From NCBI GenBank assembly GCA_037951105.1, contig JBAMJV010003033.1, forward strand, positions 248,001 to 312,000: a DNA stretch of 64,000 nucleotides. The letters run 5' to 3'. The notes under the pieces are model-generated. The model worked only from the letters and a program-made list of their open reading frames with translations, ran no database searches and had not been told where the DNA came from. Origin of the DNA: Echinarachnius parma. Lineage: Eukaryota > Echinodermata > Echinoidea > Clypeasteroida > Echinarachniidae. Both the position numbers and the translations under genes were made by a program. Position 1 is the stretch's first letter. Every line of letters starts with the position of its first letter. Positions 1 through 64,000 of this stretch are shown one piece after another.

Positions 1-495
1 TAGCTGCAATGTCTTATCGAGTGTCAACGCATCGTGCCTCAATAGACGTTCACGGACCCCATTATCCAGCATTCCGCAGATAATTCTATCCTGAATCAAA
101 CTGTTTGTCAAATCTCCGAACTCACACGACTGTGCGCGATGTCTCAACTCTGTAGCATACTGATCAATCGTTTCACTTTCACACTGTGACCTCGTGAAGA
201 ATCTATGTCTTTCATACGTCACATTGCGTTTTGGCATGCAATATTTCTCAAACTGCTCAATGACTTTCTCAAGTTTCATCTCATCACCCTCTTCGGCGAA
301 CACAAACGTATTGTATATGTCTAGGGCGCCATCCCCAACGACATGAAGAAACATAGAAGTCTGGCATTTATCATCTTTCTGCGACATTCCACTAGCAACA
401 TTGAACAAATCAAACCTCTGCTTAAAACGCTTCCAATTCTCTGCTAGATTTCCACTCAAATCCAATGAATCTGGTTGGCTAAGACTAGTCGCCAT
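1..495 (-). CDS. Gypsy/Ty3-like retrotransposon gag, 5' part, runs off the window
   Basis: A minus-strand reading frame starts at the ATG at 495-493 and stays open for 165 codons to the window edge. The protein has the layout of a retrotransposon Gag of the K02A2.6-like Gypsy group: an N-terminal 'NLAENWKRFKQRFDLF' block, an 'FEKYCMPKRNVTYERHRF' block, then 'CEFGDLTNSLIQDRIICG' and 'RLLR'. Gag packages the element RNA into particles. I see no zinc knuckle, protease or reverse transcriptase because they would lie beyond position 1. There is no in-frame stop in the visible part, so the element may be young. The group assignment rests on remembered family features, not on a search. Confidence 0.8.
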   Translation of the reverse strand, partial: MATSLSQPDSLDLSGNLAENWKRFKQRFDLFNVASGMSQKDDKCQTSMFLHVVGDGALDIYNTFVFAEEGDEMKLEKVIEQFEKYCMPKRNVTYERHRFFTRSQCESETIDQYATELRHRAQSCEFGDLTNSLIQDRIICGMLDNGVRERLLRHDALTLDKTLQL

Positions 496-831
496 AATCA
501 ATCTCACTCTTTCACCCTCTCAGAACAATGCTTTAATAACTTATTTTACTGCTGCGGTACTTTAAAACCCAGTCAAAATAACGATACAAGCAATTTCATG
601 GAGGTTAGTATGTCTTACGTACAACGACATTCCACGCTGAATCAGTCATGTTATGTATACTGTATTGCCATAGACAACCGTGTGTACAAGGTTTAGTGTA
701 TTGATTGTACGTAGTGGCTTCGTTCCCTACGTGTTACGAGTATTGCATGCGAAAAAACTGAAACGTCTTCACCTTATTTTCGGGTTCAAACTTCACTTTC
801 TCCCCTCAGAAACGTCATTTTCCAAAGCGGA

Positions 832-1095
832 TCCTCAACTCTGACACCATGCAATGTTAATTGATGTATGCTAATCAATAATGGTCGAGTACAAAGTCAT
901 TTCAGGTGTGAATCTTTATTCATGATAAACACGACGTCGCTACTGATCGCAGTCAGCCATGATGAAGTCACATGTCTTCTGCAATGGAATGCAGTGCTTA
1001 CAGTACACACGCAATATCGAGTATACGGACATCGATATCGACGATGTCCGATATCTTACTAGTCTATAATATCAGACCTTAATACTATCAGCACA
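832..1095 (-). mobile_element. Probable 5' LTR and primer-binding site of the Gypsy-like element
   Basis: On the minus strand 'TGGTGTCAGAG' (ending near 849-839) resembles the primer-binding site typical of this Gypsy group. It immediately follows a candidate LTR running from TGTGC (1095) to TTGCA (850), about 246 bp. The untranslated leader to the gag ATG would be about 340 nt. The LTR contains a 9-bp hairpin (1026-1034 with 1042-1050). The second LTR lies off-window, so the ends cannot be confirmed by comparison. Confidence 0.4.
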
Positions 1096-1316
1096 ATGTT
1101 TGTTTTGATAATAATTCTCTTTTGCTTCCATGAGTGCAAATTTTTGATATATTTTGATGAAAAAGAGGAAAAATGCAATGATTATCATAAAAATGTAATA
1201 TGTCAGCTGTTGTACATGTAATTGTATATGTTGACAAGATTGAATTGTCCAATTCCCTCTTCTTGTCCTCCTTGCACGGAGGACAGTGCTCCGTACACTT
1301 TACGTGCAGAACTTGG

Positions 1317-1856
1317 CTATGATGGCACAAGGCTTCTTGCTCTTGGAGTTGGCGTCGGCAGACCCGGAGACACTCGCGAATCCATATCTCCAGTTGTTAG
1401 TTGCACTTCCAGTCGTTCGATCGCCAACTGACAGATGACGTCATCGGTGTTTTCTGAGTCACTCTCCTTTACGCCGTAGAACTTCAAACAATTACGGCGA
1501 GAGTATTGCTTGGCTTCATTCATCGCTAGAGTGAGGTTGCTTGCTGATCAGTAACAGTTTCCAGACGTTTTTATCTCTGCTTCTTTTGTGTTGAGAGACG
1601 ATTCAAGCTCCAGTGACTTTCCATCAATGCGCTCATTCTCATCCATTGTATGAGCGCTGCTCATCTCCAGTTGATCCAGGCGTTGGTTGAACTTCACTAT
1701 TATCTTATCGAAAGCTCTCTCCACGGCCTTTTCTACAGGGTTAACAAAAACACTGCTTTGCATGTATTTCTCAAAGTCCGCCACTTCTACTGCCTCTGCC
1801 GTGGTTGTTTCCGCAGTTGTAGTAGGGGCTTTCTGGCTCCTGGTCTCCATATTCAC
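1317..1856 (-). pseudogene. Broken non-LTR retrotransposon (LINE) ORF1 fragment
   Basis: Two minus-strand frames follow each other. The first (1856-1548) starts 'MNMETRSQKAP' and has a coiled-coil-like stretch with 'VKFNQRLDQLE'. The second (1523-1317) has 'YSRRNCLKFYGV' followed by 'ENTDDVICQLA', the signature of the RNA-binding domain in L1-type ORF1 proteins. A stop and a frame change separate them, and the remaining domain and ORF2 are missing. It lies upstream of the first visible CCDC61 exon, probably inside a CCDC61 intron. Family name is by recognition only. Confidence 0.65.
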
Positions 1857-2118
1857 GATGCATGTGTTGGAATTTGGAAAGTGTTATTTCAAATTCTATT
1901 CACAAAATGAAATATGCACGCTATATATGTGTGCAAGTCTTTGTGTTCTTAACAATCATAATAGTTTGTGAATATTTAAATCAAATCATGCTGATACAAT
2001 TCCAGAGAGGCTAAACAGTCAATTAACACATGGCACATACACAGGTTCTAGGTAGAGTTGAGGTAGTTAAAATATGATGCAATATATTCAATAGATATTT
2101 CTCTCCCCTTAACAACAG

Positions 2119-2333
2119 TTCTTCAAGACGTATCAGCCGCTCACCACTGGTGCCGACTCCAGCCTCGCAGCGTGCACCCAGACCAGCCTCACGGAGACCG
2201 CCCTCCGCCAACATTGCAAGGTCACGGCCTAGCTCACGAGTCGACACGATCAGTCGGGAGAGGTCGTTATCAAGAGGTCGAAGGTCAAGCGTGTCATCCG
2301 TGGGGAGTAGGAGTCGCAGTGTGTCACCAGCTG
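2119..2333 (+). CDS. CCDC61: CCDC61 exon a (Ser/Arg-rich)
   Basis: Acceptor 'cttaacaacag' and donor 'ctg|gtaaga'. The exon enters with one base of a split codon and leaves in phase 1. It encodes a low-complexity tail with '[19 protein letters not shown]' and '[16 protein letters not shown]'. Repeated SRS and SVS motifs suggest disorder and multiple phosphorylation sites. Earlier exons are outside the window. Confidence 0.8.
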
Positions 2334-5300
2334 GTAAGAAATTAGTTATAGGATGAGGGTGAGGGGTTTTTTGTGGCTATTTAATATTTGATATCTCATC
2401 CAATACTTTTAACCTAACTTTTGTTACTCTTTAATTCATATTAATTTCGATGCAATTTGCCCAGAGTGTAGTCCATTGAATTGATTCAAAGACATATTCA
2501 AAGTTCAAACAAATATAAAGCTTCCCTTTATGTGAAGTTGTCTATATTGTAGTGTGAAGTTGTTATAAGGGCAAGCCTAGTTTCATGAATCAGTCCTGTA
2601 ATTGTCTATTATTATCCCCTCGCCGACGAAGTCGGAGGGGATATACAAATGTAGTAACGCCTCCTTCCGTCCTTCCGTCCGTCCGTACTTCCGTAACAAA
2701 TCTTGTTTCCGTTCGATAACTTTAGTAATGTTTGATGGATTTTAATGAAATTTGATGTGAAGGTATGGTATCAAAATACAGCCTAAGTTCGATTTCAGAG
2801 TATGTAGATCAAAGGTCATAGCTCATTAAATATGCGAAAATAGCTAATTATGTATCCGAAAATGTGGTTTCCGTTCGATAACTTTAATGTTTGACGGATT
2901 TTAATGAAAATTTGTTATGAAGGTACATGGTATCAAAATACAGCCTAAGTTCGATTTCGGAGTATGTAGGTCAAAGGTCATAGCTCATTAAATATGCAAA
3001 AATAGATAATTATGTATCCGAAATGTGGTTTCCGTTCGATAACTTTAGTAATGTTTGACGGATTTTAATGCAATTTGATATGAAGGTACATGATATCAAA
3101 ATACAGCCTAAGTTCAATTTTGGAGTATGTAGGTCAAAGGTCATAACTAATAAATATGCAAAAATAGCTAATTATGTTAATAGCTCATTCCATAAAGTAG
3201 TAAACTTTAAGGATACACCCTGAGCATGATAATATTCATGTTTTGATACTTGTGTTTCTTTGGCAGGTGCCAGAGTACCCAGGTTTGATCCAACAGCCTA
3301 CATCGTGGAGAAGAAACGGAGGGAAGATGAAGCGAGACAGAAATCGTAAGTACTCTGGGGCATTTTCATAATTATGATGTTAATATTTGTACTGAAGCAA
3401 CTTTTTGAAACAAATAAATATGCTAATTGATGATGTCAACACTAGTTGCATCTTCTCTTGCTTTATTGGCCACTTTAAATCATGATATATTACAATTAAA
3501 ATTGTATGTATCATATCTACTCAGAATATGTCTTCTTGTGCCATGAAACTCATTATAAAGGATAAACAAATAATGATGGTAAAGAAGTTAAAGCTACACA
3601 TTGATTATAAACAGTTTCAATTGCACCCTATAAGCAGGCAGATTTGTTTGCCTAGGGAAGTATAAACTAATTATACTTTAATTATAATTTATAAACCCAA
3701 CTGGAAAATAATTAGGCTGGGGTCTAGGGAAGTGCATGTTCAAACAAATTCAAACTGTTTGAATGGGTTAATGTTAGTAAGTAGAAATTTTGCATTATTT
3801 AGATCTTAAATTGCTTGTCCCCATCTTCTCAAATTGTTACCAGTGAAAGATTACAGCGTAGTGCAAACAGATCAGCAGGGAAGCCTAGATTGTCAGATGC
3901 TAGAGAGAGGGGTCGACCAAGGAAAAGACTGTCGGATGGCTATAGAGGTAGGATACTTTTCAGAATCCAATTGCAAGAAATGAAAATATTATTATGCAAC
4001 CTACAATATGATGCAGTTTACTAATGGAAGCAAAATTATACCGTTTCATGAAGTTTAATTTCCAGTTGAGAATGTATTATTTATATTACTTTCTGTGATA
4101 TTGTTTTTTCAAATACTATGATTATACAGATTATAATTTTTTTTAAAGTTTTGGTTTCAAGCATTTTGATAAACAGAGCTCATCATCTCATCCCTTTTGA
4201 GGGATGTTGATTAACTGTTATGAAACAGTTAATTAATTTTATAAACTAGGATTCCGCTCACATAGTTTGTCAGCTGGCAGCATTGGTAGGACATTATCCC
4301 AGGGTTTGGTCCTTGGTGTACACATTCTTGAGGAATCTAGCTACCATTTGGGACATTCTATAGTTCAATGCACTGTTACATTATTCAGATTGTTTTGTTT
4401 GTTCTTGCTCCAAAGGTTCTGATCGCGAAGTTCATCAGCTGGCAGTGTTGATAGCAGGAGGTCATCCCAGGGAGGTGTTAGTGATGTGGACATCGGGACC
4501 TAGCTACCATTTGGGACATTACAGATTATGTTGCGCTTACTGTAACTTAACAGTTAAATGCTTCAAGTCCTATTTGCACCTTTTGTTCTTGTTTCAAGGG
4601 TGCCGATCACAGAAATCATCACCTGGCAGTGTTGGTAGCAGGAGATCATCCCAGGGAGTGGTTTGTGATGTGGACATCAATTTAAGACCTAGCTACCATT
4701 AGTTACAGTACAGATTACTAGTAAGTTGCGCTCATTGGAACTAAACAGTTAAATGATTCAAGTCCTATTTGCACTTTTTGTTCTTGCTCCAAGGGTTCCG
4801 ATCGCGGAGTTCATCAGCTGGCAGCGTGGGGAGCAGGAGGTCATCCCAGGGAGGAGTTAGTGATGTGGACATCCTGTCAGATGCCTCAGAAGGAAGGAGA
4901 AGGTACATTTCACCCCTCCTTGCTAGTTGGTACCTAGTAAAGGGAGCTTAAAAGGGAGTGTAGGCATCTGTCTTCATTTTCCCCTGGATTTAAATAAATG
5001 TATGCATTTTAAATCCTAAATTGATATCAACATACATTTTCATGAATTATTAAGTATGCATGAATAATAAAGAATACAGATGATATAATAACATTGGCAT
5101 ATTTCCATGTGTAACAAGAAGAAGAGCTTCAAATTTGGATGTAAAAAAGTAAACCCGATATAATATTTTATGTTGGTTACTACAGTTAAACCTCATTATT
5201 ACGAGCACCTAGGGCCAATTGAATTTGCCCTGTTATGTCACATAATGTATGTTGTTGAATCAAGCTTTAAAATAATTGTATACATGGAACCTGGTCCTTT

Positions 5301-6642
5301 GAATGACCTCGCTATATCAGGTACCTCATTATAAGGTGGCTCCCTTGTCTTGCCAGTGAACATGTTTCCATGATTATATCAATAATTTATTGTTGACTTT
5401 GGAGTTACCTGATTAAATTTCATGGAGTTATTCCAATTTTCCCCGATGAATACAGGAGATTACGAGAAGTTTTGAAATCAGGGAAGACCTCATCATCAAA
5501 AGCCTGGGCAAGTCCAAATGTGGTAAGTACATACATGTGCACACCAAAGAATGAATTAATTGGTCATTTATTTAAAAAAGAACAGATTACAAATGATATG
5601 ATTATGTCTTCAAATACCGTGCAACCAGGTGATTATTTTACCAGCCTGGAACAAGCACTGCTTGAATGCCATCTTGTGTTTTGACCGAGCATGAGTTTGT
5701 ATAGTTACCACATTGCAGGGAATTTACATTGACTTCTCGTGCAATGTTTTTACGTTATTGATGACAGATTCAAATAAAACGTTTGGAAATTAGAAGTTGA
5801 AGGGTGTTTCACAGTTTTCTATCATTGAATAGTCGGTGAACAAGTTCCCTCCCATTTTCAAAATACAGTAGGATACATATAAAAGATGAGTAAGAAAAGC
5901 TGTTGGTGAGAATGGCAATGGAACCAGATGTGGGTATGTTTTTTGACAAGATGCCAAAATGATAATTTCCTTGAAATATACAAGGCAAAGTGGAGTGTAT
6001 TATCTATATCTATTATATCACTATTAAATGTCTTACCCACTTTTTTCTTTTATTTCTAATAGCCTTTCAAGAGGAAACCAGCAGCTGCACCCAAAAGATA
6101 TCCTTTAACAAGAATTTATATCTATTCTGCTACAAAGCAGAATTATATTTTTTGTAAGTTATCTGATTTTGCATTTTCAGTGTAGACATTTTCAATGTAT
6201 AATGTATAAGTTTACTGCATGTCACAAAATGTTGAATTACTACTTAATATTCTCATTGATAGTTGATAACATATATTTGATAGCTGACAAGTATATCCTT
6301 TGTAAAATAAATTTCTCAGAGATCAAACAGTGACATTTATTTATCTCTACATCTTTTTGTAGTGATTTTTTGAAGAGGCTAATTATATTTGAAGCAATTT
6401 TGTGAACAAAATGTGATGAAAAGTGTTTTATCCTTGACTTGACAATCACATTAATGAGCACCCCTGATCCCAACTACCCATCGCAGAGGTCTGGAGGCAA
6501 GACTAGGAGTAGACCCCTCTCAGAGTATAATGGACAAGGTTAGAATTCAATCAATCCATCCATCCATCCATCCATCCATCCATCCATCCATCCATCCATC
6601 CATCCATCCATCCATCCATCCATCCATCCATCCATCCATTCG

Positions 6643-6707
<65 letters not shown>

Positions 6708-7387
6708 AGTTATTTGAGATGCAATGAACCTCATGAAAAGATTGTGTTATCATGAATTTCAAACCAAATTAATAATATTCTTCTAAATACCAATACTTAC
6801 ACCAGCTAGTTTTGATTGAAGACCAAAGCCTTTCACCTTGATGTATTTGGTATCAGAGGCGTCGATCTGTTCGGAAAACACAATGCATTGGAGGGGCGAG
6901 CATTGTTTGTGAACAATTGCTCGCCCCTCCAATGCATTGTGTTTTCCGAACAGATCAACGCCCCTGTTTGGTATTATGCACAGGTTATGTGGTCTAGACC
7001 CAGGTTTCTCTTTCACGAGGCCCACTTTTGTTTGATGAACTTTTCCCAAAGACCACCTTTCATAAATTATCAGTATGAACCCCTTTGTGGATATCAGTTT
7101 TCAATACAGACAAATTTGACCATGATTTATAATGATCTCCAACCTATGGAACTGTAGCCTATTATTGTGCTTAAGGGTCTTCCGTCTCAGATAGTTACTC
7201 TTGATAACTCATTGAGGTGTGACGATTCCCTACTTTGCTACACATAATATTATAAAGAACCATAACAAGTGAATGATGTCCTTCTTGCACAGATCGATCA
7301 GCGGACCAATACAACCGCACTGATGAGCTGTCAGAGATTGATGCCAGACTGAGTGCCCTGCAGCAGTTTATGAAGCACAATCTTTGA
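2119..7387 (+). CDS. CCDC61: CCDC61 (VFL3 homologue), C-terminal eight exons
   Basis: Eight exons join in consistent phase: 2119-2333, 3267-3345, 3844-3947, 4794-4902, 5456-5522, 6063-6097, 6450-6538 and 7293-7387. They encode the last 263 or so residues. Recognition rests on two conserved blocks: '[15 protein letters not shown]' in the middle and '[15 protein letters not shown]' at the C-terminus, both characteristic of vertebrate CCDC61. The family acts at centrioles and basal bodies, where it helps position and anchor them; VFL3 is the algal counterpart. The visible part is the disordered Ser/Arg-rich tail. The globular head and main coiled coil must lie before position 1. It is convergent with OPA3. 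Oddities are a predicted U12-type intron and decayed exon copies inside and after the gene. Confidence 0.88.
2612..3190 (+). repeat. Interspersed 'CCGACGAAGTCGG' repeat with three ~160-bp tandem units
   Basis: Begins with a small palindrome 'cgccgacgaagtcgg' followed by a CCTTCCGTCC-rich stretch. Then come three diverged tandem units, each opening 'tttccgttcgataacttta' and containing 'aatacagcctaagttc' and 'ggtcaaaggtcata'. Unit starts are near 2705, 2867 and 3027. It lies in the intron between CCDC61 exons a and b. No coding capacity is seen. Confidence 0.7.
3267..3345 (+). CDS. CCDC61: CCDC61 exon b (conserved RFDPTAY block)
   Basis: Strong acceptor 'tttctttggcag' and donor 'atc|gtaagt'. 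Enters in phase 1, leaves in phase 2. Encodes '[19 protein letters not shown]', the most conserved segment of the CCDC61 tail and the main reason for the gene call, followed by a charged helix. Confidence 0.88.
3844..3947 (+). CDS. CCDC61: CCDC61 exon c
   Basis: Acceptor 'attgttaccag' and donor 'agag|gtagga'. The phase-2 entry matches exon b and the exit is phase 1. Encodes a basic tail segment with '[19 protein letters not shown]'. No named domain. Confidence 0.75.
4249..4690 (+). pseudogene. Three decayed tandem copies of CCDC61 exon d
   Basis: Copies at about 4249-4310, 4413-4497 and 4598-4680 match exon d (4794-4902) and its upstream intron ('caagtcctatttgcac', 'ttgttcttg', 'tcatcagctggcag', 'aggtcatcccaggga', 'gatgtggacatc'). 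The unit is roughly 165-195 bp. The first copy is badly eroded. The second hits a stop (TGA) or the wrong frame. The third is open as '[19 protein letters not shown]' but ends in a stop, without the 3' half or donor. Only exon d keeps both splice sites and correct phases. Confidence 0.8.
4794..4902 (+). CDS. CCDC61: CCDC61 exon d (functional copy of a tandem array)
   Basis: Acceptor 'gctccaag' (non-pyrimidine base before AG, weak) and donor 'gaag|gtacat'. Enters in phase 1, leaves in phase 2, matching its neighbours. Encodes '[20 protein letters not shown]' then '[13 protein letters not shown]', a Ser-rich segment with an acidic end. It is the last and only intact member of a four-copy array. 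Confidence 0.75.
5456..5522 (+). CDS. CCDC61: CCDC61 exon e
   Basis: Acceptor 'cccgatgaatacag' and donor 'gtg|gtaagt'. Phase-2 entry, phase-0 exit. Encodes '[19 protein letters not shown]', a short helix followed by a Ser-rich stretch. Confidence 0.72.
6063..6097 (+). CDS. CCDC61: CCDC61 exon f (micro-exon before a U12-type donor)
   Basis: A 35-nt exon. Acceptor 'tttatttctaatag' follows a good pyrimidine tract. It encodes '[11 protein letters not shown]' and ends with two bases of a split Arg codon. It has no GT donor; the next bases are ATATCCTTT, the minor-spliceosome 5' site. Confidence 0.72.
6098..6449 (+). other. Predicted U12-type AT-AC intron (352 nt)
   Basis: The 5' end is ATATCCTTT (6098-6106), an exact match to the AT-class U12 donor consensus. 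Near the 3' end TCCTTGAC (6431-6438) matches the U12 branch consensus (TCCTTRAC) at 7 of 8 positions or better. Its branch A (6437) is 12 nt from the terminal AC at 6448-6449, the spacing expected for U12 introns. Joining 6097 to 6450 keeps the frame open (split Arg codon AG+A). An AC at 6442-6443 is also in frame but too close to the branch point. Confidence 0.8.
6450..6538 (+). CDS. CCDC61: CCDC61 exon g
   Basis: Begins after the predicted AC acceptor. Encodes '[20 protein letters not shown]' and continues to 'EYNGQ'. Donor 'caag|gttaga', exit phase 1. An AG acceptor at 6485 is possible but would put the exon out of phase with exon f. Confidence 0.7.
6547..6706. repeat. (CATC)n and (AATC)n microsatellites
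   Basis: About 90 bp of CCAT/ATCC tetranucleotides run straight into about 65 bp of ATCA/AATC tetranucleotides, starting 9 bp after the exon g donor. Confidence 0.97.
6858..6964. mobile_element. Short fold-back MITE, copy 1
   Basis: A near-perfect inverted repeat: 'gatctgttcggaaaacacaa' and 'tgcattggaggggcgagca' on the left are mirrored on the right around a small 'ttgtgaacaa' centre. A second family member sits at 17334-17460. It lies in the last CCDC61 intron. Confidence 0.85.
7293..7387 (+). CDS. CCDC61: CCDC61 terminal exon (conserved EIDARL C-terminus)
   Basis: Acceptor 'cttcttgcacag'; phase-1 entry gives Asp. Encodes '[20 protein letters not shown]' then '[11 protein letters not shown]' and TGA at 7385-7387. 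The EIDARLxALQ..M end is a conserved signature of the family. Confidence 0.88.
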
Positions 7388-7391
7388 GGCC

Positions 7392-7397
7392 AATAAA
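7392..7397 (+). terminator. Candidate CCDC61 poly(A) signal
   Basis: AATAAA begins 5 nt after the stop codon. If used, the 3' UTR would be only some 20-35 nt. A later signal may be used instead. Confidence 0.4.
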
Positions 7398-7449
7398 TAA
7401 TCCTGGTTGACTAGGAAGCACAGACTGACCACTCTTACAAAGAGTGGAC

Positions 7450-8065
7450 ATAAGGCTGCAAGGTCAATCATCTTGGTTGGAGAATGCCCAGCAGCAGTTC
7501 ATGAGGCACAACCTTGGAGACTACTCCATAGATCAGACTGCAAAGCCAATCATCCTGGTTGACTACCTTGAAGAACATATTTTGATTGTGACCACTCCCA
7601 CAAAGGGTGGACATAAGGCTGCAAGGTCAATCATCTTGGTTGGCAAATGCCTTGCAGCAGTTCATGAGGCACAATCTTGGAATCCGTAGAGCCAATCATC
7701 CTTATTGACTAGGAAGCACAAGCTTAGACTGACCACTCTTACAAAGGGTGGACATAAGGTTGACAAGGAGAAACAAACAAACTTTTGACCAACCACCCCG
7801 TCATAAAGCTACAGAGTCAGTTACCCTGGTTGCCTGATTAGATGTTCTACAACAGTTCATGAAGCACAAGACAACAGACGATGCTGCTCGCCTGTGCATG
7901 GGCCATCAGAGCTTTAGTCCTGGTTGACTGAATACCCAACGACATTTCATGATGCACAACCTATGATACTACTAGCTCCTTGCTGTTCCTGTATGGCTGA
8001 TGTTCCGATTGATTGAATGTCGTGCATTCATGAAGCGCATTCATGAAGCGCAAATTTTGAGACCA
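7450..8065 (+). pseudogene. Decayed tandem copies of the CCDC61 terminal exon end
   Basis: The 'cagcagtttatgaagcacaa' end of the last exon recurs at about 7489, 7652, 7849, 7937, 8018 and 8034 with increasing divergence ('cagcagttcatgaggcacaa', 'caacagttcatgaagcacaa', 'cgacatttcatgatgcacaa'). Each is followed by related 3' flank ('agccaatcatcctggttgac', 'aaagggtggacataagg'). The units are about 90-200 bp. None is a usable exon. Confidence 0.75.
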
Positions 8066-8249
8066 CCAACTAAGCCCACTTCCTGTTTTAACAGGGCTTA
8101 ATTTTCTGGACCCGAGCTATCAGTGTTTCATAAATATAGAACCTGGTTGATTGAAAACCTGTCAGAACCCTTATTCTCAACTACATCACTGGAAGTGTAG
8201 CAATTACGATTAGCATAATTGACACTGAAACTCCATGAGATTAAAGGGT

Positions 8250-9008
8250 TTAACCCTATCTTAACTGGGCTATTTGAGACCAGGTTTTTACTGGGGGGGG
8301 GTCAATTTGACCCCCCCCCCTAAGATCTCGGAGACCGCTCGTCCGATTCACGCGAAATTTTGCATGGAGGTACATTGAAGTGTTAGCGACGCGTTCATGT
8401 TTTCGTTTAATCGATCCAATGTTAAATATGCAAATCATACGCATATTAATTAGTGAGAAACGCTAATTTTATGCAAAAATCCTCTTTTTGTCTGTAAATC
8501 ACTAAATATTGCTCAGAATATGCTGATTTTGAACATGAATATTCTCTATGACTTAATTAACAGGTTTTTAAAAAAAATAATTTGTTTAATGTATTTCTTT
8601 GTTTTTGGAATTTCTTATGTATTTCTCTGTTTTTTCGACTTATGTTTTTTATTGTTTTTTTCAATGGAAATAATTATTGACCATCATCCAACCATTTTTA
8701 GCCCAAAATTACATGATTGTAGTGATTAGAATTAAAAATAATGAAGATTCTGTCTTTTCTAGGAAAAAATCAATTTCCATAGGATTTGTACACAAATCAC
8801 AAAATTTAGCGATTTTTGGGCCGACGCTCACTTACTAAAGGTCACGTGACTTTAGAACGGTATACCCGGTCGTCGCAAATTTGGTCTCAAAAGTTGCGCA
8901 AGACTTCAATGAAAAAACTCATGAAGTCACGCGGCAATATCTGCGCGCGTTACGGAATTATCGCGCAAAAAGTCAAGGGGGGGGTCCCCCCAGTTAAGAT
9001 AGGGTTAA
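8250..9008. mobile_element. piggyBac-like non-autonomous element A (TTAA ends)
   Basis: Bounded by TTAA, with inverted ends 'TTAACCCTATCTTAACTGGG' and 'CCCAGTTAAGATAGGGTTAA'. A poly-G/poly-C pair lies just inside each end. TTAA targets and CCCT.. termini suit the piggyBac superfamily. No transposase frame is seen inside the ~760 bp. Confidence 0.7.
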
Positions 9009-9333
9009 ATAACAAACAATAGCAATTGCCTTCTTTTACAAATTATCTTTGTGTTCCAATTATGAAGGATATTTTAAAATGGACATTCAATACTCAGCGA
9101 CCTTTTGATATACCTATCCATGTTGAAGCTTACATGTGTTTGTATTCTCATTGGGAAAATAAATTGGTTGGTATTTTCAGATGGAAATGGACAAAATTAA
9201 TTTGAATACAAATTTCCTTTTACAGACCAAAATGAAGTATAGCTTTTATTTAAACTAAACACCTCGACTTCAGTCCGGGGAAATGTTTGTGATGATAGAT
9301 TAATGAATTGTCATAACTATTTCCAGAGACTGC

Positions 9334-10129
9334 TTAACCCTATTCCCATTGGGTTATTTTGGTCACTTGAGTCCATTAGGGGGGAGGCCATTTTGGCCCC
9401 CCCCCCCCTCAAATCTCGGCAACGAATGGACTGATCGACTAGAAAATTGGCACATACGTAAAACAAGTCAAGAAGAATAAGAATTTGAAGAAAACATTTT
9501 TTTTAGACCATTATTTTTTTTTAATAATTAATTAACATTTTGAATATGCAAATTTTTGATGAATTTGGGGGAAATTGGGATTTTCATCTAAAATCAAGAG
9601 AAAATACAAATTTTCTGTAAAAATACTTTCAAATGATGTAATTCATCATATCCATGTGTTTTCTGGTGATAAAATATATCACTAATTTGCATAAATTATG
9701 CAAATATGCAAATTAGTATTCCTGATTTACCCACATTGTTTTCATTCTTATGTATTTTATTGTTTTTATTGTTTTTGTTTTGTTTAGAAGAATTTATCTC
9801 TGAAGTGTATGAATTAAACTAATAACAAAGAAATAATCCAAATTATAATTCAATGTAACAATTATAACAGATTTGGAGTTTACATGGCATCTGATATGTA
9901 CAAAAATTGCAGTTTTTTGTGACAGTTGAGCAATTATCGACCTCTAAAATCAGTTCTACATGTCCGACCGGGGTGAATTATATATCAAAACATGCGGGAG
10001 ACTTGAGAGAAAAAAGTCATGAAGTTTGAACGTGAAATTCCAAGCGGTCTAGATGCACGTCGAAAAAAATGACAGGGGGGGCCAAAATGGCCCCCCCCCC
10101 CCCCCCCCCCCTAATGGGATTAGGGTTAA
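9334..10129. mobile_element. piggyBac-like non-autonomous element B (TTAA ends)
   Basis: Same design as element A: ends 'TTAACCCTATTCCCATTGGG' and the complementary 'CTAATGGGATTAGGGTTAA', with 'gccattttggcccccccc' and 'ggggccaaaatggcccc' inside. The right end has a run of 22 C. The interior is AT-rich and non-coding. Confidence 0.7.
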
Positions 10130-11030
10130 TGATTTATATATGATGTTCAAATATCATTACACCTGAGGGAAGTTTGAGAATTCTTTGAGTAATATTAATT
10201 TTGTGTAGGAGCTTTATCTTACAATTATGTCTTTCGATCAAATAAGTCTCTTGAATTGAAACACAAATATAGTATTTAAAAAAAAGAGAGAAGGGCTCAT
10301 TAGTTGATAAATTATTTTTATTTCCAAATGTATATATATGCATAATATAAGAATTTGCGAATGTTCATGGTTTGAATATTGTACATAAATGTAAAGAAAT
10401 ATACATTGCATACATATTTAATAAAGGTTTGCAACCAACTTGACAGTGTACTTCCTTGTAAAATATTGTATGTCATGTTTATCTCACAACACACAATGTA
10501 AAGGTAATCATACGTCCATATTGATAAAACCCCACTAGCTTAGTTAAATTCTAAGGATTTGTATTAATTAAGATAATAGGGCTACCTAATACCTAAGCAA
10601 CAAGAGATTGTTTCTTAGTACTAACTAGGTAAGAAATGTTTTTGAATCCAGAAACAATAGTTAGTGACAAAGACAAATGCTGTGATGTAGAAACACAGTA
10701 GGCTTGCATGGTATCAAGCTCATGCTTAGTCCTATCATTCAAACTAGACTTAAAATTGAAACTAAGTGAGTTAGGTTTTATGAATATGGACCCTGGAAGA
10801 TCAATCTCAACATAATCTGAAATATAATATCCAATTACATTTGAAAACAAAACTTACGAAATAACATTCTGCAAACATAATTTCAAAAGAAATGGTGAGT
10901 AATCTTTAAATTGTTGGGGACCCTTACAAAATCCTTACCTAATTCCACATAATCACGTAACTGTCAGTATTTTTTAGTGAACATGGTTTTCTCTGAATGT
11001 CTACAATTTTGTTTCATACCAGTAGAGCAT
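10130..11030. other. Intergenic, nothing recognised
   Basis: AT-rich sequence between CCDC61 and OPA3. The short frames have no recognisable protein features. Confidence 0.6.
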
Positions 11031-11044
11031 ACAATATTTCATGA

Positions 11045-11400
11045 TACAGTGATACCTCATTATAACAAGCACCTCGGGGCCCATTGAATTTACCTCATTA
11101 TATTAAGGTTTAAGAGATTTCTTGTTGTATAAGGGCTTGAATAATAAAATACATAAAACCTTGACATGTGAAATTACCACGCTGTATCAAGTACAGTGGG
11201 ACCCCTTTATAATGAGGTCCTTGGGACCATGAAAATTACCTTGTATCGGGGTAAAATATTTAGGAATCTTATAAAGGTCTGGGACCAGCAAAACTAGCTT
11301 TTTACATGTATTAGAGGGTTTTGTTAATGCAGAGCTCTTTATAACGAGGTTCCACTGTACCTCGTTATAACGGAGCTTGTTATAAACAGGTTCCACTTTA
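11045..11400. repeat. 'Cctcattataacgag' dispersed repeat cluster
   Basis: Several diverged, partly inverted copies of 'acagtggnacctcattataa' and 'cctcgttataacg' lie here. A related copy is at 5183-5340 inside CCDC61. Confidence 0.6.
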
Positions 11401-11634
11401 ATGATAATTGCAGCGAGCTACATGCACACAGGCTTAATGATTCAAACAACTGTTCTGGTCAAGTATTAATAATAACTATCCAGCACTCTATTTGACATCC
11501 ATTTATAAATGAAATAAATGCAGATAACATGAGAAGAAAATACCACTAAAATGCTGGTTTTCTACAAACCATTCCAATGAAAAATTAAAGTACAATTACA
11601 AGTACAGTGGACTGTGGTACCTCATAAAAAGCTC

Positions 11635-11830
11635 AGGGGCCCGTTTCATGACACAACTTAGACATTTACGGCAACATGTGTATAAAAGCGTATTTGGTAT
11701 ATCATACTTCCAAGTTCCTACCTTGTCCTTTGTTATTGGAACAATTAAATGCCATCCGTATGTCCGCAGATCAGTCAGTCACCCGACAGATAAGACGGTC
11801 TTGGCTAAGACCCTTTCATGAAACAGGCCC
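11635..11830. mobile_element. MITE with 'CCCGTTTCATGA' ends
   Basis: Left end 'ggggcccgtttcatgacaca' and right end 'ccctttcatgaaacaggccc' are inverted repeats, and an inner 'cttagac/gtcttggctaag' pair extends the arms. Non-coding. Confidence 0.65.
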
Positions 11831-12763
11831 TGATATAAAACATATACCTCATACAACACCGTAATGTAATATTCCACTGTACAACTAAAGGGAAGTTAGG
11901 TATTCAAAGCAATGATTGAATTTCTTTGAACAAAATTATTACAATTGTAAGTTGAGATGTGATCATAGTATGATGTGTGAGATTGTGTTGCGGGAAGGGG
12001 CGAGTGACCCCATTCTTCTCTTTTTTCTTTTCTTACAAACTTCCTTCATTATGAATTCAAGTTATAAATCATCCATTGATTAAAAAGATAAATCATAACA
12101 AATTGCACAACTTCAAATTGATGACATACCACCTAATTAAAACTGTACATTGTTTTCATATTCCAAGCGATATTATGAAGTTGTGGTTTGATTCCATGTC
12201 TGTATTACAATTTTACACTCACATATTTTACATGCATCCATCTACAAGACACAACATATCCATTCTTTATGAATAAATGATGTGTCCATACACATCTCTA
12301 TAAAGAATATAATAACAAAAAGAAAGAAAGGAAACCAGAACTTCCAGATATAGAAACTGTCTACATATTTCAGAAATAAGCATTAATTAATTTTCCCTCT
12401 TGCATAATTTTTCAACAACCATTCATGACAACGCAATAACGAAAAGTGAATCACAAAAATAAAAATAGATTTAGGATCTTTTGCAATTTTTTTTAAAACA
12501 AGTGATCAAATCTACTCTTTTGAACAGCTGTCTATATATCACTAATAGCAGTATTCTTGATGACCCCAAAAAGCAGTTTGCATGTAAATAACCTTTTCAT
12601 AAAGACCGTCTGTTCATAAGGACCACTTGATTTCCTTCTGTAGCCTGGTCATCGTCACTGGTCATTGTAGATATGTTGGACTGTATTCACATTAAAGCTT
12701 CACAGCATTAATCAAATAGAAGACCATATAATACTGGTAGTATTATGAGCAACTACCTCGCAA

Positions 12764-13397
12764 TTAAAGGGGCCCTGCAACCCAAATGCATGTTGACCTC
12801 TGTTCATCTGTATTAGTGTACACATTCAATATTTGTAAACGGTTTGACCCAAATATGTTTTGTATATTTTAAAACATTTTAGCATTTATTTGTCTTCATG
12901 TTGCTAAGCCCCACCTCCTAAAAAAAACCTCCAGAGCAAATTATATTGTTGACCTGCAGTGACATCATTTGTCAATCACTGGTCAGCTACCATGAGATTA
13001 ACAAAAGATGAAAGTACAAAAAGAACATCCACACAAAAGCATGCCCTGCATACCTCCATGCAATAGCTTAGACAGTGCTTTTCTTCTGACATAGCAACAG
13101 CTATTGTAATTGAAGTTGTGTGAGTTGGTATTCTATTCAACCGTGTGATGCTATTGTGATTAGGCTAATCACAATAGCATGGTAGCTGACCAGTGATTGA
13201 CAAATGAGGTCAACAATAGAATTTGCTCTGGAGGGTTTTTTAGGAGGTGGGGCTTAGCAACATGAAGACAAATAAATGATAAAATGTTTAAAAATATACA
13301 AAACATATTTGGGTCAAACCATTTACAAATATTGAATGTGTACACTAATACAGATGAACAGAGGTCAACATGCATTTGGGTTGCAGGGCCCCTTTAA
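12764..13397. mobile_element. Large inverted-repeat element next to OPA3
   Basis: Arms of about 220-230 bp (12764-12993 and 13179-13397) are inverted copies: 'ttaaaggggccctgcaaccc' at one end, its complement at the other. A second hairpin with perfect 15-bp arms (13148-13162 with 13166-13180) sits beside the right arm. The right end is 98 bp from the OPA3 stop codon, so it may form part of the OPA3 3' UTR. Confidence 0.85.
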
Positions 13398-13495
13398 AGT
13401 CAACCCATGAAATCCCACACTTTCCAACCATTGTTCATAATACTCTGTAAATACATGTAGCTTTAATATCTAAAACGATAAAATAAGACCTAACA

Positions 13496-13836
13496 TCATT
13501 TCTTTTGTCCTGATGATGAAGGAGCATACTGCACGACTAGTCTATTAAGCTCCCTCAGTTTTGCATCCTGTTGCTCTACGACTATTCCTAGGTCCTCCAC
13601 TTTGGACCGAAGTTCTCCTATCGCAACCGACTGTTCCGATTCGTGTTTCTCCTCTTTCTGCGACGATCTCCAGTATTCAAATGAGAGTGTTCCGACGGCT
13701 ACAGCAAAAAGGAAACTCTCACTGATGATCTCCGAGCCGAGCTCAACTGCTGCATCCTCGCTGAGAGGCTTGACTTCTGTTGCTTTGCCGAGTCCAAGGA
13801 TCCTCATCCGAAGGTTGACGTCCATCCAGTGATAAA
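13496..13836 (-). CDS. OPA3: OPA3 exon 2
   Basis: Minus-strand acceptor 'ttttctttgacag' at 13840-13837. The split codon T+TT gives Phe in 'PPAQFYHWMD'. Ends with TGA at 13498-13496 after 'PSSSGQKK'. Confidence 0.92.
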
Positions 13837-14744
13837 CTGTCAAAGAAAATCCACAAGGAGATCAACTTAACTGCTATAAGTTTCATTGTAAATTTCAATG
13901 ACATATACAAATGAGTTTGTGCCTAAAATGAAATTTGTGATTAAGAATTAAGATAATTAATGCTTTTTTTTTTATTACCTTTGTTTTTTCTTTTACTTCT
14001 AGAACCTTGATTCTCTTAGATGCTTTGCATTGTTGCAACATGTAGCTTAGCATACATACAATTTAACAAGCCTCTTAACCCGTTCACCTCAAGATTCTGA
14101 AATCCCCAGTCATAGACCTTGGTCCTTGTAGTACATAGCCCACCCGGTTCCCATAACATAAACAACGGGTTAATTATCCAAGGACTGAAGAAAAATAAAT
14201 TTATTTGAATTATTCACCCTCGCATCATTATACATGGATTATGAGTGAAATAACAGACCCATATTAAATGCCATTAAATTAAATTTTAAGACAAATGAAA
14301 TATAATTTATAGATTTTATTTTATGACACAATCATAATCAGTCATTTATTTAGATATGATTCTGAGCATCAGTGTTGTGCTGCTCACCTTCAGTTTTTAT
14401 TATTTTAAATAATAGATTGCCCATACGGAGTACAGTATTATCATTCATTGACATCGACACAGCTGTATGTACATCAGACGCACATACACTCGCTGATTTG
14501 GTATTTCATAATCGCCCTGCTCAAATTATGAATACTATACTCTGACTTAGCTTAATACACTACAGCACAATACAGTCCCACATACTGAAAATGCTGTCGC
14601 ATACTTACATTGTGCAGGGGGCATACATATATATTTCCTCATTAAAGGTCTGTTCTTGGCTATCTGTCGGATCGATTTGGCAATCGGTTTGCTTATTTGC
14701 TTGACTGCCAAAATACCAAGCTTAACAATCGGAAAAGCAACCAT
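13496..14744 (-). CDS. OPA3: OPA3, complete two-exon gene
   Basis: Exon 1 coding part is 14744-14609 and exon 2 is 13836-13496; joined they give 158 residues. The start is the ATG in 'MVAFPIVKLGILAVKQISKP'; the upstream in-frame extension has no other ATG. The pattern M-x-x-x-x-P-x-x-K-L, then 'KPIAKSIRQIAK', 'YICMPPAQ', 'YHWMDVNLRMRILG' and 'KPLSEDAAVELGSE' is characteristic of OPA3. OPA3 is a mitochondrial membrane protein; human mutations cause optic atrophy and 3-methylglutaconic aciduria type III. A hydrophobic segment 'FLFAVAVGTLSFEYW' and a C-terminal coiled coil are present. It is slightly shorter than the human protein. It converges with CCDC61 and diverges from the synaptotagmin gene. 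Confidence 0.93.
14075..14173. mobile_element. Short TTAA element in the OPA3 intron
   Basis: Begins 'TTAACCCGTTCACC' and ends 'CGGGTTAA', with TTAA at each end; about 100 bp. Related pieces are at 26273-26360 and 62557-62628. Confidence 0.6.
14609..14744 (-). CDS. OPA3: OPA3 exon 1 (coding part)
   Basis: Begins with ATG at 14744-14742 and ends with a split codon before the donor 'caat|gtaagt' (14608-14603). Encodes the mitochondrial targeting/conserved N-terminus through 'YICMPPAQ'. The 5' UTR start is not determined. Confidence 0.92.
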
Positions 14745-15274
14745 TTTGTTGACAAAAACACGTCCCAAACACGATGAAACTTCTAGAAAATCTGCCGGTA
14801 AAAAGTGGGCAACGGATAATGTTTACCCGAATTAGACTGGGGTGTGCAGGCGTACTTAGCTGTATACGTTAATAATAATGTCCAGAAAAAAACATTTTAC
14901 CTCTCATTGGTAATTTAAAATATATATATAATATACTTGAAGTATAAACCTCCCCATTATATAAAATCGGATACTAAATTGCATATTTGATCACTATGAA
15001 AACTTGAAAAGTCGTTTGTATATCGTAACTCATAACCATGGTCTGAATTTAGACTATATTATCGTAATACGATGAAGAATTAAAATTGAGAGAGAGAAAT
15101 ATAATGTAGAAATATATAAATCGGGGGATTATTTCCTAACTCCTCAACATAGTTCGTGAATGTTTGTCGTTTGAATGTATTTTCCCCTAAAATAATGCCT
15201 ACATTATTCGGGCTTCACAAAATATATTTATGGCAATTAAGTTAGTTACTTGTAAAACACAACAAACAAATTTA

Positions 15275-15375
15275 CAAACAGGGAACAGACAAACAAACAA
15301 ACAAACAAACAAACCGTAATAACAAACAAAAACAGGGAAACAAACAAACAAACCGTCATAACAAACAAACAAAGG
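15275..15375. repeat. (CAAA)n microsatellite with 'cagggaa' interruptions
   Basis: Repeated 'acaaacaaacaaacaaac' blocks separated by 'accgtaataac' and 'acagggaaac'. Confidence 0.95.
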
Positions 15376-15515
15376 CACACCTAAACCATGGATAGTACTA
15401 TCAATGCCTAAACATTAACTTTAAGTACTCTATATATTTTGGCAATTCCAAAATTATGATCCGAAAAATCAGCCAATGTCACCTCCCTGGTCACAAAGAC
15501 TGCGTCTGGTTCTGA

Positions 15516-15861
15516 CCCAGGGTGAAATTCCCATTGACTTATATTACCAATTGAATTCAATTGGTAATCAGAATTACCAATTGAAAATTACCAATTAAAA
15601 ATTACCCATTGAAATCAATTGGTACCAATTGAAATCAATTGGTAATCGAAGTATATGGAAAATGGAACGATTACCAATTGAAATCAATGGGTACCCATTG
15701 AAACCCATGCCAATGGGTACCAATTGAATTCAGTTTCAATGGGTACCCATTAGAATTTCAATGGGTACCCATTGGATTCAATGGGTACCCATTGGATTTA
15801 ATGGGTACCCATTGAATTCAATGGGTACCAATTAAAATTTTAACTGGAATTTCGTCCTGGG
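15516..15861. repeat. Palindrome-rich 'AATGGGTACCCATTG' array in a fold-back element
   Basis: Outer inverted ends 'CCCAGGGTGAAATTCC' and 'GGAATTTCGTCCTGGG' enclose a dense array. The 5' half is built on 'accaattgaaatcaattggt', the 3' half on 'caatgggtacccattg'. The units are self-complementary palindromes. GGTACC recurs many times. Confidence 0.85.
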
Positions 15862-16838
15862 GACGTCATGAAATTAAAGGACACGATCGAGTTGGACTAA
15901 TTGCTGACTAGATCCGACAGTGCTAAACAGTTCTAGCTATTGACTGGACTGTTTTCATCGAAAAATACATGTAGTTCTAAACATAATTATGGTCTAAATA
16001 TGGTCTGTTTTGTGAAAAGCTTATATCTGGCTGTCTTTTCGTACCCATAACCCAGGGATCAAGTAACATTGTCCAAATCCTATTCTAGCGATTCCCTCAT
16101 ACCTTGTTGTATTCGTATTAACAATATAAAAACATGGGACATATTTCGGTTTTTCGAATTTCCATTTCGTTATAAAGATATTTTTGGATTATCAGATAAC
16201 AACAATTTACATGCGGTATCAAACATTCATCACTTTTTGCACATGTCAACAAAGTTACTATATAGATCCCTATAAAGGTATATATATGCTTAGCTATATC
16301 TAGTCACAAACATGTCCAAATCCACAAAACATACTTCGAAGTTCATAGTTTCTCTCGATGCATCGTTGATTTCGTTTTACCAACTGCCAACTGGAGCATA
16401 TGGAACAGGTTTGGGATTTTCAGATTTATACGATTGAAGTGTACCGATTTTTAATTATCCACTGGAAAATTATTACTGTGTTCAATGTCAGTACAATGCC
16501 GAGTTAGCGAATATCAATGTGCATTTTCACTCATTACTCGGCCATATTACATATAGTACTACCATATACTTATCACATTGATACACATTTTATCAACCGT
16601 TCATCAGTTTTTTCCCACGTGCATGACAACAGCATTTTTAAAAACAATTTTTTCCTGATAAATCATCCTTCCCGTCTATTCCAAAGCTCCATTTGGCCCG
16701 AAAATTGGCTGCTGCGAGGCCGCATGCCATACCTTGTAGATTGTCTTGATGCGGTAATGCCCTAAATCAATACCGGTATCATCATCAACATCACCACATG
16801 CATCCCACTGGCCCTACAACAATCGCCGCCGCTGCCAC

Positions 16839-17540
16839 CCCCCCCCCCCCCCCCCCCCCCCCCACTCAGGTGGTCATCTGTACCGCATGCGCGTTCCGAT
16901 TTTTTCGGGAAAAGGGGTATATTTTAGGGGCTCAGTTCGGGGAAAAAATCCCGAAAAATCGTTGAAATAGGGGGTCTTTTAGCATTTTCCCCCGAAATAT
17001 TTTTAATTAGGGGTAATTTCCTAACTCTTCCTTCATTTAGGGGGTAATTTTGCTAGCTTCCCATCTAAAAACCTGTGATAGGGGGCGGTAATTTTGCTGG
17101 CTTCCCTTCCAAAAGCCCGTGAAAGGGGGTCAAAATCCTAACCCATTTCCATCCTTAAAGGGGGTATCTCTAAGAATCTGGAACAAGCATAATGTGTATG
17201 GTTGACCGCCTGAGTGGGGGGGGGGGGGGGGGGGGGGGGCGGGCGCTGCCACCACCGCCATCCACCGCCGCCACCACCACCGCCACCACCACCTCCTGGC
17301 AAGAGCCCCCCCCCCCCCCCCCCCCCACCAGTAGGCGTATAGACGCGTAGATCCGTTTGCAAAGCACAATGCATTGGGGGGGAGCATTGTTTGTGAACAA
17401 TGCTCTGCCCCCCCCCCCCCCCCCGCCCAAATGCATTGTGTTTTCCGAACGCGCCGACGCCGCCACGACGACGACGACCACCACCACCACCACCACCACC
17501 ACCACCACTACCACCACCACCACCACCACCACCTTACTGT
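16839..17540. repeat. Poly-C/poly-G and (CCA/CCG)n low-complexity block
   Basis: Poly-C runs near 16839-16863, 17307-17326 and 17408-17424, a ~24-base poly-G at 17216-17239, and (CCG/CCA/CAC)n at 17240-17300 and 17455-17533. The long Gly/Pro/His/Val/Thr-rich frames here are translations of simple repeats. Runs of G4+ can form quadruplexes. Confidence 0.95.
17334..17460. mobile_element. Short fold-back MITE, copy 2, expanded by poly-C
   Basis: Shares 'cacaatgcattgg', 'agcattgtttgtgaacaatg' and 'atgcattgtgttttccgaac' with the element at 6858-6964. The 'ggaggggcgag/ctcgcccctcc' stem is replaced by long G and C runs. Confidence 0.8.
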
Positions 17541-18566
17541 CACCACCACGTACCACATCAGCTTTTCCCCCCTGGCCCCCGGATCTTGTTCCCGCGCTCC
17601 CGCCTTACCCCACCCCACCCTCTCTCTTCTCGTAAACATGGTAAAGCATGCATTGTCGATTCGATGGTGTGTGGAGTTTGTGCGAAAACGGTGGTTCTGT
17701 ATTGTGCACTGTGCGGCACCGTGTGTATTGTTATTGTGCACCTCTTGTTATCTTCTTCCCCGTATAAAACTATCTATACTACTAGTATAAGAGCCTGGAA
17801 ACGGTGAATACAAGTGCAAGTGGTGATGGAAATCGGTGTGGCCAGTGACTACATGTATGGAGTTGGAAGATCATGAATATTAGACTGCATTCTCTTCATC
17901 GCACCCTGCGCCCTTTATTTTTCAGTAGCAGTGTAGTTTCCCGCAAGTTAATCAGTTTTGGTAAGTTTTATGTGCCTACAACATTTATTATAACTCTAAT
18001 TGACTCTTAATTACTTTCAGCTCTTCACTGGCTCCCCGTTTGATTTTCAAGCATATATATGCAATATGAACTGAAGTATTTGGCTGGTGGTTAGGAAATG
18101 GACAGATGGAGTTGGAATTTGATGATGAATATGCTAGTACTATAGAGTGGTGAAGTGTGATGTCATAAATGATGTCATAATTTTTTTTTTTTGAATTTTC
18201 CAATTTGGACTTCTTTTTCAAAAAGAGCATTTTAACCAATAATGTCCAAATACCGAAAAAGGAACTACAGCGTCTAGATGGCCTAATTTTCACAATTAGG
18301 CTCTCTATATGTAATTTTTCCCCAAGAAAAAGGATTTGGCAGTCTTTTCCCATGAAAATCAATCAACTTTTGGGTAATTAGTAAATATCTAATTGTCCTG
18401 GGAATGCCCCTTTTAAATCTCCGAAATTGATTATGCTGCCCTCTATTGGTGTGACGTCATCTAAAGAATTTCGCCCCATAGTCTCTGTACACGACGCCTC
18501 TCTAAATTCTCTATAGTTGACGTAATCTAACAAAAGCCGATGAAGTGTCGATCACGTTGCTGATTT

Positions 18567-18710
18567 TGGACCCTAGATCAGAAAATTAGCCTAAAATCAC
18601 TACTCTGTTTATTTTCATGGAGTTTTTTTCTGCAGACCTAGTTTACAAGTCATAAACTATGGAATAAGTGCCAAAATACGTTGTATTCTTTAGTTCCTTT
18701 AAATTGTAAA
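18567..18710. repeat. Dispersed repeat, also present inverted at ~43812-43985
   Basis: 'gaccctagatcagaaaatta', 'ttttcatggagttttttt', 'ctgcagacctagtttacaag' and 'gttgtattctttagttc' recur in reverse complement at 43812-43985. Non-coding. Confidence 0.7.
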
Positions 18711-18775
18711 TATTTAAAAACCTGTAAAAGTGAGCCATATTTATTCCACCCCTACAAGAAAGAGGTTTCTTAAAC

Positions 18776-20757
18776 TTAAAGGGGACCACCACGCAAAGAA
18801 CAGCACAGGGTTATATGTTTTGTTACCGTTGTTTGATAATTAAATAGATCTGTCCAACACTTTACAAAAGGTTGCAGTTATTCATTTAAACGATGATTCA
18901 ATCAATCACTGAAACTCATGGAACCAACAGGGCCTAAGGTTCCATAAGCACCAAATGTTTGCGAGTGTGCCAATTCTATACCCGCATATGTTTGGAGACA
19001 ATGGAAGCAGGGTAGACGCGTAGGGCCTGTCCGAGACAATGAAGAAGTCCATGAACAATTACTAGTGCTGGGATTTCAAATGATAAAATTTGTCTGGAAA
19101 CCAATTTTTCTGAACTTGTTGGTTCTTGTTTCTTGTTCTTATTTGTTGGGTGCCCCTTGAGATCTGTTTAAAAAGTACTACTAAAAAAGAAAAGAGAAAA
19201 GGAAGGGGCCTTATGCAGTGCTCAAAATTATCTTTGGCCCGCTGGCCCGGGGCCACTATATAAAAATTAGCTCAGGCCACCAAATTTTATTGATCCTAAA
19301 TTCTACTGGCCCATTCGGGCAACCAAATTTAACAGAATTTGTTTTGTTTTTCTTTGTTAGGGGCCACCAAATTTAGGTTTTGGGCCACTCAAAGTTGAAC
19401 AAACTTGTTTTTACTTGGCCTCACCCTCTAAGGCCAACTCCCAGACCAACTCATACGTTACTGACTGGAACAATCATAAAATATATTGCTAAATATTACA
19501 CTAATACCGGCAAATCTAAAATTTGAAATGTATACTTGTGTGTAGTACGTTATTCGATATTTAGGCTATTAAAGGTAACCACCTCACAAAGAACAACACA
19601 GGCTTATATGTTTTGGTAGTTGGTACCATAACTTGATATTAATTTGTCCAATAGTCCAATACTTTGCAAAGGGTTGTGTGATTAATAAACAATGGCAAAA
19701 CTTACAGAACCTAACAGGGCCTTTAGTTCCCGCAAAACTTATTCGATTACGCCAATTCTATACGCCTGTACGTTTGGAGACAATATAACACTTACTTCGT
19801 AGACAATAGACTAGTCTTCTTATGCAGACCCATGAAAATATAATTTAGTATTGGGATGAGTTTTCAAATTATACAATTCGTCTGGAAACCTATTTTTCTG
19901 AACTTGTTGATGGAATGGATATTATATATTCAAGCTATTACCTTTCCTTTATAAGAATATTACTTGTTGGTCTTGGTTCCCTTTAAACATTATAATCATA
20001 ATACTTCTCTGTTTCCAGATATATATATGATCAGATATTAAACCAAACTCTTGAAGAGCTCAAATTACAATATAAAATACTCCTAACAAATCAGTTCACC
20101 ATTGTGCAGTAGTTTGTTTTAATAGACTGCCATTAGCCTGGGCGTATTTAGCTGCACTATACTACCAGCAAATCGTACCATTTGGTAATATTGGCATCAG
20201 TATTATACTAACTAGTGCAGATTTGTACATAATACAGTATTATATGATTCATTTTTATTAGGCTCATAATAATCCAATTACCCACAGTACAATTATTTAA
20301 ACAAAATTAACTATCTCTTCAAAGGGAACCAAAAGCCACAGATTATATTCTAGATATGAAAGGTAATAGTTCTAGTTGTCCATTCCACCAACAAGTTCAG
20401 AAAAAAAAGGTTTCCAGAGTCCAGACAAATCATATTATTGGAAAATTCATCATCATACTGAATTATGTGTTCGAGGGTTGGCTGAAGAAGACTTTTTATT
20501 GTCTAGGATGTACCCGTCTTTTGTGGTTCTATTGTCTCCAAATGTATGCGTGTATAGAATTGGCACACTCACATATATGTTTGGTGCATATGGAGCCATG
20601 AGGCCATGTTGGTTCCATAAGTTTTGGTTTATTGTATTGTTTATGAATTACACAACCCTTTGCAAAGTGTTGGACAACTATTAAATATCAAACGATGGTA
20701 CCACAAAGTCCACAATGTATAAGCCTGTGTTGTTCTTTGGGGGATATTCCATTTTAA
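18776..20757. mobile_element. Three copies of a ~400-bp repeat, one inverted
   Basis: Copies at 18776-19160 and 19567-19990 are direct; 20323-20757 is inverted. Shared blocks include 'cacaaagaacaacacaggct', 'gccaattctatac', 'gtttggagacaat' and 'tctgaacttgttg'. The last two form an inverted pair spanning about 1.2 kb. No transposase is seen. Confidence 0.75.
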
Positions 20758-21557
20758 GACCCACTCACTGGCTTTTAAATTTCATGTTGCAAATGTACTT
20801 TTAGGTTTCCATGTAATTAGTTACATTTGTATTTTGTATGGTTTTACAAAATATATCAAGCACTATAAATGGATATGACTGGATTACCCGTCATAATATG
20901 ATCTATCAAACATGAATAAAGGAAGAAAGTGAAATAGTATACATATTTTTTGAAAATAGTGAAGTTCACATAATAGCCAAGAGAGAGTAATCTATCCAAA
21001 GGCAATCACAATGTATCATACTCTATAGAATAGGATATGTTTCTGGCATATGGCTTTGGTATGAATAGTTCTCATAATTCAGAGAGCCCCTGCTCACATA
21101 AATCGTAACACTTGGTTAGGTTTGCAACGCTTGCATGGCTGCCATAATGCACAAACTCATAAAATGAGCTGGGTATATTATTGGCACCGAAGCTTACTCT
21201 GATATAATACATGTACTTGGGTCGTACATTGTGGAGAGTAGAAAATAAGAGAAATGAGAATAATGCCAGGGTGCTTCAAACACCCCATAACTTGGGTCTA
21301 AAGAAGCTTAGCTTGAGTGATCAGTCATAAAAGTGAGATTCTATGTGCATTCACTGTGCCCATCAGTCTTTTTACACATATATTCAGCGGCCCATGAATA
21401 TTTGTATACTATGAATGTGGAATTTTGTTGCTTTAGGGAAATATCAGCAGACTGTGCAGTGAATATCTGTGGTGTCATGCTTCATGTATTTTGGTGTTGG
21501 AGTGTCTAACTAGTGCATTTTTGTAATAAAAAACGAGTTAATTTTCTTCTCTTACAG

Positions 21558-21713
21558 ACTAGTTGCAGATGAGGAAATATTGATTCCTTGCTAGGCCCTG
21601 CTAGTGGTTTTAGAAGTCCCTCAAAAGTCAGAGGGAAGGACTGAAACATTGATGTCTACATAATCAAGTTACCTGGATCAAAGTTGAAGTCATAATGGCA
21701 GAATTGGCTGGAC
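21558..21713 (+). CDS. SYT14/16-like exon 1 of the transmembrane isoform (coding from 21695)
   Basis: The strong acceptor 'ttcttctcttacag' before 21558 suggests an upstream non-coding exon. Coding starts at ATG 21695, gives 'MAELAG' plus one base, and ends at donor 'gac|gtaagt'. The phase-1 C joins TA at 25313 to give Leu before the transmembrane segment. Two tiny upstream ORFs (21569-21583 and 21652-21663) precede the start. Confidence 0.75.
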
Positions 21714-24700
21714 GTAAGTATTCCCCTTGAATGTCCAGGGCTGAAGAAAAGTAATAACATATTCAAACTTCTCTGTATTGCAGTTCCAGGGGGGTGTTGC
21801 ATAAAGAGCTGTGATTCATCGCAAAGTTGTAATTGATCGCAAGTCAGAAAACACGCACACTTGAGCCAATCAGATTTGCGCATTTAGGTGCATTTTCTGA
21901 CTTGCGATTAATCGCAACTTTGCGATTAATCACAACTATTTATGAAACACCCCCCAGGTAGCATTTTTGTTCACCGTTTCTAGGATAAAACCAGAAAATG
22001 AGAGATAATTAAAGAAAGTAATACATGTATTTTATTAGAGATGTAAGACTTAAAGAAAATAATTGCAAATGATAATTTGCAGATGATATGAGAAAGAAAG
22101 AGATGAAGAGAGAAAAGGTATAACTTTTGTGACATTTATTTTATGCAAATATTTTATATAAACATTGATCATTGATAAAATGACACAGTGGTTTTTTTTA
22201 CATTCATATTATAATATATTATACATATATAAGGGAGTCCAAATGTGTTTTATAGAACTCTCACAGAGTTATATGAAATATGACCCAGCACATAAAACAT
22301 CATTGAGCACATACATTTTAAGTCAGAATCTCAGATAAATGCCATTTTGACTTATTTAATATTTGAAAAAACAAATCTACTTAAACAAATAATGATACAT
22401 GTACGGTCATTTGTGACACTTTCAATATCTTCAATGGTATTTTCTCTTTATTAATTGGGTAAGAACTTCATTACTTAAAGAAAATATAGTGTATTTTTTA
22501 GCTAGATATTCTAGTAAATAGTGCAATAGTACTAGAAGTATCAGATATTATATCTATTAGTACTAAGAAACGCTTGTAAATTGTGATTTGATTGTTCTCT
22601 TTACAATGGCTTGAAATTATTACTTTGCAAAGATGGTGCAAAAGCTGCAGCTAAGAGTAAGTTCTAGCCAGAAACACGGCTTGACCTATGAAAATATGTG
22701 TTTGTGTTGTACACGTGTATGTGTCCCTTTTGTTTGGTTGAAGTTCCTGTGATATTTAGAAGCACTTGAAATTATGCACTTTGACTTTTACTCACTATTT
22801 GCTGTGTAATTTCTTTAGACATTGTGTGTTGATAAACACTCGGCGTAATAGATATTATGACTGATGTCATTGAATATGGTGCATTTCAGGAATTTGAAAT
22901 GAGTTTTAAAATAAATGACAAAAATGCTGAAAATTCTATCTAGGCTTGAATCGATGAGATTTTCTAGATTATGCTCTGGCGAAATGCAATCATTACATAC
23001 ATGTATTTCCAAAATATCCAATTACTAATTCAGATGTTATATTATTTGCATTTTCTATGTTCTAAAATACTAGAAATGAAAAGTTACTTTGTTTTGTAAA
23101 CTTTATTTTGCTAACTTTGTACAAATTGTAAAAAGTTTCACAAGTTAATAGTCAAGGGACTATGCATGATTTTCAATTATTCATCCTAACAGTTTCCAGT
23201 AGATAGGTGGGGATGAATAGGATACAAACATACCATTTTAGATTGAGCAATAAGTTAATTTGGACTTTACAAATTTATTTAAAAATTCAGCTAAATAATA
23301 TACAAATCTTCTTGTCAATTTTGTCCATTAAGTATGATTTAATGAGACTTTTCGAGTGTTATAGAATTTAAAATGTCTAGTACATAATGGTCCAAGGTGA
23401 CAAGTAGATATATGAGATAAGTGTTTTGTTTTTAGCTTTTATTCACAACAAACGAATAATAACATTTGAACGTACACCTGTGTGTGCTTGTTGTTTAAGT
23501 TCTATAAATGATAACATTACTTTGATTGTGACGTTGAGTAGTGCTACTAATACTGATAATTGTTTCACATCATTGCTTTATTTTCTGAAATATTGATATT
23601 AATTATTATTATCGTGATGATGAGTTTGTTAGTCGTGGTTTTTCAAAATGATACATTAGGGCTCAGAATTAGCACTGGCCCAGAAGGCCAGGACCAATCA
23701 ACATTATAGCTTAAATCAGAGATCAGGCCACTAAAGTTTCATTAGTGCAAAATTGTACATGCCCAAAAGGACAAACAATAACGTGATATACACCGTGTCC
23801 CAGAAAAAACGAAACCGGGTTTCATGGCAGAAATTTTATGTTATAATGAATAATTTCCTTGATGATATATATATGTCTGAAAAGCTATGTGTCTCTTCTT
23901 TTATTTGATATACAACTTATGGCACATAATTCACGCATGACTGAATTAGAACGATAGAAAGTGGTGTTACCAAAATTCAATTTGCGCGCAGAAATTGCAA
24001 GTTGGGTGATGTTTTGGGGAGAGTTTTAAGAGTAGTAAACGTACTTATTTTGAAAAAGGACAGACACCGCATGAAAATTCATAATTTTATCTTTTATATG
24101 ACACCTCATGATTAAAAAATAAATTATATATGCCAGAGAACGAATACAATGAAAACATGCTTGATTCCAGCCCAAATGAGTAACTTTCCTGATATAGCCT
24201 GTTTCCTGATCCCCATGTTTGTGTAAATTCACTCATGCATCAAAGTCCATTGTCAGCTGCTAGTCAGGAAAGCTGAGCGACTTCTTACTCAACTTTCACT
24301 CATTCGGGCAGAAATCAGGCATGTTTTCATTGTACTCGTTCTCTGGCATAAATCATTTATTTGTTTAGCATGAGGTGTCATGTAAAAGATAAAAATATGA
24401 ACTTTTATGTGGTATTTGTCCTTTTTAAAAATAAGTACGTTTACAACTCTTAAAACTCTCCCAAACTTCAAATTTATGCGTGCAAATTGAATATTGGTAA
24501 CACCACTTTCCATTGTTCTAATTCAGTCATGCTTGAAGTATGTGCCATAAGTTGCACATCAAATGAAAGAAGAGACACAGAACTTTCCAGTCATATATAT
24601 ATCATCAATTAAATTATTCATTATGACAGAAAATTTCTGCCATGAAACCCGGTTTCGTTTTTTCTGGGACACGGTGTATTCAGGCTACCATATTCAGGTT

Positions 24701-27700
24701 ACGGCCACAAAAATGTAAACAAACCTTGTTTTTACTTGTCCGTCTGGACCAGAAGGAAAAAAAGCATGACAAAAATTGCCCATTGAGAATGGAAGGACAA
24801 TAAAGTTAGTCAGTGGTTGTATTTTTGAGTTAATCTTGTTAAAAGTTTGGGTTCCTTGTAGAAAATGAATTTTATCCGTTAATATTCCCAAAATTAGAAA
24901 TACGATGTAAATTGGCATCATATAGAGAAGACTCCTATAGAATTCAAGATTGTATGCAACTCTGTATTGCTAAAAGAGACGTAAAGAATGTTAAGCGTGT
25001 TGATGCGTGGGGAATGCAATTTTGAACTAGGCTAGTTTGTGTGCTCTGCATTAGAAGCCAGTATACATGTATTATGCGCCATGCGCAGGGCGGTCGCAAG
25101 ATGGCACTGCACATATGATTTATTAAAACCCTTCTCACTCTCACCTGGGCCCTGTTGCAGAAAGTGATACAATCAATTGTAAGTTTTAAAAAAGTGTGCA
25201 TTTCAACCAATCAGATACGCGCATTTAGTCACACAATTGATTGTATCTCTTTCTGCAATAAGGCCAAGATGTTCAAACATTTTATTTTCCGCTTTAAATT
25301 TCCTTTTTTTAGTACCGCTAGCTGCCCTGATCTTCTTGTTTGTGATCATCGGCTTCCTGGGGTTCCTAGTCTTCCTCTTCATGTGCCTCAACAAGATGGC
25401 CTGCTTCGCCAACTGTGGAGGATGCCCCTGCATAGAGGATGATGATAAGAAGAAGAAGAAGCAGGATACTCAGGCTATCTTGGGTAAGTAGTTCATAAAC
25501 TGTTTCATAAATGTAGAAGCTTGAATTCTTAATTTAGCCTGGACACATTCTTCCAGGTCAATTTAGCTCGTTTAGCCCACTGTTTTATGGAAAGCCAAGT
25601 AAATTACACTTTAACATCAAAGGCTTCCTCTGTTTTTTCTTCACTTTTTCTAAATTTTTCTTTCTTTCTTTCACCTTGTTTTAACATCTGAGGGTTTGGG
25701 GTTTCCCCCAATGATGGGTTCATATAATACAGATAAAATGGCATGTAAACCTTAACAATCAACAATAATTGTCCTCTTTTGGCATACTTATAATAAACAC
25801 ACAAACAAAATTGAAATAAAAGGAAAATTAATTGCGTTAGGGAACTCAATCTACTTGGCAAATTTCTCACTTGTTCCTTGATAGGATTTATATGGAAGGA
25901 GTTCTTCTTTTGTCTCAGAGTTGAACAGAAATTGCAGTTGTCCGATTGAATCAGGGATTGGGCAACCAAATTAGACCATCTATGAAATTTTACTTGTTCA
26001 ATGTCAATTTTTACTTGTCATGGCCCGTATTTGAGCAAGTGCTAGTGTGAAGCCTTGACCATTACTCTTTGTTCTCTCTGTCTAGACGAAACGTTTGGAT
26101 ACCAGGAGGTGGAGTCGTCCTCGGACAGCGAGGATGAGACCATCCTGCGCTACCAGCAATCTCTGCTCCCTCCTGCAAGCAAACACCAGCCAATCACCAA
26201 GAAGCTAAAGAAGCCAACAGCCGTCAGGATCGAAGGTAAGCTACCTTATTTCTTCTCATATTGCACTCAAAGTTAACCTGTTCCCTACAAGATTTGACAA
26301 TCCCCATACGGACATAGGATTATTACAGGGACCAAGAGGTTCCCATGGGCAGTGGGTTAAATAAGAGTCGGTAAGTAGCCCAAGCTTTCCATCCAACCAG
26401 AATCTTTGTCAGAGGTAAAAAGACAAAAATGGATCAAAGGCGTTGTCCCATGATGAGACTGGGAGCTTACGACATCATAGACATGGTGTGACTGAGATTG
26501 CATGAGACTAATTTTTCTGCAACTATTCTCGTGCAAACATCCATAGTTTTGAACTGTGAAACTGCAGCCTTGCCCCTTACAAACAGTTTTTAATGGTGCT
26601 TAGGACATAGACCTCTTTACACAACACACATTTTTTCGTTGCAATGCTAGAGATCGGGAGTTGAATTGGAACCTAGCTGGAACAGCAATTTTGTCTTCTT
26701 GTGGGAGACCGTCTTAAGTCTTGATTTAGGTTACTCTCTGTCTGCTTCAAGCTGCAATTGCAATCAGTGTTCACTATTTGTCACCATTTACTGAAGAAAG
26801 ACGTTATGAGGAATGATGCGTTTTGCAAACTTTTAATGTTGCAATTTCTTCAGATGTGAGATTTTTGTTTTCTGTGTACAGCACATATCGAGGATTCTCA
26901 TTAATATTTTACCCATTTTGGTCTAAAATCTGGTTTCGAACACAAGGGTCCATAGGTGTACCAAGGGGGGGGGGGGGGGGGGGGGGGTGTTTGGGGTGTT
27001 TGGGGTGTTCAACACCCAGCTTTAGCAAAACAAATTGTACTGTTTTAGGTATTCAAACACATCCCAACTATGCCACTGAATGGATATTATAGGGTCTATT
27101 AAACATGTGTACAATACTAAATTGAAAAATTGGTCAAAAAGATGTTTGACTATCAGAACAAGTATCAACTTCACATTTCTCTCAATTTTCTCCACTTGTG
27201 CGATCCATTTCTGGTACTGTATTACAGCATAATCTTGCATGTTGTTCATTTCTATACATTCCACAAAATATATCCATTTGATTCAGCCTCAGAGATATAT
27301 ATGTCAATCATTCCTTTTGCTTCCAAACTGACTCAATGTATACATTGTATAATTCACTGATATCTGGAAAATATGGACTACATAATTATCATCTTTATAT
27401 TGGTGCAGAAAAGCATACACTGGAAAAGTATGTATAAATAAATGGCACACATTCAGACTCAACGGGCTTAGGAGGCCATAATAATTTTATTTCATGTACA
27501 TGGCCATTATTATTATTTCAGAATATAAAAAGTACTGAAATTAGAGATGGCATTGTATTGACTATATAGTTTTTAAAATGCATCCAAAAGCCATTCAGTT
27601 TTCTAACTTTGTCATCAGATTTAAAAAGGAACTTTTTGATAAATTATTAGGAATAAGTATTCTTAAACTGCCTGCTGCCACTATTAAATTTTGCGATATT

Positions 27701-30700
27701 AAAGTTTCTCTAAAAAAACAGTGGCAATAATATTAGAAAATACTTTTAATATGCAATCAATTAGGTATGAATTATAAGAGAATGTTTTGTATTATGGTGA
27801 TTGATTTATTTTTAAAATATTAGAAATAGCGTTCAGTTTATCATTTATTTCAAAGAAATTAAGTGCTCATAAACACATTATTCAGGTGCAAGAATTGTGC
27901 ATGATCTTTTATTTCATACACAGTTCATTTTATGCATGATTGCAAAGCCAGCATTATAAATTAATTTTCATATCAACATGGGTTGTATATAATTGGGGAT
28001 GTTGAGAATAATATCACATTCAGTGCTCAATTCTCCCTAAAAGACACATCTACAAACTTGGAGACATCCATACAGAGAGAGGCAAAGTGATATGTGCAAA
28101 CATATGAATAGATGTGTACCATAACTACACAATACCATAACTACACGAATAAGAGAGCTGTTCTTGTGGAAACTCGGAACACACATTGCAAAGATGTACA
28201 TATCTGAGGTTTATTATGATCGTTACTAGTCATACACATGTATATTATGTCTTTTTAAATGACTTGGTAATTTAAACTGATTGGGGAAATTATCAAGCTT
28301 TGAACAATTGTAATGTTTTCTCTGAAGCCAGTGTTCTTTTGTTTTTCTTTAATTTCCTTTAAATGCTCTTCTCTTAGCAAAAACCTGTCAATTTTCAATA
28401 AAATGTGTACTTACTATTCTGCAAGCATAGACACATTATAAACTGATATGTAATTCTCCCATCTTATTAATACTTTCGTACTTTTTGTAAAACGATGACA
28501 CAATTTGCAAGCATTAATTAAGGGTAGCTCTGCAATTGGACTTCACTATTAATTTGTAATACTTGCTATTTATATTTAAGCATTGATTTGAATATTATCT
28601 TTTGTACAAATGCATTCCAGGTGAAAAGTTATTTATTCATTTACAGTACATACAATTGAAAATGATATTTACTATTTTATTTGATGGATTGAACTTTATG
28701 GGATTTCAAGGACTGTTTCCATTTGTTAAATATTTATATGCATTAAGTCTGCATTTTATGCATTTCTTTAATACTCATACCCTACCTATAGCTACATGTA
28801 TATTATGAAATAACATCAAGAGATGGTGATACAGTCACCACTTTGTTTAATTCTTTCTGTTTTATGTCATTGGCATGTGCTTTTGGAGACAAAATACAGC
28901 AAAGCATGAGCAACTTGCAAAGTTAATTAATGGCTTATATGATATCTTTTTTTAACTTCAATAAAAGAACTGGTATGTCGGGTAATTGGGTTTATCAAAA
29001 AAACTGCCAAGCATTTATACAGTGAAACCTGTCTATAAAGCCCATGCAAGGGTCTTGATATTAAGGGGGTGATCTTTAGAGACAGTTTCATTTACATTTC
29101 CTTGGAAGGCAAGAAGGTGGTCTTTACATACAGGTGGTCACAAGAGCAGACTTGACTCTACTTATCAGTTGTTAACATTTTCACAGTACTTTCTTGTTTC
29201 TACTTTCTACTTTCTGTTGAGGTATACATTATATAATCTTCCTTTTTTATTTTGTTATTATTAATTTTTATTATTTATTTGTTTTGTTGGATATATACAA
29301 CAAATACTATCTTGTTCTCATTTTTGGTAGATAAAATATAACAAATTGAAAACAAAGTCCATTTTTATTATGTGTTAATTTGTTTATACATGTAACTGTG
29401 TGTGCGTTTGTGTGTGGCATTGGCTTTTGATGGACCCAAAGTTAATGTGACAAGTATAAGATTACTTCTCAAACTTGAATTTATAACTATATCACGTTTT
29501 GAGAATATTGTCATGAAATTGTTACCTTTTTTCGCTTGTCTACAGAAACATTGTCATGACAGATATATACCTCTTTTTTTATTTCTGTGAATTATAATGT
29601 ATGTTCGCGAAAATGAACCCCTTTTGGGGCCAAATTGTGACTGATCATGCATACGCACTGACAAAATGAAGTGCCACCACTTGGTATTCAAAACCTTACC
29701 TCTCGTATAAATGTAGTTAACTGCAAATGGTTCCTCATTCACACAAGAAACGTTCTCATGAATTGATTTAAATGCTTCATGTTGGGATGTTAAGAACGAG
29801 GAGAAGATGGACGCCTGTTTGTTCACGATGTCCTCGTCATAGGAGCGCCTATGCCCCCAGTGCCCAAGCTCAAGTTACAGCACTATGAGGGGGAGAATGA
29901 GGACCTGCTGGGCATGGATGCTGATAGTATTGAGCTGAAAGGTTTGTGTGTGTGTGCGTGCGTGCGTGTGCGTGTGTTTGTTTTTATCTCTAACATGAAA
30001 CATTGCACATCAGTTCCACCTTAGCTGCACAGTGCAATCTGGTCTTTTTCATTAATCAATTTATTCAATTTACGATATGATAATAACAAAATGGTTGTAA
30101 AGGTATAAAGGAGAGGCTGACATTGACAACGATGAAGTTGATGTTGGTATCGAGCTGAAAGTTTTGTGTATGTGTGTGAGTTTGTTATCTCTAACATGAC
30201 CAATTGCACATCAGTTTTAATCTAGATAGTTCCTTTATGTCAAAATCCTTCATAATCATTAAAAAATCCTTCATAATGTTAAGATGAGAATGCTGGAATG
30301 GGTTGTATTGTAATGCAATGAAAATGGCGATGATATCGGCAAGGGTGACAGTTACACTGTTATAAAACTGGAAGGTTTGTGCGTGTGTGTGTGTGTGTGT
30401 TAGTTCTCTCTAACATCACAGTGTCCATATACACTCCTTGGAACGTTCTATAACCTACCCAATTATATCTATAGCTAACTCAACTACAATAAAAAACAAA
30501 GTTCCTTCCTCAACCTATACATATATTTTAAACTGTTAATAATTGAATAATACAGCTAAGAGGCTGATGAGTGTGTTGCAGTGATATTTACATGATGAGA
30601 TACATTATGTCAGAGTCATGGATGAAAATGATATATCAAACTGTTCGGCTTGTGAGTGTGATTTTTAGAAGTATTTAATACCTCTAATTTGATGCACCTA

Positions 30701-33700
30701 TGTTGTCATAACCACTCTGCTTACCTTACTAGTAACTTTATGACTTGATTGCATCTAGGCCCTAAATACTTTTGTTAAATAGGAACAAATGATTGACATT
30801 GGAATCTATAATGAAATTTGATGATCTTGAAAATAGGTCTAAATTCATAACTTGTATCTATCTCTATCAAAATAAAATCTTGTAGAACATTTTCCTGTTC
30901 TACAGTATGTCAAAATATAAAAATAATACATTTTTGTATAGTGTACTTTCATATAACTCTTTCCTTCAAATATATTTCTAGAGAACTTTATTTGTAATAT
31001 GCTAACCAAATCAATCAGATATTGGATAAATTTGAAATTTTATGTACCGACATAAAAAGCAAACAAGTTCCAGTTGAAATGATAAAGATAGCAATTTGCC
31101 AAGAAGGGAAAGAGACACTATTTATATTTCTTAGGTCATAGAGCTAAAGTGTGGTCATGTCTATTAATACATTTGGAGTGAATCATTGTATGCTGTGAAC
31201 ATTTGGGTTTCTTTAAGAGTGTTTATAACTCACCTTTTAATATAATGTAAATTTGGAACTAATACAGTACTAGTTGATTGGTGAGGACTGTTCTATTTAC
31301 ATTTTAATTTAAGGAATAAAAGTTCCTTCATTGCTTATATTACAAGATGGTATCTAAAGAGAAACATAAAGATGGTAAATTATTTTTTTTAAGCATGAGC
31401 AACTTGTACAAATCACTGAAATACAGTATGGTACAAGTATGTGAAAAAAGGAAATAAAATAAAGCAAAAAGAACAAAAAATATCAAAACAATAAGCTCAT
31501 AAGTGGGTGACCATCCAATTACATTGTCAAATACAATTGTATGGAGTACATATTCAGGGAAAAAAAATCATTATTGTGAACACGCTAAATACATGGGGGA
31601 TAATATCAGGCAATCTCAGTTAATCATAATAATACACTCTGATAGTATTATACACTTACAGCACGCGTACTGTTCTCTTATTATAATTGCTGGATACAAA
31701 TATGGAAGAGTCGAGGAGACCACCTGTTGCCCATATTGATTGCTACAGATTTTCCCATTGTATCATGTTTAACCCTTTAAAGATGATCGCTATTCAAACT
31801 ACATGGGTTAGGGTCATGGAGAAAGTATGTATTAGATCAAATATTCTTGAATGGGTTAATACTACGCAGTGTATATTACATGTGTACTACCACTCTCAGT
31901 ATATTCATAGTTTAGAAGAGTACAAGCATTGTGTTGTTGAAAATAAATAGCTGCACCAGGTTTGCAAAAATGAGTGCTTATGTGTGTGTGGGAGGGGTGG
32001 GGTCAAGGGGGGGGGGGGTTGTTACAGCCGTGTTTTTTTTTTTGGGGGGGGGTTTAGGGGGTTGGGGCAAATATGTGTACAAGCTTAAACAATTAAAAAG
32101 CTCATTCTGACAGGGTGGGATGGGTTGAGTATACTGGGAGTGTTTTAATGTTTGTCTCTGTAATTGTTACATGTGAGTTTTTTATCCAAGCGTGGTGGGA
32201 GGGGGGGGGGGGGGGGGGGTCTGAGGTATTTCGCCTGAATATTTAGCAATATCACTGAAAATTAGCTAATTTTGCCCAAAATGTGATGGTTATTAAATTA
32301 TATAGCCGGAATATGAGGTGATTTCTACCCAAATATTGGTGTTTGGGGGAGGGGCAATGCAGCTCCCCAGGCCCCCAGCCTCATAAAGGTATGATTTGAT
32401 ATTCCTCACTTATTGTGTGAAACAAAGAACTTCAGTTAAAGCAGCGTTGTATGATGGCGCTATCTTCCCAACACGGCTGTATGGCATTGATTAGAAGAAT
32501 TGCTGGTAGCTGGATTCACACTTCAGCAGGACTTCAAATCTTAATTAAAAATGGAATCTGATAGTGGCATGGCTCTGATGGTCTGGGCTATCAATAAAAT
32601 TAATACTCTCTGTTTGCTATATTCTACCATGTAAAATGTAAGTATAATAAACATATACACTCATGCAGACGTACAATTTTTTGCACTAGTGTGAGGACAA
32701 TTATTATGTGTAATAAAGTTGTTTCTCATTCTCAGATGTGTGATGACATACAGTGTAATAGAGGACTAAATGTATACTACTTTGGAGGAAAGTTTTAATG
32801 CTCTGTCAGACAAACACTCATGTAACGGATTTACTCTCAAACGCACAAAAAAAATAGTGTTACCATTTCTCACACAGGTACACATACACAAACACACACA
32901 GTCTTTAGTCTTTAGATAAAAGAATGCAAATATATACGTTATTGGCAATATGAGGGTTAATATTTCATCAACATTATTTTTTTCGAAATATTATAGTTGA
33001 AGAAAAATAAAACAGTGAGAAAGAGTTGATAGTAAATATGGTTAACTATGGTAAACTACATGGTAAACTATGGGCATGGGCATATGGGTACAACAAATTC
33101 CTTGGGGAAGGGGGGGGGGGAGGAGAGGGGATGAGTTTTTTTTTAGCGTGAATAAGATACTTCCTGATTTCAAAAGCAATCATCATCCTCAAGATAAAGA
33201 CATTGGTTAATTTTTCATCTTACAATTGTGAGTTAGTTTTTCCTGATATGAAGATAATTTCCCCTCCGTATTAGGGGGGGGGGGGGGGCTGCAACCCCCT
33301 AGCTCCTGCATGCCCCTTACATGCATATTGCATGAACACAAAGGATTACCAGCTGTAAGCGTATTGATTTGTACCTCCCTGACACAGCATTGTTGCACTC
33401 TCTTGTGTTCAGAGAAGTCCATCCCTAACAATGGCCTTGGTATTGATATTTCAGTACGGACTGTAGTACTATAAAACATAACTATGTATTTGGATTGTAA
33501 ACAGTATCCCTACATATCTGTGCATATTGTGAAGTTACATAAATGTAAATTCCACTTGCAAAGGTTTTTAATAATTTACAAATGTAAATTACACTTGCAA
33601 AGGTTTTTAATAATTTACAAATGTAAATTACATAAGGTTTGCATATTTGTTTTCATGAATTCTTTTTGCTATTATCAGATACATATCCTTTGATGGGACT

Positions 33701-36700
33701 GTTCGCAAATTATATACTCAATTGCGTTGCAACTAGAATATCTCTCCCTTTCTTCTTTAGTCTGTACAGTAACAAACAATTCTGTAAAATACTGCCATTG
33801 ATTTTTTAATACCTCATATCCACCCTTCCTAGGCATTGCTATTTTTTAAAAAGAAAGCCTTACTTTTCATCACTAAATTGTAATTAAGTGCAATTGTCAC
33901 AGAATTGTAGCAACAAGAGTCGCACACCAATGGTAATGTAACTCCAAAACTCAATCATTTATTATCATACTATCTGTCAAATATTGTATAAAAATGTACC
34001 AAATAAGCAAAGGGATAGAAAATAAACTGAAAATCATTTTGAATAGTGTGTCACTCCAATTTTAAGTTAGTTTTTACACTGCAATATAGAAACGATGAGA
34101 GCTTCTGATATATAATTGGTATCACCATCTTTGTGATGAGTTGTCATTAAAACAATGAAATATTTTAAAGTAAAAGTGCAATTCAGGCAGTTTTCATATA
34201 TAATTGAAGAAGGCATTTTACTTTCTACCGAGAGTAAGTGATATTTCAAATTTACTCACATACTCACAGTTATAGTTATGTAGTGCATATGTTGTATACA
34301 CAGTATGAAAAACCCTTTCTCTGCATTAGTATTGATTTTCCAAAGAATACTTCATTGATGGCCAATTGTTGCAAACGTTCGCGCTGTGGTTGAAAATCCA
34401 ATAGTAAGAAAGGAATAGATTCACTCTCCCAAACCGTGTTGATATACTGTAGTGCGATGTTTTTCATTGACAAGTATATTGTTTTGCCTATGTGCTTCTA
34501 CCAAATGGCAAATTTTTTGTTTGTTTTGTTGTGAATTTCATCAGTGTTTGCCGTTTGCGGCATTATCTACCACTGGAATTGTGGTGATGAGTGCTGACTC
34601 GAGAAAGACAACAATGTGTTGTGAATAATGTTTCTGTTGGATGTCCATGTGCCCAGAGGATGATTTGTTATGAATACTGACAGATGGACAGGTGTAGAGA
34701 AGGTACCAGATGAAGGCTGTTGGAGAAGCTAGAGCAATTGGGATTGCCACAGTTTGCAATTCATGATTCCATGTTGTAAATCCAATAAAGATTGCCACAC
34801 ATTACCTTTTCTCATTCCTAGTGTAAAGAGACCAGTTAGTGGAACTCTTCAAAATGGCTTTTGACGAGTTTACTCAAATGATTGGGAACTTTTTTAGTTC
34901 CATTCGTCCCATGAAGGATGAAACCGTCTCAGATCAAGCAGAGAAAGAGCGCATGCTCCACTCCGACTCGGAGCGGTTAGGTGCCGAGGACAGTTTCGAT
35001 AGCACCGATAATCCGCACGAGACAGATACGTTCCTTGGGGATAGGGGTAAAGTTCCTAGGCTAGGAGATGACTATGATTACAGTGATCCTGGTGGTGAGC
35101 TGCAAAAAGCCGATGAGGAGGAGGAGAACGACTTAGAGACGATACAGGAAGGGCAGGTCCTTTCCGTGCCCCCTTCCCCCGGCCCCTATGCAACGGACAG
35201 TGACCATTTTATGAGCGAGGGGACGTCGACGTCGGACTTGAGCGACATCTCCAGCTCTAAGAGCTTGCCGGTCAATAGTAGACTTTGGGTCGGTAGTGAC
35301 CAGAGACAACAACTCTTGCCCAGGAGCGGGTCCGAGAACCTGAGTGTGGCTACTAGAGACAGGAACTACAAGAAGAAAATCATGCTCTCGCAACGATACT
35401 CACCACGAGGATACTATGGTAGGAATTCTTTGTCGTTTTTTGTTGCCCACAAGTTGGGCAAGTAAATTAATGGCCTCTGAAATTTTAGAGGCCCAAAATC
35501 AAAATGTATGTAAGGTGGTCCCTCAATAAATAAAAACATAACAATTGCTTTCTTCAGTAGATAGAGACTTAGTATTGTATATTAAAAACTTCCTGACCTA
35601 ATTTATGGTGATTTTATCTAACTTTAGTGTAAAATAGTAATATTTGTATTTTAGAAGAGAAAGACAAGTCATTTCTTTCTAGTTATCATTACTTAGAAAT
35701 GCAAATTCACAGTAATAGAAGCACACCAGACTGAGTAAAAAGAAAGGGGTCCGCTCGCTAGTCATAAGGACTGCTATTCATAAGGACCGCTAGTCATAAG
35801 GACCGCTAGTCATAAGGACCACTAATCATAAGGACTGCTATTCATAAGGACCGCTATTCATAATCCAAGAAGAGGGTCGCTATTCATAATATGAGAAGAG
35901 GGTCGCTAATCATAATACAAAATCGGGGTCTTTATTCATAGGGATCCCTATTCATAATACGAGAAGAGGGTAGCTATTCATAATACGAGAATAGGACCGC
36001 TACTCATAAAACGAAATGGGGGTCGCTAGTCATAATACGAGAAGAGGGTCGCTAGTCATAATATGGAATGAGGGTCGCTATTCATAATACGAGAAGAGGG
36101 TCGCTACTCATAATACGGAATGAGGGTCGCTAGTCATAATACGAGAAGAGGACCGCTACTCATAATACGGATTGAGGGCCGCTACTCATAATACGGAATG
36201 AGGGTCGCTATTCATAATACGAGAAGAGGGTCGCTACTCATAATACGGAATGACGGTCGCTAGTCATAATACAATATGTTATGACTAGCAACCCTCATTC
36301 CATATTATGAGTAGCGATCCTGTTCTCATATTATGACTAGCGACCCTCATTCCGTATTATGAGTAGCGGTCCTCTTCTCGTATTATGACTAGCGACCCTC
36401 TTCTCACATTATGACTAGCGACCCTCAATCCGTATTATGAGTAGCGGTCCTCTACTCGTATTATGACTAGCGACCCTCTTCTCGTATTATGACTAGCGCC
36501 CCTCTTCTCCTATTATGACTAGCGACCCTCATTCCATATTATGCATAGCGACCCTCTTTTCGTATTATGAATAGCAGTCCTCATTCCGTATTATGAGTAG
36601 CGGTCCTCTTCTCGTATTATGACTAGCGACCCTCTTCTCACATTATGACTAGCGACCCTCAATCCGTATTATGAGTAGCGGTCCTCTACTCGTATTATGA

Positions 36701-39700
36701 CTAGCGACCCTCTTCTCGTATTATGACTAGCGCCCCTCTTCTCCTATTATGACTAGCGACCCTCATTCCATATTATGCATAGCGACCCTCTTTTCGTATT
36801 ATGAATAGCAGTCCTTATGAGTAGTGACCCCCAATATAAATTATGAGTAGCGCCCCTTCTTCATGTTTATGAATAGCGACCCCGATTTTGTATTATGAAT
36901 AGCGGTCCTTATGAGTAATGACCCTCAATGTGAATTATGAATAGTGACCCTCATCTCACATTATGAATAGTGACCCCCTTTTCGTATTTTGAATAGCGGT
37001 CCTTATGACTAGCGGTCCTTATGACTAGCGAGGTTATTGCGACATGATTCCTAAACAAACTGTTTTTTGCTATCAGCCTGGTTGGGCTGGTAAAATAATA
37101 TTCTCCCAATTGTTTATGCCCCAAATGAATAATTCACTTCCCCCATGAGTACATTTTATTTGTAAATTGTTGAATTGTTTTTCAACATCGCATCATCTCA
37201 CTCTATTTATTGATCAAATCTACAATCATGATTGAGCCTTGCTGTATATAGCAGATTACACATTCTCTCATCGCCAATTTGAAAATCTTGTTGCCTTTTA
37301 ATATAGGCCACTAAAATTTCACTTTTATCAAGTTTTCCTTCCTGGACATACATTTTTACTTGCCCCTGACTATCAGGCAAGAATGTGCTACCCTGCTGTA
37401 TGAAGTCATCACAAATAGTATGATGCAACAGATGCAACATATCTGATTTTCAGGGGGGGGGGGGAGTTGTGAAAGTGTCAGGGTATTGAATACCATATTG
37501 TATCCAACAAAGCAGATAGCTATGGGAACATTTTGGAGAGACATGGTGAACATTTGTGTAACATAGTTTATTACATGTGGTTTCACATTAGGTGATATAC
37601 AGTATATCCTAAAGAGTAGACGTCATAGACAGAGTGAGATATATGCGCTGCAGCTGGTGTATTCTCACAAGTCTGAACCTGTGTTGCCAGGTGGGATGTT
37701 ATAACTGTATGGATCAACAATAACACAGGGGAAAATGACTGGTCTTTTTTTTACTGAGATAAATGATACCACAAAGTCCACGATCAGCAATTTTGGTTCA
37801 ATTGTTTTCCTTCATTTTAGACTGTGATTAAAAAGGCCTCCAAGTAAAGAAATGAATTTTAGACAATGTCAGAATGTGTCAAGTTTGTTCTAATTCAGCA
37901 AATGTAAGCCTGAAAATGTGCATCGTTCACTCTGACAGTATGGAATACAAATTGTGTTGATGTGCATTCTTCTGCAGAACTGCAAGTGAATGTAAAGAAA
38001 GAATATGGATTTACAGTGTGTATTCATCGCTGGCTAATAATTATTACAAACAAAAGAGGTGCAATTTCAGATAAAATAGAAGCTGGATATTGTCACCAAA
38101 ATATGCCTTGAAATGAAAACTACTGAACCATATTTGTTGATCTTGGTATTATTTTTCTCAATAAAAGATTTCCCATCATGTGGAACCATGCAGTCAACCA
38201 ACCATATTTTTCTCATATTATATACTATCTCCCTTGGTTTTTTATTTTTCGTTTTTTTATTGGGGGGGGGGGTAGGGTTAGGGGGTTGAAGGAGCACCCC
38301 ATTCTTAGTGTGTAAGGTACAGAGTGTAGTATGTCCGTTTTGTATTATTAATAGTACACATTTGTACAAAGCTAGACAGACATGCTCCAGTAGTTAGGAG
38401 TTGTTTGCTGGACACTCTATACAGGGTCGACATATTGATTCCTGCCATCTCATTCAGACCTTCCCTCTATTCATGCAGATAGAGAGAACAGTAAATACAA
38501 TTTGCGTTATGCCCTATGCAGATTTGGCCCAGGGTGCAAATAAGCTGATCAATGTTGGTTCTCGCTGAGTTGGGCAAGAAGTCCTTTGTCAAGCCAGTAG
38601 ATGATGATGTTCATAAGGCATAATAGAGCCACTTATATTGCGTGTGTTGATATGACGTACATAGTAGATCTAATGTATGTTCATTCAACACTCGACGGGA
38701 AAGGATAAAGACATGACTATTGTGCCCGTAACCTTTGGTCAGACATTTTCAGATGGAAGAATTGTCTCATGGATGCTGTTTTTAGGCTTATGCATGGTAT
38801 GTTGAGTTTTCCACGGCTTGTGACATAAGTTTTCATCAACTGCAACTTTTATGTAAAAAACTCAACAGGATCACGTTGAAACAATAAAGATAACGTTGTT
38901 TACTATGCACTTAATTAAATGGTGAAAACTCTCGGCTTGGTTCTTCTGCTACACAAGAAAGTGTGGTTTCCAGTATTATGTGAGGAAAACATGCTCAGTT
39001 GAAGTATCGTTTAATATTGTTTGGTAACTTTACTCCCTAGATATAGGAGTGAAGGAATATCTTGTTTCCATGGAGATGGCTACATTAATTTTGTCAGTGC
39101 ATGGCATGACATTTTTCGTGTTTAAATGTTGCACAGGTATGTAATCAGTGGAACTATTCCCATTTGTTTATCGTTGCCCATTGGAGGTTTTGGCTTGGGA
39201 CTGGGAGCTCATTCTCCATCAACTCTAGCCGGAAAAAAGCCGCGGATCATTTCTTGATAGATTAATCATCAGTAGCATCAAACATATCAGCACCATTGAC
39301 ACCATCATCAACAGACATACAGTCAAAGACAACCAACATTATATCCATGCTATAATCTTCCACATCGTTGTTATCGTCTTCCACATCGTTGTTATCGTCT
39401 TCATCAGCAACATGGGTAATTGTTGCTGCTCATCCTGCTGGTCGGGTAGGAAGAAGGCGAGAGTCGCTGAGCTCGCCAACAGCACAACGGATTACCCGGA
39501 CTCCGAGGACACACGGTTACTCTACAGTAAGAACCCCAAGATGTCCAAATACACGGCTAGGAAAAGCAGAAAGAGTCTTCGGGAGAAGTCGCTGAGAAAT
39601 GCGCTGCGACGTCAGAGCTTCTCAGAGCCTACGATCGAGCAGAAACCAGCGATTCGCAGGTTACCGCGCGACACATATGACTCTCCGTCCACTGATAGTG

Positions 39701-42700
39701 ACTTGTCTGTGATTTCCAATGTGACCTTGCCCATTAGGAAACTACATATAAAGAGATCCGGCCGTCCTCTGGCTCTGGGTACGTATCCAAATGCTCAAGA
39801 TTATATTTTTGTGTTGTTTTATATATTTGTTTTTATTTCCACAAATAAAATATGGGATGGGCCTTTCAGCAGAAGCTGAATATTTCAAAACAAGGCGGTC
39901 TGAAGTCTGATATACTTACGTTTATATACACGGTATATATATATATAAGCGAGAAGTAAACTAATACATACAGCTTCGGTTTCTTCCAATATATAAATAA
40001 TTGCAAGGAGTAATCATAAATGATTGAGAAGGAAGAATAATAGTAGGCGTAGCTTAGTAAGCAATGTTCCTCCTTTTAATCCTCCAAATGAAAAAAGGCA
40101 CTGGTCGAAAAATTGGTCTCCGCCAGGAATCGAACGCCGATGCCTTAACCCGACTACTAGGCCACGGGGACCGTGTGATTGAAGACAGATCCAGTTCAGG
40201 TCATTGGCAAGCCAATCTCTCGGCCCTTTGTGCTCAGGTATTCATGGGGAAGGAGTTACGAACAATGCAAGCCGCCTTTACTTCAGCTGGATCACAATAG
40301 AGTGATTCAAGTATTAGTTAGAACATATATATATAAGCGAGAAGTAAACTAATACATACAGCTTCGGTTTCTTCCAATATATAAATAATTGCAAGGAGGA
40401 ATCATAAATGATTGAGAAGGAAGAATAATAGTAGGCGTAGCTTAGTAAGCAATGTTCCTCCTTTTAATCCTCAAAAAAAGGCACTGGTCGAAAAATTGGT
40501 CTAAACGGTATATATATACGCATCTCATGCTCTTTATTTGTAACCTGCATAACAGTACTTCAACGTGGATATTAAATTGAATAAAAACCGCTCTGATTTA
40601 AACTTTAAGGCCGGCTTGAGATTTTCAAGATCAGCGTTGGAGCGTTAGAAAATGTGTGAAATGTGTGAGTCTCGTGTTCAATGTGTGAGAGTTGGCAACC
40701 CTGCATTCACGGAGGTTAATAAATGGACTTTGAGCAAAATGTTCACATCATTCCCCTGCATTTTGCTGCGCACCTGAAGCAGCCGCATGTCAATGGCTTT
40801 CCCATCCAAAACAGGGATAATCGATCACGTTTGGTTATACAGCACATTCATTTGTTTCAGGAAGATATATAAAGCTAAGGCTTCTTTTTGAAGGGTCTAC
40901 AAGAAAGTCGATTTGGAATGAAATGTGCAAATTCTTGAAGAAATTTTACAATAGATGTATTTTAGTATGAGTTTATGCAGCTGCTCGCATAATTTCCACT
41001 TTTTGTTAGATGCTTCTAATGTTGGTTATTTGTGGTGCAACAATTAGTGTTAAGTAATAGGACACAGTGGCATACTACCTACCGGTATCACGTCATATCA
41101 GTTCTAAGTCACTCAAAAACTAATGGCCAATAAGTAGGCTATAGTTCAAAAGAGTTTTCTATACAAACAAAGAGGACTATATGAAAATGTGCCTTGCCAA
41201 GCGTTACATGCGGTTGGCTATTTTTTCTTTATACTGTGAACCAGGTGACGTACTAAAAACAAACAGTTATTTTGTGATTGTCACAGCCTAGCAAAACTCT
41301 TGCCTGTATGTTTTTGTTTTGTTTAAAGTCTAACCTTCAGTTCCAGAAGAGAGACTGTGAAATCAACTGCAAACCAAAAGTGCATGGTCAGTGCTGCTGT
41401 GTCATGTTCTGTTCATATTGTGCATTTTTTTGCTTCTAGCAGTACGCGCTTGAAAAACTAGAGCCGTCTATTTGTTTTATCCTTCAATATTAAATGCCTG
41501 ACACCAACCCACATGTGTATAGTCGTTTTATAGCGTTATAAACTTGGCTACTACCAGTATTAGCAAGGAGAGCTAAAATGGTTCTAAAATAAATGCTGGT
41601 ACAGATACTATGACCTAACTTGAAACAAGTTATTTCTGAAGATCAGCGTAATTGTGTGTTTGACCCAGCACTTTTCTAAAAGGGATCTCTTGCATGTGGA
41701 TTGAACCAAATATAGTCTGTACGTTTCCATTTCCTCGTTATTATACAGCAAATCAAGTCACTCTAAACTTTTCATTTTGGAATCACTTTTGAAGACAGAA
41801 AGCTGTGTCATACAAGGGGCCAGCACACTGTAGGACATCGACATATCAAGTAAAAAGTCCCTTAAAAGTCAGAGTTTACAAGGCCGCCGCATGACTTTGG
41901 AATTTCAGCAACCATTGCACTAGAAATGGCATATATACGTGTGAGGTGAAGACGGCTAATTTGGAATAATCTTGCACTTGATTAAAAGAGCTAACCGATT
42001 GGATCCAAGACCGACTTTGTATTCCAGTTAATGTTGCAATATACTGAGACTCGAAATGGGGTTGATTCTTCCGTGTTGCTTCGGAGATTCCGATGATAAC
42101 AGCGACGATGAGAGCAATCGTCTCTTCCACATGGACAACAAACTGAGGAAGCAGAAGAGGAAAAAGAAGCGTGAACACGATCAGAGATTGACGAAGAACT
42201 CTGCAACTGCAGACATCAACGTTCTGCCCCCAAATACGGATTGGACAGGAGTGAACTCTAAAAACAGCAATGGCAGTGCAAAGCCTAAGAAACTAAAGAA
42301 GAAGTTGAGGTTTAAGGACCAGTTTGAAAACTCAACCTCTACTATGTCTTCATCAGGAGTTTATTCCAGAGAGAATCCCATTTCCATGAATGATGTACTT
42401 CATACAAATGGTAATATACCTTTAATGGTTTGAGATTTGATATCAGTGAAAAAAATACTTGGGGGTTTCAGGGCAATTTTCCCCTGAAAATCATAAAAGC
42501 TCTATGTAAAACACATTATTTAGTGCACCTTGAAGGCTAGCAAGCTTAAAAACAACCCCTAAAAAAGTCGTTTAAATTTTTGACCCGTTTAAAATATTAT
42601 AATCTAATGTTTAGATATGAGAATGATGAAATTCATTCACTGTTTCTAAAACAAGTATTTTACATGCAGGGTATTGGAATAATATGATACCCACAACATG

Positions 42701-45700
42701 TGTAAAACTCCATCTCCCCAGTATATGTAACTTATAAGGTAACTTTAACATCCTAATCATGAGTGATTAAAAGTGAGCAAAGAAAAATAGGCTTCGCCGG
42801 GAATCGAACCCGAGACCGCCGGATTGCTAGACCGGTGCTCAAACCATCAAGCCACGAAGACTTTGTATGGTGGGCGTTCCCATGAAACCCTTTTCAATGC
42901 TCGATTAGTCAGAAGCTAATCGAGCAATGCTCGATTAGTCAGAACCTAATCATATTTACAAACATTACCAGGGCCCCGTTGCAGAAAGAGATACAATCGA
43001 TTGTAAGTTACGATTGATCGTAAGTCAGAAAATTTACGCCTTTCAACCAATCTGATTTGTGCATCTAGAACACGTGATCTGACTTACGATTAATTGCAAC
43101 TTACAATTGATTGTATCTCTTTCTGCAACGGGGCCTTGGACTGGGAAGTGACGGTATATATTAGACGCTATATAAATCGAGTATATTATTATTATCTATT
43201 ACATTAGTCATTGTATGTGGAAATTGTATGGCTCCCAGATACGTTTTGGCTGAGATATTATCTAAAAATCGAAAACAAAGCAATAAAAAGAGGTAGCATT
43301 GGTAGTGCAATGCTTTCATTCTACATCTTTGTTTTTTATATCCTGATGAATTTTTTTCTTCTGGCCATTAACGTTATATCATGCATGATGTGCAACTACT
43401 AATATTTTACTTCAGTGGTTAGTAAAGGCCCAGTCATACCATCACGACTTAGGGTAACAAATGCGGTACGGATTGGTATGAATGTAGAAATCATGGGCAA
43501 TCCTCATAATTCATACTGGGTTCTTGTTGGAGTCTTGGTGATCATTCGGGGCAGTTCTCCTCTATTCGCGGGAGGGGCCACAACAGTTTGTGGTAAACTC
43601 ACGATTGAATTGTGATTTAACTGCATTCTTACTATGTTTGTACTGGTGCGTACTAAGTGCATATACTGGTGCGTACTGGCATTCTTCCCTTATCGTAGCG
43701 ATTCTTGGTGGTGGCTGTCTCTGATGATCGTTCGCGCTAAGTATCCAAATTTGGATACTATGGACGATCTGAATTCTGATACTTTGACTAAAATCTAAAA
43801 GCGTGCCGGAATATTCTTAAGAACTAAAGAATACAACATATTTTCGCACTTATTTCATAGTTGATGACTTGTAAACTTGGTCTGCAGAAAAAAAATCCAT
43901 GAAAATAAACATGGTAGTGATTTTAGGCTAATTTTCTATGCCAAATCTCACTTAGCAGCCCACATTTAGGGTCCAAAATCAGAATATGAACAGTTATTAC
44001 AATGTTCCCGCAGCTACCTAAACCCATTTGAGACAACTGCATTTTGTTACTTAACATACATAATTGTCCATGGACCACCATTAGTTAGGGGACAAGTCCT
44101 GAATGGGTTGAAGTCCATGGACAAAATTAAATGTTAAAGGCAATTCAGACCGGTATATCAGACGCGTGAATCCATATTGCGCACTTTTACGCACGGTACG
44201 TAGTCCCCCTTTACTCAGTTATAACGAGGAGGTTGTTGCGATCGCAAACTATCCCAGTTTACGTAACGACTGAGTCGCTGTTCGGAATGTTTGTTTACCA
44301 AGGAGTTACTCCTTGTCAGAGATTTTTACAAGCAAAATTATTACGCAATACGCTCGACCGCACTTATCTTCTAAGTGCCGCTACGATTTTATCAGCGCTG
44401 TATTGCCTCAGGGCCAGGGGACAGATCGCTTGGTACATAATTGCTACCAGCTGCGTGCTGCAAGCATGCAATTTCATAAGAAGGCCCGTGTTCAGATATT
44501 TCGAAGCACGGCTCTTCGATCGATCCACACACATCGTGAGTTTACCTCGGGAGATTACGGTGGAGTGTGAGTTGGAATTTGCTAACTACCCATTTTAACC
44601 CACGCATATCTGCCTATAAAGCCAAATACCAGTTTTGGGAAAGTTACTGAAAACATATATACCTCGCACAAAAAGTTCCGCAATCGAGGTTTACACATTA
44701 AAAACTTTTTTATTACGCTATTACCATTCATAAATCTGGTATCATTGGAAAGCGTGAATCCTCCTCTTTACATTGATATAACATTTGCTATGAATATTTT
44801 ATCATGGAATGTGCATTGCATCCAAATGTAGGGCAAAGTCAAAAGTGAAATGTTGCAAAATGCACTGATTTTGTCAACAGAGTGCCTTCCTTGGCTTGAA
44901 TGGGGGTGAGGTGGTCATGCATTCAAGCCACGTTTTAATCTTCAAACAAAAGGAAGGCACACTGTTGACAAAATCAGTGCATTTTGTAACATTTCATTTT
45001 TTACTTTGCCCTACATTCGGATGTAATGCACATTCCATGATAAAATATCCATAGCAGATGTTATATCAATGTAAAGAGGAGGATTCACGCTTTCCAATGA
45101 TATCAAATTTATGAATGGTAATAACGTAATAGGCATTCAAGCCACATTTTAATCTTCAAACAAAAGGAAGGCCCTTTGTTGACAGAATCAGTGCATTTTG
45201 CAACATTTCACTTTTGACTTTGCCCTACATTTGGATGCAATCCACATTCCATGATGACATACTCATAGCAAATGTTATATCAATGTAAAGGGGAGAATTC
45301 ACGCTTTCCAATGATACCAAATAATAACCTAATAGAAAAGTTATTAATGCGCAAACCTCGATTGCGGAACTTTTTGTGCGAAGTATATATTGGCCAAACT
45401 AATTTGATCAATATTGTTGAATAAGTATTTAAAAAGGGTTTGTGTGGTAAAATCCGAACATAAGCATCGTTAAATGCAGAAATATCGGAAGAAATTCAAT
45501 GGCCGCCCATGAAATTTAGAAATCCACCGCCCGTTCGCACCTGTTCGCTGGAGATCGACAAGCCCGCATACCGGAGACCACGACTGGTTTTTGCACGTAG
45601 CGTATGCGTGATTCCGCGTCGGGGGTACGATTTGCAGCAAATCAGTTTTATAATTAGTTTAAATTAGTACGCGGTTTCCTGGCCAAATTTTTATAATCCC

Positions 45701-48700
45701 ATATTAGTAAAGTTATATTCTTTCACATGGTTGGTAATAAGAGCGGACATTTCATTTTTTGTGAGTGGGGTGTTTCCCACTACTGTCATTTCTGATCCAT
45801 GAATATAGCCATTGTCCATGGTAGTGAATGAATGGCCAATGTGCTTCTGGTTTTAGATAAGCTCCAAATTTATTGTGAAATAGGGACTTGTGCAGTGATG
45901 CATTGATTGAATGAATGAATGCTGTGGTCTTAAATTGCTCAGCTTGTTTATACAAAAGGAAAAGGAAATCTCTACACAGTAGGCCTAGTGCATTTTTGTT
46001 AACAAAACGTCAATGCAACTATATTTGTACTAAAGTTTATCCCATGTTATTTAACTGCATATCTTGATACCAGCAAGGTCCCTCAAGCCCAAGGCAATGA
46101 TTATATCTATACCAGTATAATATGCAACACAACAAAAGCGTCATGGAAGGAATAATTTGGAACCTTGGCTGTTGATAATGTACGTTCTACTGCAAGTACA
46201 TGACTGAATGGCAATTGCCATCATAGATTTGAATGAGGAAGGGATGTTGTGTTTTCACTATTAACTTTATATCGTGTTATGATATTTCTTCAATGTGAGC
46301 AAGATCTCTGTGGAAACTATTTGAACTTGTTTGTATCCTTGGGAACATCCAGATTGATGTGCTAATTAACAGTTGAATACTTAAGAGATTCTTGCATTAA
46401 ACAACATAAGCATGCCTTTGGAATCTTGTGTCTTCATCTTCCTGATTGATCCGATGGTTTAAATTAGCACCCAGCATTACACATGACTTCTGTTGAGAGA
46501 AAGTAACTTCTGGCATATTAAGACTGAAAAACAATCATTTCTAAGTCATGGTGTATCTTTGTTTGTGTTGCCGTGGAGATCCGGGAGATGGCGTCGACAA
46601 CGAGAGAAATCCTCTCCGCGATACAGTCATCACATTAAGGAGACAGTCGACTCAGCTATCTCCAAAAGAGGACCGTGTGCCACTTATGGGTGCATTATGC
46701 CATGATGGTAAATCACATATAGGCAAACCTGTGTATAATGACCACTGTAGACAGGTGCAATGAAATTATTTTCTCTACATTAAATGGGAGCAGTTTTGGT
46801 GGCCACTATAGACAGGTTGGCTGCTATAGACAGGTGGCTGCGAACTTGCTAAGACAGGTTTGACTGCACAAGTTGTTTGAAAGTGTGATCATATAAACAT
46901 GTTTATGTTATAAATGTATTGAACTACATTATTCATTAACCCTCGAAGTGCAAAATACTTTGCAAGATTCCACTAGACTCATTTTGGTACTACTTGACGT
47001 ATACACTTACAGGCATTCTCTACTAAGACGTGCCCACGACTTGGCATGCATGACTAAAAGAACCGATGCTCTATACAATTCGTATAGCACATCAGTTCTT
47101 TTAGTCATGCATGCCAATTAGTGGGCACGCATTGGTAGAGAATGCCAACAAACATGTATAGCTTTGATAATACCCCCCCCCCCCCCCCCCCCTCCACTTC
47201 ATCTGCAATTAAATACTGTATATGAAGCTTGGTAAGAAATAAGAAGTTCAGTTTCAAGCTATACAATTCATTCCACATACCTATTGTGTGCATGAAGGAG
47301 CAAGTGATTAGATCTGATTCTATTGTGCCGTGAGTCAACCATGGCACCGATCGAGTGGTAAACTCTAACCTCTACCTTTAGAGCTGTTTTTCTGAGATCT
47401 ATATATTACATTGCAAAGTGATGTATACATTATATATATTTCATACTTAGGGAGACTTTCATTATTTATTCTACCAAAATATATAGGCTTCCCCTATGTT
47501 CAGAAGTAACTAACATCCCAAATAGTTTAATTGGAGGGTGACCATATGGAAGAATGTAAACAATATAGGGTTTTATGCGCTTGTCAGAGGAATACGCAAG
47601 GACAAGTCAGAATGCCAAACAAATATTCTAGAAGTATAAGATCATAACTATAAGCTTATACATGTATTTAGGGTAATATGCTTATTGTTTCAAGGATTAG
47701 TAAGGAATGGATTTGTTGTGGTAATAATAATAATCATAATGATGGTGATGGTGATGGTGATGGTAATGAAACTGATAAAACATATTAAGCTCCATCCATA
47801 AACTAAAGATATACTTTGGCTGGGTGTTTGAAAAGTTTATAAAAATGTATATATCCGTCAAACATGTCTGTAAAGACAAAGGAGACAGAGTAATGAGGGG
47901 GGGGGGTCTTTATATGCAGGTGGTCTAAAGTGACATGTTCATTAATTGACATACCACATCTTTAAAGGGATCATTTAAGATTAATGGGGTTTTTTAAACG
48001 GGTGGTGCTAGCTTAGGTTTGGCTGTATTTGACTTTCAGATATTATATAATCAAAGATGATGTTAGGGAAACATTGTTTATGTTAGGGAATATACCACTA
48101 TGGAATGTTTTTCTACTTTTGTTTTAAGTAATATATTGTGTATTTTCTTTTTTTTAAACATCTAGGTATCCTAATCAGAAAGAACTGTTATGCTTTTCTT
48201 TTTCTAGATTTAAAATTATGGTCCTTTACAAGCATTGAATGGAAAAAAATAATGATATTTGTTTTAAAACTTTTAAAAGTTTTAAAAGTTATGGCTATGC
48301 TTGATTATGAGGGTGCTTGTATAACTTGTGATTAGTAACTAGCTTATTCAGGGACAATAGTAAACTAGTATATTAATGGGCTAGTTTTCAAGCTTTTTTT
48401 CATTTATAATGGCATTCTGAATTGCACTGAATGTGGAATTACGTGGGCTCTTTTGGCATTTCTGAGGCCCAAGTCACCCCAAGCCCCCATGCAGTGATTT
48501 CGCTGAGCTTATCTGCTTTTAAGTGCATTGAATATGTCCAGTAACAAATATAAAGGCCTCCATTTTGGCAGCCTTCTTACTAAAATGGACACCTCTTTTC
48601 CAAAACAGGCTTTGCTTCTCAAAACCTGGATCTTTATAATGAGTCCACTGGTCCATATCAAGCTGAATAGTCTCTCTTGGATCTCAGTGGTTTTGATTTG

Positions 48701-51700
48701 GTACTTCGTGCAACTTTTTTGTTGTGCCAAGCTTTATTGTACTGTTTGGTGTTGAAGCTTCAGTAATCGCATCCATTGTAGTATACATGTACATGCTATA
48801 GCTGCCAGCACTTGTAAAGAGAAACAATTTATACATGCATGCACTGCAGTCTGCTAGTGGCTTTTACTTGTACTGGTACTTTTTTACGTAATGGATGATA
48901 TACTAATATCATAAAGACAATGTAGGTGGTGCGATAAGATACTAAATTACATATTAAATGCGAGAGACTTTTCTTTGACGCTAGCTAGTATACCACTGCA
49001 ACTCCAAGTTTTGGATGCATAAGTCAGTCTCCAACGTGGTTATTGTGCCAGTCGTTGGCAGAATTCACTGCTTACGTCTTAGAGCTAGGAGGGATGCAAA
49101 TGTTGGACTTTGGCCTTGTGCATTCATCGAACATGACAATCACAAACCACCGTTATTGAGTTATTGTTTTCATAATTCATCATAGTCTTATTTTTGGAAT
49201 TTCAATCATTCTGTTTCTTTTACTGACTTTGTCATCACTGAGTTAATACTAAGAACTGGAGTCAAAATGTGTAGTCTTCTGTGTCTCAAGCTCTGTCCAG
49301 GGTTCTCGACTATCCTTCCTTTTGTACCTCGAGCAAGTGGTAAAGGAGGACCAAAGCCAGAGCAGTATCACGAAGATGACAATTGCAAATTGGAGATCGA
49401 AGTCTTGGAACATTCGGAATATTGCTACGTGCACAAGATTGAACATGAACATGAAGTCGCGGTTTCGGAGGGAAAAGACCATGACTGTCATAGTGTGGTG
49501 GGCAATGGATCGGTAGCGCACGAAGAGGAAAACCATGTTGCAGAGGAATGTGGCAAGTGGCATATTTATCTAAGTTTTAGTCCTTCTTCGTATGTTACCC
49601 CAGCTGGATCAACCTGAGTTTCTCCTGGAATAGTCCAGGATTTCGTTATGTTCATGATTATTAACTGTTGAATATCTGTTGATAACAAATTTGTTCCTTA
49701 TTTAACCCAGGATGTATTAATACATGTACAGTCAAACCTGTTTTAGTGGTCGATCACCTGTCTATAGCACCCAATTGACTACAGTGGCCACCTCAAGTCA
49801 CTTCTTCTATGTGAAAGTGATCTCCTGTATAGCAAAAAAACAATATTTTTGAACCTGTCTATAAAAAAGAGGTCGCCTGTCTACAGTGGCCACTTTTGTG
49901 TGTTTCCATACGTGCGGGTTACTTGATCTACACAGATTTGACAGTATCACCTCTTGACTTATTATCTCTGATTGATTGATTGAAGGTTAAATTGTATATT
50001 CCATAATTCAATTAAATGGTTACAAACTCTTACAATTCTTAATTCTTACATTCTTAAATCCACGGTTGTAAATATCCATAATGTAGGTCCATTTACCCGT
50101 ACCATCCTTCCTCAGCAAGGCATTATTTTTTAAACCACTCAATATGGTATTTTGTGTACCATGTATTATCTCTATGGGAAATGCAACATTGTATAGGCAA
50201 GGAGTTAATTGATGAGTATTAGCTTGCCTGGGAGTAACAGGTACATGTACATAATACTGCATAACAATTGATATTGAGTGTATATTATTGTATACAAAGG
50301 TGTTCCTGTTTCGTCATCATTCACGCTTGAAGGATAATTCTGAATCACTGTCTACAATTTGTACAAAGTACAAAATATGCAAGTGACATATTGACAAAAG
50401 CACAAACATTGTATTTCTATTTACATACATATTGATAAGCGCATTTGTGTTCCAAGAATTAATGCTACTCAGCTCAACCTATTATTATTAGGTCCCTTTA
50501 TGAATGACATGTAGGCAATGCAAATAACCAGATCATCATGATAACTTAGAACATTTGTTTGTAGCATATACATACATATATATATATATGCCACATGCAT
50601 ACAAAGTATACAACAATCAAAAGTTTTAACAGGTTTTAAATATGAGATGTTTTAAAAGTATTTTTCATTGTGGCAAATTGTGTACATATTACTAGCCTAG
50701 ATTTTTGGAAGCTACAAAAGTAAATTGACAATTGAGATACATGTATACAATCAAACTTGTTTATGATATTCAGAAAACTATACTACCTTAGTTCCATGCA
50801 TATAGGGCAAGGGCTAAGCAGAGAGGTAGGACCCACCTCTGGTCTAAGTAAGCAACATACATGTTTTGTTGCCACAAACATGATTATATATTACAACCTA
50901 CTAGCTAACCCTAGTTGGCAACTAAAAGGATCTGGTTTTACACTTAGTCATATCATCTTACATAATAGAGTGCAACTAAGCTAGTGTTTTTGTGAATATT
51001 GGACCTGCATGGTCTTTATGAGCAGGTGGTCTTTATAATATACAGGTTTATTTTAAAAAGGCAGACTGCCTTGAAGGGACGCAATATAATTGTCATTATT
51101 CGTAACATAACATCTGTGGTAGTCACTGTGATCACAATAAGGAGCTTTGAGTTCACACATGGTAACAGCTAGAAGAGAACATTCACTACACAGTGGAATT
51201 TGCTCAGTTTTGAAGAGAAACAGCAATGATATATCAACTAGAATGAAAGGAGGAGAATATTACTCGGTACCCATTTGATCGGACATTCTTGATGTTATGT
51301 AATACTACCATTCAAGATGATTTTATGTTGTTATAACATGCATTCTCCATGCACTCCAGCAAGAGTAATTTAGAGGGACCTGTGCTGAATGGGCTATTGA
51401 AACTCCCAGTCTCATCCCCTCTGTGATTATGCATGCATTGTGTGGCAATAATATGTGACCATCTCTAGCAAAATCAGACCCTTGTCTGCATGCAACTCCT
51501 TTTTTGGCAGAAATCAGCTTCTAACGTGAAAAATATGTATTAATTTTCACATTTTCAGCAAAATGTTTTGTCTATTATTACAGTAAATATTGCCAATTTT
51601 CATGATGGTGGTATCAAATGAAAGCTAAAGATTATGAAAATGATAAAAATATAAGTTTCCCATTCTTGCCGATAAGCACCTGATTTTGCCAGAGGCAGTC

Positions 51701-54700
51701 ATCCCACTGTCTAATATCCTTTCATCAGTTCTGCAGTAGAAGTCTCCATGTATTATCCATGTCAAGTGAAGCAGAGATGATCCCCTCAGGAATGTGGGAT
51801 TTCCACTTTTTGCTCCCAAATGGTGGACATTTGTATACAAGGGTATACAAAAGCAATTATGGGGATTGGCTTGGATTATGTAAAGATGTTGAACAAAACA
51901 AACGATGGAAAATAAGCACTGAATAAATACAAGTACTCATCTGTTGAGAAAGAGAAGGCAACTTCTTCGTTTTTTCTTTTTTTTTTTACTTTGGAGATAA
52001 TCATACTGTCTGGGACTCTAGGAGCCTTGTAGAAACCATATATGTGGCTCTCTTTTAGTTTTGATAAGAGCTCTACAAGTTGGTGTGCATATAACTCAAT
52101 TTAGTCAAATTTTGACTCAATGCCCTTTTCACCCTCAACTAATGCAATGGCCTGGGAATTATTTGAGTGAAAAGGGAAGATAAGAGAGTTCTGATAAACA
52201 CTCTTGGATATGCCATACTGGCTGATGGCTATAGCCTATTACTGACCAAGTTAGCTATCGAGTTGGTTCACGTTATACACCTAGTCCTACACATGTACAT
52301 CATATGGTAAATCGCAATTATGTAAATTTCACAAAGTTCTGTCTCATTAATTGTTAACTTAGAAGGCAATGTTTACTATTTACTATTGATATACATACCA
52401 AAAAAGTCAAAATGTGAGGGGAAAAGTGATGCTACATTAAGAATAAAATAGTTTTGTGTGTGTGACAAATCCTGTATCTTTTAAATACATTTTACACACA
52501 TCATATTGTAACACATTTTTTTGGGCTCATTTATATTATGATTTGGCATTGAAAAAGCACTGTAATGAGCAGATCACTCAAGTGTGAAGGACATTGTTCA
52601 TTATCAAAAACAGGGCATATTACTTTTATACCCTGGGGGAAATCATTTCTAAATGTCAGTGCAGACTATTCTTAAAACCTGATACATCAGCATTGTTAGA
52701 AATCGATCTTCATCACCTTGGCATTCCACAGCATAAACGCACAGCTATTAATAGAAATGAAATTATTGGTGTTGCTATAGGGAGCCACACTGAGATAGTT
52801 TTTACCACCGGTTTTGCGTTGTTTTTTATTTATCAGGTATAAAGGAAAGGCGATTTTGAGCAAGGGAAGGGAAGCAGTACTTGGCATTGAGTTTTTTTCT
52901 GCAAGTCTTGCTTTTTTTTCAAAAAGAAGGAGATGGAAGTAAGGATTTTTCAAGAGTCACACATATTAACGTTTTGTTGTTGTTTTTGCTTTGTTTCACC
53001 AGGTATACGGACAGAAGATGTGGAGCAAGGGGAAGGGGGAAGTGGTACCTCGTCTCACACAGACCACGGTGCGTACGAGGCCCATGACGAAGATGCTGTG
53101 CATTCAGAACTGGTGGACGACATGCCCCTCGTCGGATCAGAGGATGAAGGGAACATCATGGAGGAGGTAAACATCAATGTTATTAATCTGTTCTCTCCTA
53201 GTTATTTTTAAAACCTATACAATAAATTACATAGATTGACTGGTTCCAATGAGCAATTCGTTAATGAATAATGAAACATTTCTATGGATTAAAGTCATTC
53301 ATTAATATTAAAAACTTCTCTGGCTTGAAAACAGTCTTTATGAAAATTCAGCCACTTAGGCATAACGTTAAAATGTGGAATGTATATAATTAACAAATAC
53401 AAATAAATGAACTCATGACGGCTGGCTCAAGTTGGCCAAAATGCGAGTGCATAATTTCTCCCCAAAAGTGGCATTCAGATTTTTCCCTACACTACAAGTT
53501 TTTTTGCAAACAAAATGTTTTGGGCTTTCCTTTACGTGAATAGTTTGCATGAATTATAAAGAATTATAAATTGACCGACAAAACTTAATTTTGCTCTTTA
53601 ACAGACTCTCCCACCCGATGCCAGCCCATCGATAGGAGACCTTGAGCTTGCCTTCCAGTACAATGGAGAGGCACGCCGCATGAACGTCACCGTCATCAAG
53701 TGCCACGGCCTGCCAATCAAGTCCAACGGTGGCGCCTCCAGCTGGCGTCTGCGCCTCCTCCTCCTTCCCAGCAAGCGCCAACGAGCCAAGACCCACATCC
53801 GCGAGTCACAGGACCCTCTCTTCAAGGAGCTGTTCCGCTTCTCGCGCATCTTCCCCCACGAGGTGGTGAGCACGGCGCTGCGCTGCCGGCTCTACACCGC
53901 CGAGAGGCTGCGCAAGGAGAGGCTGGTCGGGGAGAGTGTTATTAAGTTCTCGTCGCTCAACATCGCCAACAAGCAGATCATCAAGGTCAAGATCACTTCT
54001 CGCAGTGAGACAGTGAGTGGAATTATTCTTTTTCTATGTCAGTGATACCAAATAATTTAACAATCTGATCCTGCACCTATGACTTTGCCATTTCCTGTAA
54101 AAATTACGTATTGAAACGTTAAATGTTTACTTCTGAATGGAAAGTAGTAATGGTACTTAAAGGGCAATGCAACTCAAGAATAGAGTTTATCCTACTTGAT
54201 ATATCGTAATATGCCTTTTTATTATATATAACATAACTCCGACTCAGATTTCTGCTTTGGGAGAAATATGTGAAAACTCTATCGGGTTTACCACTATTCA
54301 TGCGAACACTGGAGGCCGCCATTATTAGGTGTGTGCGGACTTATGGTCAGTGATATGCACTTATGCATTTCAATAGCTTCTATTGAAACCATTGTCTGAA
54401 TACTTGTATATGCTTTGACGAGTCTGTAAATCAGTGAAAAGCTTTTTGTTCGGCCCGTAGCACACTCGTCATAGTTTGCAAAGCATGTCGGGCAATTACA
54501 AGAACATGGCTGCTCCCATCACCTTTTGCCGCCGTAATAATTAGTAAAATGTGGGTATGTTCACGTAAGGATTTCATGGGATCCAGGAGGCCAAAATTGC
54601 CAAGTTATGTATCAAATAATATGCCTGTTCACCCTCTAAACCATAATAATAGCCGAAAGCCATAGTTTCATTGCCCTTTAATATCATTGATTTATAGAAA

Positions 54701-57700
54701 TGCATTCTCATGTGCACTTGGACTAAGGCTGAGTCATGTCGGTAATTGTCGGAACCGGGTCCCGATAAACTTTTACCGGTCGGGAACCGGTATCCCGATA
54801 AATTTTTACCCTCGAAACTCGACCGGTAAAATCACGCAATCGTGCACGCATCGGCAAAAATGCACTGTATGGGGCTTATATTGCTCTTTTTATATGCAAA
54901 TAACATTATAAATACCGAAGCTTTTATGGATTTACATATCAATCTTTACGGGAAAATAGTTACAGACTATCCAGAATTAACTCAGTTTCGAATGAAAAGT
55001 ACTTTTTTTCGAAGTAAATTGGACCTAGAAATCGATCGTTTGTTCACCATTGCCCATCGCAACACGGTTCACAGAAACTTAGCCCGCTAGTCGGGCGGGG
55101 GAAACATCACATGTACGATCGCTTGTGACAGTGAGCCACTGCATGCCCTTAAAAAGTGGCTATAAATTAGCCTTTTCGCAATCAACACCATTTTGATATT
55201 CTACTTACATGATTTCGAATGGCGTTTGACAGCCGAACAGAAAAAAAAGAGCCCCGAAACAATGAAAACAACTACTCAAAACATCGATAAAAAACGACTA
55301 CATCACTCCAATTCGCTCGTATACCCTGTGTGCAAGTTACGGGGTCTCTTTTCTTGCGCAAGATCCATCCGCCGGGGACTTCCCCAATTCCTGGCGGATG
55401 GATCTTGCCGATAGAGGGCGGACTGGAACATAGTCCCGTAACTTGCACACAGGGTATACGAGCGAATGGGAGCGATGTAGTCGTTTTTTATCGATGTTTT
55501 GAGTAGTTGTTTTCATTGTTTTGGGGCTCATTTTTGTTTCTGTTCGGCTGTCAAACGCCATGAAATCATGTAAGTAGAATATCAAAACATTTTTAAATGG
55601 TGCAAATGACCAAAAAACGTATTTTGAGCCACTTTTTGAATGCACTGGCTCATCAGCTGGATCATACAAAGATCCATCAGACAACTCCCCTGGAGTATCG
55701 GACTAACATTGTGTGCACATCCGCCGACAATATCGTTCAAATGACTAGCAATTTTGCGCTTCCTGTTCAATTTCTGACTGTCAAATGAAGTAATGAACCA
55801 AGAATTTCTCGAAAATAACCACTCTTTAAAGTAAATGATATCAATTGCCCCGTTTTTATTTGAATTCCGCTACATTATTGTGATAATCTTAATTTCTTTT
55901 TTAACATTTTATTTTTTTAATTTTTTTTTCGGGGCACTGTTTCCCGATATACCGAACCGGGTCCCGATTGAAACGGTCGGTAACCGGTGTGATCGACCGA
56001 ACCGACTCAGCCTTAACTTGGACAATATTGTTTTATATTCTCACATTTTATGGGACATTAAAATTATTATAGCCAATTGACCTGTTCCCTATTAGATTTT
56101 TCAATTCCCATGGAGATGAAATATGACCCACCAGGTTCCCATAGGCAATGAATGAACACTTGTTTCCCTATTTATTTGTATTTATTTATTTTTTTTAAAT
56201 TTTTTTTTTGGGGGGGAAGGGAATTGGTAAACGCATTTTACATTTGTTGTTTTACCGTACTCATTTATTATTTGTCATACCCCTTTAAGTCTTCCCTCAG
56301 ACTCTAGCACCTAGTTCTACAGTTTCTGCCCAATACAAAATGTTGCAGAGCTCCTCTGGGGACTGTTACCCACAAAACAAACTATAATATTTTATAAATG
56401 AAAATGTAAAATGCACAAGAAAATTTGGTTTCCCCGGGATTCGAACCATATAGACCTGTAGATGGCTAGACCTTTTTTTTTTAACCGACTGAGCTAGGAG
56501 ACCATCTGTTGATCATTTGTCCCTGAAACCCTCTCCAATGTTTGTGATGGTCAGAATCTATTACAATCCTGATACAAGCCCGAAGGATAAGAAACCAACT
56601 TAGGGATATGTGCGAGGGAAGTAATCACCGAATTGATGCAGTTTTTTTGTATCAGAGAGAAATTGACCAGAAATATATACAGTATAACATAAGAAATTGA
56701 CCAGAAATATATACAGTATAACATAAATAAAAAAATGAACAAAGAATCCTGGGGAACCCTGATTTCTTGTTCAATTTTCATTTATCTCTGTATATGAAAT
56801 AATATGATATTCTATGTTACTATTAAGTTCATCAATTTCATGTTCGCTCAAGGCCTTGGTCAGACTTGTCAGACTCCAGTTCCCCGTCCATGCAGTCCCC
56901 GAGTCGAGGAAGTGTCCCAGAGCTTCTAGTGGACTGCGCTGCAGCAGAAACAAACTTTAATTTTGTAGTTTTATCATGTTCATTGATCTGTTTTCCCTTT
57001 CTCTATCTTCACTCAGGGCCAAGGTGGATCTCCCTACTCCAGTACCTCAGACTTGTCAGACTCCAGCACCTCGTCCATGCAGTCCCTGAGTCGAGGAAGT
57101 GTCCCAGAGCTCCTGGTGGGTCTCTGCTACAACGCCAACACAGGGAGACTGGATGTGGAGGTCATTAAGGGGAGCCACTTCAAGCAGAGAGCTGCAGGGA
57201 GGGCACCAGGTAAAACCCTGATTTATGTGTATTTTTAATGTATATATGAATATTATTGTTATTGTACCAATGTACCATGATCATTGTTGGTCTTCGGACC
57301 TTTGTATCATGTCATTTATACCGGAAATAAATAAATAAATAAATAAATTAATTAATTAATAAAACTTGGTAGCTTAGTTACTAATCTGCAAAGAAGAAAA
57401 CATTTCTACTAGTATATTTGATGTCTTGGTTGGAGTGTGCTACAATGCCAACACAGAAAAGCTAGCTGTGATGGTTGTGAAGGGGATTAGGGGGAATCCG
57501 AAAGGCGACCAGGTAAATTGAGGGGATATGTTTGTGTAAACCCATTTGGGATACTAAGGACTTCAATCTTCACTAACCTGTCAGTTATGAATTTGACGTC
57601 ATATGAGTTTTGTCCTATTAAATTCTAGGCTTGGGGTATAACTCTGATGTAAGAAGTACTGACAAAGTTCAGTTAACTGCTCGTTTGACCAATGCTTTTT

Positions 57701-59673
57701 CAGGCAAAGAGGATTAGATAATTGGTTTGAACACTTCTATTCTGTAACATGAATCACATACAAGTGAAACATGGTAGAGATTCGAAGTGTGACTACAATC
57801 AAATATGTCTTAGGGGCCACCTGTCTATAGCAGCCAATCTACCAATAGTGACCACCCAAATGATCCCCTACAGAGGAAAGCAATGTTATGGAAGCTGTCT
57901 ATTATAGAGGTCACTTGTCTACAGTGCGTGACACTTTTCTAGTTTCACTTGTGGTAGTCACTATGTACAGGTATGACTGTAATTTTTTTAAGTTTTCTCA
58001 TTCTAGGAGTACTGTAATTTGCTATTCTTATTAAATTCTTTTGTTTCATGTAGATTCCTACGTGAAGGTTGCTCTGATGTCATCCAGTGGGTTTGAGATT
58101 TCCAAGAGCAAGACGTCTGTGAGGAGAGGCCAGTCAGGCCCAACATTCAAGGAGACATTCTTCTTCCAGGTGATTATGAAATGATTATTCTATATCCCTC
58201 ATATATCTATAAATATTTCACCCTTTTTGTATTCAATGATGTCCATTTCTAGAAGATTGATTGTGGTTGGAATGTCCTCTCAAAGTTTTCTTTCATGCTG
58301 TAGTATAATTTCATTTTATTCATTTCATTTTGTAATAGATTGATCTTTTCATAGATTTGAATAGTACTTTAAACTGCCCCCAAGGTTAAATTCCATAGTT
58401 TATTGAGAAGTAGAGCATGTGAAGTATCCAGGCCAGTTCAAATACCTTTCTGCTGGGTGCAGTTTCAATAGGTTGTCACTTCAAAGAAAAGTAAAGATGA
58501 ACCTCACAGGGCATATGGGCACATTTTTGCTGTGGGGTGTCTGGGGTCTATACTATTTCCCATTTTTGTCTTTTTCTGACAAGCAAAAAAAAAAGGGTAC
58601 TACTCTACTGTCCCAAAATGTTATGATTTTGATGACATTTTCTTGAAATTGACATGGGTTTATGCCTAAATATGTCATGATTTTTCAGAATATGACAAGA
58701 TTTTGCTTGAAAATTATATGCATTTTGCCTATTAAATGACATTAGGTTGCCCAAATATTTCTCTCTGATTATGGCATCACTGTGGCCCCAAATGACACGG
58801 TTTGTGTAAATTTGAAGCATTAGCTCCTTTATTGAGAGACATTGTGATATGACGTTTTAAATATATTATTGATTATTGCTGTTTCCAAAATCTGGGGGGG
58901 GGGGATTGCAGCCCCCTAGCAACCGTACCTTGTACACCTATAGTGTTCCTTGCCCTTTCAATGTACAGGCATATGATAGCTTCCATGGCCGCTTGAGCAT
59001 TTTATTGTAATGCCAAAGTACATAAAGGTGTCTTAACAGGATGTTGCATTCTGTATGGATCATAAAAGTTCTATAACATCCAGTGTGACATTTCCCGCAG
59101 TTACTTGTTTTATATTGTAGGAACAGTTTTCAATTTTTTCTGGACAGATGTTCATTCTGTGTGATGTTTCCTTTGCTTTTATTTTATATTACAAATTTGT
59201 TTTCGCATTTTCTCAACTTTATCAAAACAACCTTGGCTTCTAAGCTGATCTTTGCTTTATTTCTTCATTTCAGGAATACCTTGAGTAAATACACAATTTC
59301 GTTAGAAAATATATATTTATTGTTGATTAATTTGTATTTTTTATTTCATTCAAATGAAAATGAAATGTTATCTTGTATCGATGAAAACTAACTTATGCCG
59401 ATATTGATATACTCAGTACTAATATGCATTGTTGTTGACATTGTTGTTAATATCTCCTTGATTTCATTTTGCCAGGTTGCCCAGTTCCAACTGCCAGAGA
59501 TGACGCTGCTGTTCAGCGTGTTCAACAAGAAGGGCATCAAGCGCAAGGAGTCCATCGGCTGGTTCTCCATGGGCCTTAGCAACAGCAGCGAGGAGGAGAT
59601 CGGGCACTGGAACGAGATGCGGGAATCAAGGGGACACCAGGTCTGTCGCTGGCACGCCCTCCTCGAGTCTTAA
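21695..59673 (+). CDS. Syt14: Synaptotagmin-14/16-like gene with alternative N-terminal modules
   Basis: Shared exons are 53003-53166, 53605-54012, 57017-57209, 58054-58169 and 59476-59673 (359 residues): an acidic linker, C2A, a Ser-rich linker, and C2B with a C-terminal WHxL-type end. Recognition rests on '[19 protein letters not shown]', '[17 protein letters not shown]', '[17 protein letters not shown]' and '[10 protein letters not shown]', typical of SYT14/SYT16. These bind membranes and partners without calcium and act in trafficking. C2A loop 1 is '[12 protein letters not shown]' and loop 3 '[11 protein letters not shown]'; C2B loop 3 is '[11 protein letters not shown]'; the acidic calcium ligands are mostly absent. 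At least six 5' modules (starting 21695, 34854, 39412, 42056, 46548, 49267) all end in phase 1 and fit 53003. Predicted lengths are 505, 547, 481, 477, 412 and 454 residues. SYT14 versus SYT16 cannot be settled; an invertebrate pro-orthologue is likely. Confidence 0.9.
21788..21955. mobile_element. Fold-back MITE with 'GGGGGGTGTT..AACACCCCCC'-like ends
   Basis: 'aaagttgtaattgatcgcaa' and 'gtcagaaaa' on the left are mirrored by 'ttttctgacttgcgattaat' and 'cgcaacttt' on the right; ends 'ggggggtgttgcataaa' and 'tttatgaaacaccccc'. In the first intron of the transmembrane isoform. Confidence 0.8.
21960..23640. other. AT-rich intron, nothing recognised
   Basis: First intron of the transmembrane isoform. 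No coding or repeat structure is evident beyond AT-rich sequence. Confidence 0.6.
23791..24676. mobile_element. Mariner-like 886-bp fold-back element with TA target duplication
   Basis: Ends 'CACCGTGTCCCAGAAAAAAC' and the complementary 'TTTTTTCTGGGACACGGTG' are flanked by TA (23789-23790 and 24677-24678). The arms continue with high identity to the centre near 24233, so the whole element is one long hairpin. It is inserted in an older 'ctggcccagaaggcc' repeat (related to 19215-19440). No transposase frame. Confidence 0.85.
25147..25265. mobile_element. Fold-back MITE just upstream of the transmembrane exon
   Basis: 'gggccctgttgcagaaag', 'tacaatcaattgt' and the mirrored 'acaattgattgta' plus 'ctttctgcaataaggcc'. 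It ends 48 bp before the transmembrane exon starts, so it may overlap the branch-point region. Confidence 0.8.
25313..25483 (+). CDS. SYT14/16-like transmembrane exon
   Basis: Acceptor 'aaatttccttttttt-ag' and donor 'ttgg|gtaagt'; phase 1 at both ends. Encodes '[20 protein letters not shown]' and 'LFMCLNK', a single membrane span, then a Cys-rich juxtamembrane '[10 protein letters not shown]' (likely palmitoylated) and an acidic/poly-Lys stretch. The placement matches the N-terminal transmembrane segment of vertebrate SYT14. Confidence 0.88.
26086..26235 (+). CDS. SYT14/16-like cytosolic linker exon
   Basis: Acceptor 'ttctctctgtctag', donor 'gaag|gtaagc', phase 1 to 1. Encodes '[20 protein letters not shown]', '[13 protein letters not shown]' and the basic '[14 protein letters not shown]'. 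The SSSxSEDE..L.RY pattern matches the post-transmembrane linker of vertebrate SYT14. Confidence 0.85.
26273..26360. mobile_element. Short TTAA element
   Basis: Begins 'TTAACCTGTTCCCTAC' and ends 'GGGCAGTGGGTTAA'. An inverted relative lies at 62557-62628. It starts 37 bp after an exon donor. Confidence 0.6.
26361..29842. other. Long AT-rich intron; poly-G run at 26965-26987
   Basis: Apart from the 23-base poly-G run followed by 'tgtttggggtgtttggggtg', nothing coding or repetitive is recognised. Confidence 0.6.
29029..29170. repeat. Dispersed 'AAACCTGTCTATA' repeat
   Basis: 'acagtgaaacctgtctataa' followed by 'ggtggtctttacatacaggt'. Relatives are at 46735-46870, 49729-49935, 57805-57980 and 61500-61580. 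Confidence 0.65.
29843..29941 (+). CDS. SYT14/16-like acidic exon
   Basis: Acceptor 'tcctcgtcatag'; donor 'aaag|gtttgt' is weak. Phase 1 to 1. Joined to 26235 it reads '[20 protein letters not shown]' then '[13 protein letters not shown]'. It could join 53003 in frame, or be skipped, because every exon here is symmetric. Several diverged copies follow. No named domain. Confidence 0.72.
29942..30660 (+). pseudogene. Decayed tandem copies of the acidic exon end
   Basis: Copies near 30104-30161, 30327-30374 and, more weakly, 30567-30650 repeat the exon end ('atcgagctgaaag', 'ataaaactggaag'), the GT-rich start of the intron ('gtttgtgcgtgtgtgtg') and 'atctctaacat..attgcacatcagtt'. The period is about 215-230 bp. 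The third copy keeps 'gaag|gtttgt' and an open acidic frame; acceptors are unclear. Confidence 0.65.
30661..34820. other. Long AT-rich intron with G-rich tracts
   Basis: Contains G runs near 32007-32016, 32043-32050, 32201-32218, 33110-33120 and 33275-33287 and a 39-bp tandem repeat at 33541-33635 ('aatgtaaattacacttgc', 'aaaggtttttaataattta'). No convincing exon. Confidence 0.6.
34854..35418 (+). CDS. SYT14/16-like alternative first exon B (amphipathic-helix N-terminus)
   Basis: ATG in 'aaaatgg' at 34854; 188 codons plus one base; donor 'tatg|gtagga'. The phase-1 G joins GT at 53003 to give Gly. The N-terminus '[17 protein letters not shown]' places F3, F6, M9/I10, F13/F14 and I17 on one face, as in membrane-binding amphipathic helices. 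The rest is acidic and Ser-rich with '[16 protein letters not shown]'. An acceptor-like 'ttctcattcctag' ends at 34821, but an in-frame TAA (34824) follows, so any upstream exon is non-coding. Confidence 0.75.
35754..37032. repeat. 1.28-kb fold-back satellite ('GGTCGCTAGTCATAATACGA' units)
   Basis: About 50 units of 18-30 bp built on 'GCTA(G/T)TCATAA' in one orientation up to ~36277, then in the opposite orientation ('TTATGACTAGCGACCCT') to the end. The outer ends are inverted repeats (CTCGCTAGTCATAAGGAC and its complement). Inside the right half a 234-bp block (36361 on) is repeated from 36595 with no visible difference. Confidence 0.92.
37033..39411. other. Intron/promoter-proximal sequence, no feature recognised
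   Basis: AT-rich with poly-G runs at 37454-37464 and 38260-38271. The promoter of alternative first exon C should lie in its last part, but no clear core element stands out; 'atcgttgttatcgtcttcca' is tandemly repeated at 39365-39405. Confidence 0.5.
39412..39778 (+). CDS. SYT14/16-like alternative first exon C (MGNCCC, acylated N-terminus)
   Basis: ATG in 'caacatgg'; 122 codons plus one base; donor 'ctgg|gtacgt', phase-1 G. The N-terminus '[20 protein letters not shown]' has Gly2 for myristoylation, Cys4-6 and Cys9 for palmitoylation, and a following basic cluster, a classic dual-lipid anchor. Downstream are '[20 protein letters not shown]', a basic region ending in an RRxS kinase site, then '[18 protein letters not shown]'. 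Confidence 0.8.
39936..40501. mobile_element. Duplicated SINE-like unit with tRNA-derived core
   Basis: 'ataagcgagaagtaaactaa' through 'gcactggtcgaaaaattggt' occurs at ~39945-40117 and again at ~40331-40501. Between them is a minus-strand tRNA-like core (40109-40172): A-box-like 'TGGCCTAGTAG' and B-box 'GTTCGATTCC'. Confidence 0.65.
40520..42055. other. Intron, no feature recognised
   Basis: AT-rich, no convincing exon or repeat. It should contain the promoter and 5' UTR of first exon D. Confidence 0.5.
42056..42410 (+). CDS. SYT14/16-like alternative first exon D (MGLILPCC)
   Basis: ATG in 'cgaaatggg'; 118 codons plus one base; donor 'aatg|gtaata', phase-1 G. '[19 protein letters not shown]' has Gly2 and a Cys pair at 7-8 (possible myristoyl/palmitoyl sites; Pro6 is not ideal for myristoylation). 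Two polybasic stretches follow, '[16 protein letters not shown]' and '[15 protein letters not shown]', suited to binding acidic lipids. Confidence 0.8.
42790..42861 (-). tRNA. tRNA-like cloverleaf (Ala-AGC-like), probably a SINE head
   Basis: On the minus strand a 72-nt cloverleaf can be drawn: acceptor GTCTTCG/CGAAGCC (one mismatch), D arm GCTT/GAGC, anticodon loop CTAGCAA (AGC), T arm CGGG-TTCGATT-CCCG. It lies in an intron and resembles other tRNA-derived pieces in the window, so a SINE or pseudogene is more likely than a working tRNA. Confidence 0.5.
42971..43135. mobile_element. Fold-back MITE with 'GGCCCCGTTGCAGAAAGAGA' ends
   Basis: Near-perfect inverted repeat: 'ggccccgttgcagaaagaga', 'tacaatcgattgtaagtta' and 'cttacgatt' mirrored to 'tctctttctgcaacggggcc'. 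Same family as 25147-25265. Confidence 0.9.
43140..44650. other. Intron with dispersed repeat; one unassigned 121-codon frame
   Basis: Includes the inverted relative (43812-43985) of the 18567 repeat and 'tactggtgcgtact' duplicates near 43640-43678. A 121-codon plus-strand frame (44233-44598) has no motif I can recognise. Confidence 0.5.
44659..45386. mobile_element. Fold-back element with 'TCGCACAAAAAGTTCCGCAA' ends
   Basis: Ends 'cgcacaaaaagttccgcaat' + 'cgagg' and the complementary 'cctcgattgcggaacttttt' + 'gtgcg' are flanked by TA-rich sequence, suggesting a TA target. Inner blocks ('gaaagcgtgaatcctcctct', 'caaaatgcactgattttgtc') recur inverted, and a third, direct copy of part of the right arm lies at 45133-45320. 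Confidence 0.8.
45390..46547. other. Intron, no feature recognised
   Basis: No coding or repeat signal stands out. It should hold the 5' regulatory region of first exon E. Confidence 0.5.
46548..46707 (+). CDS. SYT14/16-like alternative first exon E (MVYLCLCC)
   Basis: ATG in 'gtcatgg'; 53 codons plus one base; donor 'gatg|gtaaat', phase-1 G. '[18 protein letters not shown]' has three N-terminal Cys in a hydrophobic setting, suggesting palmitoylation without myristate. It later carries '[17 protein letters not shown]', whose RRQS matches a motif in exon C. Shortest of the N-termini (predicted protein 412 residues). Confidence 0.72.
47012..47146. mobile_element. Fold-back MITE 'GGCATTCTCTAC..GTAGAGAATGCC'
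   Basis: Inverted repeat of about 60 bp per arm ('ggcatgcatgactaaaagaa' mirrored by 'ttcttttagtcatgcatgcc'), with a small central 'atacaattcgtat' palindrome. Confidence 0.9.
47147..49266. other. Intron with poly-C (47173-47192) and (GATGGT)n (47739-47764)
   Basis: Otherwise AT-rich sequence with no recognised exon. It should include the promoter of first exon F. Confidence 0.5.
49267..49552 (+). CDS. SYT14/16-like alternative first exon F ([12 protein letters not shown] donor)
   Basis: ATG in 'caaaatgt'; 95 codons plus one base. '[19 protein letters not shown]' has Cys at 2, 6 and 10 among Leu, a likely palmitoylated or shallow hydrophobic anchor. The rest is acidic and His-rich ('[18 protein letters not shown]', '[11 protein letters not shown]'). 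The only phase-1-compatible donor is 'tgtg|gcaagt', a GC donor with an otherwise ideal consensus; the GT at 49557 gives the wrong phase. Confidence 0.68.
49553..53002. other. Intron before the shared exons
   Basis: Contains a dispersed 'aaacctgt..agtggccac' repeat at 49729-49935. The rest is AT-rich without recognisable features. Ends in the pyrimidine tract and AG used by every isoform. Confidence 0.55.
53003..53166 (+). CDS. SYT14/16-like first shared exon (acidic linker)
   Basis: Acceptor 'gctttgtttcaccag'; the GT at its start completes a Gly codon with the G left by the upstream modules. Donor 'gag|gtaaac', phase 0. Encodes '[20 protein letters not shown]' and an acidic run ending '[11 protein letters not shown]'. 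It is the junction that all 5' modules share. Confidence 0.85.
53605..54012 (+). CDS. SYT14/16-like C2A domain exon
   Basis: Acceptor 'gctctttaacag', donor 'aca|gtgagt', phase 0 to 0, so all of C2A is in one exon. '[20 protein letters not shown]' starts the fold; '[17 protein letters not shown]' is the basic strand typical of synaptotagmins. Loop 1 ('[13 protein letters not shown]') and loop 3 ('[14 protein letters not shown]') lack the Asp ligands, so calcium binding is unlikely. The exon is markedly more GC-rich than the surrounding introns. Confidence 0.93.
54157..54681. mobile_element. MITE with 'TTAAAGGGCAATG' ends
   Basis: Inverted ends 'TTAAAGGGCAATG' and 'CATTGCCCTTTAA', about 525 bp, non-coding, in the C2A-C2B intron. 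Confidence 0.7.
54724..56015. mobile_element. hAT-type non-autonomous element with 8-bp target duplication
   Basis: Ends TAAGGCTGAGTC and GACTCAGCCTTA, flanked on both sides by ACTTGGAC (54716-54723 and 56016-56023). An 8-bp duplication and YARGG-type ends indicate hAT. Subterminal 'gaaccgggtcccgat' repeats are also inverted. The centre is a ~400-bp hairpin (55192-55593). No transposase. Confidence 0.85.
56427..56503 (-). repeat. tRNA-derived SINE fragment
   Basis: The minus strand reads GGTCTCC-TAGCTCAGTCGG (A box) through GGTTCGAATCC (B box) to GGGGAAACC, with a poly-A insertion in the D loop. A tRNA-like pseudogene. Confidence 0.6.
56858..56945 (+). pseudogene. Decayed upstream copy of the 5' half of the C2B exon
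   Basis: 'cagacttgtcagactccag', 'tcgtccatgcagtccc' and 'agtcgaggaagtgtcccaga' repeat exon 57017-57209, keeping '[15 protein letters not shown]' before diverging into 'DCAAAE'. No usable donor follows. Confidence 0.8.
57017..57209 (+). CDS. SYT14/16-like linker and start of C2B
   Basis: Acceptor 'tatcttcactcag', donor 'ccag|gtaaaa', phase 0 to 1. Encodes the Ser-rich '[20 protein letters not shown]' then C2B strands with '[19 protein letters not shown]' and 'KQRAAGRAP'. The GSVPE.L.GL.YN block is diagnostic for SYT14/16. Confidence 0.93.
57424..57515 (+). pseudogene. Decayed downstream copy of the 3' half of the C2B exon
   Basis: Reads '[20 protein letters not shown]' then diverges to 'IRGNPKGDQ' before 'ccag|gtaaat'. 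Compared with 57017-57209 it lacks the 5' half and an acceptor, and an indel changes the exit phase from 1 to 0. Confidence 0.8.
58054..58169 (+). CDS. SYT14/16-like C2B middle exon
   Basis: Acceptor 'tttgtttcatgtag', donor 'ccag|gtgatt', phase 1 to 0. Encodes '[20 protein letters not shown]' and '[19 protein letters not shown]', the conserved Lys/Arg-rich C2B strand. Confidence 0.93.
59476..59673 (+). CDS. SYT14/16-like terminal coding exon
   Basis: Acceptor 'tcattttgccag'; stop TAA at 59671-59673. Encodes '[20 protein letters not shown]' with a calcium-ligand-free loop, then '[19 protein letters not shown]' and the C-terminal '[10 protein letters not shown]' (WHxL motif, used for docking-type interactions in synaptotagmins). 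Confidence 0.94.
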   Translation, partial: VAQFQLPEMTLLFSVFNKKGIKRKESIGWFSMGLSNSSEEEIGHWNEMRESRGHQVCRWHALLES

Positions 59674-59750
59674 CTGCACCCCTTCAGAGTTCAAATGACT
59701 TTTAACCTTAACCTTTAACCTTTAATGAGTAGCCTGGATTCAGACTGGAT

Positions 59751-60066
59751 CATCCGTTCTCCATGGGCTATAGCTAGAGTAGAGATGAGGATATTGGGCA
59801 CTGGAGTGCGATGAGGGCATCAAGAGGGCACTAAGTCTACTGCTGGCATGCCCTCATGTCTTAACCACAACCAATTAGACTCGCTTGGCTACTTTAAAAG
59901 ACCTTTGCAAGCCCCCTCGAGTCGTTACTGCACAATATGCAGTCCCCTGACTATACTTACAAAAGACTTTATCCCCCACTTGAGTAATTCTTCACCTGGA
60001 ATTAGACTACATTGTTCTCCATTGGCCTTAGCAACATTAGTGATAAGGGCATCGGGCATTGACAAC
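59751..60066 (+). pseudogene. Decayed copies of the terminal coding exon in the 3' flank
   Basis: 59751-59870 retains 'ccgttctccatgggct', 'gatattgggcactggag', 'catcaagagggcac' and 'ctggcatgccctc'. 59907-59960 retains 'ccctcgagtcgttactgcac'. 60012-60066 retains 'tgttctccattggcctta' and 'gcatcgggcattg'. All are riddled with indels. Confidence 0.75.
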
Positions 60067-61613
60067 ATTTACCCCTTTGTATCCAAAGTTGTCTGTTAAA
60101 GTTATAGGTAACCGGTGCCTATGATCAATGCAGGGTTGTTTAAACTGGTAGAAAGATAATATGGCGATTTAATGACAGGATGTCTTATTTAATTATATAG
60201 TATTCATAACTCTTTACAGTACTGGTTCTTTGCCTTGTGTAAACAAACTATAGTTATTCTAAAGTGCCTTGAGGCTGCATGTATTCTAAGTTGAGACTTT
60301 TCATTATTTTTTTAAAACAAATTTGTGAAAGGCAGTATTACATTTGTGTGTATTGAATGAAGTTTTGTGTATTCATTTCTATAGTAATACTAAATACTGA
60401 ATTCCATACATTTTTGATTAAAGCAAAATCACAAAGTAATTTGATAATAATGATAATAATGACGGCTACTTATGTAGCGCACGTTCCCTCTTTTGACACT
60501 TGCGGTGCATCACTATTTTGCACAATTATGTTTCATTGAAGCAATGATAGGTGTCGTAGGTAGGTTCTCATGAATGTAGAACATTGTAACCCTGGGATTT
60601 TCTGAGAAAAACTTCTCACAAGGCTGTATGAAAGTTAATTATCACGTCAAAATGTATTGTGAACTGTTATCACCGTACTCGCATCTCTTCTTCTTTTCCT
60701 TTTACTGTGTTATTTTACTCTAGAGAAAACTAGTACAATTTCTCGAAATGTATTCTTGTAATCTTGCTGGTACACATTTCTTGGCTGAGAGTTCAACCTG
60801 TCATTGATATGGACACATAAATCTGTATGGGTGAGATTAAAGTATAACCTTTCCATACATTGCTACCAAAAGCAAATCACGTATTGTTCACGTATTGTTA
60901 AATCTTGGTCATGGTAAGAGTTTTCTAACAAATGAATGTCTGTCTGGCAAGATTTATTTTGCATTTATTATTTATCTTGGGTTTAAAAGCTATAACATCA
61001 TTTTTCACGTTCATCATGTCTATGAAATCGTCAGGCTTCAAAAAGCAGTAGGGTGTTTCACTAAACACACACAAAACAAATGTTAGCATCATTTTTGTCA
61101 GTAATAGTTGTCCTCTTGAGTTGATGCTAAAATTGATTTTAGGGCTTAGTGAAACACCATACCATCACTGTTTTTACACATGGACTACTTTTAAAATATA
61201 TACAATGCTACAATACCAGTAGTCTTTATCTGCATCATTTAGTGATGAAACTGTGGGTGCCTTAATTTGTGTTCTGGTTAACCATCATTCATAATTTGTT
61301 GTACCCTGTTATTTGTATTCATAAACAATGGGTGTATAAGTTCCACGATTTAAAAAAAGTAGATTTCTGATTTTGTGTGTGAACTAATTTGGATTCTAGA
61401 AAAATACTGGTAGTCGTCCATATCGGCAATAATTGGTGACATCCCTGTAAAAAATGTGAAACTTACTGCAGTAAAATTAGTTGTTATAATCGGTTCTGCA
61501 GTCAAACCTGTCTATAAATACTGCCCAAGAGAGACAGAAAAAGGTGTTATTTTAAGCAGGTGGTCTCTATAGACGAGTCCATCCACATGCAAAATGCTTA
61601 CAAGGGAATCAAG

Positions 61614-61890
61614 ATCAGTGGTCTTACTGAGGTGGCTGCTAGCTATAGCAGGTTTGAGACAAACATATATCAGTGGTCTTACTGAGGTGGCTGCTAGCTA
61701 TAGCAGGTTTGAGACAAACATATATCAGTGGTCTTACTGAGGTGGCTGCTAGCTATAGCAGGTTTGAGACAAACATATATCAGTGGTCTTACTGAGGTGG
61801 AACCCTGCTAGCTATAGCAGGTTTGAGACAAACATATATCAGTGGTCTTACTGAGGTGGCTGCTAGCTATAGCAGGTTTGAGACAAACAG
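61614..61890 (+). repeat. 55-bp tandem repeat, five copies
   Basis: Unit 'atcagtggtcttactgaggt' + 'ggctgctagctatagcaggt' + 'ttgagacaaacatat', nearly identical between copies; the fourth copy has a 5-bp insertion. It grows out of a dispersed 'aaacctgtctata' repeat. Confidence 0.95.
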
Positions 61891-62556
61891 TAATTTGCAA
61901 AGTTTTGCGGTGTCTTCTTGAAAATAATGTGTGAAATTTAGAAACAGTACGTCCAGCTTGATTTTGTGTTTTTTGTGTAATAATGACAAGTATGTTACAT
62001 GTAACTACATTTTTGTTTTACTTATAGAACAATGACCTGATGATTTGCTGAAAATTGTGAACCATTTTGCAAGGCATTCTACAAGTTGCCTGAAAGAAGA
62101 GCTATTATTTTCAAGAAGCTAGGTCTTCCAATTGCCTGTTCTTTTTTGGTAGAAATTTAAGTTTTGTCAAAGTGCTTTAATGCCATCAAATTTTGAAGCA
62201 ATCCAGCCATGTTACAAAAGAGTATGAAAGTTCTTAAAGTCTACACTTAAACAAATATATACAAGAGTGGTGCCTTCCATCTATAGTAAGCTACAGTATT
62301 TAAATGAAATACGATTGCCTTCCAGTAGTATGTCAAATGCTTGTGATGTATTTTATATTATCCTTTTTCACAATTGTCCAGGCTAAAAGTGAATTTATAT
62401 ATTTTTTTTTGTTTCACAGGTTTCCCACAAATTGTATTTTGCTTATGGTGTATGTATGTATGTAATTACTCTCTGTCTTCCTAGTTGTCTTCCATATTAC
62501 AAATATCTAGTGCTTCCAGGGGAAACTAATATTTTGTCTTCCAAAATCATTCCTTA

Positions 62557-62628
62557 TTAACCCACTGCCCACAATGGTCCTGTATTACTCTATTGGGATT
62601 ACACAACATCTGGTAGGGAACAGGTTAA
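62557..62628. mobile_element. Short TTAA element, inverted relative of 26273-26360
   Basis: Begins 'TTAACCCACTGCCCAC' and ends 'GGTAGGGAACAGGTTAA'. Confidence 0.55.
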
Positions 62629-63368
62629 GATCTGACACAATGTTGTACTTATTTAGTACAATTTGCATAGTCTCTTCTATGTATTAATTATATATATGTT
62701 AATCATGGATTGTTAGAAAGGGATATTCTACAAATCAAAGTGGATTATTAACACATACATATGTGGAGGTGTTTGGCATTATGGGGTAGGCGCTTTACTT
62801 CCAATCACGGGACTCAAGTTCCATGACCATGGGTAATGATAGTACCAGAAGTGTCACATCACATTAGGTATGTTCGGGATATAATACTCCACTGTAACTT
62901 GCTGGTATTTAATTGGCGGTGTGGAGTTTTGTGGAAAGTCTTTACTAGCTATAATATGATTTAAGTATACTTTTTACTATTCTAGTGCTTTCTAAACTTG
63001 AGGGTTAAAATTTTTTTTTATTTTTTAATAAGTGGTGTTTAGCCTATTATCATTCTAATTCTATTTTGTATGATGGGTTTAACTATAGAACAATTGGGCT
63101 TTTCAGTTGACAAATAAGGTTAACTTAGCAAGTAACAAGCTAAGGCTAACTTGGCAAGCCATAGTTGGTTACTAAGAAGACTAGTACTGTTTATGTATTC
63201 CATTCATCTAGAATAGACTTAGTTTTGTACTGAGCTAGTGTGCCAACATAAATCTGGGCTTGGGTATTTTATTAGTTTTATACATAAACTAGCTGTTGCA
63301 TAAACTTGTATGAATGGCTGAACTTTTTCAATTTTGTTTTTCCACTGGTTTGTGAATTGTTGTTACCT

Positions 63369-63724
63369 AATAAAGTTTTAGCCTACCTAACCTCATATCG
63401 TAAACAAAGAGAAAGTACAATATTGAGAAATATGATGAATGTTGGGGCAATGTTTACATCTTCAATACAAATTGGTAAAAGGACTTCATAGTGGCTCAGA
63501 ATGCACTTTCCTTTTGAATTTTCTCTTATTACCTTTTGGACCAAATCAATTTCTAAATTCTTGAATTGTCTTCTTTCTCATCTATGTGAATAATCAAGTT
63601 GAGAATATTCTTTCATTTATTATATTTATCATGCATTTTAAAACTTCAATTGGACCAATTAAAATTCATATTCATATGAGGTCCATGATACTATTATATA
63701 AATTCTATAATTATTGTAAATAAA
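63369..63724 (+). terminator. Candidate poly(A) signals for the synaptotagmin gene
   Basis: AATAAA at 63369-63374 and 63719-63724. Either would imply a 3' UTR of about 3.7-4.1 kb; an earlier variant signal cannot be excluded. Confidence 0.3.
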
Positions 63725-63965
63725 GCAGTATATGTGTTTTTATTTTCTGAATATAGTTTTCACCTTGCTAGAGTAGGTGTGGGTAAAAGGAGAGAGAAAC
63801 ATTAGCAAACGTAATGTAGTTGAAAATGTATATTATGAAGAAAATTGTAAAGGTATTTATTAAAGGAGCAATAATACATATGTAACATCTTTTACAAGTG
63901 TTTGTTTTTTTTTCTTGGTATATTGCCTCAGATTTGTGTGTATTTATGATGAAAAAGAGCAAAGA

Positions 63966-64000
63966 CCTCCGGATTGCTAGAGGTCTTGGGTTTGAATCCC
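63966..64000 (+). repeat. tRNA-derived SINE fragment cut by the window edge
   Basis: 'ctccggattgctagaggtct' followed by B-box-like 'GGTTTGAATCC'. Shares 'ccggattgctaga' with the minus-strand tRNA-like element at 42790-42861. Confidence 0.4.

Follow-up and report, generated by a model that had tools for sequence, protein, structure and literature searches.

The locus described here raises the question of whether one synaptotagmin gene can place the same C2A-C2B core behind several different membrane anchors. It lies in a 64,000-nucleotide stretch of Echinarachnius parma DNA (contig JBAMJV010003033.1, positions 248,001 to 312,000 of the forward strand), which is referred to below as the window and whose first nucleotide is position 1. 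Judged by its sequence, the shared body appears to be a SYT14/16-type synaptotagmin (C2A-C2B), encoded on the plus strand by a first exon common to all modules (53003..53166, beginning with GT in phase 1), a C2A exon (53605..54012), an exon for the linker and the start of C2B that ends in phase 1 (57017..57209), a C2B exon (58054..58169) and a last exon whose coding part (59476..59673) holds the end of C2B (CRWHALLES) and the stop codon. Two tandem C2 domains occupy the C-terminal end (PF00168 in Pfam, two stretches, E 6.4e-28), and both were matched by Syt7, Syt1 and Syt3 in a PDB sequence search. An approximate human SYT14 sequence, used as query, aligns at 46% identity (E 2.6e-104), and its N-terminus aligns with upstream module A (E 1.4e-9). 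Nine of the ten calcium-binding Asp residues of C2A-C2B are seen directly to be replaced, which bears out the original prediction of a calcium-independent body. The phase-1 intron between 57209 and 58054 interrupts the codon for Asp in AP-D-SYVK, at what appears by eye from the alignment to be the start of strand 3. As expected, a scan of the body against a collection of bacterial and archaeal contigs yielded 69 pattern matches and no relatives.

Because the core is without nearly all calcium ligands, its location should hinge largely on the N-terminus, for which six modules (A to F) were considered on the plus strand upstream of 53003. Module A comprises four exons with phase-1 boundaries: the coding part of exon 1 (21695..21713, MAELAG, phase-1 end), exon 2 with a transmembrane span and a 10-residue collar (25313..25483), exon 3 with an 11-residue acidic motif (26086..26235), and exon 4 (29843..29941), which has a phase-1 end and a weak GTTTGT donor. 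The five single-exon modules are B (34854..35418, 188 aa), C (39412..39778, 122 aa), D (42056..42410, MGLILPCC, 118 aa), E (46548..46707, MVYLCLCC, 53 aa) and F (49267..49552). As had been predicted, all six modules are present with G as the last-codon base at these ends, and joining each to 53003 leaves a frame that is open to the common stop in every case. The start ATG has a purine at -3 in 6/6 modules, and in 6/6 its frame contains a stop codon 6 to 186 nt before it. This anatomy and the open frames are seen directly; splicing of the modules to 53003 is what we infer. No module matched a Pfam family above the cut-off. An internal-exon finder, trained on this gene's seven internal exons, recovered both ends of all seven as well as the 5' end of the final coding exon.

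Donor sites were scored with approximate splice-site matrices. The exon 4 donor of module A reaches 4.1 bits, compared with 6.7 to 11.2 bits in the gene's seven other donors. Stronger phase-1 donors occur within modules B (35094) and C (39445), so the ends named for these two modules represent a choice. Phase-0 donors are also present in modules E and F, and module C has both phase-0 and phase-2 donors at 3 bits. The proposed end of module F at 49552 is not supported as it stands: it requires a GC donor (GTG|GCAAGT), a point passed over in the first reading. A shorter end at 49339 would use a GT donor that is in phase with 49552 and also follows a G. The best donor of module F (49497) is out of phase, and the exon finder favours another frame in this region (49301-49497). 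The phase matching that had been emphasized earlier is therefore only partly upheld: the G and the phase are found at all six ends, but the match is partly a product of the reader's selection. Since each open reading frame offers several donors among which a reader may select, phase matching is weak on its own and was mostly dropped as evidence.

Codon usage was likewise not adopted as main evidence. Modules B and C outscore every one of 81 null open reading frames, and D, E and F are each matched or exceeded by 6 of the 81. For each of the five single-exon modules a higher score is obtained in at least one other frame or on the reverse strand, indicating that the score mostly tracks base composition.

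A chance test bears on modules C to F as a set. The plus strand of 30001-53002 was scanned for open reading frames of at least 50 codons that begin with ATG, carry an N-terminal Cys cluster (at least two Cys) and reach a phase-1 donor, with 21001-30000 and 53003-54100 left out of both the main scan and the controls. Four matches were obtained, and these are exactly modules C, D, E and F. The same scan (50 codons, two Cys) gave none on the minus strand of 30001-53002 and none on either strand of 30.9 kb elsewhere, and 40 shuffled controls gave a mean of 0.05 and a maximum of 1. Lowering the length to 20 codons returned C, D, E and F again, with one match on one control strand (shuffles: mean 0.35, maximum 2). 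When the Cys demand was removed, six matches were found, namely B, C to F and one start nested within C, versus 2, 1 and 3 in the controls (0.78 on average in the shuffles, maximum 4); at 100 codons there were three (B, C and D) versus none (shuffle mean 0.03). The donor threshold of 3.5 bits in the main scan was chosen in the knowledge that it lies below the scores of D (3.7) and F (3.9). If only GT donors are admitted, with any last exon base allowed and a minimum of 50 codons, F is lost at 3.5 bits, and both D and F are lost at 5 bits. As a set, modules C to F exceed chance, a direct observation, and F is the least certain module and the one with the least support. A second scan, of both strands of the whole window at 50 codons, found no other modules. 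Alternative starts probably number five or six.

The N-termini differ in the type of anchor that they suggest. Module A has a single transmembrane span, whose hydropathy averages 3.1 over 19 residues, and the N-terminal helix of module B has an amphipathic moment of 0.65 that was reached by none of 5000 shuffles of its 14-residue window; these values agree with the transmembrane span and amphipathic helix of the original prediction. All four remaining modules (C, D, E and F) begin with Cys clusters. Only C fits the PROSITE PS00008 myristoylation pattern (checked by eye), and it is predicted to be of a myristoyl plus palmitoyl type, while D and E are predicted to be palmitoylated. Myristoylation had also been proposed for module D, which is not supported: a Pro occupies the fifth pattern position, where PS00008 calls for S, T, A, G, C or N.

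Modules D and E appear to be duplicates that keep register from the start codon onward. Their protein similarity has a p value of 0.0005, the lowest that 2000 shuffles allow, and their DNA similarity, which is directly observed, begins exactly at both ATGs (z 11.7, 60 mononucleotide shuffles). In tblastn the pair reaches E values of only 0.002 to 0.013. Values near 0.01 are unreliable in these searches, because module F matches a stop-broken stretch (9391-9471) at E 0.008; tblastn of the modules over the window revealed no further module. The D/E dN/dS ratio is 0.6 to 1.2, varying with the length taken, and thus purifying selection is not demonstrated. Besides D/E, only two of the 21 pairs among seven module regions exceed z 2.5 at the DNA level, namely A3/B (z 5.5, intronic and outside the modules) and A3/D (z 3.3, across the acidic motif).

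The acidic motif is common to modules A, C and D, and B shares it less stably. With 300 shuffles, p values are 0.003 and 0.007 for the block in A, B, C and D, 0.013 and 0.023 for A, C and D, and 0.06 to 0.10 for A, B and C alone. A first pass over A to E (twelve tests of six sets, 100 shuffles) had given 0.01 to 0.07. Module E was dropped as a member on recheck, since it enters only through D; the p values are 0.07 to 0.16 when E takes the place of D (sets A, C, E and A, B, C, E).

We consider it probable that the locus as a whole is a SYT14/16-type gene whose 5' coding modules form an array and exclude one another. Every module would contribute its own ATG and a phase-1 end to be spliced to the common phase-1 exon at 53003, and the anchor would follow from the module chosen. 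In A it would be a transmembrane span, in B an amphipathic helix and in C myristate together with palmitate, whereas D, E and probably F would rely on palmitate attached to a Cys cluster. A related acidic stretch with hydrophobic residues at its end would follow the anchor in A, C and D, and less clearly in B, and the array would have expanded at least once through exon duplication (D and E). The observation is probably real, with corrections: the modules, their anchor-like N-termini and the shared body of the proposed anchor switching stand, and the myristoylation of D and the stated end of F are not supported. More tentatively, and with somewhat less than even confidence, we suggest a growing cassette array of first exons (integral, amphipathic, myristoyl-palmitoyl and palmitoyl, several with the acidic motif) in which the choice of start exon sets the membrane address of the core and duplication adds new members.

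A more modest reading, which we regard as unlikely, is that only the transmembrane module and one to three modules lacking such a span (B, C and perhaps D) are expressed, with F and perhaps E being chance open reading frames or decaying copies. The overlap of D, E and F with null codon scores, the want of a good in-phase GT donor near the end of F, several decayed partial exon copies in the locus, a D/E dN/dS near 1, and the exclusion of E from the acidic motif once D is omitted would all be explained in this way. However, the scan recovers exactly C to F with empty controls at 50 codons, the D/E similarity is in register from the ATG, and both E and F have a purine at -3, which favours the fuller array. 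That array could be read out through the separate promoters first proposed or through splicing of the modules to an untranslated leader exon upstream, or to a few of them, the latter being a possibility that we find somewhat doubtful and that concerns the mechanism of choice, being compatible with the anchor array itself. A 12.2-bit acceptor lies 137 nt ahead of the ATG in module A exon 1, before 21558, so a leader exon probably precedes this exon, and acceptors are also found upstream of B (8.1 bits, 32 nt) and C (6.8 bits, 4 nt). Yet among 3466 AG sites, 68 score at least 8 bits and 195 at least 6, which makes the B and C acceptors unremarkable; within 250 nt, no acceptor above 5 bits precedes D or E, and F has only one (5.3). 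It is highly improbable that modules B to F are instead first exons of separate nested genes, as they might seem to be from their failure to match any Pfam family and from a weak internal-exon candidate between D and E (44412-44566). The frame of this candidate cannot be entered from a phase-1 donor, and the modules agree in strand and phase and have the acidic block in common with A. No better internal exon lies between the modules and 53003 among the top 14 of the plus strand, and the nested-gene idea gained no supporting exon from the finder's top 14 of each strand.

Within the synaptotagmin family, Syt17 (the B/K protein) uses palmitoyl-type membrane targeting, and palmitoylation of Syt7 has reportedly been the subject of a paper. 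Neither is known to combine several alternative anchor types with a single core. The claim that only the transmembrane form corresponds to the vertebrate arrangement was too strong, given that human SYT14 variants without the transmembrane span are described, as are such N-terminal transcript variants of Syt16 in S. purpuratus, C. savignyi and C. intestinalis (Craxton 2010, PMC2823689). Invertebrate Syt16, which falls in the vertebrate Syt14/Syt16 group, resembles the present gene in body type and in these variants, but the main text of that report, as far as consulted, gives no module count and no lipid-anchor motifs; its alignment supplement may include some of the modules (PMC2823689). Our literature search found no paper on lipid-anchor modules of Syt14/16, and covered sources other than that supplement, so the modules may be published there. 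Another described system, as far as its account was consulted, likewise has alternative N-terminal coding exons with and without a transmembrane span, but only two modules and no named lipid-anchor type.

A close parallel in design is offered by the KChIP genes (KCNIP1-4), in which alternative promoters and optional exons are described as giving a shared core cytoplasmic, myristoylated, palmitoylated or transmembrane N-termini (PMC3973911). Several anchor classes on one core would be common to both, the motifs being present here and lipidation predicted. KChIPs have a core unrelated to C2A-C2B, being EF-hand calcium sensors that serve as subunits of Kv4 channels, and their classes are spread over four genes (PMC3973911). 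The present classes would share one 38-kb locus. The design principle is already known, and the richness of the anchor set is unusual. In the part of a further source consulted, SYT1 transgenes without the transmembrane span, or with a myristoylation motif instead, did not support fast synchronous release, so the type of anchor matters for SYT1; according to the same review, knowledge of SYT14 is slight apart from a reported link to human ataxia (PMC8164606). SYT14/16 proteins do not have the customary calcium ligands, and what they do is poorly understood. Should a single gene maintain five or six different membrane anchors for a core of this kind, the site at which the C2 pair is tethered is probably the regulated variable.

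The + strand of the window carries a gene for a C2A-C2B protein, whose shared body of 359 residues is encoded by five common exons (53003-53166, 53605-54012, 57017-57209, 58054-58169 and 59476-59673, the last including the stop codon). Two C2 stretches were detected in this body (Pfam, E 6.4e-28), and a sequence search against solved structures ranks Syt7, Syt1 and Syt3 as its top relatives, among 51 distinct sequences with E <=0.001. Within C2B, the intron between 57209 and 58054 interrupts the Asp codon of AP-D-SYVK in phase 1, a point placed by eye at the start of strand 3. Alignment to Syt1 reveals that calcium-binding Asp is replaced at 9 of 10 positions, with only the second of C2B retained, which bears out the original prediction of a calcium-independent body. 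When compared with a human SYT14 sequence, the body exhibits 46% identity (E 2.6e-104) and the transmembrane module A aligns across its span, collar and SESEDE stretch (E 1.4e-9). We therefore provisionally call the gene SYT14/16-type, a subfamily name that depends on this one human sequence.

Six phase-matched alternative N-terminal modules, A to F (ends 29941, 35418, 39778, 42410, 46707 and 49552), had been proposed for this body. Each joins exon 53003 in frame and would yield a protein of 412 to 547 residues that is open to the common stop. Module A comprises four exons (A1 to A4) with boundaries in phase 1, and modules B to F are single exons, each with its own ATG (34854, 39412, 42056, 46548 and 49267). 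At each of the six module ATGs, position -3 is a purine and an in-frame stop precedes the start by 6 to 186 nt. Donor scores are 6.6 (B), 6.4 (C), 3.6 (D), 5.6 (E) and 4.1 (A4), compared with 6.7 to 11.2 for the seven donors elsewhere in the gene. The anatomy of the locus is confirmed with corrections: all joined frames are open, but the end of F is ambiguous and stronger phase-1 donors lie within B (35094, 9.4) and C (39445, 7.9). The F donor scores 3.9 as a GC donor, and the highest-scoring donor of F, 49497, is out of phase. Module F may end instead at 49339, a GT donor (5.1, phase 1 after G) that gives a 24-residue module and a 383-residue protein likewise open to the common stop. Use of B as a cassette inserted through the acceptor at 34822 was rejected, because entry from an upstream phase-1 module meets a stop at the second codon. 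Between B and C, units of 16 and 26 nt are tandemly repeated (35756-37030) in a 1.3-kb inverted satellite, in which the 26-nt unit flips to its reverse complement near 36275 (by eye, consensus units). A perfect 21-nt tandem repeat (39356-39402, 2.2 copies) is located shortly 5' of the C ATG.

The phase match by itself is weak evidence, because each longer ORF has several donors. Stronger evidence comes from a mechanical scan for ORFs of 50 codons or more whose ATG has a purine at -3, with two or more Cys among the first 12 residues and a phase-1 donor of at least 3.5 bits after G. With this cut-off, chosen when the modules were already known, 30001-53002 yields four matches, exactly C, D, E and F. 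No matches were found on the other strand of this region or on both strands of 30.9 kb from the rest of the window, and 40 dinucleotide shuffles gave a mean of 0.05 and a maximum of one. Lowering the length limit to 20 codons recovers these four modules again, along with one match on a control strand (shuffle mean 0.35). Without the Cys demand, the region gives six matches, namely B to F plus a start nested within C, and the control strands give two, one and three (shuffle mean 0.78). If only GT donors are allowed, F is lost at 3.5 bits and both D and F at 5. Across the whole window, nested starts included, 8 of 161 ATG starts of at least 50 codons have at least 2 Cys in the first 12 residues, and C to F account for half of these (4/8). 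Codon usage places B and C above all 81 null ORFs and gives no support to D, E and F, whose scores are equalled or exceeded by 6 of 81. In B to F alike, another frame or strand outscores the module frame.

Modules D and E appear to be copies. An ungapped alignment of their proteins spans 37 residues and scores 56, where shuffles average 20 (p 0.0005, the lowest value that the test allows). They are the sole clear pair among 15 tested as whole and N-terminal parts; weak N-terminal matches were seen for C/D (p 0.03) and B/F (p 0.01). The DNA similarity (z 11.7 versus 60 shuffles; runner-up among 21 region pairs, z 5.5) starts exactly at both ATGs, and both starts are therefore supported. Counting against this kinship, tblastn gives the pair E values of 0.002 to 0.013, and in the same search F matched a stop-broken stretch at E 0.008. 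Over 23, 34 and 43 codons, dN between D and E is 0.46, 0.49 and 0.59, and dS is 0.37, 0.62 and 0.96, respectively, so purifying selection is not seen; common residues use the same codon at 12 of 14 positions. In a block search, related acidic stretches turned up in A, C and D (p 0.023 at width 12 and 0.013 at width 16, 300 shuffles). Adding B strengthens this result (p 0.003 and 0.007), with the position of B varying from run to run, and A, B and C alone give p 0.10 and 0.06. Module E (VDNERNPLR) enters the block via D alone: when D is left out, sets that include E reach p 0.07 to 0.16.

Decayed partial exon copies occur at 30139-30176, 30352-30389, 52844-52878, 56860-56932, 57424-57486, 59756-59855 and 60014-60061. 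They are 68-92% identical over 35-100 nt to their sources, which are the end of A4 together with the TG-rich start of its intron, exon 53003, the C2B start and the last exon; three were also found by protein search (E 4e-9, 2e-6 and 1e-4). Copies of the C2B start flank their exon on either side, and the last exon is copied twice downstream of the stop. The locus appears prone to repeated duplication of short exon fragments, in keeping with the D/E duplication. Also 3' of the stop codon is a 55-nt tandem repeat (61614-61889, 4.9 copies). In the intron 3' of D, a minus-strand tRNA-Ala (agc) was called at 42788-42862; it is possibly a tRNA-derived repeat.

The N-termini point to several anchor types. 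The transmembrane span of A is clear and averages 3.1 (Kyte-Doolittle) over 19 residues. A Met at 25396 inside A would yield a Cys-cluster N-terminus if used as a start. Module B begins with a strongly amphipathic helix, whose moment of 0.65 was reached by 0 of 5000 shuffles of that 14-residue window (8, 19 and 50 of 5000 for the other three windows tried). Module C is a candidate for myristoyl plus palmitoyl anchoring, as it has a Cys cluster and, judged by eye, fits the myristoylation pattern. Module D has Gly2 but carries Pro where that pattern wants a small residue; D thus looks palmitoyl-type only. Cys clusters make E and F putative palmitoyl anchors, and F has a fairly hydrophobic N-terminus as well (hydropathy 1.63 across 19 residues).

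Separate promoters had been proposed to choose the module; the flanking splice signals bear on how that choice may be made. A 12.2-bit acceptor lies 137 nt upstream of the A1 ATG, so an untranslated leader probably precedes A1. Acceptors upstream of B and C (8.1 and 6.8 bits) are not striking, because among the 3466 AG sites of the + strand 68 score at least 8 bits and 195 at least 6. Within 250 nt upstream, no acceptor above 5 bits was found for D or E, and F has one of 5.3. Leader-driven and self-started modules are likely mixed in this gene. A simple finder of internal exons, trained on the gene's own exons plus OPA3, B and C, recovers both ends of all 7 internal exons of the gene and the start of its last coding exon. 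Its best 14 candidates on the + strand include just three others at 30-53 kb: C; 44412-44566, which is weak and closed to entry from phase 1; and 49301-49497, which lies over F in a different frame and is evidence against F. This list of internal exons makes separate genes nested in the locus improbable. A choice of anchor among putative modules is the likely mechanism.

Syt16 transcripts with differing N-termini and no transmembrane domain are described from S. purpuratus and two Ciona species (PMC2823689), as are human SYT14 forms without the transmembrane domain; alternative N-termini of this gene are therefore already known in kind. The closest working analogue is the KChIPs (PMC3973911), in which alternative promoters join cytoplasmic, myristoylated, palmitoylated or transmembrane N-termini to a common core; here, such anchors are predicted from sequence. 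The new part would be the anchor breadth in a single synaptotagmin locus and its growth by exon duplication.

Elsewhere in the window, the minus strand carries an OPA3 homologue at 13499-14747, split into two coding pieces (E 2.5e-24 and 4.8e-11 to Pfam PF07047). Ser/Arg-rich exon candidates on the + strand (2171-2333 and 4794-4902) perhaps belong to one upstream gene, and a minus-strand candidate at 2145-2330 has a higher score.
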